The notes beneath the pieces were generated by a model, which saw nothing but the letters and a program-made list of their open reading frames with translations, ran no database searches and was not told the DNA's origin. A program made the translations under genes and the position numbers. From NCBI GenBank assembly GCA_016201215.1, contig JACQDH010000157.1, positions 1-51,348 of the forward strand: a stretch of DNA of 51,348 bases, written 5' to 3'. This document shows, one piece after another, positions 1-51,348 of this stretch (the stretch's first letter is position 1; each line of letters opens with the position of its first letter). Source of the stretch: Acidobacteriota bacterium (GTDB lineage Bacteria > Acidobacteriota > Terriglobia > Acidiferrales > UBA7541).

Positions 1-240
1 CATCCTACCCCGCAGCCCTGCGCGGGTCAATCGCATCACACCCAGGCACGGGGAAATGGAAGCGCGCGACACCAGTGATCCTTTCGGCACCACTCTTTGC
101 GATCCGCGGGACGCGGGCTACAATGGGGCGCGGACGGAAGGGGAAGCGCGCTCCCCGCGCTTGAAACACCCGGGGCACAGGCTCACAGGCTTTCTCATGG
201 GCAGAAGCGGACCCAACTCTTGCACGCTGGAGCGTGACAC
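1..240. other. Leader region upstream of the UDP-glucuronate decarboxylase gene
   Basis: No credible coding region begins here. It holds a candidate promoter (97-124) and the ribosome binding site GGAG at 229-232 for the gene that starts at 241. A frame antisense to 118-936 is open but is a high-GC shadow. Confidence 0.5.
97..124 (+). promoter_or_regulatory. Candidate sigma-70 promoter for the UDP-glucuronate decarboxylase gene
   Basis: A -35-like TTGCGA (97-102) is followed after 16 bases by a -10-like TACAAT (119-124). The first transcribed base would be near 131, leaving a leader of about 110 bases before the TTG start at 241. Seen by eye only; in GC-rich DNA an AT-rich hexamer of this quality is suggestive, not proof. 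Confidence 0.4.
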
Positions 241-1191
241 TTGCGTGCCGTGATCACCGGCGGCGCGGGTTTCCTCGGCTCGCACCTCTGCGATTATCTG
301 ATCGCGCGTGACTGGGAAGTGTTGTGCATAGACAATCTGGTCACCGGGGCGGAGTTGAATGTCAGCCGCCTGTTGGCGAATGCGAGGTTCCGTCTGGTGC
401 AACACGACGTCACGCGTTACATCGAGGTCTCCGGGCCTGTGGATTACGTGCTGCACTTCGCCTCGCCGGCCAGCCCGGTGGATTATCTGAAGCTTCCCAT
501 CCAGACACTTAAGGTCGGCGCGCTCGGCACGCACAACACCCTCGGGCTGGCCCTGGCCAAGAAGGCAAAGTACCTGCTGGCTTCGACCTCGGAGTGCTAC
601 GGGGATCCGGAGGTGAGCCCGCAACCGGAAACCTACTGGGGCCACGTCAACCCCATCGGCCCGCGGGGCGTCTACGATGAGGCGAAACGCTTCGCTGAGG
701 CCATGACCATGGCTTATCACCGCGCCCACGGCGTGGACACGCGCATCGTGCGCATCTTCAATACGTACGGTCCGCGCATGCGACTGAACGACGGTCGCGC
801 CTTGCCGAACTTCGTCCACCAGGCTCTCACCGGCCAGCCCATCACTGTGTACGGGGACGGTCGGCAGACGCGCAGCTTCTGCTACGTCTCCGACCTGATT
901 GAGGGTATCCATCGGCTGATGCAGTCCAATGAGCACGGGCCGACGAACATCGGCAACCCGCAGGAGATCACGATCCTCGAATTCGCTAAGCGCATCCGCA
1001 CGCTCACCGGTTCGACCGTGCCCATCGTCTTCAAACCCTTGCCGCAGGACGACCCGCGGCAGCGCTGTCCGGACATCAGTAAGGCCCGGCGTATCCTGAA
1101 CTGGGAGCCAAAGGTGAATCTGGAAGAAGGCCTGCAGCTCACCCTGGACTTTTTCCGCCAGCAGGTCGCCGCAGGCAATCGCGCAGGTTAA
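241..1191 (+). CDS. uxs: UDP-glucuronate decarboxylase (UDP-xylose synthase)
   Basis: Extended short-chain dehydrogenase of 316 residues, the normal length for the soluble enzyme. It oxidises and decarboxylates UDP-glucuronate to UDP-xylose in the cytoplasm with bound NAD. Visible: the Rossmann motif GGAGFLG (7-13), the catalytic STS (115-117) and Tyr145-x3-Lys149 in the family-specific context YDEAKR, preceded by a long loop with [10 protein letters not shown] that is typical of this decarboxylase rather than of GalE. Start taken as TTG at 241 because GGAG lies 8 bases upstream and the residues before GGAG are the minimum for the first beta strand; GTG at 250 is too late. It converges on the UDP-glucose dehydrogenase gene, which supplies its substrate. 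Confidence 0.9.
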
Positions 1192-1210
1192 TCCTGAGAA
1201 TACTCAGGAT
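1191..1210. terminator. Hairpin at the end of the decarboxylase gene
   Basis: A perfect 8-bp inverted repeat, ATCCTGAG (1191-1198) and CTCAGGAT (1203-1210), with a four-base loop AATA begins at the last base of the stop codon. No T-tract follows on either strand, so it may be an RNA 3'-end stabiliser or a weak bidirectional terminator. Confidence 0.35.
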
Positions 1211-1261
1211 CGCAGGTGCGTCTCCAACCGGCCGGGATGCAAACCGACTTGTGTCTCGTCT

Positions 1262-1280
1262 CTGACCCGATCTCGGTCAG
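1262..1280. terminator. Small hairpin over the end of the UDP-glucose dehydrogenase gene
   Basis: CTGACC (1262-1267) pairs with GGTCAG (1275-1280) around a 7-base loop, and the right arm overlaps the minus-strand stop codon at 1277-1279. It mirrors the hairpin at 1191-1210 on the other side of this convergent junction. No T-run is present, so a terminator role is only a guess. Confidence 0.25.
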
Positions 1281-2650
1281 GGCGTGGCCGAGCCCGCGGC
1301 GACATCCTGCCGGCCGATGGAGTGGTACTCGAAGCCGAGCTTTTTCATTGCCTCAGGGTCGAGCAGATTGCGCGCGTCGAGCACCAACGGTCGCGCGAGC
1401 GTGTCGCGGATGCGCTGCCAATCGAGCTGCCGGAACTCCTCCCATTCGGTCAGAATCAGGAGCGCGTCGGCACCGGGAGCGACGGCGTAGGGGTCCCGGT
1501 CGTAACCAATCTGCGGAAACACCTTGCGGGTCTTTTCCATCGCCTCCGGATCGCACGCACGCACTTGCGCGCCCTCGGCGAGCAGCCGCCCGATCACTTC
1601 GATGGCCGGAGCATAGCGGATGTCGTCAGTATTGGGCTTAAACGCCAGCCCCAAGACGGCGATCTGCTTATCCTTCAGCACCCAGAGCGCCCGCCGGACC
1701 TTGTCGAGAAATTGATCGATGCGGCGCTTGTTGACCTTTTCGGCTTCCTTCAACAGCCCAAAGTCCACGCCAGCACGCTCGGCAAGGCGAATAAACGCCT
1801 GGACATCCTTCGGGAGACAGAAACCGCCGAAGCCCAGGCCCGCGCGCAGGAACTGCTGCCCGATCCGCGGATCCAGGCCCATAGCGCGAGTGACCTCTTC
1901 AACGTTGGCACCCAGCCGCTCGCACAGGTCGGCGACGGCATTGGCGTAAGAAATTTTCAGCGCAAGGAATGAATTCGAAGCGTGTTTGATCAACTCAGCG
2001 CTGTTGATCGTGGTCACCAGCAGTTGGGGCGCCGTCGGCGGGCAGATGGGCCTGTGCACCGGGCAGCGGAAGCGGCCCTCGAGGACGGGGCGGTAGATTT
2101 CGCGCAACTGGTGCTCAGTGGCCGAGTCTTCCACGCCGACGACGATGCGGTCCGGATTGAGGAAATCCTCGACGCCGGTGCCTTCGCGCAGAAATTCTGG
2201 ATTCGAGGCCACGCGAAACGTTACCCCGAGATTGCGGCGATACACCGCCAGCACGCGCTTCAGCTCCTGGCCCGTCTGCGCCGGCACGGTGCTCTTCTCA
2301 ATCACCAGCGTGGGGACACGCGCTTCGGTAGCGATCAGTCGGGCCACGTTGTCAATCGCCGAAAGGTCCGCTTCCCCGTTTTCGAGTGGCGGTGTGCCCA
2401 CGCAGATGAAGATGGCCTCGCCGGCGCGGACGGCCTCACCCACGTCGCCGGTGAAGCGGAGCCGGCCAGCGTTGCGGCTACCCGCCAGTATCATGTCCAG
2501 ATAGGGCTCGTAGATGGGCAACCGCCCGGCCTCGAGCATGGCGATGCGCGCGGCGTCGTTATCGGTGCACACGACGTGATGGCCGACCTCGGCCAGGCAT
2601 CCGCCGGTCACCAGACCGACATATCCGCACCCAATGACTGAGATTCGCAA
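1277..2650 (-). CDS. ugd: UDP-glucose 6-dehydrogenase
   Basis: Oxidises UDP-glucose to UDP-glucuronate in two NAD-dependent steps. With the start at 2650 it has 457 residues, usual for the family. Visible: N-terminal Rossmann GCGYVGL (7-13), CVGTPP with NGEADL (83-96), and the catalytic cysteine Cys278 in FGGFCLPKD, then FKPNTDD of the C-terminal NAD domain. The open frame runs on upstream to 2770, but TTG at 2650 is preceded by GGAGAG (2658-2663) and the protein starts there with the first beta strand, so I reject the 40-residue extension. A loop near residues 196-203 reads CPVHRPIC, a Cys-rich insertion absent from short family members. It feeds the convergent decarboxylase and possibly the AsnB-like uronate amidation step. 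Confidence 0.93.
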   Translation of the reverse strand: MRISVIGCGYVGLVTGGCLAEVGHHVVCTDNDAARIAMLEAGRLPIYEPYLDMILAGSRNAGRLRFTGDVGEAVRAGEAIFICVGTPPLENGEADLSAIDNVARLIATEARVPTLVIEKSTVPAQTGQELKRVLAVYRRNLGVTFRVASNPEFLREGTGVEDFLNPDRIVVGVEDSATEHQLREIYRPVLEGRFRCPVHRPICPPTAPQLLVTTINSAELIKHASNSFLALKISYANAVADLCERLGANVEEVTRAMGLDPRIGQQFLRAGLGFGGFCLPKDVQAFIRLAERAGVDFGLLKEAEKVNKRRIDQFLDKVRRALWVLKDKQIAVLGLAFKPNTDDIRYAPAIEVIGRLLAEGAQVRACDPEAMEKTRKVFPQIGYDRDPYAVAPGADALLILTEWEEFRQLDWQRIRDTLARPLVLDARNLLDPEAMKKLGFEYHSIGRQDVAAGSATP

Positions 2651-2780
2651 GCCGCATCTCTCCTTACGATTTCGATCGTTCAGTGTCCGGAAGCTAGAAG
2701 CGTCCCATTCTCGCCCATCCGGCGCGCGCGGAAAAGAGAAAACTCGCTCTTCCCCAGGCGGGTTTCTCAAACCGAAAGGC

Positions 2781-4511
2781 TTAGGATTTTGTCAGGGAAA
2801 AATTGCCGATGATCAAGGCATCAATCCCAGAACAAAAGTAGCTCCGCACGGCGTCCCGCGGCGTGATCACAAGGGGCTCACCAAAAAGGTTGAACGAAGT
2901 GTTGACCAGCAGCGGCGCGGGCGCATGCTCGCCGAAGCGCTTCAACAGTCGCCAGAGCAGAGGATTGGCCTCGCGCTCGACCACGTGCAGGCGCACGCGA
3001 TTCTCCGGCAGCAGAAAGTCCTTGACCAGGTCGAGCGCGTCCGGCCGCACCCAGCCCATTGTGGCCATGAACCGTGCCGATGGACGACACTCGAAGTAAC
3101 GGTTGCAATCCTCTGCGGCCACGGAGATCGCAAAGGGCCGAAACGTCTCGCGGTGTTTCACATACTCGTTCAAGTTCTCTTTGACGTAAAGCGCCCAGGG
3201 CGAAGCCAGCAGGCTGCGATTACCCAGGGCGCGCGGGCCGAATTCCGCGGCGCCCTGGAACCAGCCGATGATCTTGCCGGCTTCGAGCTGCCGCAGGGCC
3301 TCCTCGATCTTTTGCTCCTCGCCCTCGTGCCAGCGATAGCGGGCCTTGCAGTTCTCCACCACCTGCTTGATCTCCTGATTCGAGTAGCTCGGCCCCCAAG
3401 AGACGTGTGGGGGCGGGTCGAGCCGCGGCATGCCTAACTGTTCGTGCCACACCAGCCACGCAGCCCCCAGGGCGGTACCCTCATTGCCGGCGGCAGGCTG
3501 CACGAAGACCTGCTCGAAGCCGCTGCTCTTTTCCACGGCCGCGACCAACAGAGGGTTCAAGAAAAGCCCTCCCGCAAGGCAGAGCGCGCAGGCGCCCGTC
3601 TTCTGCCGATAGGCTTCAGCAAGTTCCGCGACGACGGTGGCGCAGGCCTGCTGCACGCTGGCCGCCAGTTGGCGCCGCAGCGTCTCGCTGAGTGCAGCGC
3701 CGCGCGACCCCTGGCGCTCACCAGAAGAAGCTGGCGGTTCGATGCCCAGCCGGCGGTAAAACTTCTTCGAGAAGGCGATGCGGCCCGCCAGGCCGCGATT
3801 GAAGTAGCTGGAATGCAGGCGCGGCAAGGCGCCGGGGGTCGGGCGCAGCATTTCCAGAAAAAGGTCTTTGAACATAGGCTCGCCTTCCAAGCTCAACCAC
3901 TGCGTTTTGTGCTCGCTCCGGTGCGGGGCGAAGCCGAGCAGGTCAGTCACCTGCGTGAACACCCAGCCGAGCGAGTGCGGGAACGGGATCGTGCGCAGCG
4001 TGCGGATGCGGTTTCCTTCGCCCAGCGCCACCATTCCCGAACGGCCGTCGCCCTGCTCATCGAGGGTAAGGATGATCGCGTTCTCGGCCGGAGAAGCGTA
4101 GTAGGCGCTGGCCGCATGGCAGAGGTGATGCTCAAGCCGCAGGACGCGGCTTCCGGGGACGTGCGCCATGAGTTTCAGGACGCGGAGATTGTTTAGCTCG
4201 CGGCCCAACTCACCCAGCGCCTTGGATTGATAGTAGCCGCTGGGAACCGGAGCGAAGGGAGTCAATCGCGCGCGGAGCCAGGCCTGTCGCGCCCAGGCAC
4301 GCACGGGACGGCTGGCCACGGCGACATAGGGAACGTCGTGCCAGCCGATGCCCACTTTTTCCAAGCAGAACTGGATGGCCTTGCGGGGGATGCCGCCCAG
4401 TCTGCGCGAGCGCCCCAGCTTGCTTTCCTCCATCGCCGCAAGGATGCCCGTGTTGCCGAGCAGCGCCGCCGCCGAGTCATGTGCGAGGCCTGAGAGTCCA
4501 AGAATGTACAT
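2781..4511 (-). CDS. Carbamoyltransferase, NodU/CmcH family (copy 1)
   Basis: Protein of 576 residues that by family transfers a carbamoyl group from carbamoyl phosphate, via carbamoyl-adenylate, to a hydroxyl of a sugar or sugar-like acceptor. The N-terminal Kae1-like half shows the metal-binding His128-His129-x2-His132 and the nucleotide motif DEQGDG (151-156); the middle has LAGGLFLNP; the C-terminal half has GWFQGAAEFGPRALGNR and NTSFN. The LAGG segment departs from the LAGGVALN form of the other two copies, so the three are old paralogues, not recent duplicates. It lies 67 bases after the flavoprotein gene and 130 bases before ugd, in the same direction. The acceptor cannot be read from sequence; position in a glycan locus points to a sugar hydroxyl. 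Confidence 0.88.
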   Translation of the reverse strand: MYILGLSGLAHDSAAALLGNTGILAAMEESKLGRSRRLGGIPRKAIQFCLEKVGIGWHDVPYVAVASRPVRAWARQAWLRARLTPFAPVPSGYYQSKALGELGRELNNLRVLKLMAHVPGSRVLRLEHHLCHAASAYYASPAENAIILTLDEQGDGRSGMVALGEGNRIRTLRTIPFPHSLGWVFTQVTDLLGFAPHRSEHKTQWLSLEGEPMFKDLFLEMLRPTPGALPRLHSSYFNRGLAGRIAFSKKFYRRLGIEPPASSGERQGSRGAALSETLRRQLAASVQQACATVVAELAEAYRQKTGACALCLAGGLFLNPLLVAAVEKSSGFEQVFVQPAAGNEGTALGAAWLVWHEQLGMPRLDPPPHVSWGPSYSNQEIKQVVENCKARYRWHEGEEQKIEEALRQLEAGKIIGWFQGAAEFGPRALGNRSLLASPWALYVKENLNEYVKHRETFRPFAISVAAEDCNRYFECRPSARFMATMGWVRPDALDLVKDFLLPENRVRLHVVEREANPLLWRLLKRFGEHAPAPLLVNTSFNLFGEPLVITPRDAVRSYFCSGIDALIIGNFSLTKS

Positions 4512-4578
4512 CTAGCCGACCATCGGAAAGAACCGGCGAATGCCCGCTGCAGAATAAAACATCCTGGGGGAAACTGCG

Positions 4579-5742
4579 CTAGTCACGACCGCGGCGGGAA
4601 AAGGAGCCTCTGGCGAGCAGGCCGCGAAGCCCGAGCAGCAGCAGCCGGGGTTGATTAACGCAGAGATGCCAGAGGACGCGAGCCGCGTCGTCGCGCGAAT
4701 AGACGCTGAGCGAGCGTCGGGCCGAAGCGTTCAGCAGATCCACCAACCGGCTGTACTCGGCCTGCTGGAAGTGGTGCAGCGTCTTGCGGATGAGCAGGTG
4801 CAAATCGAGTTCGCGGCGCAGCGCGCGCAACTCGCGGCTGCGCCCGCCGTTCAGGATCGCTTCGGCTACTCCCAGCGCGCCGCGAAAGCCGGTGACAATC
4901 CCGCCGACGGTGGTCACTTTCACCTGCGCGGCGGCATCGCCGACCAGGTAAACGCGCCCCGCGCCCACGCTGCGCCCCACCGGCACCCCCCACTTGTACA
5001 CTGGAATCTTCGCGCCCTGGAAGGAGAGTGGCTCGAAGCGGCGCTTTTCGAGGAATGTTTCGAGGCAACGGCGGGTTTCCTGGCCGTCTTCGCCGATCAG
5101 GCCGAGCGCGCCCTGCGTCGGCGACTCGGGGATCAGCCAGTAAAAATAGGGTGTGTCTTCCGGCACGAACCATACCCGCACCGTGCCTGGCGGATACCCC
5201 GCAGGCAGCGGCACAATCGCCTGAATCAACGGCACGGTTTCCTGCCGCGGCCAGCCGGCGGCCTGCGCCACCTTGCTCAGGGCGCCGTCGGCCCCGACCA
5301 CAGTTTCGGCAGGGATCTGCTCCTGCCTGCCGTCCCGGGCGCGCTCCACGGTCAAGCTGAGACCCTTGCCGTCCCCTTCGAGGCCCACGAAGCGCCGCCC
5401 GAATTCCAACTGCGCTCCGGCGCGCTGTGCCTGCTCGGCGAGCCCGCGAATGAGGTTGGCGCGCTCGATGATCAGGTCGGGCCGCTCGAGTTGAACAGCC
5501 GCCGCCCGGCCGTCAGTGAAGAGTTCAAACTGCCAGATCTCATTGACGATGGAACTCTCACTCACCGGACCGAGCAGGTCGCGCATTCGGCTGGTCACAA
5601 TGAGCGTGCGCGGGGTCGGGTCCAACTGTTCAGCCCACTCCAGCACCCGAACCGGACGGCCCGCGCGCGCCAGAAGACCGGCGGTGAAGAATCCGGCAGC
5701 CGATCCACCCACCACGGCAACCGGCCGGTGGCCTTCCTTCAT
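4579..5742 (-). CDS. FAD-dependent oxidoreductase, geranylgeranyl-reductase-like
   Basis: Flavoprotein of 387 residues. It has the FAD motif VVGGSAAG (10-17), VGADGALSKVAQ in the middle, and VYLVGDAAAQVKVTTVGGI near residue 270, the GD motif that binds the FAD ribityl chain. The FYWLIP segment, the GVPVG before the GD motif and the helical tail match the geranylgeranyl reductase family better than the flavin halogenases. Known members saturate isoprenoid double bonds of chlorophyll, archaeal lipid or quinone side chains. Here it sits between a carbamoyltransferase and a polyprenyl-phosphate sugar-phosphate transferase, so reduction of the lipid carrier is possible, but that is inference; an unrelated quinone or lipid role is equally open. 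Start ATG at 5742 has no strong ribosome binding site. Confidence 0.75.
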   Translation of the reverse strand: MKEGHRPVAVVGGSAAGFFTAGLLARAGRPVRVLEWAEQLDPTPRTLIVTSRMRDLLGPVSESSIVNEIWQFELFTDGRAAAVQLERPDLIIERANLIRGLAEQAQRAGAQLEFGRRFVGLEGDGKGLSLTVERARDGRQEQIPAETVVGADGALSKVAQAAGWPRQETVPLIQAIVPLPAGYPPGTVRVWFVPEDTPYFYWLIPESPTQGALGLIGEDGQETRRCLETFLEKRRFEPLSFQGAKIPVYKWGVPVGRSVGAGRVYLVGDAAAQVKVTTVGGIVTGFRGALGVAEAILNGGRSRELRALRRELDLHLLIRKTLHHFQQAEYSRLVDLLNASARRSLSVYSRDDAARVLWHLCVNQPRLLLLGLRGLLARGSFSRRGRD

Positions 5743-6047
5743 CGCGCGGTAATCCGAATCAGGTTGCAGCGTAACCTTCCCGTTTCGCGGTTTGTCTTCT
5801 CAGGTGCAACGCCCTTGGCCGGCGCAAACAATGAGGGCCAGCAAGCGGAAAACTCTCTACACCCTGCGAACGGGCGGCGCGCCGCGCAGTCTGACCCGAA
5901 CGTGAGCCCACTCGTCATCCTTACTACCCATTTCGTCAGGATGGAGAGGGCGCGCGAGCAGTATATCCAATCGCCTTAAATGCGCAAGCAGGACAAGTGG
6001 GCGTGATGGAAGCCCATCCACCGGACGGCCGAGCGCAGCCTGGGGGC
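5743..6047. other. Intergenic region between the flavoprotein and WecA-like genes
   Basis: About 305 bases without a gene. It contains the candidate minus-strand promoter at 5960-5987 and an imperfect palindrome CATCCT...AGGATG near 5917-5943. A long plus-strand frame crossing it is a shadow of the flavoprotein gene. Confidence 0.5.
5960..5987 (-). promoter_or_regulatory. Candidate promoter for the flavoprotein gene
   Basis: Read on the minus strand: -35-like TTGCGC (5987-5982), a 16-base spacer, and -10-like TATACT (5965-5960). Transcription would start near 5953 and give a leader of about 210 bases before the ATG at 5742. It lies in the only gap above 300 bases in this part of the minus-strand run. 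Confidence 0.4.
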
Positions 6048-7097
6048 CTAAGCAGGCTTCTGACGCGGCTGCTGGCGTTCGTAGGGAGCGCGCTCAAGAA
6101 GTGCCACCACGACCAGCACAGCCACAACCGTGAGCGCCCCCAACACATACCCCTGGCGCGCGGACAGGCGGCTGAGGACGAGCGCAAGGATGCCAAACAC
6201 CGCGCCCAGGCCGTAAAGCGCCAGCACGGCCCGGCGCTGGCCCAGACCCAGGTTGGCCAGCCGGTGCGCGGTGTGGTCTTTGCCAGGCGTGGTAAAGGGC
6301 AGAAACCCGCGGCGGGAACGCGAGATGGAGACCAGCGTGGTATCGAAGATGGGGACGCCCAGGATCATGACCGGGATCATCCAACTGGTCTCGTGCGGCA
6401 AACTGGTCAGGCGCAACTTCAGCCCGAGCGTGGCCATCAGGAAGCCGAGCAACATTGCGCCGCCATCGCCCATGAAAATCTTGGCGGGCTTGAAGTTCCA
6501 CCGCAGGAAGCCCACCGCGGCGCCGAGGACCGCCGCGGCGAGTGTGCTGACCAGGACCTGGCCGCTCCAGGTCGCGAAGACAGTAAAAAACACCGAGGCC
6601 ATGGCCGCTACACCCGCGCACAGGCCGTCCATGTGATCGAAGATGCTGAAGGCGGCGGTGATGCCCACGACCCAGAGGAGTGTCAGACCAGCGTCAGCGA
6701 CCTGAGCCGCGAGCCCTGGCCGGATGGCCTCAAATAGTTGGACGCGAATGCCCGCGGCTATCAGGATCACGGCAGCCAGTGGCATGCCGACAAACAATTT
6801 GATCTGATGATGTAGCAGGCCGCGGTCGTCGAGAATCCCCACCAGCGCCACCAGGGTCGCTCCCGCAAAAATGCCGACCATCTGCGCGCGGGCTTGGCCG
6901 CCCATCGACACAACAATGGCCAGCACCACACCGAGATAGATGGCCAGGCCGCCGAGCAGCGGGATGGGCGTCAGATGCACCTTGCGCGGGCCGGGATGAT
7001 CCACCATACCCATGCGCAGCGCCAGCGCGCGGACCGGCACAGTGAGGCTGAGGGAAGCAAGCAGGGCGACGGTGAAAGCGATCAGAACCGGCGGCAC
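6048..7097 (-). CDS. Polyprenyl-phosphate sugar-1-phosphate transferase (WecA/TagO/MraY superfamily)
   Basis: Polytopic membrane protein of 349 residues that by family starts lipid-linked glycan synthesis, moving a HexNAc-1-phosphate from its UDP form to undecaprenyl phosphate at the inner face of the membrane. Visible: PRKVHLTPIPLLGG (38-50), the Asp pair Asp90-Asp91 in GILDD, the Mg-binding MDGL (156-159), FMGDGG with Asp211, and the substrate loop HTAHRL near residue 277. The usual NxxNxxDN before DGL is changed: the Asn positions are Ala, Ser and His (AAFSIFDHMDGL), which may affect substrate choice. Start is GTG at 7097, with GGAGAGC just upstream; 24 bases after the epimerase gene. This is the only initiating transferase recognised in the window. 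Confidence 0.85.
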   Translation of the reverse strand: MPPVLIAFTVALLASLSLTVPVRALALRMGMVDHPGPRKVHLTPIPLLGGLAIYLGVVLAIVVSMGGQARAQMVGIFAGATLVALVGILDDRGLLHHQIKLFVGMPLAAVILIAAGIRVQLFEAIRPGLAAQVADAGLTLLWVVGITAAFSIFDHMDGLCAGVAAMASVFFTVFATWSGQVLVSTLAAAVLGAAVGFLRWNFKPAKIFMGDGGAMLLGFLMATLGLKLRLTSLPHETSWMIPVMILGVPIFDTTLVSISRSRRGFLPFTTPGKDHTAHRLANLGLGQRRAVLALYGLGAVFGILALVLSRLSARQGYVLGALTVVAVLVVVALLERAPYERQQPRQKPA

Positions 7098-7121
7098 GGG
7101 GGCTCTCCGCGAATGCTCAGT

Positions 7122-8153
7122 TCAACGTTCGGTCAACATCTTGTCCAGGATCCGTTTGACTTGCTCGCGGTCCTTGGTCTTGTAATACCAGTCGATGGTG
7201 TGGCGCAAGCCTTCCTTGAACATCACCTGCGGCTCCCAACCCAGCAACCGCTTGGCCAGGGAATTGTCCGCCACGCGGTTGAGCGGCCCAGTGGGCATAT
7301 CCGGGCGCAGCTTGATCTCAGCCCTGTGGCCGGTGCATTCGAGCACCATCTTCACCGCGTCAATGACGCGCACACGCTCCATCGTGCCCAGGTTGACGGC
7401 CGTGCCGTCGTCGATTTTCTCCGCGCTCAGGATGGTCCCTGAAACGATGTCGTCGATGTAGGTCCAGTTGCGGATCTGCGTGCCGTCGCCCCAGACTTCA
7501 AACGGGTTTTGTCCCACAAACGCCCGCGCGATCATGGCGATGACCGCGTGGTTTTCGACGCCTCGCGGGCCGTACACGGTGAAGTAGCGGCACGACGCCG
7601 CCCGGAGCCCGTGTTCCCGAGCATAGGCCTGCAGGGTGAACTCAGCCATCAGCTTGGCCCAGCCGTACATGTTGTCAGCGTCGTTGGGACCTTTGGTCAG
7701 GTCCTCAGTCAGGTAGATCTCTTTGTTTACATCGGACTGCAAGAAGTTCGGATAGACGCAGCCAGACGACGCGAAAACGACTTTCTTGACCTTGGCCTTC
7801 AGCGCCTCGGCAAACACCAAGCCGTCGAGAAAAAAGTTGGAGGCCGGGCCGGCCTGGTGGAGGTCCACGTAGCCGCGCCCGCCGTGGTCGGCTGCCAGGT
7901 GGAATACCGTGTCGATGCCCTCCATGGCCGCGCGCGTGATGCCCGGCTCGCGCAGATCGGCCTGCAGAAAATCCAGATGTTCGTTGGCCAGATGAGTGCG
8001 AATGTTCTCCAGTCGCCCGCTGGTCAGATCGTCCACGACGCGCACCGTGGCGCCGCGCTCGACCAGCCGGTCCACCAGAGTGGAGCCGATAAACGAAGCC
8101 CCACCGGTGACCAGCACTTTCCGATTAGTCCACATCGTTGCCCCGGGGTTCAC
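7122..8153 (-). CDS. NAD-dependent nucleotide-sugar epimerase/dehydratase
   Basis: Extended SDR enzyme of 343 residues with GGASFIG (17-23), SSGCVYP (129-135) and catalytic Tyr163-x3-Lys167 (MYGWAK). The AADHGGRGYV segment after strand 4 resembles GDP-mannose 3,5-epimerase and GDP-fucose synthase relatives, and the C-terminal half (WGDGTQIRNWTYIDD) is the standard substrate loop. The exact sugar is not predictable. GTG at 8153 overlaps the stop of the upstream glycosyltransferase gene by four bases (GTGA) and has GGAGGT about 9 bases upstream; an ATG at 8135 is an alternative that removes six residues. Translation is probably coupled to the preceding gene. Confidence 0.85.
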   Translation of the reverse strand: MNPGATMWTNRKVLVTGGASFIGSTLVDRLVERGATVRVVDDLTSGRLENIRTHLANEHLDFLQADLREPGITRAAMEGIDTVFHLAADHGGRGYVDLHQAGPASNFFLDGLVFAEALKAKVKKVVFASSGCVYPNFLQSDVNKEIYLTEDLTKGPNDADNMYGWAKLMAEFTLQAYAREHGLRAASCRYFTVYGPRGVENHAVIAMIARAFVGQNPFEVWGDGTQIRNWTYIDDIVSGTILSAEKIDDGTAVNLGTMERVRVIDAVKMVLECTGHRAEIKLRPDMPTGPLNRVADNSLAKRLLGWEPQVMFKEGLRHTIDWYYKTKDREQVKRILDKMLTER

Positions 8154-9346
8154 CGCTTGCCGACCTCCTCGATGGTTTCCATAAAAATTTTCAACTGCGT
8201 CACTCTATCATAAGTCCCGGCGATCTCCCGCGCGCGCCGGCCCATGTGCGCAAGTTGTGCAGGGTCGCGAGCCAGCACCCGCACGGCCTCGGCAATGCCT
8301 TCCGGGTCGTCGGGATCGGCAGCGATACCGCAACCGGTGCGGCGCACGATGCGCACCACGTCGCTGTGCTCGGGTGCCACGGCCAGCACCGGCCGCCCCG
8401 CCGCGAGAATCGGATAGAGCTTGCTCGGCACGACCACTCCTTCGAGACCCCGCTTCACCGTCACCACGTGCAGGTCCCCGGCCGCCAGCACGCAGGGGAT
8501 CTGCTGGGGCGGCCGAAACGGTAGGAACCGGACAGCAGTACAGCCTGCTGCAGAGGCTTCGATCTGCGGGCGCACTGCTCCGTCGCCGACAAAGACCAGC
8601 CCGACCCCGTCGCTTTGCAGCAACCGAGCCGCACGCGTCAGGGTGTCCCAGGCGCCATAGAATCCCAAGTTGCCTGCGTGCAGCAACACAAAGGGAAAAC
8701 CGCAACGGATCTCCTGCGCCACCGGATCGGTCGCTGGAGGCACGGTCTCCGGCAATGCCACGCCGTCGCGGACAACAGCCACGCGCGCCGGGTCCACGCC
8801 CTTGGCGACGATGCGGTCGCGCATATCTTCGCCCAGTACGATGACCCGAGCCGCGTGCCGCAGGGCACGCCTGTGCATGTTTTCCCAGCCGTCCACCCAC
8901 CGGCTTGGGCGGACAATCCCGCCGCCCAGGGCCATGTCGGGATACAGGTCGCGGATGTTGTACACAAAGGGGCGTCCCGTTAGCTTGGCCACCATGGCGC
9001 CGACGATGCCCGCAAACGGCGGGTCGGTCATGGCCAGAACAACGTCGGCGCGGATGGCCAGGGCGCGCGGCACCGCTAGGGAAACATAGGTCAGGTAGTT
9101 GCTCACGCGGCCGCGCATCCGGAAACGCGGATAGGTGGTCGAACCCACGCGCTCTACGGTGATGTTGCCATGCACCTCGCGCCGCAGGAAGTAATAGGGA
9201 TGCCGCTCGGAGGGATCATAGGAGGGGCGCCCGGCCAGAACCGTGACCCGGTGGCGTTCGGCCAGCGCTTCCGCCACCATCGCCGCCATCTTCGCGGTGG
9301 CAGAGATGTCCGGCGGGTAATATTCATTCAGGAGAAGAATGTGCAC
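8150..9346 (-). CDS. Glycosyltransferase family 4, WbuB-like
   Basis: GT-B fold transferase of 398 residues, a cytoplasmic or membrane-peripheral enzyme using a nucleotide sugar. The N-terminal acceptor domain begins ILLLNEYYPPDISATAK, has TDPPFAGIVGAMVAK and FVYNIRDLYPD, the pattern of WbuB/FnlB-type HexNAc transferases. The donor domain contains LLHAGNLGFYGAWDTL and VPSKLYPILAAGRPVLA near the C terminus, including the E/D-rich nucleotide-sugar contact region. GTG start at 9346; followed by the epimerase gene with a four-base overlap and preceded by a 127-base gap after the second carbamoyltransferase. Acting as the second transferase after the WecA-like enzyme encoded two genes downstream would fit, but this is inference. 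Confidence 0.85.
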   Translation of the reverse strand: MHILLLNEYYPPDISATAKMAAMVAEALAERHRVTVLAGRPSYDPSERHPYYFLRREVHGNITVERVGSTTYPRFRMRGRVSNYLTYVSLAVPRALAIRADVVLAMTDPPFAGIVGAMVAKLTGRPFVYNIRDLYPDMALGGGIVRPSRWVDGWENMHRRALRHAARVIVLGEDMRDRIVAKGVDPARVAVVRDGVALPETVPPATDPVAQEIRCGFPFVLLHAGNLGFYGAWDTLTRAARLLQSDGVGLVFVGDGAVRPQIEASAAGCTAVRFLPFRPPQQIPCVLAAGDLHVVTVKRGLEGVVVPSKLYPILAAGRPVLAVAPEHSDVVRIVRRTGCGIAADPDDPEGIAEAVRVLARDPAQLAHMGRRAREIAGTYDRVTQLKIFMETIEEVGKR

Positions 9347-9473
9347 GCCAGCACCTGGGAGGGACCTGTCGCTAAAGGCAATCCTGTAATCTCGTGCGTC
9401 ACCTGACTAGGAGCATTTCGAGTGCCCCCCGGAACGGCGAACCTGCGGATTCGTTTCTCCCCGCGCAGCCGGC

Positions 9474-11258
9474 TCAACGATGCGAATCCTCGTTTTCGGC
9501 AGCCGCGGCCGGCCTGCGGATGAGGGTATTGCCCAGCACCAGCGCGTCCATCTTCGTTCGCAGGAAGCATTCAATGGCTTCTTCCGGCCGGCAGACGATG
9601 GGTTCGTTGTCGTTGAAGGAAGTGTTCAACACCACAGGGACGCCGGTCAGGTTACCAAACTCGCGGATCAGACGCCAGTAGCGCGGGTTGGCTGCGCGGC
9701 TGACGGTTTGCAGCCGCCCTGTGCCGTCCACATGCGTCGGCGCGGGAATCTCCGTACGTTTTTCCGGGCGCACCGCGTAGGCCAGGGTCATGAACGGCGA
9801 AGGGTACGCCTTCACAAAATACTCGCCGGTGGCCTCCTCGAGAATCGAAGGGGCAAAGGGACGGAAGACCTCGCGGTGCTTGATCCGGCGGTTGAGGATG
9901 TCCTTCATCTCCGCGCGCCGCGGGTCCGCGACGATGCTGCGGTTGCCGAGCGCCCGCGGCCCCCATTCTGCGCGTCCCTGGAACCACCCCAGGATTCTCC
10001 CATCGGCAATCTGCTGTGCTGCCGCCCGGGCCAGCGCCTCCTCCGGCAGCTCGGCGACCTCCAATCCGGAGCTCACCAGCCGGCTGCGCTCGACCGCAGC
10101 GCACATCTGCTCCTGCGAGTAGCCCGGTCCCCAGTAGGAATGATCCATCACAAACGAGCGCGGGCGGTTGAGGACCTGGTGATAGACGTAGTATGCGGCG
10201 CCGACTGCCAGGCCAGCGTCGCCTGCAGCGGGCTGGACGTACACTTGCTCGAAGGGCGTGCGGTCGAAGATTTTTCCGTTGGCCACGCAGTTGAAGGCCA
10301 CGCCCCCAGCCAGGCAGACGGCCTTTTGCCCGGTTCGCCGATGGAGCGCGTTGAGCAGCTCGAAAAGCACCTCTTCGAGCCGAGCCTGCATGGTCGCAGC
10401 GACATTCTTGTGGTGCTGCTCGACGGGCTGCTCTGCTGCGCGGGCCGACCCCAGCCGCTGCTCGAGATATTCGGAAAACAGGCGCCCAAGCTCGGGAGTC
10501 TTGCCCGCTTCGCGCCAGGTCATGTCCGGGCCGGTGCGGTGGTGCGAGAAGTATTCGAGGGCCAGGCGGAAACCCAGTTTCCCATTGCTGCGCCCGCGGC
10601 TACGGACGATCCTGCGAAATTCGTCGAGGTAGGCCAGCTCGCCGTACGCGGCCAGGCCCATCACCTTGTACTCATCGCCGAATTTCCAGAAGCCGAGGTA
10701 CTGGGTGATCGCGGTGTAGTACATCCCCAGCGAGTGAGGAAACGCGATGGCATCATGTACGCGCAGGCGGTGGCCTTCGCCCGTCGCCCACATCGTGCTG
10801 GCGAAGTCGCCCAGACCGTCGGCCGACAGCACCGCGGCCTGCTCGAAAGGGGACACGAAGAAGGTGCTGGCCAGGTGCGCCTGGTGATGCTCGACGCGAT
10901 GGAAGCGCGCGCGGATGCGCTGCGGGTCCACGTCCAACGCGCGCGCCAGCGCCTCCGGGATTCCAGTAAACCTGGCCAAGACCTTGGCGCGTTCCCGGGC
11001 GAAGCGCGGCATGCGCAGGGCATAGAGCAGCTTGGTGCCGATGCGCGCCCAGGGATTGCGCGGGATGGCGACGTGGTCCACTTCCTCGAGCCGGATGCCC
11101 GCCTCCGCCAGGCAATAGCGAACGGCCTGCGCAGGAAACCCCGCCGCGTACTTGACGCGGTTGAAGCGCTCCTCCTCCACAGCGGCCACTAGACGGCCAT
11201 CGGAAACGACGGCCGCCGAGGCATTGCCGTGGTACGCGTTGATACCCAAGATATGCAT
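9474..11258 (-). CDS. Carbamoyltransferase, NodU/CmcH family (copy 2)
   Basis: Protein of 594 residues with the standard two-part architecture: Kae1-like domain with His124-His125-x2-His128 (VEHHQAHLAS) and DGLGDF, LAGGVAFNCVANGKI, and the C-terminal domain with GWFQGRAEWGPRALGNRS, EVFRPFAPS, THVDGTGRLQTV and NTSFNDNEPIV. This is the canonical motif set, closer to characterised O-carbamoyltransferases than copy 1. The ATG at 11258 is chosen over the GTG at 11276, because the family begins directly with MHILGINAYHG and a GGGGGAG lies about 9 bases upstream. It is 38 bases after an AsnB-like gene, so carbamoylation and amidation are probably co-expressed. A 570-codon frame antisense to it is a GC shadow. 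Confidence 0.92.
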   Translation of the reverse strand: MHILGINAYHGNASAAVVSDGRLVAAVEEERFNRVKYAAGFPAQAVRYCLAEAGIRLEEVDHVAIPRNPWARIGTKLLYALRMPRFARERAKVLARFTGIPEALARALDVDPQRIRARFHRVEHHQAHLASTFFVSPFEQAAVLSADGLGDFASTMWATGEGHRLRVHDAIAFPHSLGMYYTAITQYLGFWKFGDEYKVMGLAAYGELAYLDEFRRIVRSRGRSNGKLGFRLALEYFSHHRTGPDMTWREAGKTPELGRLFSEYLEQRLGSARAAEQPVEQHHKNVAATMQARLEEVLFELLNALHRRTGQKAVCLAGGVAFNCVANGKIFDRTPFEQVYVQPAAGDAGLAVGAAYYVYHQVLNRPRSFVMDHSYWGPGYSQEQMCAAVERSRLVSSGLEVAELPEEALARAAAQQIADGRILGWFQGRAEWGPRALGNRSIVADPRRAEMKDILNRRIKHREVFRPFAPSILEEATGEYFVKAYPSPFMTLAYAVRPEKRTEIPAPTHVDGTGRLQTVSRAANPRYWRLIREFGNLTGVPVVLNTSFNDNEPIVCRPEEAIECFLRTKMDALVLGNTLIRRPAAAAENEDSHR

Positions 11259-11296
11259 GCAGGGAAGCTCCCCCACTTCAAACAGAAGACTGTTGA

Positions 11297-13336
11297 TCAG
11301 TCCACACGGCCGGCAACCGCGGACGCCCGTGCGCTTGCCGAGGCCGCCACGGGCCTCTCCGGCTGGGGCAGGCCGGCGTCAAGGTGGCGCCGACACCACT
11401 CGCTTAACACATACAGGCTCCAGGGGCGCGACCAGCTTGTCCGCCCGCATAGGAAATCATGCCAGACCGCCCTGACAGCCTCACCCTTCAAGACCGGCTG
11501 CAGGGACGGCGTCAAATTCGCCAGGGCCGCCGCGACGCGCTGACCCAACGTGCCGCGCAGCCAGCGCTCCCACGGAAACGTGAATGTGCGTTTGGGCTGA
11601 GCCACGACCTCGCCAGGCAACAAGTCAGCTAGCGCCTCGACCAGCAACGCCTTGGGCGTGCCGCGCCGCCGCTTGGCCGTCTCCGGGAGCTGTGCGACGT
11701 ATTCCACCAGCCGATGATCCAGCAGCGGCACGCGCACCTCGAGCGAATGGCTCATGCTCACCGTGTCGGTGTCGCGCAGCAGTGTGTTGACCATGTACGT
11801 GCGCATCTCCAGGCAGGAAACGGCCGCAAAGCTGTCCAGAGTCGCCGCCTGCCGCGCTGACTCCGCCAGCCACGCCCGCCAGGGGGAATCCGCCGCCACG
11901 CTTTCGAGGGAGCCGTTCAGCAGTCGGGAAGATTGTTCTGGGGTGAACAGCGCCCGGACAAGGAAATACGGGTGCGGGAGGTCGTCCGCGTCGCGCCACA
12001 CCGCTGCCAGCTTGCGCGCCGCGTCGGCGCGTTTGCCGCCCTCGCTCATCTTCACGACTGCTGCGGCCGTGGCCCGGCGCACGGCACGCGGCACCCATTT
12101 CCCGAGCGCCGCCAGGCGCGTGGCGCGCGGTGTCGAGCGGAAGGTGCTGTAACCGCCGAAGACTTCATCCCCGCCCAGGCCCGAGAGTGCCACCTTCAAA
12201 CCCACCTGCTGCGCGGCCCAGGAGACGAAATACGTGTTGATGCCGTCCATGGAGGGCTGATCAAGCGCCGCGACGGCTTCTTCCACCCGCGCTAGCATCT
12301 GGTCGCCGCTGAGCAGCAGTTCTTGGTGCTGCGTGCCGAAATGTTCGGCGATCTGCCGGGCGAGCACGGCCTCGCTGAAGTCCTGCTCGGGGAACACCAC
12401 GGTAAAGCTGTGAATGCCGTGCTGCTCGCGGCTCGCCAGCGCGGCAATCGTTGTGGAATCGAGTCCGCTGCTCAAGAAGAGTCCCAGGGGCACATCGGCA
12501 ATCAGGTGGCTGCGAACGGCGTCCTCGAGCAGGGGCCGCAGCCGCGCGGCTGCCGCGCGCAGGTGGCGCTCGGTCGGGGGCGCGGAGTTGCGCGTAGCCG
12601 AGGCGAAATCCCAATAGGGTTTTGGCTGCTCTTCTCCAGGAGGTTCAGAGACAGCCACGCTCATACAATGGCCCGGCGGAAGGGAGAAGACGCCTTCGAC
12701 CAGCGTCATGGGTTCAGCGACAGAACCGAATAACAGGTAAGATTCGAGCGCTGCCGACGACAGCCGGGGTGAGATCCATTTGCTCTGGAGCAACGCGCGG
12801 ACCTCTGAGGCAAACAGCAGCACGCCGCCCACCCAGGCATAGTAGAGCGGCTTGATGCCCAGGCGATCGCGGGCCAGGAACACGCGCGGGGCAGACGGTG
12901 GCGAACTCTCGGCCGGGCGTTCCCGCCCGTCAAAGACTGCAATGGCAAACATCCCCCGCAAGTGCTGAACACAGTCTTCGCCCCAAGCCTCGTAGGCATG
13001 GACGATCGCTTCGGTGTCCGAGCGGGTGTTGAAGATATGCCCGGCGGCTTCAAGCTTCTGCCGCAGCTCCTGGAAGTTATAGATTTCCCCGTTGAAGACG
13101 ACGGCGACGTTTCCTGCTTCGTTGAAGACGGGCTGGTGGCCTCCGGCGAGGTCGATAATGCTCAGACGGCGCATGCCCAGCGCAACTGAGCGAGTTCCCG
13201 GCGGAGTTCCGGGAGGAACCACCAGGAGGCCTTCATCGTCGGGGCCGCGATGCCGCAGTGCCGCCATCATCCGGCGGATCACGGCCTCCGCGTCGGCCGC
13301 TCGCTGCGCCCCAACTACGCCGCAGATGCCGCACAT
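11297..13336 (-). CDS. asnB: Asparagine synthase-like glutamine amidotransferase (copy 1)
   Basis: Glutamine-dependent amidotransferase of 679 residues. The N-terminal class-II glutaminase domain starts MCGICGVVG with the nucleophile Cys2, RHRGPDDEG, FNGEIYNF and SDTEAIVHAYE. The C-terminal ATP-pyrophosphatase domain has SSGLDS (289-294) in place of the usual SGGxDS, then LSGLGGDEVFGGY, and RVPLLDHRLVE. Families like this either make asparagine or, in glycan loci, amidate the carboxyl group of uronic acids; the latter fits the neighbouring UDP-glucuronate enzymes but is inference. It lies 9 bases after the transglutaminase-like gene. About 16 extra residues (RERPAESSPPSAPRVF) sit in the glutaminase domain. 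All glutaminase and pyrophosphatase hallmarks are intact, so it should be active. Confidence 0.9.
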   Translation of the reverse strand: MCGICGVVGAQRAADAEAVIRRMMAALRHRGPDDEGLLVVPPGTPPGTRSVALGMRRLSIIDLAGGHQPVFNEAGNVAVVFNGEIYNFQELRQKLEAAGHIFNTRSDTEAIVHAYEAWGEDCVQHLRGMFAIAVFDGRERPAESSPPSAPRVFLARDRLGIKPLYYAWVGGVLLFASEVRALLQSKWISPRLSSAALESYLLFGSVAEPMTLVEGVFSLPPGHCMSVAVSEPPGEEQPKPYWDFASATRNSAPPTERHLRAAAARLRPLLEDAVRSHLIADVPLGLFLSSGLDSTTIAALASREQHGIHSFTVVFPEQDFSEAVLARQIAEHFGTQHQELLLSGDQMLARVEEAVAALDQPSMDGINTYFVSWAAQQVGLKVALSGLGGDEVFGGYSTFRSTPRATRLAALGKWVPRAVRRATAAAVVKMSEGGKRADAARKLAAVWRDADDLPHPYFLVRALFTPEQSSRLLNGSLESVAADSPWRAWLAESARQAATLDSFAAVSCLEMRTYMVNTLLRDTDTVSMSHSLEVRVPLLDHRLVEYVAQLPETAKRRRGTPKALLVEALADLLPGEVVAQPKRTFTFPWERWLRGTLGQRVAAALANLTPSLQPVLKGEAVRAVWHDFLCGRTSWSRPWSLYVLSEWCRRHLDAGLPQPERPVAASASARASAVAGRVD

Positions 13337-13345
13337 GCGGATATC

Positions 13346-14191
13346 TTATCGTGGATTGCTGAAAAGGGCTTCCCCCGCCCGCACCAATTGTTCCCGGAGC
13401 CGCACGCGGGTAATCCCCAGGCGCCGGGCGCCGTACCAGCTCAGAGTGGAGCGGGCCGCCAAACTGAAACAAAGCAACAGGCCCGCGGCGAGCGTGTGCG
13501 CCAGGGATTCACGTTCCAGCACCAGCGACCAGTTGAAGGCTTCCTGCCAGCGGGGGAGCATTTTGTCCAGGAGCGTCTGAAGCGGCCGTCCGACCACAGG
13601 GACGCGTGCCAGCCGGATGTGTGTGGTCACCTCAAAGGTGTAGGCGGGAGGGTAGCCATTCACCTTGCGTGTCGCCGCCCCCAAAGTGCCGGGGTCGCGG
13701 AGTTGCTGAGCGGTCAAGAGTTTTCCCCGCGCATCGCGAAACAGGAAACGATAGGCCGGATCAACCACCGCCCACTGCCCGTCTAAGAGTACTTCCGCCA
13801 CCACGTGCTTGGCCCGCTGATGCGGGTCGAGCAGCAGGAGACGCCGCGCTTCAAGGCCCGCGCTGTGGGTCAAATTCACGAAGGCGTTGGTGGCTGTGCC
13901 ACACACTTGGAGCAACCGCTTATACTCCAGTGTATTCTGGGGATCCCGAGGACTGAGCGAATCGGCCTCAGCCGAAACTCGCCGAGCCGGCCCCTGCCTC
14001 ATCCAGGTCAGAATGGCTTCCACTTTCTGTTCCGGCAATCCGGACAGCGGCACGACCGCATCGGCAAAGCCTCTCAGATACCTTCTGGTCGAAAACTCCC
14101 TGACAAGACCGTAAAGTACCAAGAAGATTGAGGCGGCAAAGAGGATATTGGCGGCAATCCAGAGCGTCCGGAAGAAGGGGTGACGCCTCAT
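13346..14191 (-). CDS. Membrane-anchored transglutaminase-like (papain-fold) protein
   Basis: Protein of 281 residues. An N-terminal hydrophobic segment (about 9-29) and a C-terminal one (about 241-256) flank a transglutaminase-like core with a complete catalytic triad: Cys97 in LLQVCGTATNAF, His129 in AKHVVAEVLL and Asp144 in WAVVDPAYRF. Such proteins can be proteases, amidases or cross-linking enzymes; nothing here fixes the substrate. The start is ATG at 14191, overlapping the upstream glycosyltransferase stop by four bases (ATGA); the frame is open further upstream but only as a shadow. It is followed after 9 bases by an AsnB-like gene, an arrangement that recalls lasso-peptide maturation enzymes, although this protein is longer and membrane-bound. 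Confidence 0.8.
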   Translation of the reverse strand: MRRHPFFRTLWIAANILFAASIFLVLYGLVREFSTRRYLRGFADAVVPLSGLPEQKVEAILTWMRQGPARRVSAEADSLSPRDPQNTLEYKRLLQVCGTATNAFVNLTHSAGLEARRLLLLDPHQRAKHVVAEVLLDGQWAVVDPAYRFLFRDARGKLLTAQQLRDPGTLGAATRKVNGYPPAYTFEVTTHIRLARVPVVGRPLQTLLDKMLPRWQEAFNWSLVLERESLAHTLAAGLLLCFSLAARSTLSWYGARRLGITRVRLREQLVRAGEALFSNPR

Positions 14192-15393
14192 TTTCGCTGG
14201 CCCTCCGCGACCACCTCCTGGTAAATGTTCTCCATCATGGCCAGCGGCTCGTCCCAAGCGAGCGCGCGTGCCACTTCCCGGCAACCCGCTTGCAGGCGTA
14301 GCCGCAGAGCTTCGTCGCCCAGCAACCGGGCCAGGCCAGCCTGCAAGGCTCCCAGGTTGTACGGCACCACCAGCCCAGCCCGCTGGTCCACCAGGGGCGC
14401 TATCCCGCAGCGGTCGGTGACGATCACCGGCGTTCCGCACGCGATAGCCTCCGCGGCGGTGTTTCCGAAGTTCTCGTTCTGGGAGGGCAGAACGAATACG
14501 TCCGCGTCTCGATAGGCCGCCCACTTGGCGTCTTCGTAAAGCGGACCGGTGAATAGCACCCCAGCAGTTAAACCCAGACGCGCGGCAAAAGTTTCCAGCT
14601 TTTGGCGGTAGCCGTCCCCCTCGTCCGGCCCCGCCAGCACCAGCCGGGAACCCTCCGCCTGCCCGGCCTGCCTCTGCCAGGCGGCAAACGCCTCCGCAAG
14701 AAGCTCCGGGCTCTTCTTCGAAACTAGACGTCCCAGGAACAAGACCAGTTTCATCTCGGCAGGGATCTGGTAGTGGAAGCGAAAGCTCCCCGGCTCCGGC
14801 AACCGGTCTGGCACGTCAATCCCGTTGCGTCGCACGGCGATCTTGGCCTCCGGAACGCCACCCTCGACCAGCTCGTGGCGCTCCTGAACGGCCGTGGCGA
14901 TCACACGGCGCGCGCCTCGCATCAGCTCGCCGCCCAGCACGAGATGGTAGAAGCGCTTCAACCAGAGGTTGCGAACAATCGGCCGGAACATCCCCATGGG
15001 CTCGATCACATAGGGGATGCCGCTACACCGGCAAGAGCGAGCCACCGCCGGCCCCAACAGGTCATAGAGGCCGTAGATATGGACCAAGTCGAACTCAGAC
15101 AACCTTTGCCGACAGAAGCCCAACACGCCGGGATTGAAGGTGAGCGCGCGATACCTCCCGCGCCCGCGGAGGTAGATGGCCTCCACGCCATCTCGCTCGG
15201 CGCGCCAGCCCCACCGGCTGCGCTCCGCAGCTTCCGACTTGACCTTTCCGTTCTCGAATCCCAGGTCCGCAGTCAGGACGGTGACCTGATGACCTCGCTG
15301 CGCAAGTCCCCGGGCGATCGCGCGGACTTTCACGGTCGGCCCGCCCTTTTCCAGGAACGGGTAGTACGCCTCGCTGACTTTCAGGATGCGCAT
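14188..15393 (-). CDS. Glycosyltransferase family 4
   Basis: GT-B glycosyltransferase of 401 residues. It begins MRILKVSEAYYPFLEKGGPT with the Gly-rich acceptor loop, has VIEPMGMFRP, and the donor-binding domain with LVLFLGRLVSKKSPELL and the nucleotide-sugar site VLPSQNENFGNTAAEAIACGTPVI, the E-x7-E pattern of retaining GT4 enzymes. The frame stays open up to 15708 on upstream shadow codons, but ATG at 15393 opens the first beta strand. The gene overlaps the preceding glycosyltransferase by 13 bases and the following transglutaminase-like gene by four, so the set 17674-13346 looks translationally coupled. Sugar and linkage unknown. Confidence 0.88.
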   Translation of the reverse strand: MRILKVSEAYYPFLEKGGPTVKVRAIARGLAQRGHQVTVLTADLGFENGKVKSEAAERSRWGWRAERDGVEAIYLRGRGRYRALTFNPGVLGFCRQRLSEFDLVHIYGLYDLLGPAVARSCRCSGIPYVIEPMGMFRPIVRNLWLKRFYHLVLGGELMRGARRVIATAVQERHELVEGGVPEAKIAVRRNGIDVPDRLPEPGSFRFHYQIPAEMKLVLFLGRLVSKKSPELLAEAFAAWQRQAGQAEGSRLVLAGPDEGDGYRQKLETFAARLGLTAGVLFTGPLYEDAKWAAYRDADVFVLPSQNENFGNTAAEAIACGTPVIVTDRCGIAPLVDQRAGLVVPYNLGALQAGLARLLGDEALRLRLQAGCREVARALAWDEPLAMMENIYQEVVAEGQRK

Positions 15394-16493
15394 AGGTCCA
15401 CCAGGACCTCTCTCAGGCGGGCCGCAAAATGCTCGAATAGAAACTCCTTCTCCACGCGTTGGTGCCCTTGAAGGCCCATCTGTTGGCGAAGAACATCGTT
15501 GCGGAGCAGCGTCTCGAGCGCTTGGGTGAGCCGCGCAACATCGCCGTGCGGCACCAGGATCCCCGTCACGCTGTCTTCGACGATATCCGGCGTACCGCCG
15601 TGGGCACCGCCCACCACCGGCTTGCCCTGCGCCATAGCCTCGAGAAACACCAGACCAAATCCTTCTCCGCAGCTGGGCAGCGCGAAGACATCGCAATGCG
15701 CGTAGCAAGCCCTCAGCTCCGACTGGGTCAGCCCAGCCAAGAAGTGCACGCGCTGGGTCACGCCAATCTCGGCCGCCAGTCGCTCCAGCCGCCCGCGGTC
15801 GTCGCCATCACCGACGGCGACCAAGAAAACATCCGGCGCTGAAGACAGCAGCGCTGGGAGCGCCTGGATCAGGGTGTCCACTCCTTTGTAGCGTTCATTG
15901 GCAGCCCAGCGTCCCACAGTCAGAATCACGCGGCCTGGGGGAAATCCAACTGGAAGATGGTTCTGGCCTGTCCCGCCAAGCGCCACGACGAATCCCGGGT
16001 CGAGTCCCCACGGGAGCTGGCGGACCTTCGCCTCGGCCACGCCCTGCACTTCCACCAATCGCTGCGCCGTGTACCTGCTTGGGGCCAGCACGCAATCGGC
16101 GTGCCGGAGAGCCCGCCGGCGCAATCGCGCGAGCGGCTGCCAGACTTCAATGCCGTGGCTGAGCACGACCGTGCGCACGCGCGGCGCGAGCGTTTTCATC
16201 GCCCAGGCCAGCGGCGCCAAGTTGGGGTGGGCGGCCAGAACCAAGATGGGATGTCTCCGCGCCGCGCCCAGCGCGGCGAGCGAAAACCGCGCCTTCGCCC
16301 GGCCAAAGGCGGACACGACAAAATCCATCTCGCCGACGCGGATGCGGCGCAGGCCCGGTGGGTCGTTCAGGCTCAGAAAACGATAAAGCGTTGAACGCTC
16401 ACCGGCGTACGTCGCCAGCACCGCTGCGGTGTGCTGCCCGGCGCGCTGCACGCCGCCGGCGGCGAGCAACTCGGGAAACAATCCAACGATCAT
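15381..16493 (-). CDS. Glycosyltransferase family 4
   Basis: GT4 enzyme of 370 residues starting MIVGLFPELLAAGGVQRAG, where the Gly-Gly-Val loop is the usual acceptor-side phosphate loop. The donor domain shows ILTVGRWAANERYKGVDTLI and ALPSCGEGFGLVFLEAMAQGKPVV with the two conserved Glu residues, then GILVPHGDV. The ATG at 16493 overlaps the stop of the upstream gene by four bases (ATGA); the TTG at 16508 is a less likely start. Second of three adjacent GT4 genes sharing overlapping ends. Confidence 0.88.
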   Translation of the reverse strand: MIVGLFPELLAAGGVQRAGQHTAAVLATYAGERSTLYRFLSLNDPPGLRRIRVGEMDFVVSAFGRAKARFSLAALGAARRHPILVLAAHPNLAPLAWAMKTLAPRVRTVVLSHGIEVWQPLARLRRRALRHADCVLAPSRYTAQRLVEVQGVAEAKVRQLPWGLDPGFVVALGGTGQNHLPVGFPPGRVILTVGRWAANERYKGVDTLIQALPALLSSAPDVFLVAVGDGDDRGRLERLAAEIGVTQRVHFLAGLTQSELRACYAHCDVFALPSCGEGFGLVFLEAMAQGKPVVGGAHGGTPDIVEDSVTGILVPHGDVARLTQALETLLRNDVLRQQMGLQGHQRVEKEFLFEHFAARLREVLVDLCAS

Positions 16494-17674
16494 GCTTGCT
16501 GCCTGCAACTTCTCGCCTGCTCGAAGAACGCCTTCATCTCCGCCGCATTCTGGTCCCAGGTGTACCGCTGCGCGGTGCGGGCCGCGTTTTCCCCCAGGCG
16601 CCGACGAACGGCCTCGTCACAGTAGAGGCTCTGGATCAGCTCTGCCAGGGCCGCAGCGTCGGCCGGATCTTCCAGGACGAATCCGTCCACCCCGTTCGAG
16701 ATGATTTCTGAGCCGCCGTTATTCCGGGAAGTAATCACCGGCAGGCCGCAGGCCATGGCCTCGGCGGGCGGCTGGGCGAAAGCATCTTCGAGCGATGGCC
16801 CGACGTAGGCATCGGCGGCAGCGTAATAGAACTCGACGTCGGGCCGCAGCGGCAGAAAAAACACCTGCTGCGCGAGCGCGTGCCTGCGGATGGCCTCCTG
16901 ATAGGGAGCCGGGTTGTCCCGCCCCACAACCAGCACGCACAGATTCGGATTCCCGATCTGGCCCACGGCCTCGAGCAGACAGGGGAGCCCCTTGTTCTTC
17001 CAGTCGTTTCCGATGAGGAGCAGGGCGAAGATCTGCCCGGCGAGCGCAAATGCTCGGCGCGCCTGCTCCCGCAATCCCGCGCGCGCCTCGGGATGAAAAC
17101 GGCCGAGGTCCAGCCCGCCGTACGCCAAACGAAGATGGTTCGTTCGTCCGTAGAACTGAGCCAGGTCCGCAGCCACCTTGCGCGAGACCACCGCCAGCGG
17201 TAAATCACGGCGGCGATAGACGCGCCGCTCGAGCGCTTCGACCAGCCGGTAGTACAGGCGCCGATGAATGAGTTGGGGCCACGCTGGCACCGGATTGCGG
17301 CGCAGGCTGAGTTCGTCCCTGACGCGCCGACGGAATTGCGCAAAGACGATATGCACCGAGATCGCGTCGGCGTCCAAGCAATTGATGCCCGGGGAATAAA
17401 CGACCTCCGGGACCAAACCGCGAAACCGGCGATCCCACCAGCGCCAGAGATGATTGGCGGCAAACCACCAGAGGTAGCCGGCCAGGTGTGGCCCGGGAAG
17501 AGCGGGGATGCGGTGCCAAACGATCCGGTTCAGATCGATGTCCTCGACCCGGTTGCTGTACACGTGGAATTCGTACTGGTCGGCCAGCCGCGAGAGGCAC
17601 TCGGCGACGCGACGTTCGGTTCCGTGGCGCTTGTCAATGAACGGGGAGACGACAGCGATCCGGCAGTTGGCCAT
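16490..17674 (-). CDS. Glycosyltransferase family 4
   Basis: GT4 enzyme of 394 residues. The N terminus IAVVSPFIDKRHGTERRVAE resembles the start of heptose and rhamnose transferases of LPS-type pathways. The donor domain has LLLIGNDWKNKGLPCLLEA, LCVLVVGRDNPAPY and VGPSLEDAFAQPPAEAMACG with the conserved Glu pair. ATG at 17674 is 15 bases after an AsnB-like gene; the 3' end overlaps the next GT4 gene by four bases. Donor sugar unknown. Confidence 0.88.
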   Translation of the reverse strand: MANCRIAVVSPFIDKRHGTERRVAECLSRLADQYEFHVYSNRVEDIDLNRIVWHRIPALPGPHLAGYLWWFAANHLWRWWDRRFRGLVPEVVYSPGINCLDADAISVHIVFAQFRRRVRDELSLRRNPVPAWPQLIHRRLYYRLVEALERRVYRRRDLPLAVVSRKVAADLAQFYGRTNHLRLAYGGLDLGRFHPEARAGLREQARRAFALAGQIFALLLIGNDWKNKGLPCLLEAVGQIGNPNLCVLVVGRDNPAPYQEAIRRHALAQQVFFLPLRPDVEFYYAAADAYVGPSLEDAFAQPPAEAMACGLPVITSRNNGGSEIISNGVDGFVLEDPADAAALAELIQSLYCDEAVRRRLGENAARTAQRYTWDQNAAEMKAFFEQARSCRQQA

Positions 17675-17689
17675 GGCTTGATGTCGCAG

Positions 17690-19576
17690 CTACGGACTCA
17701 CCTGCATGGTTTCACACCAGCGCTGCAGCGCAAACAGGCTCCAGATACGCGACCATCCAACTGCTGGCGCTGACCGTGCATAGCGTCGCCACAGCTCGCC
17801 CACCGCGGCGGGATCCAGCACGCCGGTAGCGTGGAGTCGCTCGGGTGCAAACGTCTGCTGCATTTCCTCCCGGATCTCGCGGGTGAGCCAGCGCGCAAAG
17901 GGAAACGTAAAGGTACGTTTGCGGCGCGTAAGCAGGTCTTGCCGGAGCCCGTCTGGAAGAAAAGTTTTCGCGGCGTCCAGCAGCAGGCGCTTGCGCTGGA
18001 TGCGAATCTCCGACGGCACAGGGAGTAGGAATTCCACCAGATGGTGGTCGAGGAACACCGGCCGCACCTCCAGGCTGTGGGCCATGCTCATGGCGTCCAT
18101 GTCGCGGAGCAGGCGCGGCTCGAGGTGCGTGTGAATGTCCATGAAGGCGACTTTCTCCTTCAAGTCTTGCTTCTCGACGAATTTCGCCCAGTAGGCCAGA
18201 TGACGTTCTGCCTCTGCCTCCCGGCCGTTCTCGGCGAGCGGCGCCGCCAGCAGTTGGCGGAGATCCCGCTCGAGGAAGAGAACCTTCACTGCGAGTTGCG
18301 AGGCTACGAAGGGATCGTGCTCGCCGAACAAATAGGACAGTTTGCGCCATCGGAAGGGCAGAGCGGGCTGATCGAAGAGACGCCGGAAGGGCTTTCCGGG
18401 CAAGGGACGTGTCCAACGGGCAATGCCATGGAAGCGCTCGAACCACTCGAGCGATTCGTAGCCGCCGAAAAGCTCATCGCCTCCCTGACCGGAAATGGCG
18501 ACTTTAAACCCGGCCTCGGCAGCCAGCCGCGAGATCCAGTAGGAGTTCAATCCGTTCACAGTTGGCTGGTCCATCGCCCAGATCGCATGGCTCAGGTCTG
18601 TGCCGATCTGCTTTGCGGGGAGGGTGAGGATGCGATGAGGAAGGCCCAGAGCTTCGGCCGTTCGCCGACTCAATTCAGATTCATCGAACTCCGCTTCGGC
18701 AAACCCGATGGTCATTGCCGTCAGGTTCTGGGCGCCGGCCCGTTTTGCCGCGGCGGCCAGGCAGGCCGAATCGGTGCCGCCGCTCAAGAACAAGACGACA
18801 GGCACGTCGGAAACCAGGTGGTGTCGCATGGCATCGAGGAGGACTTCGCCCAGTTGCGCCGGCAGCTCCTCCGCAGGCGGAACCACGCCGTGGCGGGAAC
18901 CGGCGCGTAAGCTCCAATACGCTGTGGAGGTCCACTTCCCGCCCTGCCAGACGGCGACGTGGCCGGGTTCGAGCGGCTGCACCTGTTGGATCGCCGTCCA
19001 CGGCGGCGGCACGTGACCCAGTTGCAGAAACGCCCGCAGGCCAGCCGGGTCCAGCTTCCGTGCGAGCAGACCGGAAGCCAGCAGGGCCCTGATTTCCGAG
19101 GCGAACAGCAAACCCTGAGGAGTCATCGCGTAGTAGAGCGGCTTGATTCCCAGACGGTCTCGAGCCAGCACGAGTTTGCGGGCTCGCGCATCCCAGATGG
19201 CAAAGGCGAACATTCCTCGCAATTGTTCGACACCGCGCTCGCCAAACTCCTCATAGAGGCGCAGCACGACTTCGGTGTCGGTGGCCGAGCGGAAGCGGTG
19301 CCCGCGGCCCTCCAGTTTGTGGCGCAGTTCCGCGGCGTTATAGCTCTCGCCGTTGTAGGTGATCCAGACGGTTTGATCGTCGTTGCTCATAGGCTGGCGC
19401 CCGCGCTCGCTGAGGTCAATGATCGCCAAGCGCGTGTTCGCCAGCAGGCAGGAACCGATGCACTCCACCCCATGACTGTCCGGCCCCCGGTGGGCGATGG
19501 AAACCACCATGCGCTGTCCGGCGTCCAGGAACACCTCCGCGCGGCCTTCTGACACCATGCCCGCGATGCCGCACAT
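17690..19576 (-). CDS. asnB: Asparagine synthase-like glutamine amidotransferase (copy 2)
   Basis: Protein of 628 residues with a full class-II glutaminase domain (MCGIAGMVSE, Cys2, AHRGPDSHG, YNGESYNA) and a synthetase domain with the canonical P-loop SGGTDS (265-270), SGQGGDELFGGY and RPVFLDHHLVE. It differs from copy 1 in the P-loop and in length, so the two probably have different acceptors. The start is the ATG before Cys2, which must be exposed; GGGAGG lies 12 bases upstream. The frame extends upstream to 20074 only as shadow of the polymerase gene, from which it is separated by 5 bases. Possible roles are free asparagine synthesis or amidation of a sugar carboxylate; the context favours the second. 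Confidence 0.9.
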   Translation of the reverse strand: MCGIAGMVSEGRAEVFLDAGQRMVVSIAHRGPDSHGVECIGSCLLANTRLAIIDLSERGRQPMSNDDQTVWITYNGESYNAAELRHKLEGRGHRFRSATDTEVVLRLYEEFGERGVEQLRGMFAFAIWDARARKLVLARDRLGIKPLYYAMTPQGLLFASEIRALLASGLLARKLDPAGLRAFLQLGHVPPPWTAIQQVQPLEPGHVAVWQGGKWTSTAYWSLRAGSRHGVVPPAEELPAQLGEVLLDAMRHHLVSDVPVVLFLSGGTDSACLAAAAKRAGAQNLTAMTIGFAEAEFDESELSRRTAEALGLPHRILTLPAKQIGTDLSHAIWAMDQPTVNGLNSYWISRLAAEAGFKVAISGQGGDELFGGYESLEWFERFHGIARWTRPLPGKPFRRLFDQPALPFRWRKLSYLFGEHDPFVASQLAVKVLFLERDLRQLLAAPLAENGREAEAERHLAYWAKFVEKQDLKEKVAFMDIHTHLEPRLLRDMDAMSMAHSLEVRPVFLDHHLVEFLLPVPSEIRIQRKRLLLDAAKTFLPDGLRQDLLTRRKRTFTFPFARWLTREIREEMQQTFAPERLHATGVLDPAAVGELWRRYARSAPAVGWSRIWSLFALQRWCETMQVSP

Positions 19577-19581
19577 GACGG

Positions 19582-21177
19582 CTATCGGCCTCCCGCGGAA
19601 ACGGTCGACTGCGCCATTCTCGCCGCCTGCACGTGCGCCTTGGCCGGCTCCGGAGCCTGTGCCGCCAGAGTTGGCAGGCGGAATACGACGCCCACGAGCA
19701 TCCACAGGTAAGCGTTGAAGACGAAGTTCTGATAAGGAGCCAGGCCCATATATGTAAACGCAATGAGCAGAAGCGCGGCAAACCAGAGGATGGAAAACCC
19801 TATCGGGAACATGGCCGTCTGCTTGAGCTGCCGGACCACCTTCCAGCCTGCACGGAGCAGAGCAAAGGTCCACATCACCCAGAGAATCAGCCCCAGGATT
19901 CCCAGCTCCACAACCAAAGTGCCGTAACCGCTCTCCACAGTCATGTCGATGGTGCGTTCTCCCAGCAGCCGGCTCACGTACTGCACGCCCAGCGACGAAG
20001 TGCCGGTCCCATAGCCATAGGGCCAGCGGGGATTCTCGAAGGCCCCCACCAGATTCCTGATGGGATAGTCCCATGTACGGCTCACGAGCTCGGATCCGGG
20101 GCCGGAGGGAGCAAGAGTCTCAGAATAGAAAGACCAGTTGGCCCCGATGGACTTGGGAAACAACTGAACCATCAGCAGGAGAGCAAGACCGGCACCGACA
20201 AAGGACCGGCGGAGAGACTTCACCAACCGATGCCCATGGCCCCACCGCCACGGCGCGCCCCAAAGAAAAGCGGCGGAGAGAACCAGGGCGCTGGCGCCGA
20301 TATAGACGACCGCCGCGCGGACGCCACTCACCATGGCGGCCACCGTCACGATTCCAATCCCCACGAACCCAAAGAGCACTCTTCGGCCTCCCCGCAACAG
20401 AAGATAGCCCTGGGTTCCCATGAACATGATCCAGGCGAGGATCAGATACCAGGAGAAGCGGCCCCCGCTGACGAAGACCGACGTGGGAACAGGTACAAGT
20501 TCACCGGAAATGGGGGCTTGGCGCGTCAATCTCCCCAGGCTCTGCAATTCGGGCGCTAACACCTGCGGATTAAGAAAGTCCAGCCCTACAATCGCCTGAA
20601 CAATTCCCAGCACCGCAATGAGGCCGCCCAACGCCAGATTGAGCGCCAGAAACTTTCTCAGGTCTGCTCCCGTGCGCAGCAAGGCGTAGCTCACGAACAT
20701 CAACGGAATATAGTAAAAATAGAGCTTCAGCCCCAGCAGGCCATAGAGCAAACTCGGCGACTCCGGGTTGAATACCTGCACGACGCCCAACCAGAAGAAC
20801 AGGCTCAGCGGAACCATGAACGGTGGACGGAAGGAGTCCACGCGGCCCCGCCGATGCGCCAAAAAGAAAGACAGATAGGTGACACCAACCAGGACGTCCT
20901 TGCCGAAGTAGACGGCCATATTGTTGCCAAGGTACTTGCGGGCCAGGTCTTCAAACAGCAGCCAAATGAGAAACAGATAGAAACCGGAGCGCCAGTCATT
21001 CAGTATGCTGACGACGATGCCCACGACTATTACTACCAGGCCGGCCAGAATCAACTGAGTGGAAGATCCTGCCACGACCCAGGTCGCCAGTACCCAGATC
21101 AGGCCCAGGGCCCCCAGGCCGATACCCGCGGCTTGAAGTTGGCGTTTGCCAGCCGCTGCGCTGATGTTGCCGAGCAC
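19582..21177 (-). CDS. O-antigen ligase/polymerase-like membrane protein (Wzy/WaaL type)
   Basis: Very hydrophobic protein of about 531 residues with around a dozen predicted membrane segments, a large external loop containing SWTFxx-like charged sequence after NPRWPYGYGTGTSSLG, and the Wzy_C-type hallmark ESGYGTLVVELGILGLILW. Family members polymerise lipid-linked repeats or ligate glycans on the outer face of the inner membrane. The start is uncertain: I choose GTG at 21177, preceded closely by GGAGG, because residues upstream overlap the next gene and are Arg-rich shadow. Alternatives upstream remain open. It lies 100 bases after a GT4 gene and 5 bases before an AsnB-like gene. Confidence 0.8.
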   Translation of the reverse strand: MLGNISAAAGKRQLQAAGIGLGALGLIWVLATWVVAGSSTQLILAGLVVIVVGIVVSILNDWRSGFYLFLIWLLFEDLARKYLGNNMAVYFGKDVLVGVTYLSFFLAHRRGRVDSFRPPFMVPLSLFFWLGVVQVFNPESPSLLYGLLGLKLYFYYIPLMFVSYALLRTGADLRKFLALNLALGGLIAVLGIVQAIVGLDFLNPQVLAPELQSLGRLTRQAPISGELVPVPTSVFVSGGRFSWYLILAWIMFMGTQGYLLLRGGRRVLFGFVGIGIVTVAAMVSGVRAAVVYIGASALVLSAAFLWGAPWRWGHGHRLVKSLRRSFVGAGLALLLMVQLFPKSIGANWSFYSETLAPSGPGSELVSRTWDYPIRNLVGAFENPRWPYGYGTGTSSLGVQYVSRLLGERTIDMTVESGYGTLVVELGILGLILWVMWTFALLRAGWKVVRQLKQTAMFPIGFSILWFAALLLIAFTYMGLAPYQNFVFNAYLWMLVGVVFRLPTLAAQAPEPAKAHVQAARMAQSTVSAGGR

Positions 21178-21277
21178 GCTCCTCCGATGGGGAGAGGATG
21201 ACCCGCCCGAGATTATGTCCTCGCGCGGGCCGCACTGCAAATAAGAAAGGTTATCCTGCTGCTTCCGCCCCAGACTT

Positions 21278-22498
21278 TCAACTGCCCCGCTCAGGTCCCC
21301 GAGGCTCTCTCCAACCCGCCGTCCGCTCGACAGCCTCGACCAGCGTGGCAACGTATTCCCGCGGCGACCACGTTCCCATTCGCCTGCGCGCTGCCTCCCC
21401 CATCTGCCGGAGTCGCTCGCAAACCGGCAAGACTTCACGTAGGACTTGGGTCAACGCCCCCACATCCCCGCAGGGATAAACAAAACCTGTCTCGCCATCG
21501 CGCACGAGATCGAATTTCGCACCCACTCGGTCGCTGACCACCGCCGGGCATCCGCAAAGCATGGCCTCGTTCACGACGAGACCGAAGGCTTCGTGCTCGG
21601 AAGGTAGGACGAGTAGGTCGGCCGCGCGGTACACACCGGGGAGCTGAGATTGATTCACGAAGCCGAGCATCCGAACCCGCTCCGTGATCCCCAGCGCTTG
21701 TGCTTGGCGCTCCAGGTCCGCACGGAGCGGTCCATCGCCGGCGATCACGAGGAACGAATCCTTTACGTTTGCCTTTGCAAAGGCCTCCACAAGATCCTGC
21801 GGACGCTTCCACGGTTGGAGTTTTGCACAAAAGAGTACGACAGGCGCGGCAGGAGGAACGCTCCAATTCGACCGAATAGCTTCTCGGTCAACCTGAGCGG
21901 CTCGTGCACTCCACCAGTCGTTGTCCACGACGTTTCTCACCATGAGAATGCGATCCTTCGGCAGACCCAGAGATTTCAGGTAGTCCACTGTGCCGCTGGA
22001 ACCCGCAAGAATCACGTCCCCCAACCCCAGGATGTGCCGGACGAGTAACTTCTTCAGCCTCTGTCGATAGGCAGATCTGTTTTTCCAAGTCCGCAAGCTG
22101 TGTGCGTCCGTAGTGAAAATCAGGGGCACACGACACCACTTAGCCGCCAGGATTGCCACCCAGGCGCTCGCATAGAAATACCCGCTGACCCAAACAGAAT
22201 CGAATGCGCCTTGGCGCACAAGGTTCCAGAGCCCCGGATTGAACAGGCCGAAGAACCGTCCCAAACCGGGTCGCAGCGCCTTGTTCGGCACCTGCGTCCA
22301 AGAATAGGCGTCCAGAACAGGAGTATCCCATGAAACTTCGACGCCGAACTCCGGATCCAGCCCCGATTCCGCACCCTGGAGGCTGCAATATGCAACTAGT
22401 AGGTCGACCCGGGGGTGCTCGGCAATCCGCCGAAACACCGGAGAAGAGTAATGCACGAGGTGAGAGCAGACCACAAGAACTCTGTATCGGCGGCTCAT
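21278..22498 (-). CDS. Glycosyltransferase family 4
   Basis: GT4 enzyme of 406 residues. It starts MSRRYRVLVVCSHLVHYSSP, has FTTDAHSL in the acceptor domain, and in the donor domain VVLFCAKLQPWKRPQDLVEA, FLVIAGDGPLRADLE and VLPSEHEAFGLVVNEAMLCGCP with the conserved Glu pair. ATG at 22498 is taken as the start, since the 50 upstream codons are shadow-like; there is no clear ribosome binding site. It is the first gene of the minus-strand block left of the lone plus-strand methyltransferase, so it needs its own promoter or read-through. Confidence 0.87.
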   Translation of the reverse strand: MSRRYRVLVVCSHLVHYSSPVFRRIAEHPRVDLLVAYCSLQGAESGLDPEFGVEVSWDTPVLDAYSWTQVPNKALRPGLGRFFGLFNPGLWNLVRQGAFDSVWVSGYFYASAWVAILAAKWCRVPLIFTTDAHSLRTWKNRSAYRQRLKKLLVRHILGLGDVILAGSSGTVDYLKSLGLPKDRILMVRNVVDNDWWSARAAQVDREAIRSNWSVPPAAPVVLFCAKLQPWKRPQDLVEAFAKANVKDSFLVIAGDGPLRADLERQAQALGITERVRMLGFVNQSQLPGVYRAADLLVLPSEHEAFGLVVNEAMLCGCPAVVSDRVGAKFDLVRDGETGFVYPCGDVGALTQVLREVLPVCERLRQMGEAARRRMGTWSPREYVATLVEAVERTAGWREPRGPERGS

Positions 22499-22875
22499 CG
22501 GTCGGTGTTCAATACCCGATGTTTTCTCGGGGGCGGGTTGTACCGGGTGGGCCCCGAGTGTCATCGGTGCAATGCCAAAACCCACTTGACGCACTCCATG
22601 ACCAACGCCTTTTCCCGAGCGGAGGTTGAAAAGTCTCACTAGAAGCATGCCCTCAAGGAAAATACCGCACCAAAGCTCTTATCCCAAATCGACTCCGCAG
22701 TGGCAAAGTGCTCTATACTACAGCAGCTTGCGCGATGCCTCGCGTTCTCAGATTCTGCTCCCCCCGCACCGAGAGGTCGCAAACCGCATGAGCAGCGTGC
22801 CTCACGAAGAACAAAAAGATATGATAACGTTTGTCTGCTTTCTTGCAGCACACACCGCAGAGATGGATACGACAG
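22499..22875. other. Divergent intergenic region with reduced GC
   Basis: 377 bases between a minus-strand glycosyltransferase start and a plus-strand methyltransferase start. It must contain promoters for both directions. TATACT at 22714-22719 is a candidate plus-strand -10 element, but no convincing -35 lies 16-18 bases before it. I found no RNA gene, repeat or coding region. Confidence 0.4.
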
Positions 22876-23757
22876 ATGAGTTTGCCATCCAAACTGCGCT
22901 TTGCTCGGAGAATCATCAAGCACAGGCTCCACCATCAGCCTTGTGTGTGCCCCTATTGTGCCGGGCCGTCCCCACTGAAGTTGATGAAGAGGAAGAAGTT
23001 CATCCTGGATATTCTCGGATGCGAGGCTTGTGGATTGATCTTCCGCTGGCCGACAGAAAGCCCCGAAGAGGCTGACGCTTATTACCAAGACGAGTTCTCG
23101 CCCAAGAGTCCCCAAATTAGTTTGCCCAACACAACTGAACTAAATAAGCTGTTACAAAGAAACTTCGCTGCGACCCCGCTTGACCTCGGACCGAAGATCC
23201 GGCTCTTAAAGGCCATCTGCCCCAGCGGGCGTGTACTCGACTACGGCTGTTCTTGGGGCTACGGAACATACCAACTGGCCCAATGTGGTTTCCAAGCGAC
23301 CGGTTTCGAAATTTCAAGACCTAGAGCTCAGTACGCGAGAAAGCATCTCGGGTTACAAGTTATCGATTGTTTCGAGGAGCTCAAAGCGTCTCCCCGAAGA
23401 TCATTCGACGTCATTTTCAGTCACCATGTCCTCGAACACTTACCGAATCTTAAGGATGGCCTCGACCTGATGGCTCGTCTCCTTACCGACGGCGGTCTCA
23501 CGTTTCATGTCCTCCCTAACTTCACGGGAAAATCAGCAGTCAGCGGAATGTGGTTGCACTGGATCGGAGAAGAACATCCGATTGCTCCGACGATTGATTT
23601 CTTCGCTCGTAATTTGCCCAAGCATGGATTCGGCCAGATCCGTTTTGCTTCCAGCCCCTTCGACGATGCATTGACGAACGCCCTGCTACAAAACGGCACG
23701 AAGGCCCTCCAGACCGATGGAGATGAGCTGCTGTTGCTCGCCTCAAAAGTGTCCTGA
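22876..23757 (+). CDS. SAM-dependent methyltransferase with N-terminal zinc-finger-like segment
   Basis: Class I methyltransferase of 293 residues. The N terminus carries two Cys pairs, Cys25-x2-Cys28 and Cys49-x2-Cys52, like the zinc ribbon of sugar or metabolite methyltransferases; the SAM site is VLDYGCSWGYG near residue 118, then FEISRPRAQYAR and SHHVLEHLPNL. ATG at 22876 is chosen; a TTG at 22831 would add 15 residues. It is the only plus-strand gene between 1.2 and 44.9 kb, and hand counts of 60-base lines inside it gave 48, 52 and 60 percent GC, below its neighbours. This suggests later insertion. Ends 12 bases from the convergent methyltransferase gene. Confidence 0.82.
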   Translation: MSLPSKLRFARRIIKHRLHHQPCVCPYCAGPSPLKLMKRKKFILDILGCEACGLIFRWPTESPEEADAYYQDEFSPKSPQISLPNTTELNKLLQRNFAATPLDLGPKIRLLKAICPSGRVLDYGCSWGYGTYQLAQCGFQATGFEISRPRAQYARKHLGLQVIDCFEELKASPRRSFDVIFSHHVLEHLPNLKDGLDLMARLLTDGGLTFHVLPNFTGKSAVSGMWLHWIGEEHPIAPTIDFFARNLPKHGFGQIRFASSPFDDALTNALLQNGTKALQTDGDELLLLASKVS

Positions 23758-23769
23758 TTCACGGGTGGC

Positions 23770-24765
23770 TCAGGGTTGCTTTCCTTTGGCATTGATGCCA
23801 TTGAAGCCGGTCTTCATCTGGATGTCGACCAGGCCGGCCTCTGCAAACCAAGCCCTCACATCCTCGATGTTTTGCGGGTGATCGTGGACAGGCGACAGCA
23901 TATCGAGTGCGCTCAGCATCTTGACCTCTTTGAGTTCCTCATCGGTGTATTCAAGTTTTGGCTTATGTGAAATCGGCCCAATGGGGATCAGATTGCCGAT
24001 CGGTTTGCCCACGACTGGAACCTGGTAGAGGGCCTTCTTCAGCTCGAACGCCGGCGGGATGGTCACCCTCAGCAAGGCGTGGATCTTCCGGGGACCCATC
24101 CAGGTCACGAAGGGCCGCACCCAATACTTCAGCGCCGGCACGAACCGGTTGCGCTGGTACACATCAATGACGATCTCCCCGCCGGGGCGCAGGTACGGCA
24201 CCAGGCTCAGGAAGGCTTGCTTGACGTCCGGGCAATGCTGCAACACGCCCATGCAGAAAATCTTGTCGAACGTCCCCGGCCGCAGAGGAATCTTGTAGAT
24301 GCTGGCCTGAAAAATGTGGACGCTCTCCGCAGTGCCGTTATTTTTGAAATTCGCTTCAATCGAATTGCTTAGGTCAAAGGAGAAGACCTCCGCGCCGGTC
24401 TCCAGGGCAATCTGGGTGAACCGGCCCATCCCGCACCCCGCTTCCAGGATCCTCTGCCCTTCCATCCGCGCGGGCCAGCCGGTGGTGGCATAGAACCGCT
24501 CTCGGCTCAAGTCGTTGTGCATGACCCTGTCGAGCTGCAGCCGGTCAAACCGGTTCCACTGATAGCCGAAGGAGGCCGCGTACTCTTCCGAGGGAACAAA
24601 CCGCGGCATCGAACGCAGGATGGGAAAGGTCGCCGAGCACCCGGTGCATTCGAGCAGACCTTCCCGGATCCTCCCGTTGGAAGAGGCGCCCGGCTCCGCG
24701 TGGGCCAATCGAAGCGCGGCCCGGCATTCGGGACAGGCAAATGATTCGAGCGCCTTGCGATTCAT
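23770..24765 (-). CDS. SAM-dependent methyltransferase with Trm112-like zinc ribbon
   Basis: Protein of 331 residues. An N-terminal zinc-ribbon (Cys11-x2-Cys14 and Cys40-x2-Cys43, with ATFPILRSMPRFV after it) is the Trm112-like module, followed by a class I methyltransferase domain: ILEAGCGMGRFTQ near residue 108, FSFDLSNS, and MGVLQHCPDV. The C terminus is a separate helical part. The substrate is likely a glycan or lipid-linked sugar by context. Start ATG at 24765 with GAGGAAG about 10 bases upstream; longer reading from 24885 overlaps wecB and is rejected. Follows wecB by 37 bases. Confidence 0.85.
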   Translation of the reverse strand: MNRKALESFACPECRAALRLAHAEPGASSNGRIREGLLECTGCSATFPILRSMPRFVPSEEYAASFGYQWNRFDRLQLDRVMHNDLSRERFYATTGWPARMEGQRILEAGCGMGRFTQIALETGAEVFSFDLSNSIEANFKNNGTAESVHIFQASIYKIPLRPGTFDKIFCMGVLQHCPDVKQAFLSLVPYLRPGGEIVIDVYQRNRFVPALKYWVRPFVTWMGPRKIHALLRVTIPPAFELKKALYQVPVVGKPIGNLIPIGPISHKPKLEYTDEELKEVKMLSALDMLSPVHDHPQNIEDVRAWFAEAGLVDIQMKTGFNGINAKGKQP

Positions 24766-24802
24766 CTCCTCGAGTCTTCCTCTCGCTGTCAGCCCGTTTT
24801 TC

Positions 24803-25921
24803 TCATCGTCCAATCGTCCAGGCTCGCTCGCGGCTGCTAGCGAGCAGCACATCCACGATCCGCTGGCTGGCTCTTCCGTCACCAAAAGGATTCGGGCCGA
24901 CAGGAAGTCCGTCGCCGCGGCGTCTGGCCAGCCATTGCCGGGCGCTGGTCACAATCGCTTCCCGGGAGGTTCCCACCAACTGCGCCCATCCCGATTCAAC
25001 GGCTTCCGGTCGCTCAGTCACCTCGCGCAGCACTAGGACCGGAGTGCCGATACTCGGCGCCTCTTCCTGCACTCCCCCCGAATCGCTCAGGATCAGCTCT
25101 GCGCGCTTCATGAGGTGCACGAACTCGGGATAGGACAGTGGATCGGTCAGCACGGTGCGCGGCTGGCCGTCGAGAAGGTCGAAAACCGTCTTTCGCACGG
25201 AGGGGTTTAGATGCACCGGGAAAACTACAGTGATGTCCGGATGCGTCTGCACCAGCTCTCGAACGGCCCGGCAAATCTCCTGCAGTGGCGGACCAAAACT
25301 CTCCCGGCGATGCGCGGTGACCAGCAACACTCGCCCGGCCAGCCCCGCCAGACGCGAGTCGGAGAAGACCACCGCGCGGCGCAGGATGGACAGGAGAGCG
25401 TCCACGACCGTGTTGCCGGTCAAGAACACCCGCTCGGCCGGCACTCCTTCCTTCAGCAGGTTCTCCCGCGCTCGCTCGGTGGGAGCGAAGTGAATGTCCG
25501 AAAGCACGCCCGTCAACCTTCGATTCATCTCTTCCGGAAACGGGCGAAACTTGTCCTGAGTGCGCAGGCCCGCCTCGACGTGGGCGACGGCGGTGCGCTG
25601 GTGAAAACTGACCCAAGCCGCCGCGAAGGCCGTCGTGGTGTCGCCCTGCACTAGGAGCCAGTCCGGCCGGGTTGTCGCGATGACCGGAGCTAGCTGCTCG
25701 AGGATCCGCGCGGCGACTTCGAGCGGCGATTGGTTCTCCTGCATCACATCGAGGTCATAGTCCGGAGTGATGCCGAAGTCCGCCAGCATCTGGTCGAGCA
25801 TGTCGCGGTGCTGCCCTGACACACAGACGTTGACCTCCAGACCGCGCTCGTTCGCCGCCTGGATGACCGGCGCCAGCTTGATGACCTCCGGCCTTGTGCC
25901 GAAGACCGTGAGTATCCGCAT
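24803..25921 (-). CDS. wecB: UDP-N-acetylglucosamine 2-epimerase (non-hydrolysing)
   Basis: Cytoplasmic enzyme of 372 residues, the family length, interconverting UDP-GlcNAc and UDP-ManNAc. Visible: TVFGTRPEVIKLAPV (5-19), GDTTTAFAAA, HVEAGLRT, PEEMNRRLTG, VTAHRRESFG and SDSGGVQEEAPSIGTPVLVLRE-type active-site loop with TERPEA. ATG at 25921. It lies between a GT4 gene (15 bases) and a methyltransferase gene (37 bases), so ManNAc or a derivative is likely part of the glycan. No ManNAc dehydrogenase (WecC) was recognised; Ugd is the only member of that superfamily here. Confidence 0.94.
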   Translation of the reverse strand: MRILTVFGTRPEVIKLAPVIQAANERGLEVNVCVSGQHRDMLDQMLADFGITPDYDLDVMQENQSPLEVAARILEQLAPVIATTRPDWLLVQGDTTTAFAAAWVSFHQRTAVAHVEAGLRTQDKFRPFPEEMNRRLTGVLSDIHFAPTERARENLLKEGVPAERVFLTGNTVVDALLSILRRAVVFSDSRLAGLAGRVLLVTAHRRESFGPPLQEICRAVRELVQTHPDITVVFPVHLNPSVRKTVFDLLDGQPRTVLTDPLSYPEFVHLMKRAELILSDSGGVQEEAPSIGTPVLVLREVTERPEAVESGWAQLVGTSREAIVTSARQWLARRRGDGLPVGPNPFGDGRASQRIVDVLLASSRERAWTIGR

Positions 25922-25936
25922 TATCTCGTTCCCGTC

Positions 25937-27127
25937 CTAGTTCGAGCGGAGCATCACCGCGGCCATTTTCCGTGCGAGCTCGTTCCAGTCGTAGGGTTCG
26001 GTCAGGGCGTCCCACGCCGGGGACCACTGCGATTCCCGCGCCCGGCAGACTGCATCCACCCAGGCCTCTACTTCCAGGTCAGCTAGAAAAATATTCGGCC
26101 ACTGCAGTCGCTGCCAGGTGCGCAGGGGCGTCGAGACCACGAACTTTCTGCACGCGCTGTACTCGACGATCTTGATCTGGAACGCCAGTTCCGTCCCCAG
26201 CGTTTTTTCTTGTGCCAGGATGCCGAGATCGATGGCGTTGAAATAGGCCGCGACTTCCGCCGGCGCCACCGGACCGGTCCAGACCACACCCTCGGAGCGC
26301 GCCCCCTCGAGCAGCGACCTCCAGTGGTCTGCGGGTCCCACAATCAGCAACGCGGCGTGGGGGATGCGCCGGCGAACGGCCTGAAACACCTCAACGACAA
26401 AATCCACGCCCGTGTAGGGCCCATGGTTTCCGATATAGCCGATCACATACTTGCCGGCCATTCCCAACCGTTGCCGTAGGGCTCCAATCTTCTCGGAGTC
26501 GAACGAGCGGAGCACGTTGAGGTCGGCGCCGTTGGGCACGGGAAGCGCATCGATCCCGCACTCTGTTTTCAACTTTTCACACAGCGGCTCGGAGACGGCA
26601 AAAAAACCCTGGGCCTGCCTCGCCACGTCCTTCAGCCGCGCACGCACCGCGTCGGAATACTCCCGAGACTTGATCTCCTCGGGAAACCAGTCCACCACAT
26701 CGAAAAACGTCTTGACGTCCGCGCAGCGGGGCAACCGGAACGTATCCGAAGCCAGGAGCACGTGAGTGATTTCATGCGCAGCAATCACTCCGTCAAGGGC
26801 GCGCCCGTTGAACGCCCGGCTGAGCGCATGCGCCTGCTCCGACCCGACCGCACGGTGCAAGAGAATCGGCTGGAGGACAGGCGCCTCCACGTAGGCGACT
26901 CCATCCGCGCGGCGGCTCAGCCGCCGCGAGGTCACCGCTGATCCCAGCGCGGTGCGAAACTGCCTCCAGCGGCGGCGGAATGCTGAGCGGCCGTCCAGAT
27001 GCAGCGCGTCGGTCCACTTCAGGCAATAGACATCGAACGACTCGGTCAGCCTGCGGGCAATTTCGATTTCCCGGACGCAGATGTCATCCGCATAAATGTG
27101 CGGCACCACAAGGAGTCTGGGCTTCAT
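25937..27127 (-). CDS. Glycosyltransferase family 4-like
   Basis: Protein of 396 residues. The C-terminal half is GT-B like: YVIGYIGNHGPYTGVDFVVE, ALLIVGPADHWRSL, GPVAPAEVAAYFNAIDLGIL and FQIKIVEYSACRKFVVS, where the second conserved acid and Lys-Glu follow the GT4 pattern loosely. The N-terminal half is divergent. ATG at 27127 is preferred, with AAGGT a few bases upstream; the 48 codons above it overlap the carbamoyltransferase end. Probably adds one sugar; donor unknown. Confidence 0.78.
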   Translation of the reverse strand: MKPRLLVVPHIYADDICVREIEIARRLTESFDVYCLKWTDALHLDGRSAFRRRWRQFRTALGSAVTSRRLSRRADGVAYVEAPVLQPILLHRAVGSEQAHALSRAFNGRALDGVIAAHEITHVLLASDTFRLPRCADVKTFFDVVDWFPEEIKSREYSDAVRARLKDVARQAQGFFAVSEPLCEKLKTECGIDALPVPNGADLNVLRSFDSEKIGALRQRLGMAGKYVIGYIGNHGPYTGVDFVVEVFQAVRRRIPHAALLIVGPADHWRSLLEGARSEGVVWTGPVAPAEVAAYFNAIDLGILAQEKTLGTELAFQIKIVEYSACRKFVVSTPLRTWQRLQWPNIFLADLEVEAWVDAVCRARESQWSPAWDALTEPYDWNELARKMAAVMLRSN

Positions 27128-27170
27128 CTTGACCTTGCTCGGGCCAGGACCCCGCTGAACTTTCCACCCG

Positions 27171-28838
27171 TCATTTCTCCACCAGATAGGATCCGACCAC
27201 CAGGCAATCCATTCCCGAGCTGAAGAACGTGCGGATGGCCTCGGTCGGCGAGCAAACAATGGGTTCGCCACGCAGGTTGAAGGACGTGTTCATGATCACC
27301 GGCACGCCGGTGCGTTCGCCGAACGCTTGAATCAGCCGCCAATAGAGCGGATTGACATCCGGTTCAACTGTCTGCGGGCGGGCGCTGCCGTCCACATGCG
27401 TCACCGCGGGGATGACGCTGCGTTTCTCCTGCTTCACCGGGCTGGTGAGGATCATGAAGGGCGAATCCCAGGCGCTTTCGAGGTACTCCGGCGCGGCTTC
27501 CGCGAGCAGTGAGGGTGCAAACGGGCGCCACCACTCACGGAACTTGACCGCATGATTCACTTTGATGGTCATCTCCGGATCACGCGGGTCCGCCAGAATC
27601 GAGCGGCTGCCCAGCGCGCGCGGACCAAACTCCATGCGGCCCTGAAACCATCCGACAATTTTTCCGTCCGTCAATAGCTCGGCCGTGATCTTCGCCGGAT
27701 CCTCCAGGCGATAGGCGCGCAGCTTGTAGGTGCGCAGAACCTTTTCGATTTCCGCGTCGCTGTACTCCAAACCTAGGTACGCGTGCCGCATCTTGGCCAG
27801 GGGCAAACGCCCATCAGTCTCCAGGTACGGTGCCAGCGCCGCTCCCAACGCCACTCCGTCGTCCGACGCCGCCGGCTGGACGAAAAGACGGTCCACCAGG
27901 CCCGAGGCATAGATCTTTCCGTTCGCTTTCGAGTTCAACGCCACCCCGCCCGCGAGGCACAGGTTGCGGCACCCGGTTTTCTGCACGGCCAGACCCGCCA
28001 ATGCCAGCATGGCCCGCTCGCAGGAATCCTGCACCGCGAAAGCGATGTCCTTGTGGCGGGAGTCAATCTCGCTTTCCGGCACCCGGCGCGGGCCCAGCCG
28101 CGCGATGATGCCCGCGGAATCGTCGGCAAGCAGGAGCCGCGAGTCCACGTGATAGAGCTCGTGGTTGAGCTGCATAAAATCACTCACGTCCACGCCCGGC
28201 TGGCCGTAGGGCGCCAGACCCATCACCTTCCATTCATCGCTATTGGGCTGAAAGCCCAGGTACTGGGTGAACTGCGCATAGAAAAGGCCGAGCGAGTTGG
28301 GCCAAGGCACCGTCAGGACATGATCGAGCCTGCCGTCGTGGCCGTACCAGATCGAAGTGGCTTCCCAGGCGCCGCGCCCGTCCAGGACCAGTACAGCCGC
28401 CTCGGAAAAACCCGCATAGCCGTACGCGCTGATGGCATGCGCGAAGTGATGGTCCACATAGCGCGTCCGCGCCTTGGTGGGACCAAAATGATACGTGAAG
28501 CGACTCCCGCCGCCGCCCTGGTGCCACATGCTCAGGAACTGCCGGCCAGAGTTCAAGACATTGAGATAGGTAATGGGATGCTTTCCGGACACAAAGCATT
28601 TCAGGTCGGAGACAAAGGTCTTGTGCGGCTTGGACCAGCCCAGGCAGAGGTAGTCAACCTGCTCGGGCATGATTCCCGCCGCATCCAGGCAGGCCTTGAT
28701 GGCATTGGCAGGAAAGCGCGCGTCGTGCTTGGCACGGCTCACGCGTTCCTCCGCAAGTGCGTACAGCACCTGGCCATCGCGCACCAAGCACGCGGACGAA
28801 TCGTGCATCTGCGAGTAGTTGATCCCCAGGGTAATCAT
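27171..28838 (-). CDS. Carbamoyltransferase, NodU/CmcH family (copy 3)
   Basis: Protein of 555 residues with all family motifs: HHxxH at His130-His131-x2-His134, LDGRGAWEATS, LAGGVALNSKANGKI, GWFQGRMEFGPRALGSRS, THVDGSARPQTV and NTSFNLRGEPIV. It carries an N-terminal insertion (about 78-115) not seen in copies 1 and 2, which includes a glycine run. Expected reaction: O-carbamoylation of a sugar using carbamoyl phosphate and ATP. It follows the broken methyltransferase by 93 bases and precedes a GT4 gene by 43. Confidence 0.92.
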   Translation of the reverse strand: MITLGINYSQMHDSSACLVRDGQVLYALAEERVSRAKHDARFPANAIKACLDAAGIMPEQVDYLCLGWSKPHKTFVSDLKCFVSGKHPITYLNVLNSGRQFLSMWHQGGGGSRFTYHFGPTKARTRYVDHHFAHAISAYGYAGFSEAAVLVLDGRGAWEATSIWYGHDGRLDHVLTVPWPNSLGLFYAQFTQYLGFQPNSDEWKVMGLAPYGQPGVDVSDFMQLNHELYHVDSRLLLADDSAGIIARLGPRRVPESEIDSRHKDIAFAVQDSCERAMLALAGLAVQKTGCRNLCLAGGVALNSKANGKIYASGLVDRLFVQPAASDDGVALGAALAPYLETDGRLPLAKMRHAYLGLEYSDAEIEKVLRTYKLRAYRLEDPAKITAELLTDGKIVGWFQGRMEFGPRALGSRSILADPRDPEMTIKVNHAVKFREWWRPFAPSLLAEAAPEYLESAWDSPFMILTSPVKQEKRSVIPAVTHVDGSARPQTVEPDVNPLYWRLIQAFGERTGVPVIMNTSFNLRGEPIVCSPTEAIRTFFSSGMDCLVVGSYLVEK

Positions 28839-28931
28839 GTCTTACAGGCTGCGGCGCGATCAGCCTGCTCTGCGCGCCGCTGGCCACGTTTCCTCAGGAC
28901 GTCTCCGATCTCTCGCTTGCAATCGCTCCCA

Positions 28932-29632
28932 TCAAGAATACAGAACGCCGAGCTTGCCGCAAACGGTGCGGTTCGGCAGGGTCCGATTTTTCAAAAACTC
29001 CTGATAAGCCTGATGCGCTCCATCAAAAACGGTGCCGGGGGCGCAATCATCGATCACCATGATTCCACCTTTCGCCGGGAGATACAGGTCCACATCCAGC
29101 AGGCAGAAGGAAATGTTCCGATCCCTGAAAAATAAAACTCGTTCACATCCGTCTGAATCGAACGCACCCGGTGGACCCCATTCCGTTCCATAGCGCGATC
29201 AAACCAGCGTTGGTCATTATTTCCAAAGCCGTGCCAGGTGAAACGGGGATCCTTCTTGCGATCGTGGACCTCGTAGCGAATGTCCCTCTCCGTAAACGCG
29301 CTGAAGGTATCGAGGCAGATGTACGGCTTCTCCAAACCGCAGGCATCCATGTGCTGGTTCAGGTGCAGCTTGGTATGGCCCCGCGCGCAACCCACCTCGA
29401 GAATCGGGCCCGGCAAGCTGCTGGTTTGAGCCAGACAAGAGACCAGGAATGCCAACTGGGCCGGAGTGAACATATAGCTGTAGTGAGGCATCCACGTCCG
29501 GTTCAGCGGCGTCGGAAACATATAGGTCAGGTGATAAAGCATTCGTCGGAGCCTCGGGAAACCTTGCAACATCCAGTTAGGCCTCACGCGCGCGAACTGG
29601 CCAACACGTCGTCCGCGCTTCTCCGCAAGCAA
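28932..29632 (-). pseudogene. Frameshifted SAM-dependent methyltransferase
   Basis: From TTG at 29632 (GAGGTG at 29646-29641 upstream) the frame encodes a class I methyltransferase: ILEVGCARGHTKLHL, YICLDTFSAF. It then runs into a meaningless tail and stops at 29054. Inserting one T in the minus-strand run TTTTT (29132-29128) restores FRDRNISFCLLDVDLY, then GGIMVIDDCAPG, VFDGAHQAYQEF and KLGVLYS, ending at 28932. Within the restored part, DVDLYLPAK runs straight into GGIMVIDD, lacking about 14 residues (the helix usually present between these strands). So there appear to be two lesions, a one-base frameshift and an in-frame deletion. The homopolymer frameshift could be a sequencing error; the deletion is harder to explain that way. 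Starts 7 bases after the FkbM gene. Confidence 0.75.
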
Positions 29633-29639
29633 CGGTCGC

Positions 29640-30542
29640 TCACCTCAATCCTCTCTTGAACCCCGCACGATGAAGAGCCTCAAGGGTGAGCTCGGCCTGT
29701 TCCTCGGGAAGACACAGCACATCGCTGAAATCGGCGTGCAAGGAGGGCTTCCATCGCTCGCACCGGAACCAGGAAAGACTGAACAGGAGATAGTGGCGGC
29801 GCATCAAGAATTCCGCCAGTTCCATTGAAGATGTTCCCGCCTGGCGAAGAAGAATATCATTCACCTCCACGATAAGGCTGGGCCGGAACCGCTCCAAGGA
29901 CTGCTGGGCGCCCCGCAGGATGGCGAGCTCGGATCCTTCGGCATCAATCTTGATGGCCCGGATGGCTTCAACCAGAGACTTTGTGCGCCAATCGTCGAGC
30001 GACATGGCCTCGACCGTGGCGTGTTCACCTCTGCCCAAGTCCCGGACCGTGGTGAGCGTTCCCCAGCCAGACTCATGCGCGAAGGAGGAGCGCTCAAACA
30101 CCATTGAACCGCTGACCGCCCACACGGCGGCATGAAAGGCCTGCACCCAGGGGAACTGCTCGACGTTCCGGGCGAGTTTGGCGTACAACCCAGGATCGGC
30201 CTCGAACGCAAACACTCTCCCCGCGGCACCCACCCGGCACGCCGCGAGGAGCGTGAGATAGCCGATGTGGGCACCCACATCCACGAAAGTGTCTCCGGGC
30301 TGGAGTAGCGTCTCCAAGCACCTGCGCACGTGGGGTTCGTAGCAGCCGCCCCACATCTGCCGCGCAATCCGATCCGATAGATCCACCTCGAGTCGCGCGC
30401 CGACACCGGGCGCGCAGAATCCCCGGCCGCCCTTGCGCCGCCCAACATACTTGGCGAGCGCGTCGGTGACACGCCCCTTGCCGGGAAAGGGCGGCACTCG
30501 GAAGAGCAGGCGCGAAACCGAATCCACGTGTGGTTTGGTCAT
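29640..30542 (-). CDS. FkbM-family methyltransferase (copy 1)
   Basis: Protein of 300 residues with a class I SAM site FVDVGAHIGYLTLLAA, then FAFEADPGLYAKLARNV, and the FkbM hallmark IKIDAEGSELAILRGA followed by PSLIVEVND. Family members O-methylate sugars or polyketide hydroxyls. The start ATG at 30542 overlaps the GT2 stop by four bases (ATGA); upstream codons to 30788 are shadow. Context implies methylation of a hydroxyl on the glycan. Confidence 0.87.
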   Translation of the reverse strand: MTKPHVDSVSRLLFRVPPFPGKGRVTDALAKYVGRRKGGRGFCAPGVGARLEVDLSDRIARQMWGGCYEPHVRRCLETLLQPGDTFVDVGAHIGYLTLLAACRVGAAGRVFAFEADPGLYAKLARNVEQFPWVQAFHAAVWAVSGSMVFERSSFAHESGWGTLTTVRDLGRGEHATVEAMSLDDWRTKSLVEAIRAIKIDAEGSELAILRGAQQSLERFRPSLIVEVNDILLRQAGTSSMELAEFLMRRHYLLFSLSWFRCERWKPSLHADFSDVLCLPEEQAELTLEALHRAGFKRGLR

Positions 30543-31615
30543 CGCCCCAGCTCCGCGCGGGGTCTCTGCTCGATCACGGGGATGGCAGACGCCGGTTCCC
30601 CGGCCCAGCCGCGCAGCCGGCGCAGTCCTTTTGCTGTGTACCATTGCCGAAGACGATAGAAGGTCCGCGGCGGCAGCGCCAGCGTGAGACCGAGCACAAT
30701 AGCCTGAAAGGCGCGATAGCGAAGACCCACATCTTTGTAAGACATGCGGTAACTTGCACGCTCCACTCGAAACGTCTGCCAGGGCCATCCGCCATCGAGC
30801 GACAACCGGATGCGTTCGGCCTCGGCCCAGCGCGGTTCGAGCATTTTCCGGATGACTTCGGGGGAAACTCCGAACTCCGCCAGCCGTAGCGGCAGCGTGC
30901 GCAGCAGCGCGGCCAGCACGTTATACTTGCGACGGAATCTCACCGGGTCGTTGGCCGCGAACTGAAAAAGATTCCCGCGGTGGAAACGATAGTAGAACAA
31001 CGGCCGATCGAGCACGATGGCATCGGCAAGCGCCGGCGCCAGCGTGAAAATGTATTCGTCAGCTTCGATCACCAGCTCCTCGGGAATGGGAAGTATGCGA
31101 TCCAGCAGTGCCTTGCGAATAGTGATTTTGCTGGTTCCCAGGAACCCCGCCAGGTGAGCGAAGAGCAGGGCCGAGGCGGGGTCGGCCAGGTGCAGCCGAT
31201 AGATTTTGTCCGGCACGACCATTCCGCATGGCCGATTGTCGGGATACACCTCGTATTGCCCATGGCCGACTGAACCGACCCCCGGGAACTTTTCCAGTTG
31301 CTCCAGCGCGGCGCGCAGTTTTCCCGGTGCCCACCAATCGTCGCCGTCGAGGAAAGACGCGATCTCGCCGCGCATCTCGGGAATACCGGCATTGAAGGCC
31401 GAGGCCTGACCGCCGTTATTCTTGAACAAGTAGCGCACGCGCGGGGCGAACTTGCGAACGATCGCGGAGGTATTGTCGGTGGACCCATCGTCCACGACGA
31501 TCACTTCCATCTCCGCCGGCGACACGTCCTGCTCGAGCACGCTCACGATGGCCTGCTCGATGAAGTGCTCGTGGTTGTACGTGTCAATCAAGACGCTGAC
31601 GAAGGGTCGCGACAT
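30539..31615 (-). CDS. Glycosyltransferase family 2
   Basis: Inverting GT-A enzyme of 358 residues. Visible: VSVLIDTYNHEHFIEQAIVS at the N terminus, VIVVDDGSTDNTSAIV, NNGGQASAFNAG and the DxD motif FLDGDDWW, with the acceptor-side region following. It probably works at the inner membrane surface on a lipid-linked glycan. ATG at 31615 is 5 bases after the upstream gene; the 3' end overlaps the FkbM gene by four bases, so the products may act in sequence. Confidence 0.9.
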   Translation of the reverse strand: MSRPFVSVLIDTYNHEHFIEQAIVSVLEQDVSPAEMEVIVVDDGSTDNTSAIVRKFAPRVRYLFKNNGGQASAFNAGIPEMRGEIASFLDGDDWWAPGKLRAALEQLEKFPGVGSVGHGQYEVYPDNRPCGMVVPDKIYRLHLADPASALLFAHLAGFLGTSKITIRKALLDRILPIPEELVIEADEYIFTLAPALADAIVLDRPLFYYRFHRGNLFQFAANDPVRFRRKYNVLAALLRTLPLRLAEFGVSPEVIRKMLEPRWAEAERIRLSLDGGWPWQTFRVERASYRMSYKDVGLRYRAFQAIVLGLTLALPPRTFYRLRQWYTAKGLRRLRGWAGEPASAIPVIEQRPRAELGR

Positions 31616-31620
31616 AACTT

Positions 31621-32529
31621 CTAGGCACCCGACACGCTGGAATGACGGCGGCGAATCCCCAGCGCATGGCGCACTGGGCGCGTCGCCTTCAACAACCCAA
31701 ACCAGATCGAATTCCGCGCGGCCTGCGCCGCCCGTTTGGCTACTATCAGTCCGTGGCGATAGTTGCGCTTGAAGCCGGCGTGGGTAAGCCGATGAGTGGC
31801 GTTTTCCATCGTCCCGAAGTGTCGCCACCCGCCGAGCAGCTCATAGTTCCTCTGCGCCTCCTCGCCTTCCCAGACGCCCTTTGCCCCGTCGGGGTGGTAG
31901 GAGTAGTCGTGGTTCTGGTGCACAGCCATGACAAACTCGGAAGCATCCACGACGTCAACTTTGGATGCCCGGGCTTTCCACACCAGCCAGTTATCCCAGG
32001 CTGGGCGCCCGATCACGAAGGCGGGCGTGTTCCGGTAATAGAGGCCGCGCGAGAAAGCGAAATAATCAATCCACTGCGGGGGCCGCTGCTTGCCTTCCCC
32101 GTGCGCCAGCGCGCGCAATCGCTGCTGCCAATCAGGTTGTGCGAAATCCCAAGGCGCAGCGATATCTGTGTCCCAGCGACGCCCCATCATCACGAATTGC
32201 TTGCGCCTGTGCGCAAGGCGTTCCAGCGCCTCGCGGAAATCCGACATCAGCAGGATGTCGCAATTCACATAGCAGAGCAGGTCGTGACGCGCGAGCTCCT
32301 GGGCGCGATCGAAGATCGAGCGGAGATACTTGGTCCCATGCTCGTTGCGTTCGACCTCGGGCTCGTGGTGGATTCTCAACTCGCGCGCGGCCCCGGCGGC
32401 TCCTTCTTCATCGCCGAACAGAATCACCTCGACGTCGGGATCGAGCAGGGCCCAGCTCCGGATCGCGTTGTGCTGGATCGTCGCGATGTGTCCGCGAAAC
32501 GGTTTGGGTGTGGAGAAGAAGGTTAGCAT
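31621..32529 (-). CDS. Unrecognised glycosyltransferase-like protein (duplicate A)
   Basis: Protein of 302 residues that I cannot place in a named family. It begins MLTFFSTPKPFRGH, then DPDVEVILFGDEEGAA, and has CYVNCDILL near residue 90, which resembles the acidic metal and nucleotide-sugar site of GT-A enzymes; later WIDYFAFSRGLYY and VHQNHDYSYH. The tail is basic. A close relative lies at 33682-34665, with about 70 percent identity by hand over the first 67 residues. GGAG lies 7 bases upstream of ATG 32529. The position between a GT2 and an epimerase gene supports a glycan role, but donor and acceptor are unknown. Confidence 0.65.
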   Translation of the reverse strand: MLTFFSTPKPFRGHIATIQHNAIRSWALLDPDVEVILFGDEEGAAGAARELRIHHEPEVERNEHGTKYLRSIFDRAQELARHDLLCYVNCDILLMSDFREALERLAHRRKQFVMMGRRWDTDIAAPWDFAQPDWQQRLRALAHGEGKQRPPQWIDYFAFSRGLYYRNTPAFVIGRPAWDNWLVWKARASKVDVVDASEFVMAVHQNHDYSYHPDGAKGVWEGEEAQRNYELLGGWRHFGTMENATHRLTHAGFKRNYRHGLIVAKRAAQAARNSIWFGLLKATRPVRHALGIRRRHSSVSGA

Positions 32530-32541
32530 CGTTTTCTCCGG

Positions 32542-33615
32542 CTAGCTGACCTCCACGCCTTTTCGATATTTCATTTCGGCTTCAATCATCTCCTTTACAA
32601 TGGAATTCAAGCCGCGCGTGATCCCCCATCCCGGGTAGTGGCTCCTGAGCTTTCGCAAATCGGAGATGTAGCAGATGTGGTCGCCCTTGCGCGCCTGCTC
32701 CTGGTAGGTCCAGGAGATCTTCTTGCCGGTCATCTCCTCGACCAGCGCGATGGCTTCGAGAATGGAGATGCTGTTGTCGCGGCCGCCGCCGAGGTTGTAC
32801 ACCTCGCCGGGCCGCGGATTCTGCGCGAATTCCTCCACGGCGCGGACGACGTCGAAGCTGTGGATGTTGTCCCGCACCTGCTTGCCCTTGTAGCCGTACA
32901 CCGTGTACGTCTGCCCCGAGAGCGCCACTTTGACCAAGTAAGACAGGAAACCGTGCAGCTCCACACCCGAGTGCGATGGGCCGGTCAGGCAGCCCCCGCG
33001 AAAGATGCCAACCTTCATGCCGAAGTACATGCCGTATTCCTGCGCGATGACGTCGGCGGCCACTTTCGACGCGCCGAACAGCGAGTGCAGTGTCCGGTCG
33101 ATTCGGCAATTCTCGTCAATGCCGTCGTAGTCCTCCGGGCGGGCATAGTCGTAGCGCGTCGGTGTTTCTCGAAGCGGCTTTTCGTTGGGTGCATCGCCAT
33201 AGACCTTGTTGGTGCTCATGAAGAGAAATTCCGCATCGCCACAATACTGCCGGGTGGCCTCCAGCAGATTCACCGTGCCCAGAGCGTTGACCTCAAAATC
33301 CAGCAAAGGGATTTCCTTGGCCTTGTCGTGCGACGGCTGAGCGGCACAGTGGAGGATCAGATCGAAGCGATGCTCTTTGAACAGGTCGAAGAGTCTCTCC
33401 CGGTCGCGGATATCGATGTCGCAGGGCGTGAAGTTGCGCGTGACGCGCTTCAGGCGTTCGAGATTCCACAAAGTATCACCTGGGGGGCCGAAGAACACTC
33501 GGCGCATGTTGTTGTCCACACCGACGACGCGGTGCCCCTGGCGATCGAAATATTCCACCGCCTCCGAGCCGATCAGCCCGTTGCTGCCGGTCACTAGAAT
33601 CGTTTGAGGTTTCAT
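32542..33615 (-). CDS. NAD-dependent epimerase, CDP-paratose 2-epimerase-like
   Basis: Extended SDR of 357 residues. It has [12 protein letters not shown] (9-20), [13 protein letters not shown] (132-144) and [19 protein letters not shown], features of the CDP-paratose/tyvelose 2-epimerase group. The catalytic Tyr-x3-Lys is Phe180-x3-Lys184 ([10 protein letters not shown]), so the Tyr proton shuttle is missing although Ser134-Thr135 and the Lys are kept. No CDP-sugar synthesis genes are in the window, so the true substrate may differ. It sits between the two copies of an unrecognised glycosyltransferase-like gene. Confidence 0.78.
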
Positions 33616-33681
33616 CTGCCCGTTTTCAGTTCTTCCTTCCCGAGAAACTCAGATCAGCATCTCCGATCCAACAATCCACTC

Positions 33682-34665
33682 CTATTTCGCGGAATCCATC
33701 CGGCGCGGTGCCCGCGTCTCGACCGGATCACGACGCGGGACGAGTAACCGCACGAGGTTTTCGCGGCGCAGCCCGAGGCGATGACGCACGGGGCGCGTGA
33801 CATCCAGGAACGGATGCTTGATATAGACCCGGCCGGCCCGCATCACGGCAATCGCCATCCGGATCAGCACCCGCTTGCTTGGCGCGAGCAGGTAGAAATA
33901 CTTCCGGCGGATCCCGTGCGGGGCAAGACGGTAGGTGGCGTCGTCAACGGTGTGGAGATGGCGATAGCCCCCGGCAAGTTCGCGATTCCGGTTTGCCTGC
34001 GGGTCGTACCAGACCCCTTGCTGGCCTTTCTGGTGATAGGAGTAGTCATGGTTCTGGTGCACCGCGACGACTGCTGAGGAGGCATCGACCACGGGAACTT
34101 GGAGTGCCCCGGCTTTCCAGACCACCCAGTGGTCCCACCAAATCCTGCCGATGACCAGCGGCGGTATCTCCCGGTAGAGCCCGCGCCGAAAAACGAAATA
34201 ATCCACGTTATAGGTGGGACGCTGCTTGCCCTGGCGGAGCGCGAGTTCCCGCACTTTTTCCTGCCGGGCTGGTTCGGCGAAATCCAGTGGCTCGGTAATA
34301 TTGGTGTCCCAGCGGCGCCCCACCATCAGGAAACGGTCGCGCCAGGCGGCCACGCGTTCGACTGCGTGGCGGAAGTCTTGCGTCAGAATGATATCGCAAT
34401 TGCTGTAGCACACGACGTCGTGCCGAGCGATCTCCTGAGCGCGATGGAAAATGTAGTTCAAATACTTTGTACCCTGCTCCGTGCGTTCCACGTGGGGCTC
34501 ATGACGCAGGCCCAACTCGGCACAGGTTTCAGCGGCTCCCTCTTCGTCGCCAAATAGAATTACGTCCACATCGGGATGCAGAAGTTTCCAGCTCTGCAGC
34601 GCGTTGCGCTGAATGATGGCCGAATGGCCGCGGAACGGTTTCGGTGTTGAAAAAATCGTCAGCAT
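33682..34665 (-). CDS. Unrecognised glycosyltransferase-like protein (duplicate B)
   Basis: Protein of 327 residues, paralogous to 31621-32529: MLTIFSTPKPFRGH, DVILFGDEEGAA, CYSNCDIILTQDF, VDYFVFRRGLY, VHQNHDYSYH in the same order. The C-terminal 60 residues are longer and strongly basic. ATG at 34665 is chosen because homology to the paralogue begins there; codons up to 34803 are shadow of the next gene. Function by context only: probably a sugar transferase in the same pathway. I recognise no named family. Confidence 0.65.
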   Translation of the reverse strand: MLTIFSTPKPFRGHSAIIQRNALQSWKLLHPDVDVILFGDEEGAAETCAELGLRHEPHVERTEQGTKYLNYIFHRAQEIARHDVVCYSNCDIILTQDFRHAVERVAAWRDRFLMVGRRWDTNITEPLDFAEPARQEKVRELALRQGKQRPTYNVDYFVFRRGLYREIPPLVIGRIWWDHWVVWKAGALQVPVVDASSAVVAVHQNHDYSYHQKGQQGVWYDPQANRNRELAGGYRHLHTVDDATYRLAPHGIRRKYFYLLAPSKRVLIRMAIAVMRAGRVYIKHPFLDVTRPVRHRLGLRRENLVRLLVPRRDPVETRAPRRMDSAK

Positions 34666-34690
34666 CGCGTTACCCGAACTCTCCTGGCTC

Positions 34691-35446
34691 TCAATCCCCG
34701 CCCCCGTTGTGCCCTGCGCCTGCGGGCTTTCGCAGCACAAAACAACCCAGCGAATAGAGGCTGTTGTGCGGGTCGGCGGGATCCGACGTGGGCATGAGAT
34801 CAAGAGCCGTCCTGCGGTCGCACGGAATCCAGCGGTTCTCGCTGTCTTTGACCCAGTAGGCCTCCATCTCGATCACATAGCGGCACAGCAGCCGGGGCAA
34901 TCGGTCGGCTCCGTACACGCGGTGCCAGGGAGCAAACACCGCATCCCGGCCGCAGGGAGCCGTCATCAACAACATCCCGTCGGGTTTCAGCAGCGCGTGG
35001 AGGCGTTCCATCACTTGCAGATCTCCATCCCCTTGTTCTTGGGTCTGGCCATAGCGGCCCGCCAGACCAACGTGTTCGACCGAGGAGCAGTTGATGATCA
35101 GATCGAAATGATTCTCTGGAAGATCGAGTCGCAGCAGATCGCCTTGCACGAATCGCACATTGGGATCCTGCCACGGGAACGCTTGAGGCTCCAAGTCCAC
35201 GGCCACGACGCGAAATCCTCTGAACGCCGCCAGCAGGCTCAGGTAGCCGAACTCACATCCAAAGTCCAATGCCTCGCCCGGACCGAAGGGCATCCTCGTG
35301 CTGATAAAAGACCATTCCACGTGACGCTCTCCCCAGATCGTGCGCCGCACCGGTCTGGCAGGGAAAATCGCCCGCTTCACCCCGCGCAACGGCCGGTGGA
35401 GCCATCCCGGGAGATAGACAGGTAGTCCTACTCGGACAATGGGCAT
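34691..35446 (-). CDS. SAM-dependent methyltransferase
   Basis: Class I methyltransferase of 251 residues. SAM site ALDFGCEFGYLSLLAA, acidic strand end VAVDLEPQAF, FVQGDLLRLDLPENHFD and INCSSVEHVG. The substrate is unknown. It overlaps the upstream FkbM gene by 19 bases and precedes duplicate B by 25 bases. The short, basic N-terminal segment with PVRRTIWGERHVEW may contact the substrate or membrane; this is inference. Confidence 0.83.
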   Translation of the reverse strand: MPIVRVGLPVYLPGWLHRPLRGVKRAIFPARPVRRTIWGERHVEWSFISTRMPFGPGEALDFGCEFGYLSLLAAFRGFRVVAVDLEPQAFPWQDPNVRFVQGDLLRLDLPENHFDLIINCSSVEHVGLAGRYGQTQEQGDGDLQVMERLHALLKPDGMLLMTAPCGRDAVFAPWHRVYGADRLPRLLCRYVIEMEAYWVKDSENRWIPCDRRTALDLMPTSDPADPHNSLYSLGCFVLRKPAGAGHNGGGD

Positions 35447-36354
35447 GGTTCGTTCTTGTTTGCTGGCATCAGATGTCGAATCTCGTCCAACCGCTCTTCG
35501 GGCACCGCCACGAAATTGTCGTCAAAGCGCTTTCGGTCCGCCTCCACAGGTTGAAGGTCGCCTTGCCCGCAGATCCGAAACCACAGGTACGCGCGTTGAT
35601 GCAGAAAGGCAACGATGTCTCTCGCCGGGTAGCCCCAGGGCTCCGTGCGGATGTCGTAGACTTCGGCGAGGATCACGGGGCGCGGCTCATGCTCCAGCAA
35701 TCGCCCGGCGCCCTTCAAAACTGCCAGCTCTGCTCCCTCCACGTCCATCTTGATGAAATCAACGCGTTCGACGTGCTCCCGCTGCAAGAAGTCATCCAGG
35801 CGTGACACCCTGACCCGAAGCACCTTGGTTGGTTCGTGGACCGCGGGGAGGCGCAGGCTGTTGCAGCCGGTTTCTTTGCCTTCGACCAGAAAAAACTCCG
35901 TCTCTCCTGCGTGTTCCGCCAATGCGAATTCTCGGAGCTGGACGTTTCTGCAGAGGTTCAAATGGAGGTGCAGCGTTAGCTTCCTTCTCTCTCTCGGCGA
36001 GGGCTCGAAGGCATACACCCGCCCATGTGGGCCGACGCATTTTGAGGCCAGCAGCGTGTAGAGTCCGTGGTGTGCGCCGATATCGAGAACTATCATTCCC
36101 GGCCGCAGGAATTCTTGAACGAAACGACATTCCGCATTCTCAAAGCCTCCTGCGAGCAGGGCGCTGCCCAGTGTGTCGCGTCCCGCCAGCCACCAGGACC
36201 CGAAGGGCAGCCGAACGGGTACTGGGAGGCCCTGAAACACCTGCCGGGCATGAAAACCGAGAATCTCAAACTTCCCCGACCAGGGCTTCTGCAGGAAGTG
36301 CCCAAGGCGGACCAGTAGTGTTCTTTGAGGAGCGTGAGAATCGGCAGCGATCAC
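35428..36354 (-). CDS. FkbM-family methyltransferase (copy 2)
   Basis: Protein of 308 residues: VLDIGAHHGLYTLLAS as SAM site, YAFEPSPRERRKL, and IKMDVEGAELAVLKGA as the FkbM hallmark. GTG at 36354 overlaps the wzt stop by four bases (GTGA) with GGAG about 8 bases upstream; codons to 36435 are shadow. Placed directly after wzt, it could make the methyl cap that the C-terminal domain of Wzt reads, as known for O9a-type polysaccharides; this is inference. It differs clearly from copy 1 in sequence. Confidence 0.87.
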   Translation of the reverse strand: MIAADSHAPQRTLLVRLGHFLQKPWSGKFEILGFHARQVFQGLPVPVRLPFGSWWLAGRDTLGSALLAGGFENAECRFVQEFLRPGMIVLDIGAHHGLYTLLASKCVGPHGRVYAFEPSPRERRKLTLHLHLNLCRNVQLREFALAEHAGETEFFLVEGKETGCNSLRLPAVHEPTKVLRVRVSRLDDFLQREHVERVDFIKMDVEGAELAVLKGAGRLLEHEPRPVILAEVYDIRTEPWGYPARDIVAFLHQRAYLWFRICGQGDLQPVEADRKRFDDNFVAVPEERLDEIRHLMPANKNEPCPLSE

Positions 36355-37598
36355 GATCTCTTCTCCTGGAAAACAGACACGGGTTCCATGGAAGACACTG
36401 AAAAGCGTGAAGGAATATTCAAGATCCCCGCCCATTCGTCTTTCCAGTGGGTCACCGGTTCAGTCGCCACGAGGAATTCCGGCGCGCAATCCCAGTCGTC
36501 CAGCATCTCCTGCTCATCGAAGAGCGTAACTCGCCAGGAATAAACTCCTGGTCGGAGAGGCAGCGTGGGCAGGCTATAGAGAAACTTGTGAATACCGGAC
36601 TCCAGTTGGAGATGATTGACGGCAGTCCCCCAGAGCAACTGGCGCCCGCTGTCGTACAGAGCGATCCCGTGTTGGCCGTCTCGGACGGGCTCATTCACAC
36701 GCACGATGAACTTGATGGCCAGAGGTCCGTGGTAGTTCAGGACATTTGGCTGACTCCCGCGCGGCTCGACGATCTCCCAGCGGAGGAAGCGGGCCTTTTC
36801 GTTCGGCAAGCCGGCCCGGTGAGATGCGGTGATCTCCCCTGCGGCCATGGCGGCTTCATAGGCGCTCACCACTTCCGCCGTGGGGCCGTTCGCGCGGATG
36901 TGCCCGGCGTCGAACCAGACGACGCGCTGGCACAGCCGGCGGATCTGGTTCATCTGATGGCTCACGAAGATCACCGTGCGCCCGCGGTGGGCGACGTCGC
37001 CCATCTTGCCCAGGCATTTCTTCTGGAACGCGATGTCGCCGACCGCCAGGACCTCGTCCACGAGCAGGATATCCGGTTCGAGGTGCGCCGCCACCGAAAA
37101 GGCCAGGCGGACGAACATGCCGCTCGAGTAGTGCTTCACCGGAGTGTCGAGGAACTTTTCGATCTCTGCGAAGTCCACGATGCTCTCGAACTTGGCGTCA
37201 ATCTCGTTCTTGCGCATCCCCAGGATGGCCCCGCTGAGATACGTATTTTCGCGCCCGGTCAGCTCAGGATGAAAGCCCGTGCCCACTTCGAGCAAGCTCC
37301 CAACGCGCCCGTGAATCTCCGCGTGGCCATCGGTCGGCCGGGTGATGCGCGAAAGAATCTTGAGCAGCGTGGTCTTCCCCGCGCCGTTGCGGCCGATCAG
37401 GCCGAGCACTTCGCCCTCGCGCACCTCAAGGGAAACGTCCTTGAGCGCCCAGAAGTAACTTGGCGTCGCGCGGCAAAATATCCGCAGCGGCGACTTCAGG
37501 GCATCGCCCAGCACGTGTCGCAGGGCTCGGTAAACCTCGCGCTCGCCAATGCGGTAGCGTTTGCCAAGCTGTTCGGCGCGAATGACGACTTCGCTCAT
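36351..37598 (-). CDS. wzt: Polysaccharide ABC transporter ATPase with C-terminal substrate-binding domain (Wzt)
   Basis: ATPase of 415 residues: Walker A GRNGAGKTT (69-77), signature YSSGMFVRLAF near 155, Walker B DILLVDEVLAVGD near 177, and the switch His in VIFVSHQ. After about residue 250 it continues for 160 residues as a beta-rich domain of Wzt_C type (FLRWEIVEP, IKFIVRVNEP, LWGTAVNHL, VYSWRVTLFD). In characterised systems this domain binds the terminally modified glycan before export. It is 3 bases after wzm, so the two form one transporter that flips finished lipid-linked polysaccharide across the inner membrane. Confidence 0.93.
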   Translation of the reverse strand: MSEVVIRAEQLGKRYRIGEREVYRALRHVLGDALKSPLRIFCRATPSYFWALKDVSLEVREGEVLGLIGRNGAGKTTLLKILSRITRPTDGHAEIHGRVGSLLEVGTGFHPELTGRENTYLSGAILGMRKNEIDAKFESIVDFAEIEKFLDTPVKHYSSGMFVRLAFSVAAHLEPDILLVDEVLAVGDIAFQKKCLGKMGDVAHRGRTVIFVSHQMNQIRRLCQRVVWFDAGHIRANGPTAEVVSAYEAAMAAGEITASHRAGLPNEKARFLRWEIVEPRGSQPNVLNYHGPLAIKFIVRVNEPVRDGQHGIALYDSGRQLLWGTAVNHLQLESGIHKFLYSLPTLPLRPGVYSWRVTLFDEQEMLDDWDCAPEFLVATEPVTHWKDEWAGILNIPSRFSVSSMEPVSVFQEKRS

Positions 37599-37601
37599 CC
37601 T

Positions 37602-38456
37602 TTAGACCACATCCGCGATCGTGCCTTCCATCTTCTGGAAGTAAATCAACCCGCCAGCCACGGCGACCGCGACCATGCCAGCGGAAATCAACAGCGTTCC
37701 GCCGGGAGGCTGCCCGTGGCCGGTCAGCGCCCACCGAAATCCTTCGATGACACCGGCCATTGGGTTCAACGCATAAAGCCAGCGCCACCGCTCCGGCACC
37801 AGCGCGCTGGGATAAGCTACGGGCGATGCAAACATCCAGAACTGCACCAGGAACGGCACGACGTATTTCACGTCGCGGTAGATCGCATTTAGCGCCGAAA
37901 GCCACAGGCCCACGCCCAGCGCGGTCAGCACGGCAAGCAACAGAAACACCGGCAGCAGCAGCGTGGCGCGCGTGGGCACGATGCCGTAGTAGAGCATCAT
38001 GGCCAGAAAGACGAGGAAGCCGATGGCGAAGTCCACGAGGCCCGAAAGCACCGAGGCCAGCGGCAGCACCAGGCGCGGGAAATAGACCTTGGTGATGACG
38101 CGCTGGTGCTCGACGACGGTGTTGGTGGCATTCTGCAGCGCCGAGGCGAAATACATCCAGGGCAGCAGCGCACAGTAGTAGAAGACTGGATAGGGCAGCC
38201 CCTGCGAGGGAATCTTCGCCAGCGCGCCGAAGAACAAGCTGAAGACCACCATGGTCAAGAACGGCTGGAGCACGGCCCACGCTGCGCCGATGGCCGTCTG
38301 CTTGTAGCGGATCTTAATGTCGCGCCAGACGAAGAAGTAGAGCAGCTCGCGATACTTCCAGAGCTCGGCCAGTTCGAGCTGCAACCATCCGCGTCGCGGG
38401 GCGATGCGCACCACCGGCCGCTCCAGCGGCGCAGCGTGCATGGGGACGATACCCAT
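37602..38456 (-). CDS. wzm: Polysaccharide ABC transporter permease (Wzm)
   Basis: Integral membrane protein of 284 residues with six hydrophobic segments and the ABC-2 pattern: ELWKYRELLYFFVWRDIKIRYKQT at about 29-52, then AIGAAWAVLQPF, MYFASALQNATN and FWMFASPVAYPS. It pairs with the ATPase gene 3 bases downstream. AAGGAG lies 5 bases before the ATG. Separated by 10 bases from the upstream membrane protein gene. Confidence 0.93.
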   Translation of the reverse strand: MGIVPMHAAPLERPVVRIAPRRGWLQLELAELWKYRELLYFFVWRDIKIRYKQTAIGAAWAVLQPFLTMVVFSLFFGALAKIPSQGLPYPVFYYCALLPWMYFASALQNATNTVVEHQRVITKVYFPRLVLPLASVLSGLVDFAIGFLVFLAMMLYYGIVPTRATLLLPVFLLLAVLTALGVGLWLSALNAIYRDVKYVVPFLVQFWMFASPVAYPSALVPERWRWLYALNPMAGVIEGFRWALTGHGQPPGGTLLISAGMVAVAVAGGLIYFQKMEGTIADVV

Positions 38457-38466
38457 CTGCTCCTTC

Positions 38467-39999
38467 CTACTTCTGCCTCGGTGCTTCCGACTCCAATTCC
38501 TTCAAATCTTCCTGCTCAATATGCTCCATCAAAGCTCGGCGTCGCAGCAGATAAGTCTTCAGGGTGTGCGCCAATCGCACGGGCACAACCGCTTGGTTCC
38601 GAACCATCGTCGGCCAGGAGATGGGCCCGCGTGCGGGAATCATGTGCGTGCCCCATTGAAAAATGAAACCCAGATTCCACGCCACGAAGAGTCCCAGGAC
38701 CAGGCAGGCCGCGGCAAAGGCTTTCTGCCTGCGCGCAAACCAGCTTCCTACCTCCTGCAGTAGCGCCGCCACGCCCAGAATAAAAATCGGCGTCAGGGAG
38801 ATAAAAAAGCGGCTTCCAAACGACGCCATGCCGTCCCAATTGGAAAAGCTGGCGATGAAATAGTAGAAACCGAGAAACGCCACGAGCAGGGAGCGGCCCA
38901 CTGTAGGATCGCGCCTCGAGAACAGCAGTAGCCCAAGAACCGCCAGCGCCGCGATTGGCGTCCAGGAGAAAAGCCCGTGGTTGGACGCAAACAGCACGGA
39001 CTTCAGCGCCGGGGAGGTCCAGGACCAACTTTCACCGTATCCCAGAGCGAACGGGCTCCCATAGATGATCTTGCGTGTGATCAACGTGGGCAGCAGTGTG
39101 ACCGCCCCCACAACCGCGGCGAGCGAGTGCATGCATAGCAGGCGACGAACGGCCCTGCCGGCCTCTCCCAGGAGTCGCCAGGCTTGACCGTATTCCACCA
39201 GCGCCTCAAAGCCCGGCACGACCAGCAGCACGCCATTCGGGTAATACACGTTGATCATCAACCCCGAGAGCGCACCGAGGACTACCCACTTCCTCCAGGT
39301 ACGTATGCCACGCGTCCGATGCCAGTACCACAAGAACAGTGAAACGGTGAAGACCGAATGGGCGTGGGACCAAGAGGGATTGAAATACATGTACACCGGC
39401 AGGGAGCTGCCGAACCAGATGCCTAGTGTGGCCAGAAACGCCCAGCGCTCCTCGAAATAATTGCGGGCCAAGCCAAAGGCCAGGCAGAGCCCGGCGAAAC
39501 CATACGCCGCGGTCGCCAGCCCCATGGTGATCAGGTACGGTCGTGAGAAACCGTCGGCGGCGATATGCGCTCCCAAACGATTCAACCCCAGAACAACGCC
39601 ATGGGTGACCAACAAGAAGGGCGCCCAGAGGATCGACGCACCCACGGCGAAATGGTTGTCCACGTAGCCGGTCGAGGTGTACAGCTCGGGTCGGAGGCGG
39701 CCTGCCGAATCCACGCGGCTCTTCACAAACGCCCGATTCCCGTACAAGTAGTCATCATCAAAACGCAAGTCGTGGTCAATGAGCAGAGAGCGCACGTAGG
39801 CGTAGTAGCCGACTCCGTCCCCATGTACCCACGGGTTGATCAGAGGCAACGTGAGGACGAAGAGTAGCAGCAGAACTCTTTCGTAAGCGGTGAAGGCTTG
39901 CCGGAGCGAAACGGGTCGCGCGCCTGCGCTCAGAGCGGTGTCGCGCCGCTCCCTGGTGACGCGCGCCGTAGAAACCTCCGTCGTCAACGTCTCACTCAT
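38467..39999 (-). CDS. Polytopic membrane protein, GT-C/glycosyltransferase-39-like
   Basis: Protein of 510 residues with roughly ten to twelve membrane spans. A short soluble N terminus is followed by LINPWVHGDGVGYYAYVRSL, where HGDGVGYY is the acidic first-loop motif of GT-C enzymes that use a polyprenyl-phosphate sugar on the outer membrane face. A long hydrophobic body follows, ending in a charged tail. It could add a side sugar delivered by the dolichyl-phosphate-sugar synthase-like GT2 encoded at 44969. Preceded by a 276-base gap (40000-40275) where I see no gene or clear promoter beyond TATAGT at 40017-40012. Confidence 0.72.
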   Translation of the reverse strand: MSETLTTEVSTARVTRERRDTALSAGARPVSLRQAFTAYERVLLLLFVLTLPLINPWVHGDGVGYYAYVRSLLIDHDLRFDDDYLYGNRAFVKSRVDSAGRLRPELYTSTGYVDNHFAVGASILWAPFLLVTHGVVLGLNRLGAHIAADGFSRPYLITMGLATAAYGFAGLCLAFGLARNYFEERWAFLATLGIWFGSSLPVYMYFNPSWSHAHSVFTVSLFLWYWHRTRGIRTWRKWVVLGALSGLMINVYYPNGVLLVVPGFEALVEYGQAWRLLGEAGRAVRRLLCMHSLAAVVGAVTLLPTLITRKIIYGSPFALGYGESWSWTSPALKSVLFASNHGLFSWTPIAALAVLGLLLFSRRDPTVGRSLLVAFLGFYYFIASFSNWDGMASFGSRFFISLTPIFILGVAALLQEVGSWFARRQKAFAAACLVLGLFVAWNLGFIFQWGTHMIPARGPISWPTMVRNQAVVPVRLAHTLKTYLLRRRALMEHIEQEDLKELESEAPRQK

Positions 40000-40275
40000 T
40001 CCATGCCCACTATACAGCGCCCCTCAGAAGCCAGGAATTCGCTCGCAAGCGTGGCTCGTCTGCTCTCGTCGTCCGACAGCAACGGGGCTTGGCTCGCTGC
40101 GGCCATCTTACAGAAATCAAGGTGTCACTCGGGGTAGGGGCCGGGAAGGAATCCGCAGAGCTTCCGGACAAACAGAATCGGCTGCCCCGGGTAACCCGCA
40201 GCCACGGGAAAGACCTACGGGGCCCTCACCACCCGAGGGCGACTCCCAGCCGATCACCAGGGGGCTTCCGGGAAC

Positions 40276-41283
40276 TCAGTCTCCGGCGCTCGCTACCTGG
40301 CGAGGCGCACTGACCATTTCTCGTTTCTTCCCAAAATACGCTGCAACCCGATCCACGATCTCCGGCAGCGACGTGTTCGGCCGGAAGCCGGTGAGGTCCT
40401 CCAGCTTTTCCAGCGACGGCACCCGCCGCTGCATATCCTCGAAACCCGGCTCGTAGGCCTGGTCATAGGGAATATACGTGATGGGCGAAGAGCTGCCGGT
40501 GCGTTCCTTGACCAAGCGAGCCAATTCTTCGATGGTGATCTCGTGATCGCTGCCAATATTGACGACCTGGCCCACGGCGCGGTCAGTCGCCACCAGCCGG
40601 GAGATGGCTTCCACGGCGTCGCGCACATCGCAGAAGCAGCGCGACTGCTGTCCCGTGCCATAGACGGTGATCGGCGCGCCTTCCAGCGCCTGGCCGACAA
40701 AGTTCGGCATCACCATGCCGTAACGCCCGGTCTGCCGCGGGCCCACGGTATTGAACAATCGAGCCACGATCACCGGCTGCTTCTTTTCCTTCCAGTAGGA
40801 GAGCGCCAGGAACTCATCGAGCGCCTTCGACGCGGCGTAACTCCAACGGCTCTTGGTCGTGGGGCCGAGCACCAGGTCGGCATCCTCGCGGAAGGGCACA
40901 TTGGTATTTTTTCCGTACACCTCGGAGGTGGAGGCAGTGAAGACCAGCTTGCGTTTCTTGCAAGCGGCATCGAGCACGAGTTGCGTGCCGTTCACGTTGG
41001 TTTCGATGGTGCGCACCGGGCTCTCCACGATCAACCGCACGCCCACGGCGGCGGCCAGGTGGAAAATAACGTCGGCCTCGTCCACCAGTTCGGCCAGCAA
41101 CTGCCGGTTCTCGATGGAATCCAGAAAGTAGTGCATCCGGTCAAAGGATTTCAAGTGCCGGATGTTTTCCATGCTGCCCGTCGAGAGGTCATCCATCAAC
41201 AGGACTTCGTCGCCCCGCTTGAGCAACGACTCCGCCAAATGAGACCCGATAAAGCCCGCACCACCTGTGATCAGAAAACGCAA
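40276..41283 (-). CDS. NAD-dependent nucleotide-sugar epimerase/dehydratase (GalE/UXS-like)
   Basis: Extended SDR of 335 residues: GGAGFIG (7-13), TASTSEVYG (116-124) and Tyr149-x3-Lys153 (SYAASK), with FNTVGPRQTGRYGMVMPNFV substrate loop and GTGQQSRCFCDVRD. Most like UDP-glucose 4-epimerase or UDP-glucuronate decarboxylase relatives; the sugar is uncertain. The start is TTG at 41283, decided by a perfect AAGGAGG (41294-41288) four bases upstream. It follows wzc after 36 bases. Confidence 0.87.
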   Translation of the reverse strand: MRFLITGGAGFIGSHLAESLLKRGDEVLLMDDLSTGSMENIRHLKSFDRMHYFLDSIENRQLLAELVDEADVIFHLAAAVGVRLIVESPVRTIETNVNGTQLVLDAACKKRKLVFTASTSEVYGKNTNVPFREDADLVLGPTTKSRWSYAASKALDEFLALSYWKEKKQPVIVARLFNTVGPRQTGRYGMVMPNFVGQALEGAPITVYGTGQQSRCFCDVRDAVEAISRLVATDRAVGQVVNIGSDHEITIEELARLVKERTGSSSPITYIPYDQAYEPGFEDMQRRVPSLEKLEDLTGFRPNTSLPEIVDRVAAYFGKKREMVSAPRQVASAGD

Positions 41284-41319
41284 TTCGCCTCCTTGCCGAA
41301 GAGTTTGTCCCCCGTGTGG

Positions 41320-43611
41320 CTAAGAATTGACATGTCGCCGCGAGCCCTCGCCCTTTTCGCGCCCATAGCCACCGTACGAATAATAGGGGTAGTATCGATA
41401 CGAGTAGTAATAGTCAGGCGAGCTGGCGTCGACCGCATTGAGCACCACGCCGAGCAGCCGACATTTGACCGCGAAGAGCTGGTCCCGGGCGCGACTGAAC
41501 GCGTCCTTTGGTGTCTCGCCGCTCCGCACGACCAGGAGCACACCATCGGCCAGCACCGACAGGATCACCGCGTCGGTCGCGGCCATGATGGGCGGCGAAT
41601 CGATCACGATGAACTTGTACTCTTGCCGCAGCACCGCGACTGCCTCGCTCAGCCGCCGCGAGGAGAGCAGGTCGGCCGGATTCGGGGGAACTGGTCCGGT
41701 CGGGATTGCGGCCAGATTGGTAATCACCGGGTGGGGCACGGTCACCAGATCCAGGGAGGAAACCCCGGCCAGATAAGAGCTCAGGCCGGCATACTTGCCG
41801 TCGCTCATGCTCAGGGCGCGGCTGATGCCAGGTTTCCGCAGATCTGCATCCACCAGCAGCGTGCGGTCGCCGAGCTGCGCCAGAGTCACCGCTAGGTTCA
41901 CCGCCGCAGTGGTTTTGCCCTCCCGCGGCAAGGCGCTGGTCACCAGGATGACCTGCGGGGGATGCTCCGCCTGCGAGAGAAGCAGCGAGGTGCGCAACGC
42001 CCGGAAAGCCTCGGAGATCTGCGACTGCGGCAGGTGATGCGAGACCAGCTCCACGCGCGTATCCGAACCGTTCGACGAAGAACTCTTGAGCAGCTTCGTC
42101 GTGCGGCTGCGCCCGTTGCTGGTGGCAAACGCCGGCACCACCGCCAGGGAAGGCAGCCGGGCAAGCGACTCGATGTCGTCCGGGGTCTTCACAGTGTTAT
42201 CCAGATACTCGCGCAGCAGGGCCAAGCCCACACCACCCAGCAACCCAATCACAAGACCGAGAATAATGTTGCGCGCCTTCTGCGGCCGCGAGGGCGCCGG
42301 GGGAACCATGGCCGGATCCACCACGCGGATATTGCTCGAGCGCAACCCCGCGGAAATGCCCGCTTCCTTCAGCTTCTGCAACAAGCCCTCATAGAGCTGC
42401 TTGTTGGCCTCGGCATCGCGCTTCAGGATGTTGTACTGCACCAGCCTCTCGGCCATTCCGTTGGTTTCGGCCTTCTGCCTGTCTAGAGCCTGACTGAGCA
42501 GCAGCTCCCGCTGCCGGGTGGCGCGGAATTCGGCTTCAATCCGGTTGACGATGTTGATCTTTTCGCGCGCGATGAGCTGCTCGAAATCCTTGACCTGGGC
42601 CTGGAGCCGCAAGACTTTCGGGTAGTTGGGGCCGTACTGATTCAGCGCTTCGGTGTATTGGGCACTCACCTCGGTCTGCTTCTTGATCACTTCCTGGAGG
42701 ACGGGGTTATCCCGCACCGCGGGGATCGAATCCACGTTGCCGGCCTGCGCCAACTGGTAGATGGCTTCCTTGCGCATGCGATCACTCTGCGCCTCGGTCA
42801 GCTCCTTGTTCAGGTCGGAGAGCTTCTGCGTGGTGATGTTCTGTTTCTCATCAATGGTCCAGATCTGGTTCTGGCGCTCGTAGGCGATGCGCCTGTCTTC
42901 GGACTTTTCAACCTTGATGCGCAGCTCGTCGAGCTGGCCGGCCAGCCATTTGGAAGCCTGCGTGGCTGCTTCGTACCGGCTGCGGAAGTTCTGCTCAATG
43001 AAATTGCCGACATGGGCGTTGACCACCTGAGCCGCGAGGTTCGGATTATTGGCCTCAAAGGTGACATCCAACAACCGGCTGTTCGGCACCCGCCTGACAC
43101 TCAGTCCTCCCAAGAACGCGCCCAGGGAAGGAGGCCGCTCCTGGTTGGCGGCGCTGCCGCCGGTCAGGAAGGGCCGGGTGGGCTTCCCCGGCTGGCCGCC
43201 GAAGGCAGGGCTTTCCGCGAGCCCCGCGGCCTTGATCGTTTGAAGTGCCAGGGTCTCGCTCTGCAGGATCTTGGCCTGGGTTTCGATATAGTTCTCCATG
43301 TCCAGGTAGATGTCGAAGGAGTCGGTGCCCTGAAAGGGGAGGATGTTTGTGTTTTCCCGGTCGATCTGCAGCCGGGCAGTGGCCCGATAGACGGGCTGCA
43401 TCCGGAGAGTTGCAATCGTAACAAAGGTCACCGTGGTCAGCAGGAAAAACAGGATCAGCCACTGGTGCTTCCGCAGGATCATCACATAGTCGAGCAGGTG
43501 AGGTTCCCGCGGGGACGTATCCCAGATTTCGAATGGGGGCTGACCGGAAGCAATCTCGATTTGATCGTTCGTTCGGCGGTCGCGCGGAACCAGACGCGTT
43601 AACTCATTCAT
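41320..43611 (-). CDS. wzc: Polysaccharide co-polymerase and tyrosine autokinase (Wzc type)
   Basis: Inner-membrane protein of 763 residues. Order: cytoplasmic start, membrane span near 52-70 (LILFFLLTTVTFVTIATL), Wzz-type periplasmic domain with long coiled-coil helices (about 200-450), second span near 465-485, and a C-terminal BY-kinase with Walker A PREGKTT near 560-566, Walker A' LLVDADLRKPG and Walker B FIVIDSPPIM. The tail carries a run of about ten Tyr residues (DYYYSYRYYPYYSYGGYG), the autophosphorylation cluster. It controls chain length and export with Wza. No Wzb-type phosphatase was seen in the window. Follows wza by 52 bases. Confidence 0.94.
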   Translation of the reverse strand: MNELTRLVPRDRRTNDQIEIASGQPPFEIWDTSPREPHLLDYVMILRKHQWLILFFLLTTVTFVTIATLRMQPVYRATARLQIDRENTNILPFQGTDSFDIYLDMENYIETQAKILQSETLALQTIKAAGLAESPAFGGQPGKPTRPFLTGGSAANQERPPSLGAFLGGLSVRRVPNSRLLDVTFEANNPNLAAQVVNAHVGNFIEQNFRSRYEAATQASKWLAGQLDELRIKVEKSEDRRIAYERQNQIWTIDEKQNITTQKLSDLNKELTEAQSDRMRKEAIYQLAQAGNVDSIPAVRDNPVLQEVIKKQTEVSAQYTEALNQYGPNYPKVLRLQAQVKDFEQLIAREKINIVNRIEAEFRATRQRELLLSQALDRQKAETNGMAERLVQYNILKRDAEANKQLYEGLLQKLKEAGISAGLRSSNIRVVDPAMVPPAPSRPQKARNIILGLVIGLLGGVGLALLREYLDNTVKTPDDIESLARLPSLAVVPAFATSNGRSRTTKLLKSSSSNGSDTRVELVSHHLPQSQISEAFRALRTSLLLSQAEHPPQVILVTSALPREGKTTAAVNLAVTLAQLGDRTLLVDADLRKPGISRALSMSDGKYAGLSSYLAGVSSLDLVTVPHPVITNLAAIPTGPVPPNPADLLSSRRLSEAVAVLRQEYKFIVIDSPPIMAATDAVILSVLADGVLLVVRSGETPKDAFSRARDQLFAVKCRLLGVVLNAVDASSPDYYYSYRYYPYYSYGGYGREKGEGSRRHVNS

Positions 43612-43663
43612 GTTTGGCTTGACACCCTCTGCCAGTCGAATCGGTCTCTTGCCGGGCGGGTTT

Positions 43664-44719
43664 CTACCGCGCGGCTCGCACTACAATCAGGCCAGTGGTG
43701 AGGGAGAGCGCAACATCGCCGACGCGGCGCAGTGCCCGCTTCCCGGTGCTGTCCGGTACAAACAGGATGTCGCTGGGAAGCAGGCGGACGTCCTCGATCT
43801 TGCGCTCCAAGATCTTGCCCAGGTCCACGTTGACTTCCTGTCTCTGACCTGTGTCCGCGTTCTTTCTCAGGATCACCGCCTGGTTCAGTTTGGCAGTGCC
43901 TTTCGTGCCCCCAGCTAAGGCGAGCACTTTGAGCGCGGTTATCCGCTCCTGCTCATTGGCCAGAACGTAACCGCCGGGCTTTTCCACGGCCCCGACTACA
44001 TAGACAATGCCGGCGCGGGGCACAGTGACGACGTCGCCCCCCTGCAAAGGGATGTTGAACTTCGCGTCGCCTGACTCCAATAGATCGTTCAGGTTGATGG
44101 TGATCGTCGCCGGCGGGGCACTTATATTACCGCCGGGGGCTCCCGGATCACCTGTGGCATTGTCACTTCCAGCATGAGTCACGATCACCGTGCTCCCAGC
44201 ATCATTGGCGATGCCGCCCGCCTCCGAGAGCACCTCCAATAGTGTCGTCTGTCGAATCGCTTGGTAAACAAGGGAATGCCCCACGGCCCCGATTACGGTG
44301 ATCGGCTGGCTGCGCTGTTCTTTCACGAACACGGTCACTTGCGGATGCGAGACCAGCCCGTTGGTCTGAAGCAGTTCCGCAAGCTTCTCCTCCAACTGGA
44401 AGGCGGTCAGCCCGCTGGCACGGACCTTCACGGGGAGCAGCGGAAGAGAGATATAGCCGGACTCCCCTACCCGGACGTCTCGGGAGAGTTCGGGCACATC
44501 AAAGACCTCGATGCGCACCAAGTCTCCGCTCCCAACCAGGTAATCACCCTGCTTGGCGTGCATCGCGGAGGCCAGCCGGCGGATCCGCTCGTTTGTTTCC
44601 TGGGGAGTTTCAAGCTTCTGCTGCGGAAAGGCAGCGGAGGTGACCAGAAGCGATAGAGCCGCCAGGCCGGCGCACGTCAGACCTAGCCGGCGGGATACAC
44701 CACACCTTGCCGAAAGCAT
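43664..44719 (-). CDS. wza: Polysaccharide export protein (Wza type)
   Basis: Protein of 351 residues with an N-terminal signal peptide (hydrophobic core about 13-27, likely cleavage after TSAA) and no convincing lipobox, unlike E. coli Wza. Poly_export domain: YLVGSGDLVRIEVFDVPEL and GYISLPLLPVKV; then SLBB repeats ITVIGAVGHSL and VYVVGAVEKPGGYVL, and the C-terminal VRLLPSDILFVPD. It forms the outer-membrane exit channel. ATG at 44719 is preferred, with GGGGGAA 11 bases upstream; the ATG at 44749 lies inside the -10 element of the candidate promoter, so it cannot be used by that transcript. First gene of the export block. Confidence 0.92.
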   Translation of the reverse strand: MLSARCGVSRRLGLTCAGLAALSLLVTSAAFPQQKLETPQETNERIRRLASAMHAKQGDYLVGSGDLVRIEVFDVPELSRDVRVGESGYISLPLLPVKVRASGLTAFQLEEKLAELLQTNGLVSHPQVTVFVKEQRSQPITVIGAVGHSLVYQAIRQTTLLEVLSEAGGIANDAGSTVIVTHAGSDNATGDPGAPGGNISAPPATITINLNDLLESGDAKFNIPLQGGDVVTVPRAGIVYVVGAVEKPGGYVLANEQERITALKVLALAGGTKGTAKLNQAVILRKNADTGQRQEVNVDLGKILERKIEDVRLLPSDILFVPDSTGKRALRRVGDVALSLTTGLIVVRAAR

Positions 44720-44747
44720 CGGATAGACTTTTCCCCCACGCGCCGCC

Positions 44748-44774
44748 ATTATACAAGCAGTTGGGCAGTGTCAA
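44748..44774 (-). promoter_or_regulatory. Near-consensus sigma-70 promoter upstream of wza
   Basis: Read on the minus strand: perfect TTGACA (44774-44769), 15-base spacer, perfect TATAAT (44753-44748). Transcription would start near 44741, giving a leader of about 22 bases with GGGGGAA as ribosome binding site for ATG 44719. The spacer is two bases shorter than ideal, which usually lowers strength. It is the best promoter seen in the window and could drive wza, wzc and the downstream run. Confidence 0.7.
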
Positions 44775-44968
44775 GCAACGAAATACGGAATAATTTCGCC
44801 CTAGGTCACCGGTGGGCCAGAAATGGAAGATTCGGCGCATTTCGCATACACTTTCCCGTGATTCGAGGCGCGGCCCTGCTCGTGGGGTTGCTGTGTCACG
44901 GCCGGACAGGCCTGTGGGCAAAGGCAGCCAGGCGCCGAAAAGCCTCAGCTCAGACCCGGGGGTGAGCA

Positions 44969-46180
44969 ATGTCGCCTGTCATTCACTCCGCACCGTCCAG
45001 GGAAGCGGCCGGAGCCGGCGAGAGTCAGACGTCGCCCGTAGAAGTTACTGTCGTGATGCCATGCCTGAACGAGGCGGAGACTCTAGCTAGGTGTATCACC
45101 AAGGCCCAGCGCACAATCGAAAACCTGAAGCTGCGCGGTGAGATCATCGTCGCGGACAACGGCAGCACGGACGGCTCTCCAGAGATCGCCCAGAAACTGG
45201 GCGCCCGGGTGGTCCATGTGGAAACTCGCGGATACGGCAGCGCCCTGCAGGGCGGAATCGCAGCGGCGCGGGGTGAGCTGATCGTCATGGGAGATGCAGA
45301 CGACAGCTACGATTTCACCCAGATCGGCGTCTTCGTTGGCAGATTGCGGGAAGGGTTCGACATCGTGATGGGCAACCGCTTCAAGGGCGGCATCACGCAC
45401 GGGGCCATGCCACCGCTTCACAAGTACCTCGGAAACCCAGTTCTGACGGGCCTGGGACGGCTGCTCTTCAAGAGCCCCTGCGGAGACTTCCACTGCGGCC
45501 TTCGGGCCTTCCGAAAAGAGGCCATCCAGCGGCTCGGGTTGCGAACTACGGGGATGGAATTCGCCAGCGAAATGGTGGTGAAGGCGAGCCTGTTCGGGTT
45601 GCGCATCACCGAAGTCCCCACCACGCTGTCGCACGATGGGCGCAGCACACCGCCCCACCTGCGCACCTGGCGCGACGGCTGGAGACACCTACGGTTCATG
45701 ATGCTTTACAGCCCGCGCTGGCTCTTCCTTTACCCTGGCCTCCTGCTCATGCTACTGGGCACGCTGATCGGAATCTGGCTGCTGCCCGGGCCACAAATCA
45801 TTTGCGGTGTCGGCTTTGATATCCACACGCTGCTGTTTGCCGCAATGGCGGTTCTGCTCGGCTTTCAGGCAATCAATTTCGCCGCCTTCACCAAGGTCTT
45901 CGCCGTGACCGAGGGTCTGCTCCCGGCCGATGACCGGGTCAATCGCTTGTTCCAGATGATTACTCTGGAAGTAGGCCTGGCCATCGGCGGCGCGCTGATG
46001 GCCGTGGGCCTGGCGGCCTCGCTGGGCGCTTTGTGGTACTGGAGTGCGCGGCACTTCGGCCCCTTGGATCCGGCCAAGACTCTGCGCGTGGTCATCCCCG
46101 GCGTGGTGTCCCTCACGCTGGGAGTACAGATTGCCCTTTCCAGCTTTTTCCTCAGCGTGCTAGGGATGGCGAGACGTTGA
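44969..46180 (+). CDS. Glycosyltransferase family 2, polyprenyl-phosphate sugar synthase-like
   Basis: Protein of 403 residues. The GT-A domain (VTVVMPCLNEAETLARCI, IIVADNGSTDGS, METAL site MGDADDSYDF) matches dolichyl-phosphate glucose/mannose synthases and their bacterial relatives; a C-terminal part of about 150 residues has four hydrophobic segments, so it is membrane-bound. Likely reaction: sugar transfer from a nucleotide sugar to polyprenyl phosphate. GGGGGTGA lies 4 bases before the ATG. It is divergent from wza across a 219-base spacer, and its stop overlaps the next gene's start. Confidence 0.87.
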   Translation: MSPVIHSAPSREAAGAGESQTSPVEVTVVMPCLNEAETLARCITKAQRTIENLKLRGEIIVADNGSTDGSPEIAQKLGARVVHVETRGYGSALQGGIAAARGELIVMGDADDSYDFTQIGVFVGRLREGFDIVMGNRFKGGITHGAMPPLHKYLGNPVLTGLGRLLFKSPCGDFHCGLRAFRKEAIQRLGLRTTGMEFASEMVVKASLFGLRITEVPTTLSHDGRSTPPHLRTWRDGWRHLRFMMLYSPRWLFLYPGLLLMLLGTLIGIWLLPGPQIICGVGFDIHTLLFAAMAVLLGFQAINFAAFTKVFAVTEGLLPADDRVNRLFQMITLEVGLAIGGALMAVGLAASLGALWYWSARHFGPLDPAKTLRVVIPGVVSLTLGVQIALSSFFLSVLGMARR

Positions 46181-46875
46181 AAGTCGCGGCGGAGTTCGAT
46201 TCTTACGCGGATTTCTACTCCGCCGCGCTCGCCCAAGCACTCTCCCCGTCCGGGGAGGATGCCTCCTATTTTGCGCGCGGCCGCGTGGCCTGGCTGGCCC
46301 AGTGTCTCCGACAAATCGGAGAGGCGCCTCGCTCCATCATGGATTACGGCTGTGGCCTGGGTTCGACCGCTCCACTCCTGCTGGAAGCCTTTGCCGCCGA
46401 GAACACCGTGGGCGTGGACGTCTCCCCGCAGTTCCTGGAGGTGGCCCGCAGAAACCACGCCTCGGATCGCACGCGCTTCTTCTCCACCGAGGAATACGTC
46501 CCCTGCGAGACGTTGGACTTGGTGTATTGCAATGGGGTATTCCACCATATTCAGCCGGACGAGCATGCGCAGGCTCTGGAATACATTTTCCGTTCGCTCC
46601 GCCCGGGCAGAGTGTTTTCGCTCTGGGAGAACAATCCCTGGAATCCCGGTACCCGATACGTCATGACCCGCTGCGCCTTCGATAAGGGCGCCGTCGCGCT
46701 GGCGCCTCCATACGCCAAACACTGTCTGAAACGAGCCGGGTTCCAGATTCTGCGCGCAGATTTTCTGTTCATTTTTCCAAGGTTCCTCAAATGGCTGCGC
46801 GGCATGGAACAATTCGTGTCTTCCTTCCCCCTGGGTGCTCAATACCAGCTTCTCTGCCGCAAGCTAATGAAATAG
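46177..46875 (+). CDS. SAM-dependent methyltransferase
   Basis: Class I methyltransferase of 232 residues: SIMDYGCGLGSTAPLLL, VGVDVSPQFLEVAR, CNGVFHHIQPDEH, then a helical tail. I take TTG at 46177, which overlaps the GT2 stop by four bases (TTGA); upstream codons are shadow. Likely co-translated with the GT2. Substrate unknown, possibly the polyprenyl-linked sugar. Confidence 0.8.
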   Translation: MKVAAEFDSYADFYSAALAQALSPSGEDASYFARGRVAWLAQCLRQIGEAPRSIMDYGCGLGSTAPLLLEAFAAENTVGVDVSPQFLEVARRNHASDRTRFFSTEEYVPCETLDLVYCNGVFHHIQPDEHAQALEYIFRSLRPGRVFSLWENNPWNPGTRYVMTRCAFDKGAVALAPPYAKHCLKRAGFQILRADFLFIFPRFLKWLRGMEQFVSSFPLGAQYQLLCRKLMK

Positions 46876-46929
46876 GACCGCCGCGCGAATCATCCCACCC
46901 AACACCGCGGGGGCGCGCAGGGCTACGCT

Positions 46930-48156
46930 TCAACGCTCCAGCGTTGGTCGGACGGCCGAGGTGGCAAGGGCCGCTTGTAAGAGGAACAGCAGAGCGTTCG
47001 ACGGGATGTGAAGATTGAAATCGACTAGGCTGTGGGCCAACAATCCTGTGCAGGCCACCAGCGCACCGGTGCGGATGGCCAGCTCCACGGAGATGCGGCT
47101 GGCGGACAGGCGGGCCAGGCCGGAGCGAAACAGCAGAACGATGAACGCCAGAGAACACACGCCCCCGACTACCCCGGCTTCGGCCAGCACTTCCACGTAA
47201 TCGTTGTGCGCGTGGTTCACGATTTTTCCGTCGTAGAAACTCTCATACCGCGGGTAAACCACCGAGAGTGTCCCGAGCCCCGTTCCAATCCAGCGATGGT
47301 CGAGAAAGATGCGCCAGCTATCGCGGATCATCACCAGCCGGCGGGCTTCGGTAACTTCCAGCGATTGAAACTTTGCAAAGCGGTCCAGGGCGCGGCCCAC
47401 CCCCAGCCACGCGATCAACCCTACCGCCAGTAGCAGCACCAGCGCGGCGGCCGCCAGGCTTTTTCTCTCCCGGCGGCTCGACCAGATCAGGATCGCCAAC
47501 AGGCCGAGTTGCAACAGGAAGCTGGCAATCCCCCCGCGTGAAGCAGCCAGAAACAGCGCGCCAATCGGCAGCAGGGTGAACAGAGCCACTAGGGGCAACT
47601 GATCCCGTCGCACCGCGCGGAGCACCAGGATGGCCAGGCCCGGCGGCACCAGCAGCTCGATGAGTCCCGCGAAGTGGTTGCGGTTGACGTAGGGCCCGAA
47701 GGGGACTCCGCCATAGCGCAGTTCGCGCACCCAGTAGAGCTTCCCATTGAACGTGAAGTGCTGGAGGATTCCAAAGACCGACACGACAAATCCCACCGCC
47801 AGTAAAAACCACACCAACCCCTGCCACTGCTCGAGCGTGCGGAAAGCCTGCACGGCCAAGAAAAACAGCAGGAGACACGCCCCCAGCTTGAGCAGTTCGA
47901 TCCGCGTCAGGTAGGGGTACACCGTGCGGCGCGCCAGAATCTGCAGCAGCGCGACGCCCGCAAAGCCCGCGAGCGGCCAGTACAGCGCATTCCAGCAGAC
48001 CTCGCTCTCCCGCCCCGTGAAAACCAGCAGGCCCCACCACACAAGCAGCGCCGCGGCGCCGATCTCCAGGATCGCTTCCGACCAGCCCTCCACGGCACCG
48101 TGGGCCAATACCGCGAAGGCTACCAGGAGACAAATTCCGATGCGGATGGCTTTCAT
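46930..48156 (-). CDS. O-antigen ligase/polymerase-like membrane protein
   Basis: Protein of 408 residues with about ten to twelve membrane spans. The large loop carries NRNHFAGLIELLVPPGLA and, after SWRIFLDHRWIGTGLGTL, the hallmark NHAHNDYVEVLAEAGVVGG, which is the WaaL/Wzy_C pattern with conserved His, Glu and Gly. It would link or polymerise lipid-carried glycan on the periplasmic side. ATG at 48156 overlaps the stop of the TPR gene by four bases (ATGA). Second such protein in the window, distinct from the one at 19582. Confidence 0.87.
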   Translation of the reverse strand: MKAIRIGICLLVAFAVLAHGAVEGWSEAILEIGAAALLVWWGLLVFTGRESEVCWNALYWPLAGFAGVALLQILARRTVYPYLTRIELLKLGACLLLFFLAVQAFRTLEQWQGLVWFLLAVGFVVSVFGILQHFTFNGKLYWVRELRYGGVPFGPYVNRNHFAGLIELLVPPGLAILVLRAVRRDQLPLVALFTLLPIGALFLAASRGGIASFLLQLGLLAILIWSSRRERKSLAAAALVLLLAVGLIAWLGVGRALDRFAKFQSLEVTEARRLVMIRDSWRIFLDHRWIGTGLGTLSVVYPRYESFYDGKIVNHAHNDYVEVLAEAGVVGGVCSLAFIVLLFRSGLARLSASRISVELAIRTGALVACTGLLAHSLVDFNLHIPSNALLFLLQAALATSAVRPTLER

Positions 48157-49451
48157 GGCGAGGGGCGCGCCGCTTCCGGCGACACAGGTGTCAGGGAAAC
48201 GTCGTCCACCCAGAGCGTGCCATGAAGTTTGTTGTCAAATTTCTGGCTGGGGGTGCGGCGCAGAACAATCTGCGCCAGGCGGGTTTGCGGTCCGGTAGTG
48301 AAGTGGAGCTCCGCGAGCGTCCAGGGCAGGGTTCCGGTCCGGTTCGGTGTGAGGAGCGTCGGCGAGCCGGGGGTACGGGGAAAGGCAATCAGGAAGCGCA
48401 CGCCGCTATCGGTAGAAATCTCTTCGGTGCGCAGGTAGGCGGTAAAGTGGTAGCGGGTATTCGGCTCGACCGGCACGAACTGAATCAGATTCGCAAAGTC
48501 CAAGTTGGTGCTGCCATCAAAAGTCACCCGCAGCGAGCGCGCCCCGGCATGGCGCGTCTCGGTGTCGAAATCCAATGAGGCTCCCGGAATGTTTTCGCGC
48601 CGCCAGCCAAATCCGCCATCGTCGAGCGCGCCTTCAAATCCGCCGTCCCACACCAGCGAGCCGCCAGGCCCCTCGGGCAGGGACTGCCCGGCAAGTCCCC
48701 GCGCCTGTTGCCAGAGCCGGCGGGCGTCCTCTACGCGGTCACGCTCCAGGAGCCCATCGAGCAGCAAGAAGGTGCGCCGCAACTCCAGCGCAGGGTGCAG
48801 TGTCACGAGCCGCTTCCACACCGCGAGCGCGGCATTGTCAGCGCGCTCAGCCACAAAGAAGTCCAGTGCAGTGAGATAAACACCGCTATCGGCCGGTAGG
48901 GTTTCGTTCAGGATGCGGTCCACATCCGCGCTGACGCGCCAGCAGCGCGAGACCGCCAGGGTGGTGAGTTTGGGATCCTTGGTCACCGCGCGGCGAATCT
49001 GGGCAAACGCCTCCGGGAGGCGCTCCTGTCGCAGCAGGAAATTTCCATACCGCCAAGCCACCTCGGTGGAAATCGGGTAGGCGGATTGGGCCGTCTCAAA
49101 TGCTTCGCGTGCCCGCGCGGGGTCGCCCGCTGACTCGTAGGCATCGGCCAGGTCCATCCAGTAGAAGGCTGAGCGCGGATCGATGGCCAGCGCCCGGCGA
49201 TAATAAGCGATGGCCAACGCCGGGTCGGCGTGCTCAAAATCGAGTTGCCGGTACCGACCCAGGCGATACCAGTATTCGGCGTTTCCCGGCTCCAGGCGCG
49301 CCACCCGCTGCCAAGCTTCCGCCTGCGAAGACTTCGCCCACAGGTCTGCCAGCCCGTTCTTGCCTCCCTGGAAGGTCAGCGTTCCCGCCAGCAGAAGTAT
49401 GGCAGCCAACAGCAACCAGCGCTGTGCGGGGTTGGTGAAGGGGATCTGCAT
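48153..49451 (-). CDS. TPR protein with C-terminal carbohydrate-binding-like domain
   Basis: Protein of 432 residues. A membrane anchor at about 11-27 (WLLLAAILLLAGTLTF) is followed by TPR-like repeats (AEYWYRLGRYRQLDF, AIAYYRRALAIDPRSAFYWM, DLADAYESAGDPARAREAF) and, after residue 270, a beta-rich region starting LVWDGGFEGALDDGGFGW and ending GTLWVDDVSLTPV, which resembles CBM4/9-like modules. It is probably periplasmic. ATG at 49451 is taken, with GGGAG upstream; 24 more codons are open. It overlaps the O-antigen-ligase-like gene by four bases, which suggests a partner role in glycan assembly. Confidence 0.8.
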   Translation of the reverse strand: MQIPFTNPAQRWLLLAAILLLAGTLTFQGGKNGLADLWAKSSQAEAWQRVARLEPGNAEYWYRLGRYRQLDFEHADPALAIAYYRRALAIDPRSAFYWMDLADAYESAGDPARAREAFETAQSAYPISTEVAWRYGNFLLRQERLPEAFAQIRRAVTKDPKLTTLAVSRCWRVSADVDRILNETLPADSGVYLTALDFFVAERADNAALAVWKRLVTLHPALELRRTFLLLDGLLERDRVEDARRLWQQARGLAGQSLPEGPGGSLVWDGGFEGALDDGGFGWRRENIPGASLDFDTETRHAGARSLRVTFDGSTNLDFANLIQFVPVEPNTRYHFTAYLRTEEISTDSGVRFLIAFPRTPGSPTLLTPNRTGTLPWTLAELHFTTGPQTRLAQIVLRRTPSQKFDNKLHGTLWVDDVSLTPVSPEAARPSP

Positions 49452-49546
49452 TGCGCGATAATCTGCTCCCACAACCGCGCGGCACGCAACAAAAAAACCA
49501 TGCAGAGTTTTCAGCGCAGTCAAGACAGAACAGGGTGGGGGGCGGG

Positions 49547-50059
49547 TCAGGCGTTTCCCGGCAGTGAAGGCGGAAGGAGTCGACTGGCGGCTCCACGCGC
49601 GGGAAGCAGGAGTCGCTTGGCTAGGCGCGCAACCGGAAACCAGAAACGGCTGAAGACCGAAAAACGGGAAAGCAGACGGCCCAGCGCGATCTGTCCCGGC
49701 GCCTGCAGATCAATCCGGCGGTCACTGCGGTCGATCGAGATCACACAACCGAGAAATTCAAGGTCCGAGAGGGGGGCATCCGCGTGAGGAAGAGCGTCTC
49801 CTTTTGTCACTAGGAGCGGCCAGCCGGGTCGCTGGTCTTTCCGGATCACACGATGGACAAACAGACGCCCGTCACGGGTGAACAAGATGATCTCGCCCAG
49901 GCAGATCCGGTCCAGGTCGGTACGTAGGATGTGGAGAAGATCGCCGGGGCGAATCCAGGGCAGCATGCTGGTACCGAACACGCGCAGGCGGGCCGCACCT
50001 CTCGCGCGCATGGCCTCGGCCACCTGCTCTACTCGCGATGCTTCAATCCCCTCGCTCAT
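49547..50059 (-). CDS. S24/S26-family peptidase-like protein (SipW-type motifs)
   Basis: Protein of 170 residues. Catalytic-Ser motif FGTSMLPWIRPGD with Ser31, then LFVHRVI with His69 and VTKGDAL (84-90), the Ser-His pattern of SipW/archaeal-type signal peptidases rather than Ser-Lys of LepB. No membrane segment precedes the Ser and the C-terminal tail is basic and amphipathic, so it is not a normal anchored signal peptidase. It lies 95 bases before the TPR gene and 52 bases after the lipoprotein gene. The role in this locus is unknown; processing of a secreted or surface protein is possible. Confidence 0.72.
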   Translation of the reverse strand: MSEGIEASRVEQVAEAMRARGAARLRVFGTSMLPWIRPGDLLHILRTDLDRICLGEIILFTRDGRLFVHRVIRKDQRPGWPLLVTKGDALPHADAPLSDLEFLGCVISIDRSDRRIDLQAPGQIALGRLLSRFSVFSRFWFPVARLAKRLLLPARGAASRLLPPSLPGNA

Positions 50060-50111
50060 CCCACCCTAAATCTCGGATTCCCAAACCCTGCGGCTGGCCA
50101 GGGCGGCGCGA

Positions 50112-50627
50112 TCAAGGATCCAACCGGACCGCCTGTGTGAGGATGACTTTGTCGTCCAGAGAAACCTCCACCCGCCAGTTCCCGGTCAGAAGACGCTGGC
50201 TGATGAACGTGCCAGCAACGGGTAGGGCGCGAACGGTGGTCGCAGTCCCATTGGCACCGGGGCCGACGCTGAAGCTGGTCTCGATGGCCTGATACACATT
50301 GCCGTTGGGCAGAAAGAAGCGCAGCTTCTGCGCATGTGTCCCGACGGGCGCGTTGCTCCACGTGACGAACACATTCAGATCACCCAGCGACTTCACGCTG
50401 AACGAGTTGGCAGACGCGCAGCCCGGCGCGGGATTGTCACAGAAGGACACGGCCGCGCTCGGCGGCACCGCGGAGGGCGGGGGCGGAGTGATGTTCGTCA
50501 TCGCGGTTTGCCCGGCGCAGCCCGCGCTGAGCAGGATCGCGCAAACCATGGCCGTCAGGAGGACAACTCGCGTCGCAGAATACGCCTGCGAACGCTCACC
50601 AGCAGAATTCCGAATTTGCGTCAGCAT
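50112..50627 (-). CDS. Predicted lipoprotein, function unknown
   Basis: Protein of 171 residues with a type II signal peptide (hydrophobic run about 21-33) and lipobox LSAGC, lipidated Cys37. A Pro-rich stretch (48-56) follows, then a beta-rich domain with two cysteines that may pair (Cys63 and Cys70). AGGAGG lies 7 bases before the ATG. No family recognised. It follows the beta-propeller gene by 11 bases, suggesting co-expression. Confidence 0.72.
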   Translation of the reverse strand: MLTQIRNSAGERSQAYSATRVVLLTAMVCAILLSAGCAGQTAMTNITPPPPSAVPPSAAVSFCDNPAPGCASANSFSVKSLGDLNVFVTWSNAPVGTHAQKLRFFLPNGNVYQAIETSFSVGPGANGTATTVRALPVAGTFISQRLLTGNWRVEVSLDDKVILTQAVRLDP

Positions 50628-50638
50628 GGCTTGCCTCC

Positions 50639-51348
50639 TCAGAAGGGGAACGTAAACGCGTACACGCGCCCGTCGGTGGCGCCCACGATGATGAGGGACA
50701 ACTCCACGTCCAGGCTCGGGTCGCCCACCGTCACTGGCGTCGTGTTGACGATGCGCTGCTTTTGGTCCACGCCCGTGGCCAGATTCAGCTCATGGATCTT
50801 CCCGTCATCGCAGCCCACGTAGACCGTGCTCAGTCCGGTGAATCCAATCGGCGCGGACACATTGCAAGGCAGCGTGGTGTTCCACAGATTCGTAAACACA
50901 TTTCCCGTAGTGTCAAAGCTCACGGCATGCACCGAGGTGTTCCTAGTAACGATAATCGTATACGGGGAACTGAAGTTCAGCACCAGCGGGAACCCCTTCT
51001 GGATTAAACCCACCCCGGCCGGTACTGGATACGTGGCCAGCGTAGTCACAAGCGGCGGGGGCCCACTGCCATCGTCCAACGTGGGACTAACCGCTTTCAC
51101 TTCCACGTTGTCGGTTGCGACAAACAGCACATCGCCAAACCGGGTCAACGTCGGCGAGGCATCCACGTCGAGGGTCAGGTTCGCGATGCCCAGAACAGCG
51201 CCGTTGTTCGCGTTGATCTTCCAAAGGTTCGGCCGACCGATCGAAAGGCTGCTGAAGTTGCGGGTCGTGACCCAGATGATGTTGCGCTGGTAATCCACCA
51301 GCGGTGTGGAATTGACGGGGCCCATCCCCGGGTTGGCCTGAGTAGCCA
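50639..51348 (-). CDS. PQQ-type beta-propeller protein, C-terminal part (cut by window edge)
   Basis: The frame is open to the right edge, so at least 236 residues are shown and the N terminus is missing. Repeats of propeller-blade type are visible: NSTPLVDYQRNIIWVTT, ASPTLTRFGDVLFVATD, STVYVGCDDGKIHELN, LSLIIVGATDGRVYAF, each ending in a G-x-hydrophobic strand. Similar proteins are secreted or periplasmic binding or scaffold proteins; enzyme activity is not predicted. The ATG at 51325 is internal. Confidence 0.72.
   Translation of the reverse strand, partial: ATQANPGMGPVNSTPLVDYQRNIIWVTTRNFSSLSIGRPNLWKINANNGAVLGIANLTLDVDASPTLTRFGDVLFVATDNVEVKAVSPTLDDGSGPPPLVTTLATYPVPAGVGLIQKGFPLVLNFSSPYTIIVTRNTSVHAVSFDTTGNVFTNLWNTTLPCNVSAPIGFTGLSTVYVGCDDGKIHELNLATGVDQKQRIVNTTPVTVGDPSLDVELSLIIVGATDGRVYAFTFPF

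Follow-up and report, generated by a model that had tools for sequence, protein, structure and literature searches.

A gene locus for the probable amidation and carbamoylation of surface sugars in a soil acidobacterium

The genes described here probably decorate, as judged from their sequences, the surface sugars of a soil acidobacterium with amide and carbamoyl groups. They lie on one contig of a gp2-like Acidobacteriota MAG (268 contigs); the whole stretch that we analysed, hereafter the window, is 51,348 nucleotides long. On this contig are three class III (NodU/TobZ/GdmN-type) carbamoyltransferases, CT1, CT2 and CT3, and two full-length AsnB-type amidotransferases, AsnB1 and AsnB2, interspersed among GT4-type glycosyltransferases, with almost all genes of the window on the same strand. 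We favour, with a probability of about 0.6, a reading in which the window holds two adjacent surface-glycan modules: a core module (~1.3–22.6 kb) for a glucuronate-containing glycan amidated by AsnB1 and carbamoylated by CT2 and CT1, and beside it a module (~23.8–38.5 kb) for a second glycan, on which CT3 acts as carbamoyltransferase. The reading draws on the protein families and their residues, the presence of Ugd, the linkage of AsnB1 with CT2 and of CT3 with Wzm, the precedent of WbpS, WbqG and PGN_1234, and a locus in Moorena. The genes are as follows.

241..1191, plus strand: SDR-type NAD-dependent sugar epimerase/dehydratase, convergently oriented to ugd and conserved beside the core module
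1277..2662, minus strand: ugd, UDP-glucose 6-dehydrogenase, predicted source of UDP-glucuronate
2781..4511, minus strand: CT1, class III carbamoyltransferase with Asn343 in place of an iron-ligand Asp (GdmN D333)
4579..5742, minus strand: FAD protein, geranylgeranyl-reductase superfamily, that may reduce a polyprenyl carrier
6048..7097, minus strand: WecA-like polyprenyl-phosphate HexNAc-phosphate transferase, predicted initiating enzyme
7122..8153, minus strand: SDR sugar epimerase (GalE/GDP-mannose-epimerase/UDP-GlcA-epimerase-like)
8150..9346, minus strand: GT4 glycosyltransferase, WcaI/WbuB type
9474..11258, minus strand: CT2, class III carbamoyltransferase whose metal ligands are canonical
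11297..13336, minus strand: AsnB1, glutamine-dependent amidotransferase with CT2 as its conserved neighbour
13346..14188, minus strand: TG, transglutaminase-like protein with an N-terminal membrane segment
14188..15402, minus strand: gtA, GT4 glycosyltransferase (HpsP-like)
15381..16508, minus strand: gtB, GT4 glycosyltransferase
16490..17674, minus strand: gtC, GT4 glycosyltransferase
17690..19576, minus strand: AsnB2, second glutamine-dependent amidotransferase, accessory
19582..21189, minus strand: Wzy-type polymerase, HpsL-like, with about 9 hydrophobic segments
21278..22648, minus strand: gtD, GT4 glycosyltransferase
22831..23757, plus strand: methyltransferase in a low-GC stretch, placed between the two modules, where it interrupts the row of minus-strand genes
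23770..24885, minus strand: SAM-dependent methyltransferase
24803..25921, minus strand: wecB, UDP-GlcNAc 2-epimerase (non-hydrolysing)
25937..27271, minus strand: gtE, GT4 glycosyltransferase
27171..28838, minus strand: CT3, class III carbamoyltransferase, part of the second module with the ABC exporter
29640..36435, minus strand: rest of the second module, with FkbM methyltransferases, a GT2, an epimerase, a methyltransferase and 2 proteins without a Pfam match
36351..38456, minus strand: ABC exporter, Wzt (with Wzt_C) and Wzm

A first-pass annotation of this DNA had reported NodU/CmcH-type carbamoyltransferases at 2781, 9474 and 27171, all with intact motifs. Pfam scans bear out the three enzymes, which are spanned in full by Carbam_trans_N and Carbam_trans_C (E values of 1e-38 to 1e-73) and share pairwise identities of 36–42%. 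The HHxxH and C-terminal GPRALG/NTSFN motifs are indeed intact in each, but this cannot be said of the metal site as a whole. The iron ligands of GdmN are H133, H137, D156 and D333 (PMC9633730); a motif alignment matched all four in CT2 and CT3, whereas CT1 keeps the H, H and D ligands and has Asn343 at the position of D333. An Asn occupies this position in 13 of 13 CT1 orthologues scanned as well as in distant members, and CT1 appears from these alignments not to be fully canonical but to represent a subfamily whose metal site is altered. Apart from this substitution the three enzymes resemble TobZ, GdmN, NovN and NodU in having Kae1-like and YrdC-like domains, the HHxxH metal site and the general-base His, which in GdmN is H27 and aligns with H11 of CT1, H10 of CT2 and the His of HDSSA in CT3. 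They belong to the same superfamily as NodU and are not its orthologues: their scores against the NodU model NF041651 (91.9, 176.7 and 157.7 bits) miss its NCBIfam cut-off of 1000 bits. The likely start of CT2 is the ATG at 11258, the listed reading frame beginning at a GTG further upstream.

The two AsnB-like proteins that had been described among the glycosyltransferases, at 11297 and 17690, likewise carry GATase and Asn_synthase domains in Pfam, with a correction to the start of the second: its reading frame is listed at 794 aa, of which the first ~166 aa are non-homologous, and the true MCG start at 19576 gives an AsnB2 of 628 aa. Aligned with E. coli AsnB, both retain the Cys after Met1, the S[GS]GxDS pyrophosphate loop, the GxGGDE glutamate and the synthetase-site lysine. 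Because both also exceed the cut-off of the NCBIfam asparagine synthase model TIGR01536, they could be ordinary asparagine synthetases that lie in a glycan locus by chance. We consider this highly improbable, as AsnB1 is linked to CT2 and glycosyltransferases across genera, the two other AsnB proteins of the genome fall in a different clade, and E. coli AsnB has other motifs around the synthetase site. The best NCBIfam match of AsnB1 is instead TIGR03108 (475.9 bits; 394.7 for AsnB2; cut-off 816.9). WbpS, WbqG and PGN_1234, AsnB-like proteins in or close to TIGR03108, form uronamides (PMC7468200), in agreement with the uronamide residues that the first-pass annotation had proposed. As with these three proteins, an AsnB-type GATase and synthetase here shares a glycan locus with a source of UDP-uronate; the differences are that AsnB1 and AsnB2 score under the family cut-off and that a carbamoyltransferase and a transglutaminase-like protein stand beside AsnB1. 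Since AsnB1 falls under the trusted cut-off of TIGR03108, amino-acid or other carboxylates are also conceivable acceptors.

Over its 268 contigs the genome has four carbamoyltransferases and four full AsnB proteins. This single contig carries three of the former and two of the latter in a gene order that many relatives keep, so the clustering goes beyond chance. We compared 89 genomes of the family, most of them fragmented MAGs, in which the core module is composed of glycosyltransferases, TG, AsnB1, CT2, a further glycosyltransferase, the epimerase, the WecA-like and geranylgeranyl-reductase-like (GG-reductase-like) proteins, CT1 and Ugd. In 51 of the 65 genomes with AsnB1, CT2 is no more than 2 kb away from it; among the remaining 14 are some with CT2 several kb away, some in which AsnB1 is close to the end of its contig, and three (G401, G413 and G423) that have no CT2 beside AsnB1. 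The convergent SDR gene at 241..1191 keeps its position in relatives, with 70–83% identity. AsnB2, on the other hand, is an accessory gene found in 8 of the 89 genomes, in two of which it goes with the exporter contig. Ugd clearly resembles UDP-glucose 6-dehydrogenases (best PDB match 4a7p, 1e-118) and is the sole sugar-nucleotide dehydrogenase found in the window, in line with the earlier proposal that it provides UDP-glucuronate.

The Wzm and Wzt proteins at 36351–38456, the latter with a C-terminal carbohydrate-binding domain, mark the second module as one with an ABC exporter of O-antigen type. The first-pass annotation had assigned all five enzymes to one polymer, and in a fuller form of this reading a single polymer begun by WecA, methyl-capped by the FkbM proteins and exported by Wzm/Wzt bears the work of the three carbamoyltransferases and both AsnB proteins. 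WecA and Wzm/Wzt with Wzt_C can make up a complete ABC-type O-antigen pathway; nearly all the genes share one strand of one contig, and both modules are on one contig in 7 of the 30 genomes with CT3. No family match to a Wzx-type flippase was obtained among the window genes scanned, so that the neighbouring Wzm/Wzt could also serve to export the core glycan, and the locus would then be a single system. The two modules are, however, separable. CT3 is within 25 kb of Wzm in 19 of the 30 CT3 genomes and shares its contig with AsnB1 in only the 7 just mentioned, though AsnB1 is present in 27 of the 30; 38 of the 65 AsnB1 genomes are without CT3. G401 has the CT3/Wzm module and neither CT1 nor CT2, G398 and G406 have the core with no adjoining ABC module, and in G396, of the same genus, the core is on one contig and the CT3/Wzm genes on another. 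A gene of opposite strand in a low-GC stretch stands between the modules, and in most relatives the core has its own Wzy-type polymerase, here the HpsL/Wzy-like protein at 19582–21189. A single polymer is thus possible but unlikely: AsnB1, CT2 and Ugd do form a conserved module, with the same trio in Moorena, while CT3 belongs to the separable exporter module and AsnB2 is accessory. Two modules, found together in at least 7 genomes, are what we favour, and the linkage data predict that one glycan is the substrate of both AsnB1 and CT2 and another that of CT3.

The sequences show directly which genes are present, that their catalytic residues are intact, that AsnB1 and CT2 are linked across relatives and that CT3 can be separated from them; from this we infer, for the two-module reading, substrates, order of steps and polymer structure as follows. 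The WecA-like enzyme would start the core glycan on a polyprenyl carrier, and several GT4 enzymes would extend it with building blocks that include glucuronate from Ugd or an epimer of that sugar. With nitrogen from glutamine, AsnB1 would turn the carboxyl of the uronate into a carboxamide, CT2 and probably also CT1 would O-carbamoylate sugar hydroxyls, AsnB2 would serve for an optional second amidation, and the HpsL-like protein would polymerise the repeat. The second module would make a methylated, ABC-exported O-antigen-type glycan that CT3 carbamoylates. The amidation and carbamoylation chemistry is plausible from the sequences.

A precedent for carbamoyl and carboxamide groups on one sugar-lipid is moenomycin of Streptomyces, in which the C3 carbamoyl of ring F is critical for binding (PMC3608906) and the carboxamides are made with amidotransferases (PMC8778134). 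Instead of a polysaccharide, the core product might be a short lipid-linked oligosaccharide or a phosphoglycolipid whose carbamoylated uronamide resembles ring F. The reduced cores of G406 and G398, with two glycosyltransferases and no adjoining polymerase or exporter, are consistent with such a product, and the GG-reductase-like protein (104 bits against TIGR02032, under its cut-off) could modify a prenyl carrier. We nevertheless regard it as distinctly unlikely, since most core modules have an HpsL/Wzy-like protein and at least three glycosyltransferases, and no domain of moenocinol genes or of a MoeO5/MoeN5-type prenyltransferase was seen among the window genes scanned. The locus differs from that of moenomycin also in its WecA-type start, its usual Wzy-type polymerase and its Gram-negative envelope genes.

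Related gene arrangements occur in the cyanobacterial glycan loci of Cylindrospermum (L070) and Moorena (L071), which share a GT-AsnB-GT-carbamoyltransferase order, followed in Moorena by a UDP-sugar dehydrogenase; TG, WecA and GG-reductase were not seen in the cyanobacterial stretches. The HpsL- and HpsP-like proteins of the window recall the hormogonium polysaccharide system, with matches far under the cut-offs. XrtA/PEP-CTERM exopolysaccharide systems have in common with the window a related amidotransferase, glycosyltransferases and Wzc/Wza-type proteins, but the window proteins match under the family cut-offs and neither an exosortase nor a PEP-CTERM protein was found in the window. The earlier description of the glycan as unusual can be kept for the exact five-gene set, which is rare (4 of 89 family genomes) and not unique, but not for the combination in general: AsnB-carbamoyltransferase neighbourhoods occur in several phyla (11 of 68 non-gp2 loci), and another acidobacterium has three carbamoyltransferases and one AsnB within ~17 kb. 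The kinds of enzyme are known; distinctive here are the side-by-side sugar-making modules and the altered metal site of CT1. Amidated and carbamoylated uronic acids lose charge and are rich in hydrogen bonds. Although the combination is known from moenomycin, we found no report of it as a trait conserved in the surface glycans of soil Acidobacteriota, and literature searches gave no direct account of carbamoylated acidobacterial polysaccharides, of hormogonium genes with AsnB or carbamoyltransferases, or of MoeM/MoeF.

The residues C96, H128 and D143 of TG are invariant. Its AlphaFold2 model (mean pLDDT 71) had no PDB match at E ≤ 0.001 in Foldseek, the best being transglutaminase/cysteine-protease folds at E 0.014–0.06, so TG is assigned to a Cys-His-Asp fold only. 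A lasso-peptide-like B/C pair of TG and AsnB was rejected, the lasso cyclase model giving 209 bits against a cut-off of 525 and TG matching PF01841 and having a membrane segment. It is a long shot that CT1 represents a carbamoyltransferase class of its own, marked by an Asn-containing (3+1) metal site, and that, with the AsnB1-CT2 pair and the membrane-anchored TG, it serves an undescribed doubly carbamoylated uronamide glycan, possibly joined by TG to peptide or protein. In the CT1 subfamily nature provides a test of how important the fourth iron ligand is in class III carbamoyltransferases.

The window is a complete contig (C255, 51,348 bases) of a MAG that is 80.6% complete in 268 contigs, and CT2's named relatives, at 66-76% identity, come from MAGs of soil Acidobacteriota, of which several bear the label gp2 and one 'Candidatus Acidoferrales'. 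Pfam domains in all five proteins bear out the first-pass annotation's three carbamoyltransferases (CTases) and two AsnB-type amidotransferases, surrounded by GT4-type glycosyltransferases (GTs).

2781-4511, minus strand: CT1 (Carbam_trans_N and Carbam_trans_C)
9474-11258: CT2 (same domains)
27171-28838: CT3 (same domains)
11297-13336: AsnB1 (GATase and Asn_synthase)
17690-19576: AsnB2 (same domains as AsnB1)

The listed AsnB2 ORF has about 166 surplus N-terminal residues without homology, the true start being the MCG at 19576. Because the whole genome has only four CTases and four full-length AsnBs, finding three and two of them on this contig marks a real cluster. Pairwise identities (36-42% among the CTases, 39% between the AsnBs) rule out recent duplication and indicate old subfamilies.

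We mapped the window's proteins onto the loci of relatives, assigning orthology by identity. A core module recurs, comprising an HpsL/Wzy-like protein, the GT4 genes gtC, gtB and gtA, often a transglutaminase-like protein (TG), AsnB1, CT2, a WcaI-type GT, an epimerase, a WecA-like enzyme, a geranylgeranyl-reductase-like FAD protein, often CT1, Ugd and a convergent SDR gene. AsnB1 orthologues occur in 65/89 genomes of the family, with CT2 within 2 kb in 51; among the other 14, CT2 lies several kb off in some, AsnB1 lies near a contig end in some, and G401, G413 and G423 have no CT2 beside AsnB1. These three retain TG-AsnB1-gtA-gtB without CT2. TG (13346-14188, minus strand) adjoins AsnB1 and has an N-terminal membrane segment and an invariant Cys-His-Asp; its predicted structure gave weak transglutaminase-like matches and nothing stronger. 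The conserved gene between the WecA-like gene and CT1/ugd encodes the FAD protein (4579-5742, minus strand), which may reduce the polyprenyl carrier. Given the reduced core loci of G406 and G398, some species may use the core to make a short glycan linked to lipid.

CT3 keeps different company. A Wzm orthologue lies within 25 kb of 19 of the 30 CT3 orthologues (a count that leaves out partial copies at contig ends), and although AsnB1 is present in 27 of these 30 genomes, most genomes compared being fragmented MAGs, the two share a contig in only seven; CT3 is absent from 38 AsnB1 genomes. The same-genus genome G396 has the core on C212 and CT3/Wzm on C155, and G401, in 10 contigs, carries CT3/Wzm and TG-AsnB1 on separate long contigs and lacks both CT2 and CT1. 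Within the window the two parts are separated by a methyltransferase gene on the opposite strand, where GC is low (0.54 at 22-24 kb). We therefore conclude that the region comprises two adjacent glycan modules; a single polymer for all five enzymes, as first proposed, is not supported. The modules might still supply one shared export route, as the scan of the window's genes turned up no flippase.

GdmN binds iron through H133, H137, D156 and D333, with H27 as general base (PMC9633730). Equivalents of all five are present in CT2 and CT3; CT1 retains the general base, the two histidines and the counterpart of D156, whereas its residue at the D333 position is Asn343. Since Asn occupies this position in 13/13 CT1-type sequences scanned and in more distant members from other acidobacterial families, CT1 belongs to a separate, conserved subfamily, and a damaged copy is ruled out. 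Loci of this subfamily are the window, L002-L012, L028, L030, L047, L134, L137 and L171 (G265:C1:10000-29000), the last with tandem genes for one Asn-type and one Asp-type CTase. Aligned with E. coli AsnB, both AsnBs retain the N-terminal cysteine, the GGDE glutamate, the synthetase-site lysine and the pyrophosphate loop (SSGLDS in AsnB1, SGGTDS in AsnB2).

Functional assignments throughout are based on sequence and gene order. Ugd resembles UDP-glucose dehydrogenase (4a7p, 1e-118) and is the only sugar-nucleotide dehydrogenase found, which would make glucuronate or one of its epimers the obvious carboxylate for amidation. AsnB-like glycan-locus proteins make uronamides (WbpS, WbqG and, by deletion, PGN_1234; PMC7468200). 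The WbpS/WbqG-type model TIGR03108 is AsnB1's top NCBIfam match, scoring below cut-off, and in a tree of sampled AsnBs both proteins cluster with cyanobacterial AsnBs, away from the genome's other two. Together these points suggest that AsnB1 amidates a uronate residue. CT2, and probably CT1, would carbamoylate the core glycan, and CT3 a second glycan exported by the ABC transporter. Moenomycin, a glycolipid that bears carboxamides as well as a carbamoyl group (PMC3608906; PMC8778134), is a precedent for the combination.

Such a nitrogen-rich glycan had been expected to be unusual, which is only partly right: the full gene set is rare, unlike the pairing of an AsnB with a CTase. All five genes occur in 4/89 family genomes (G000, G396, G400 and G405), whereas an AsnB-like gene lies near a CT2 homologue in 11/68 loci outside gp2, cyanobacteria included; a Moorena locus has the order GT-AsnB-GT-CTase-UDP-sugar dehydrogenase. 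AsnB2 is in 8/89 family genomes; two of these, G399 and G485, have it on the Wzm-module contig and not adjoining AsnB1. In a phylum sample 172/396 genomes have a CTase, and 3 of 37 multi-CTase genomes have three within 45 kb: this one, G412 and G333, of another family, with an AsnB-like gene between its CTases. That unrelated locus, L168 (G333:C175:29000-48484), holds three CTases and one AsnB-like gene in about 17 kb.

Further envelope genes (40276-51325) encode a Wzc-like kinase, a Wza-like export protein, a Wzy_C ligase, a TPR protein and an S24/S26-like peptidase. Two related minus-strand proteins without Pfam match (31621-32529 and 33682-34665; STPKPFRGH..., ILFGDEEGAAE) look, by eye only, like glycosyltransferases, and relatives also carry the first one in their CT3 module.
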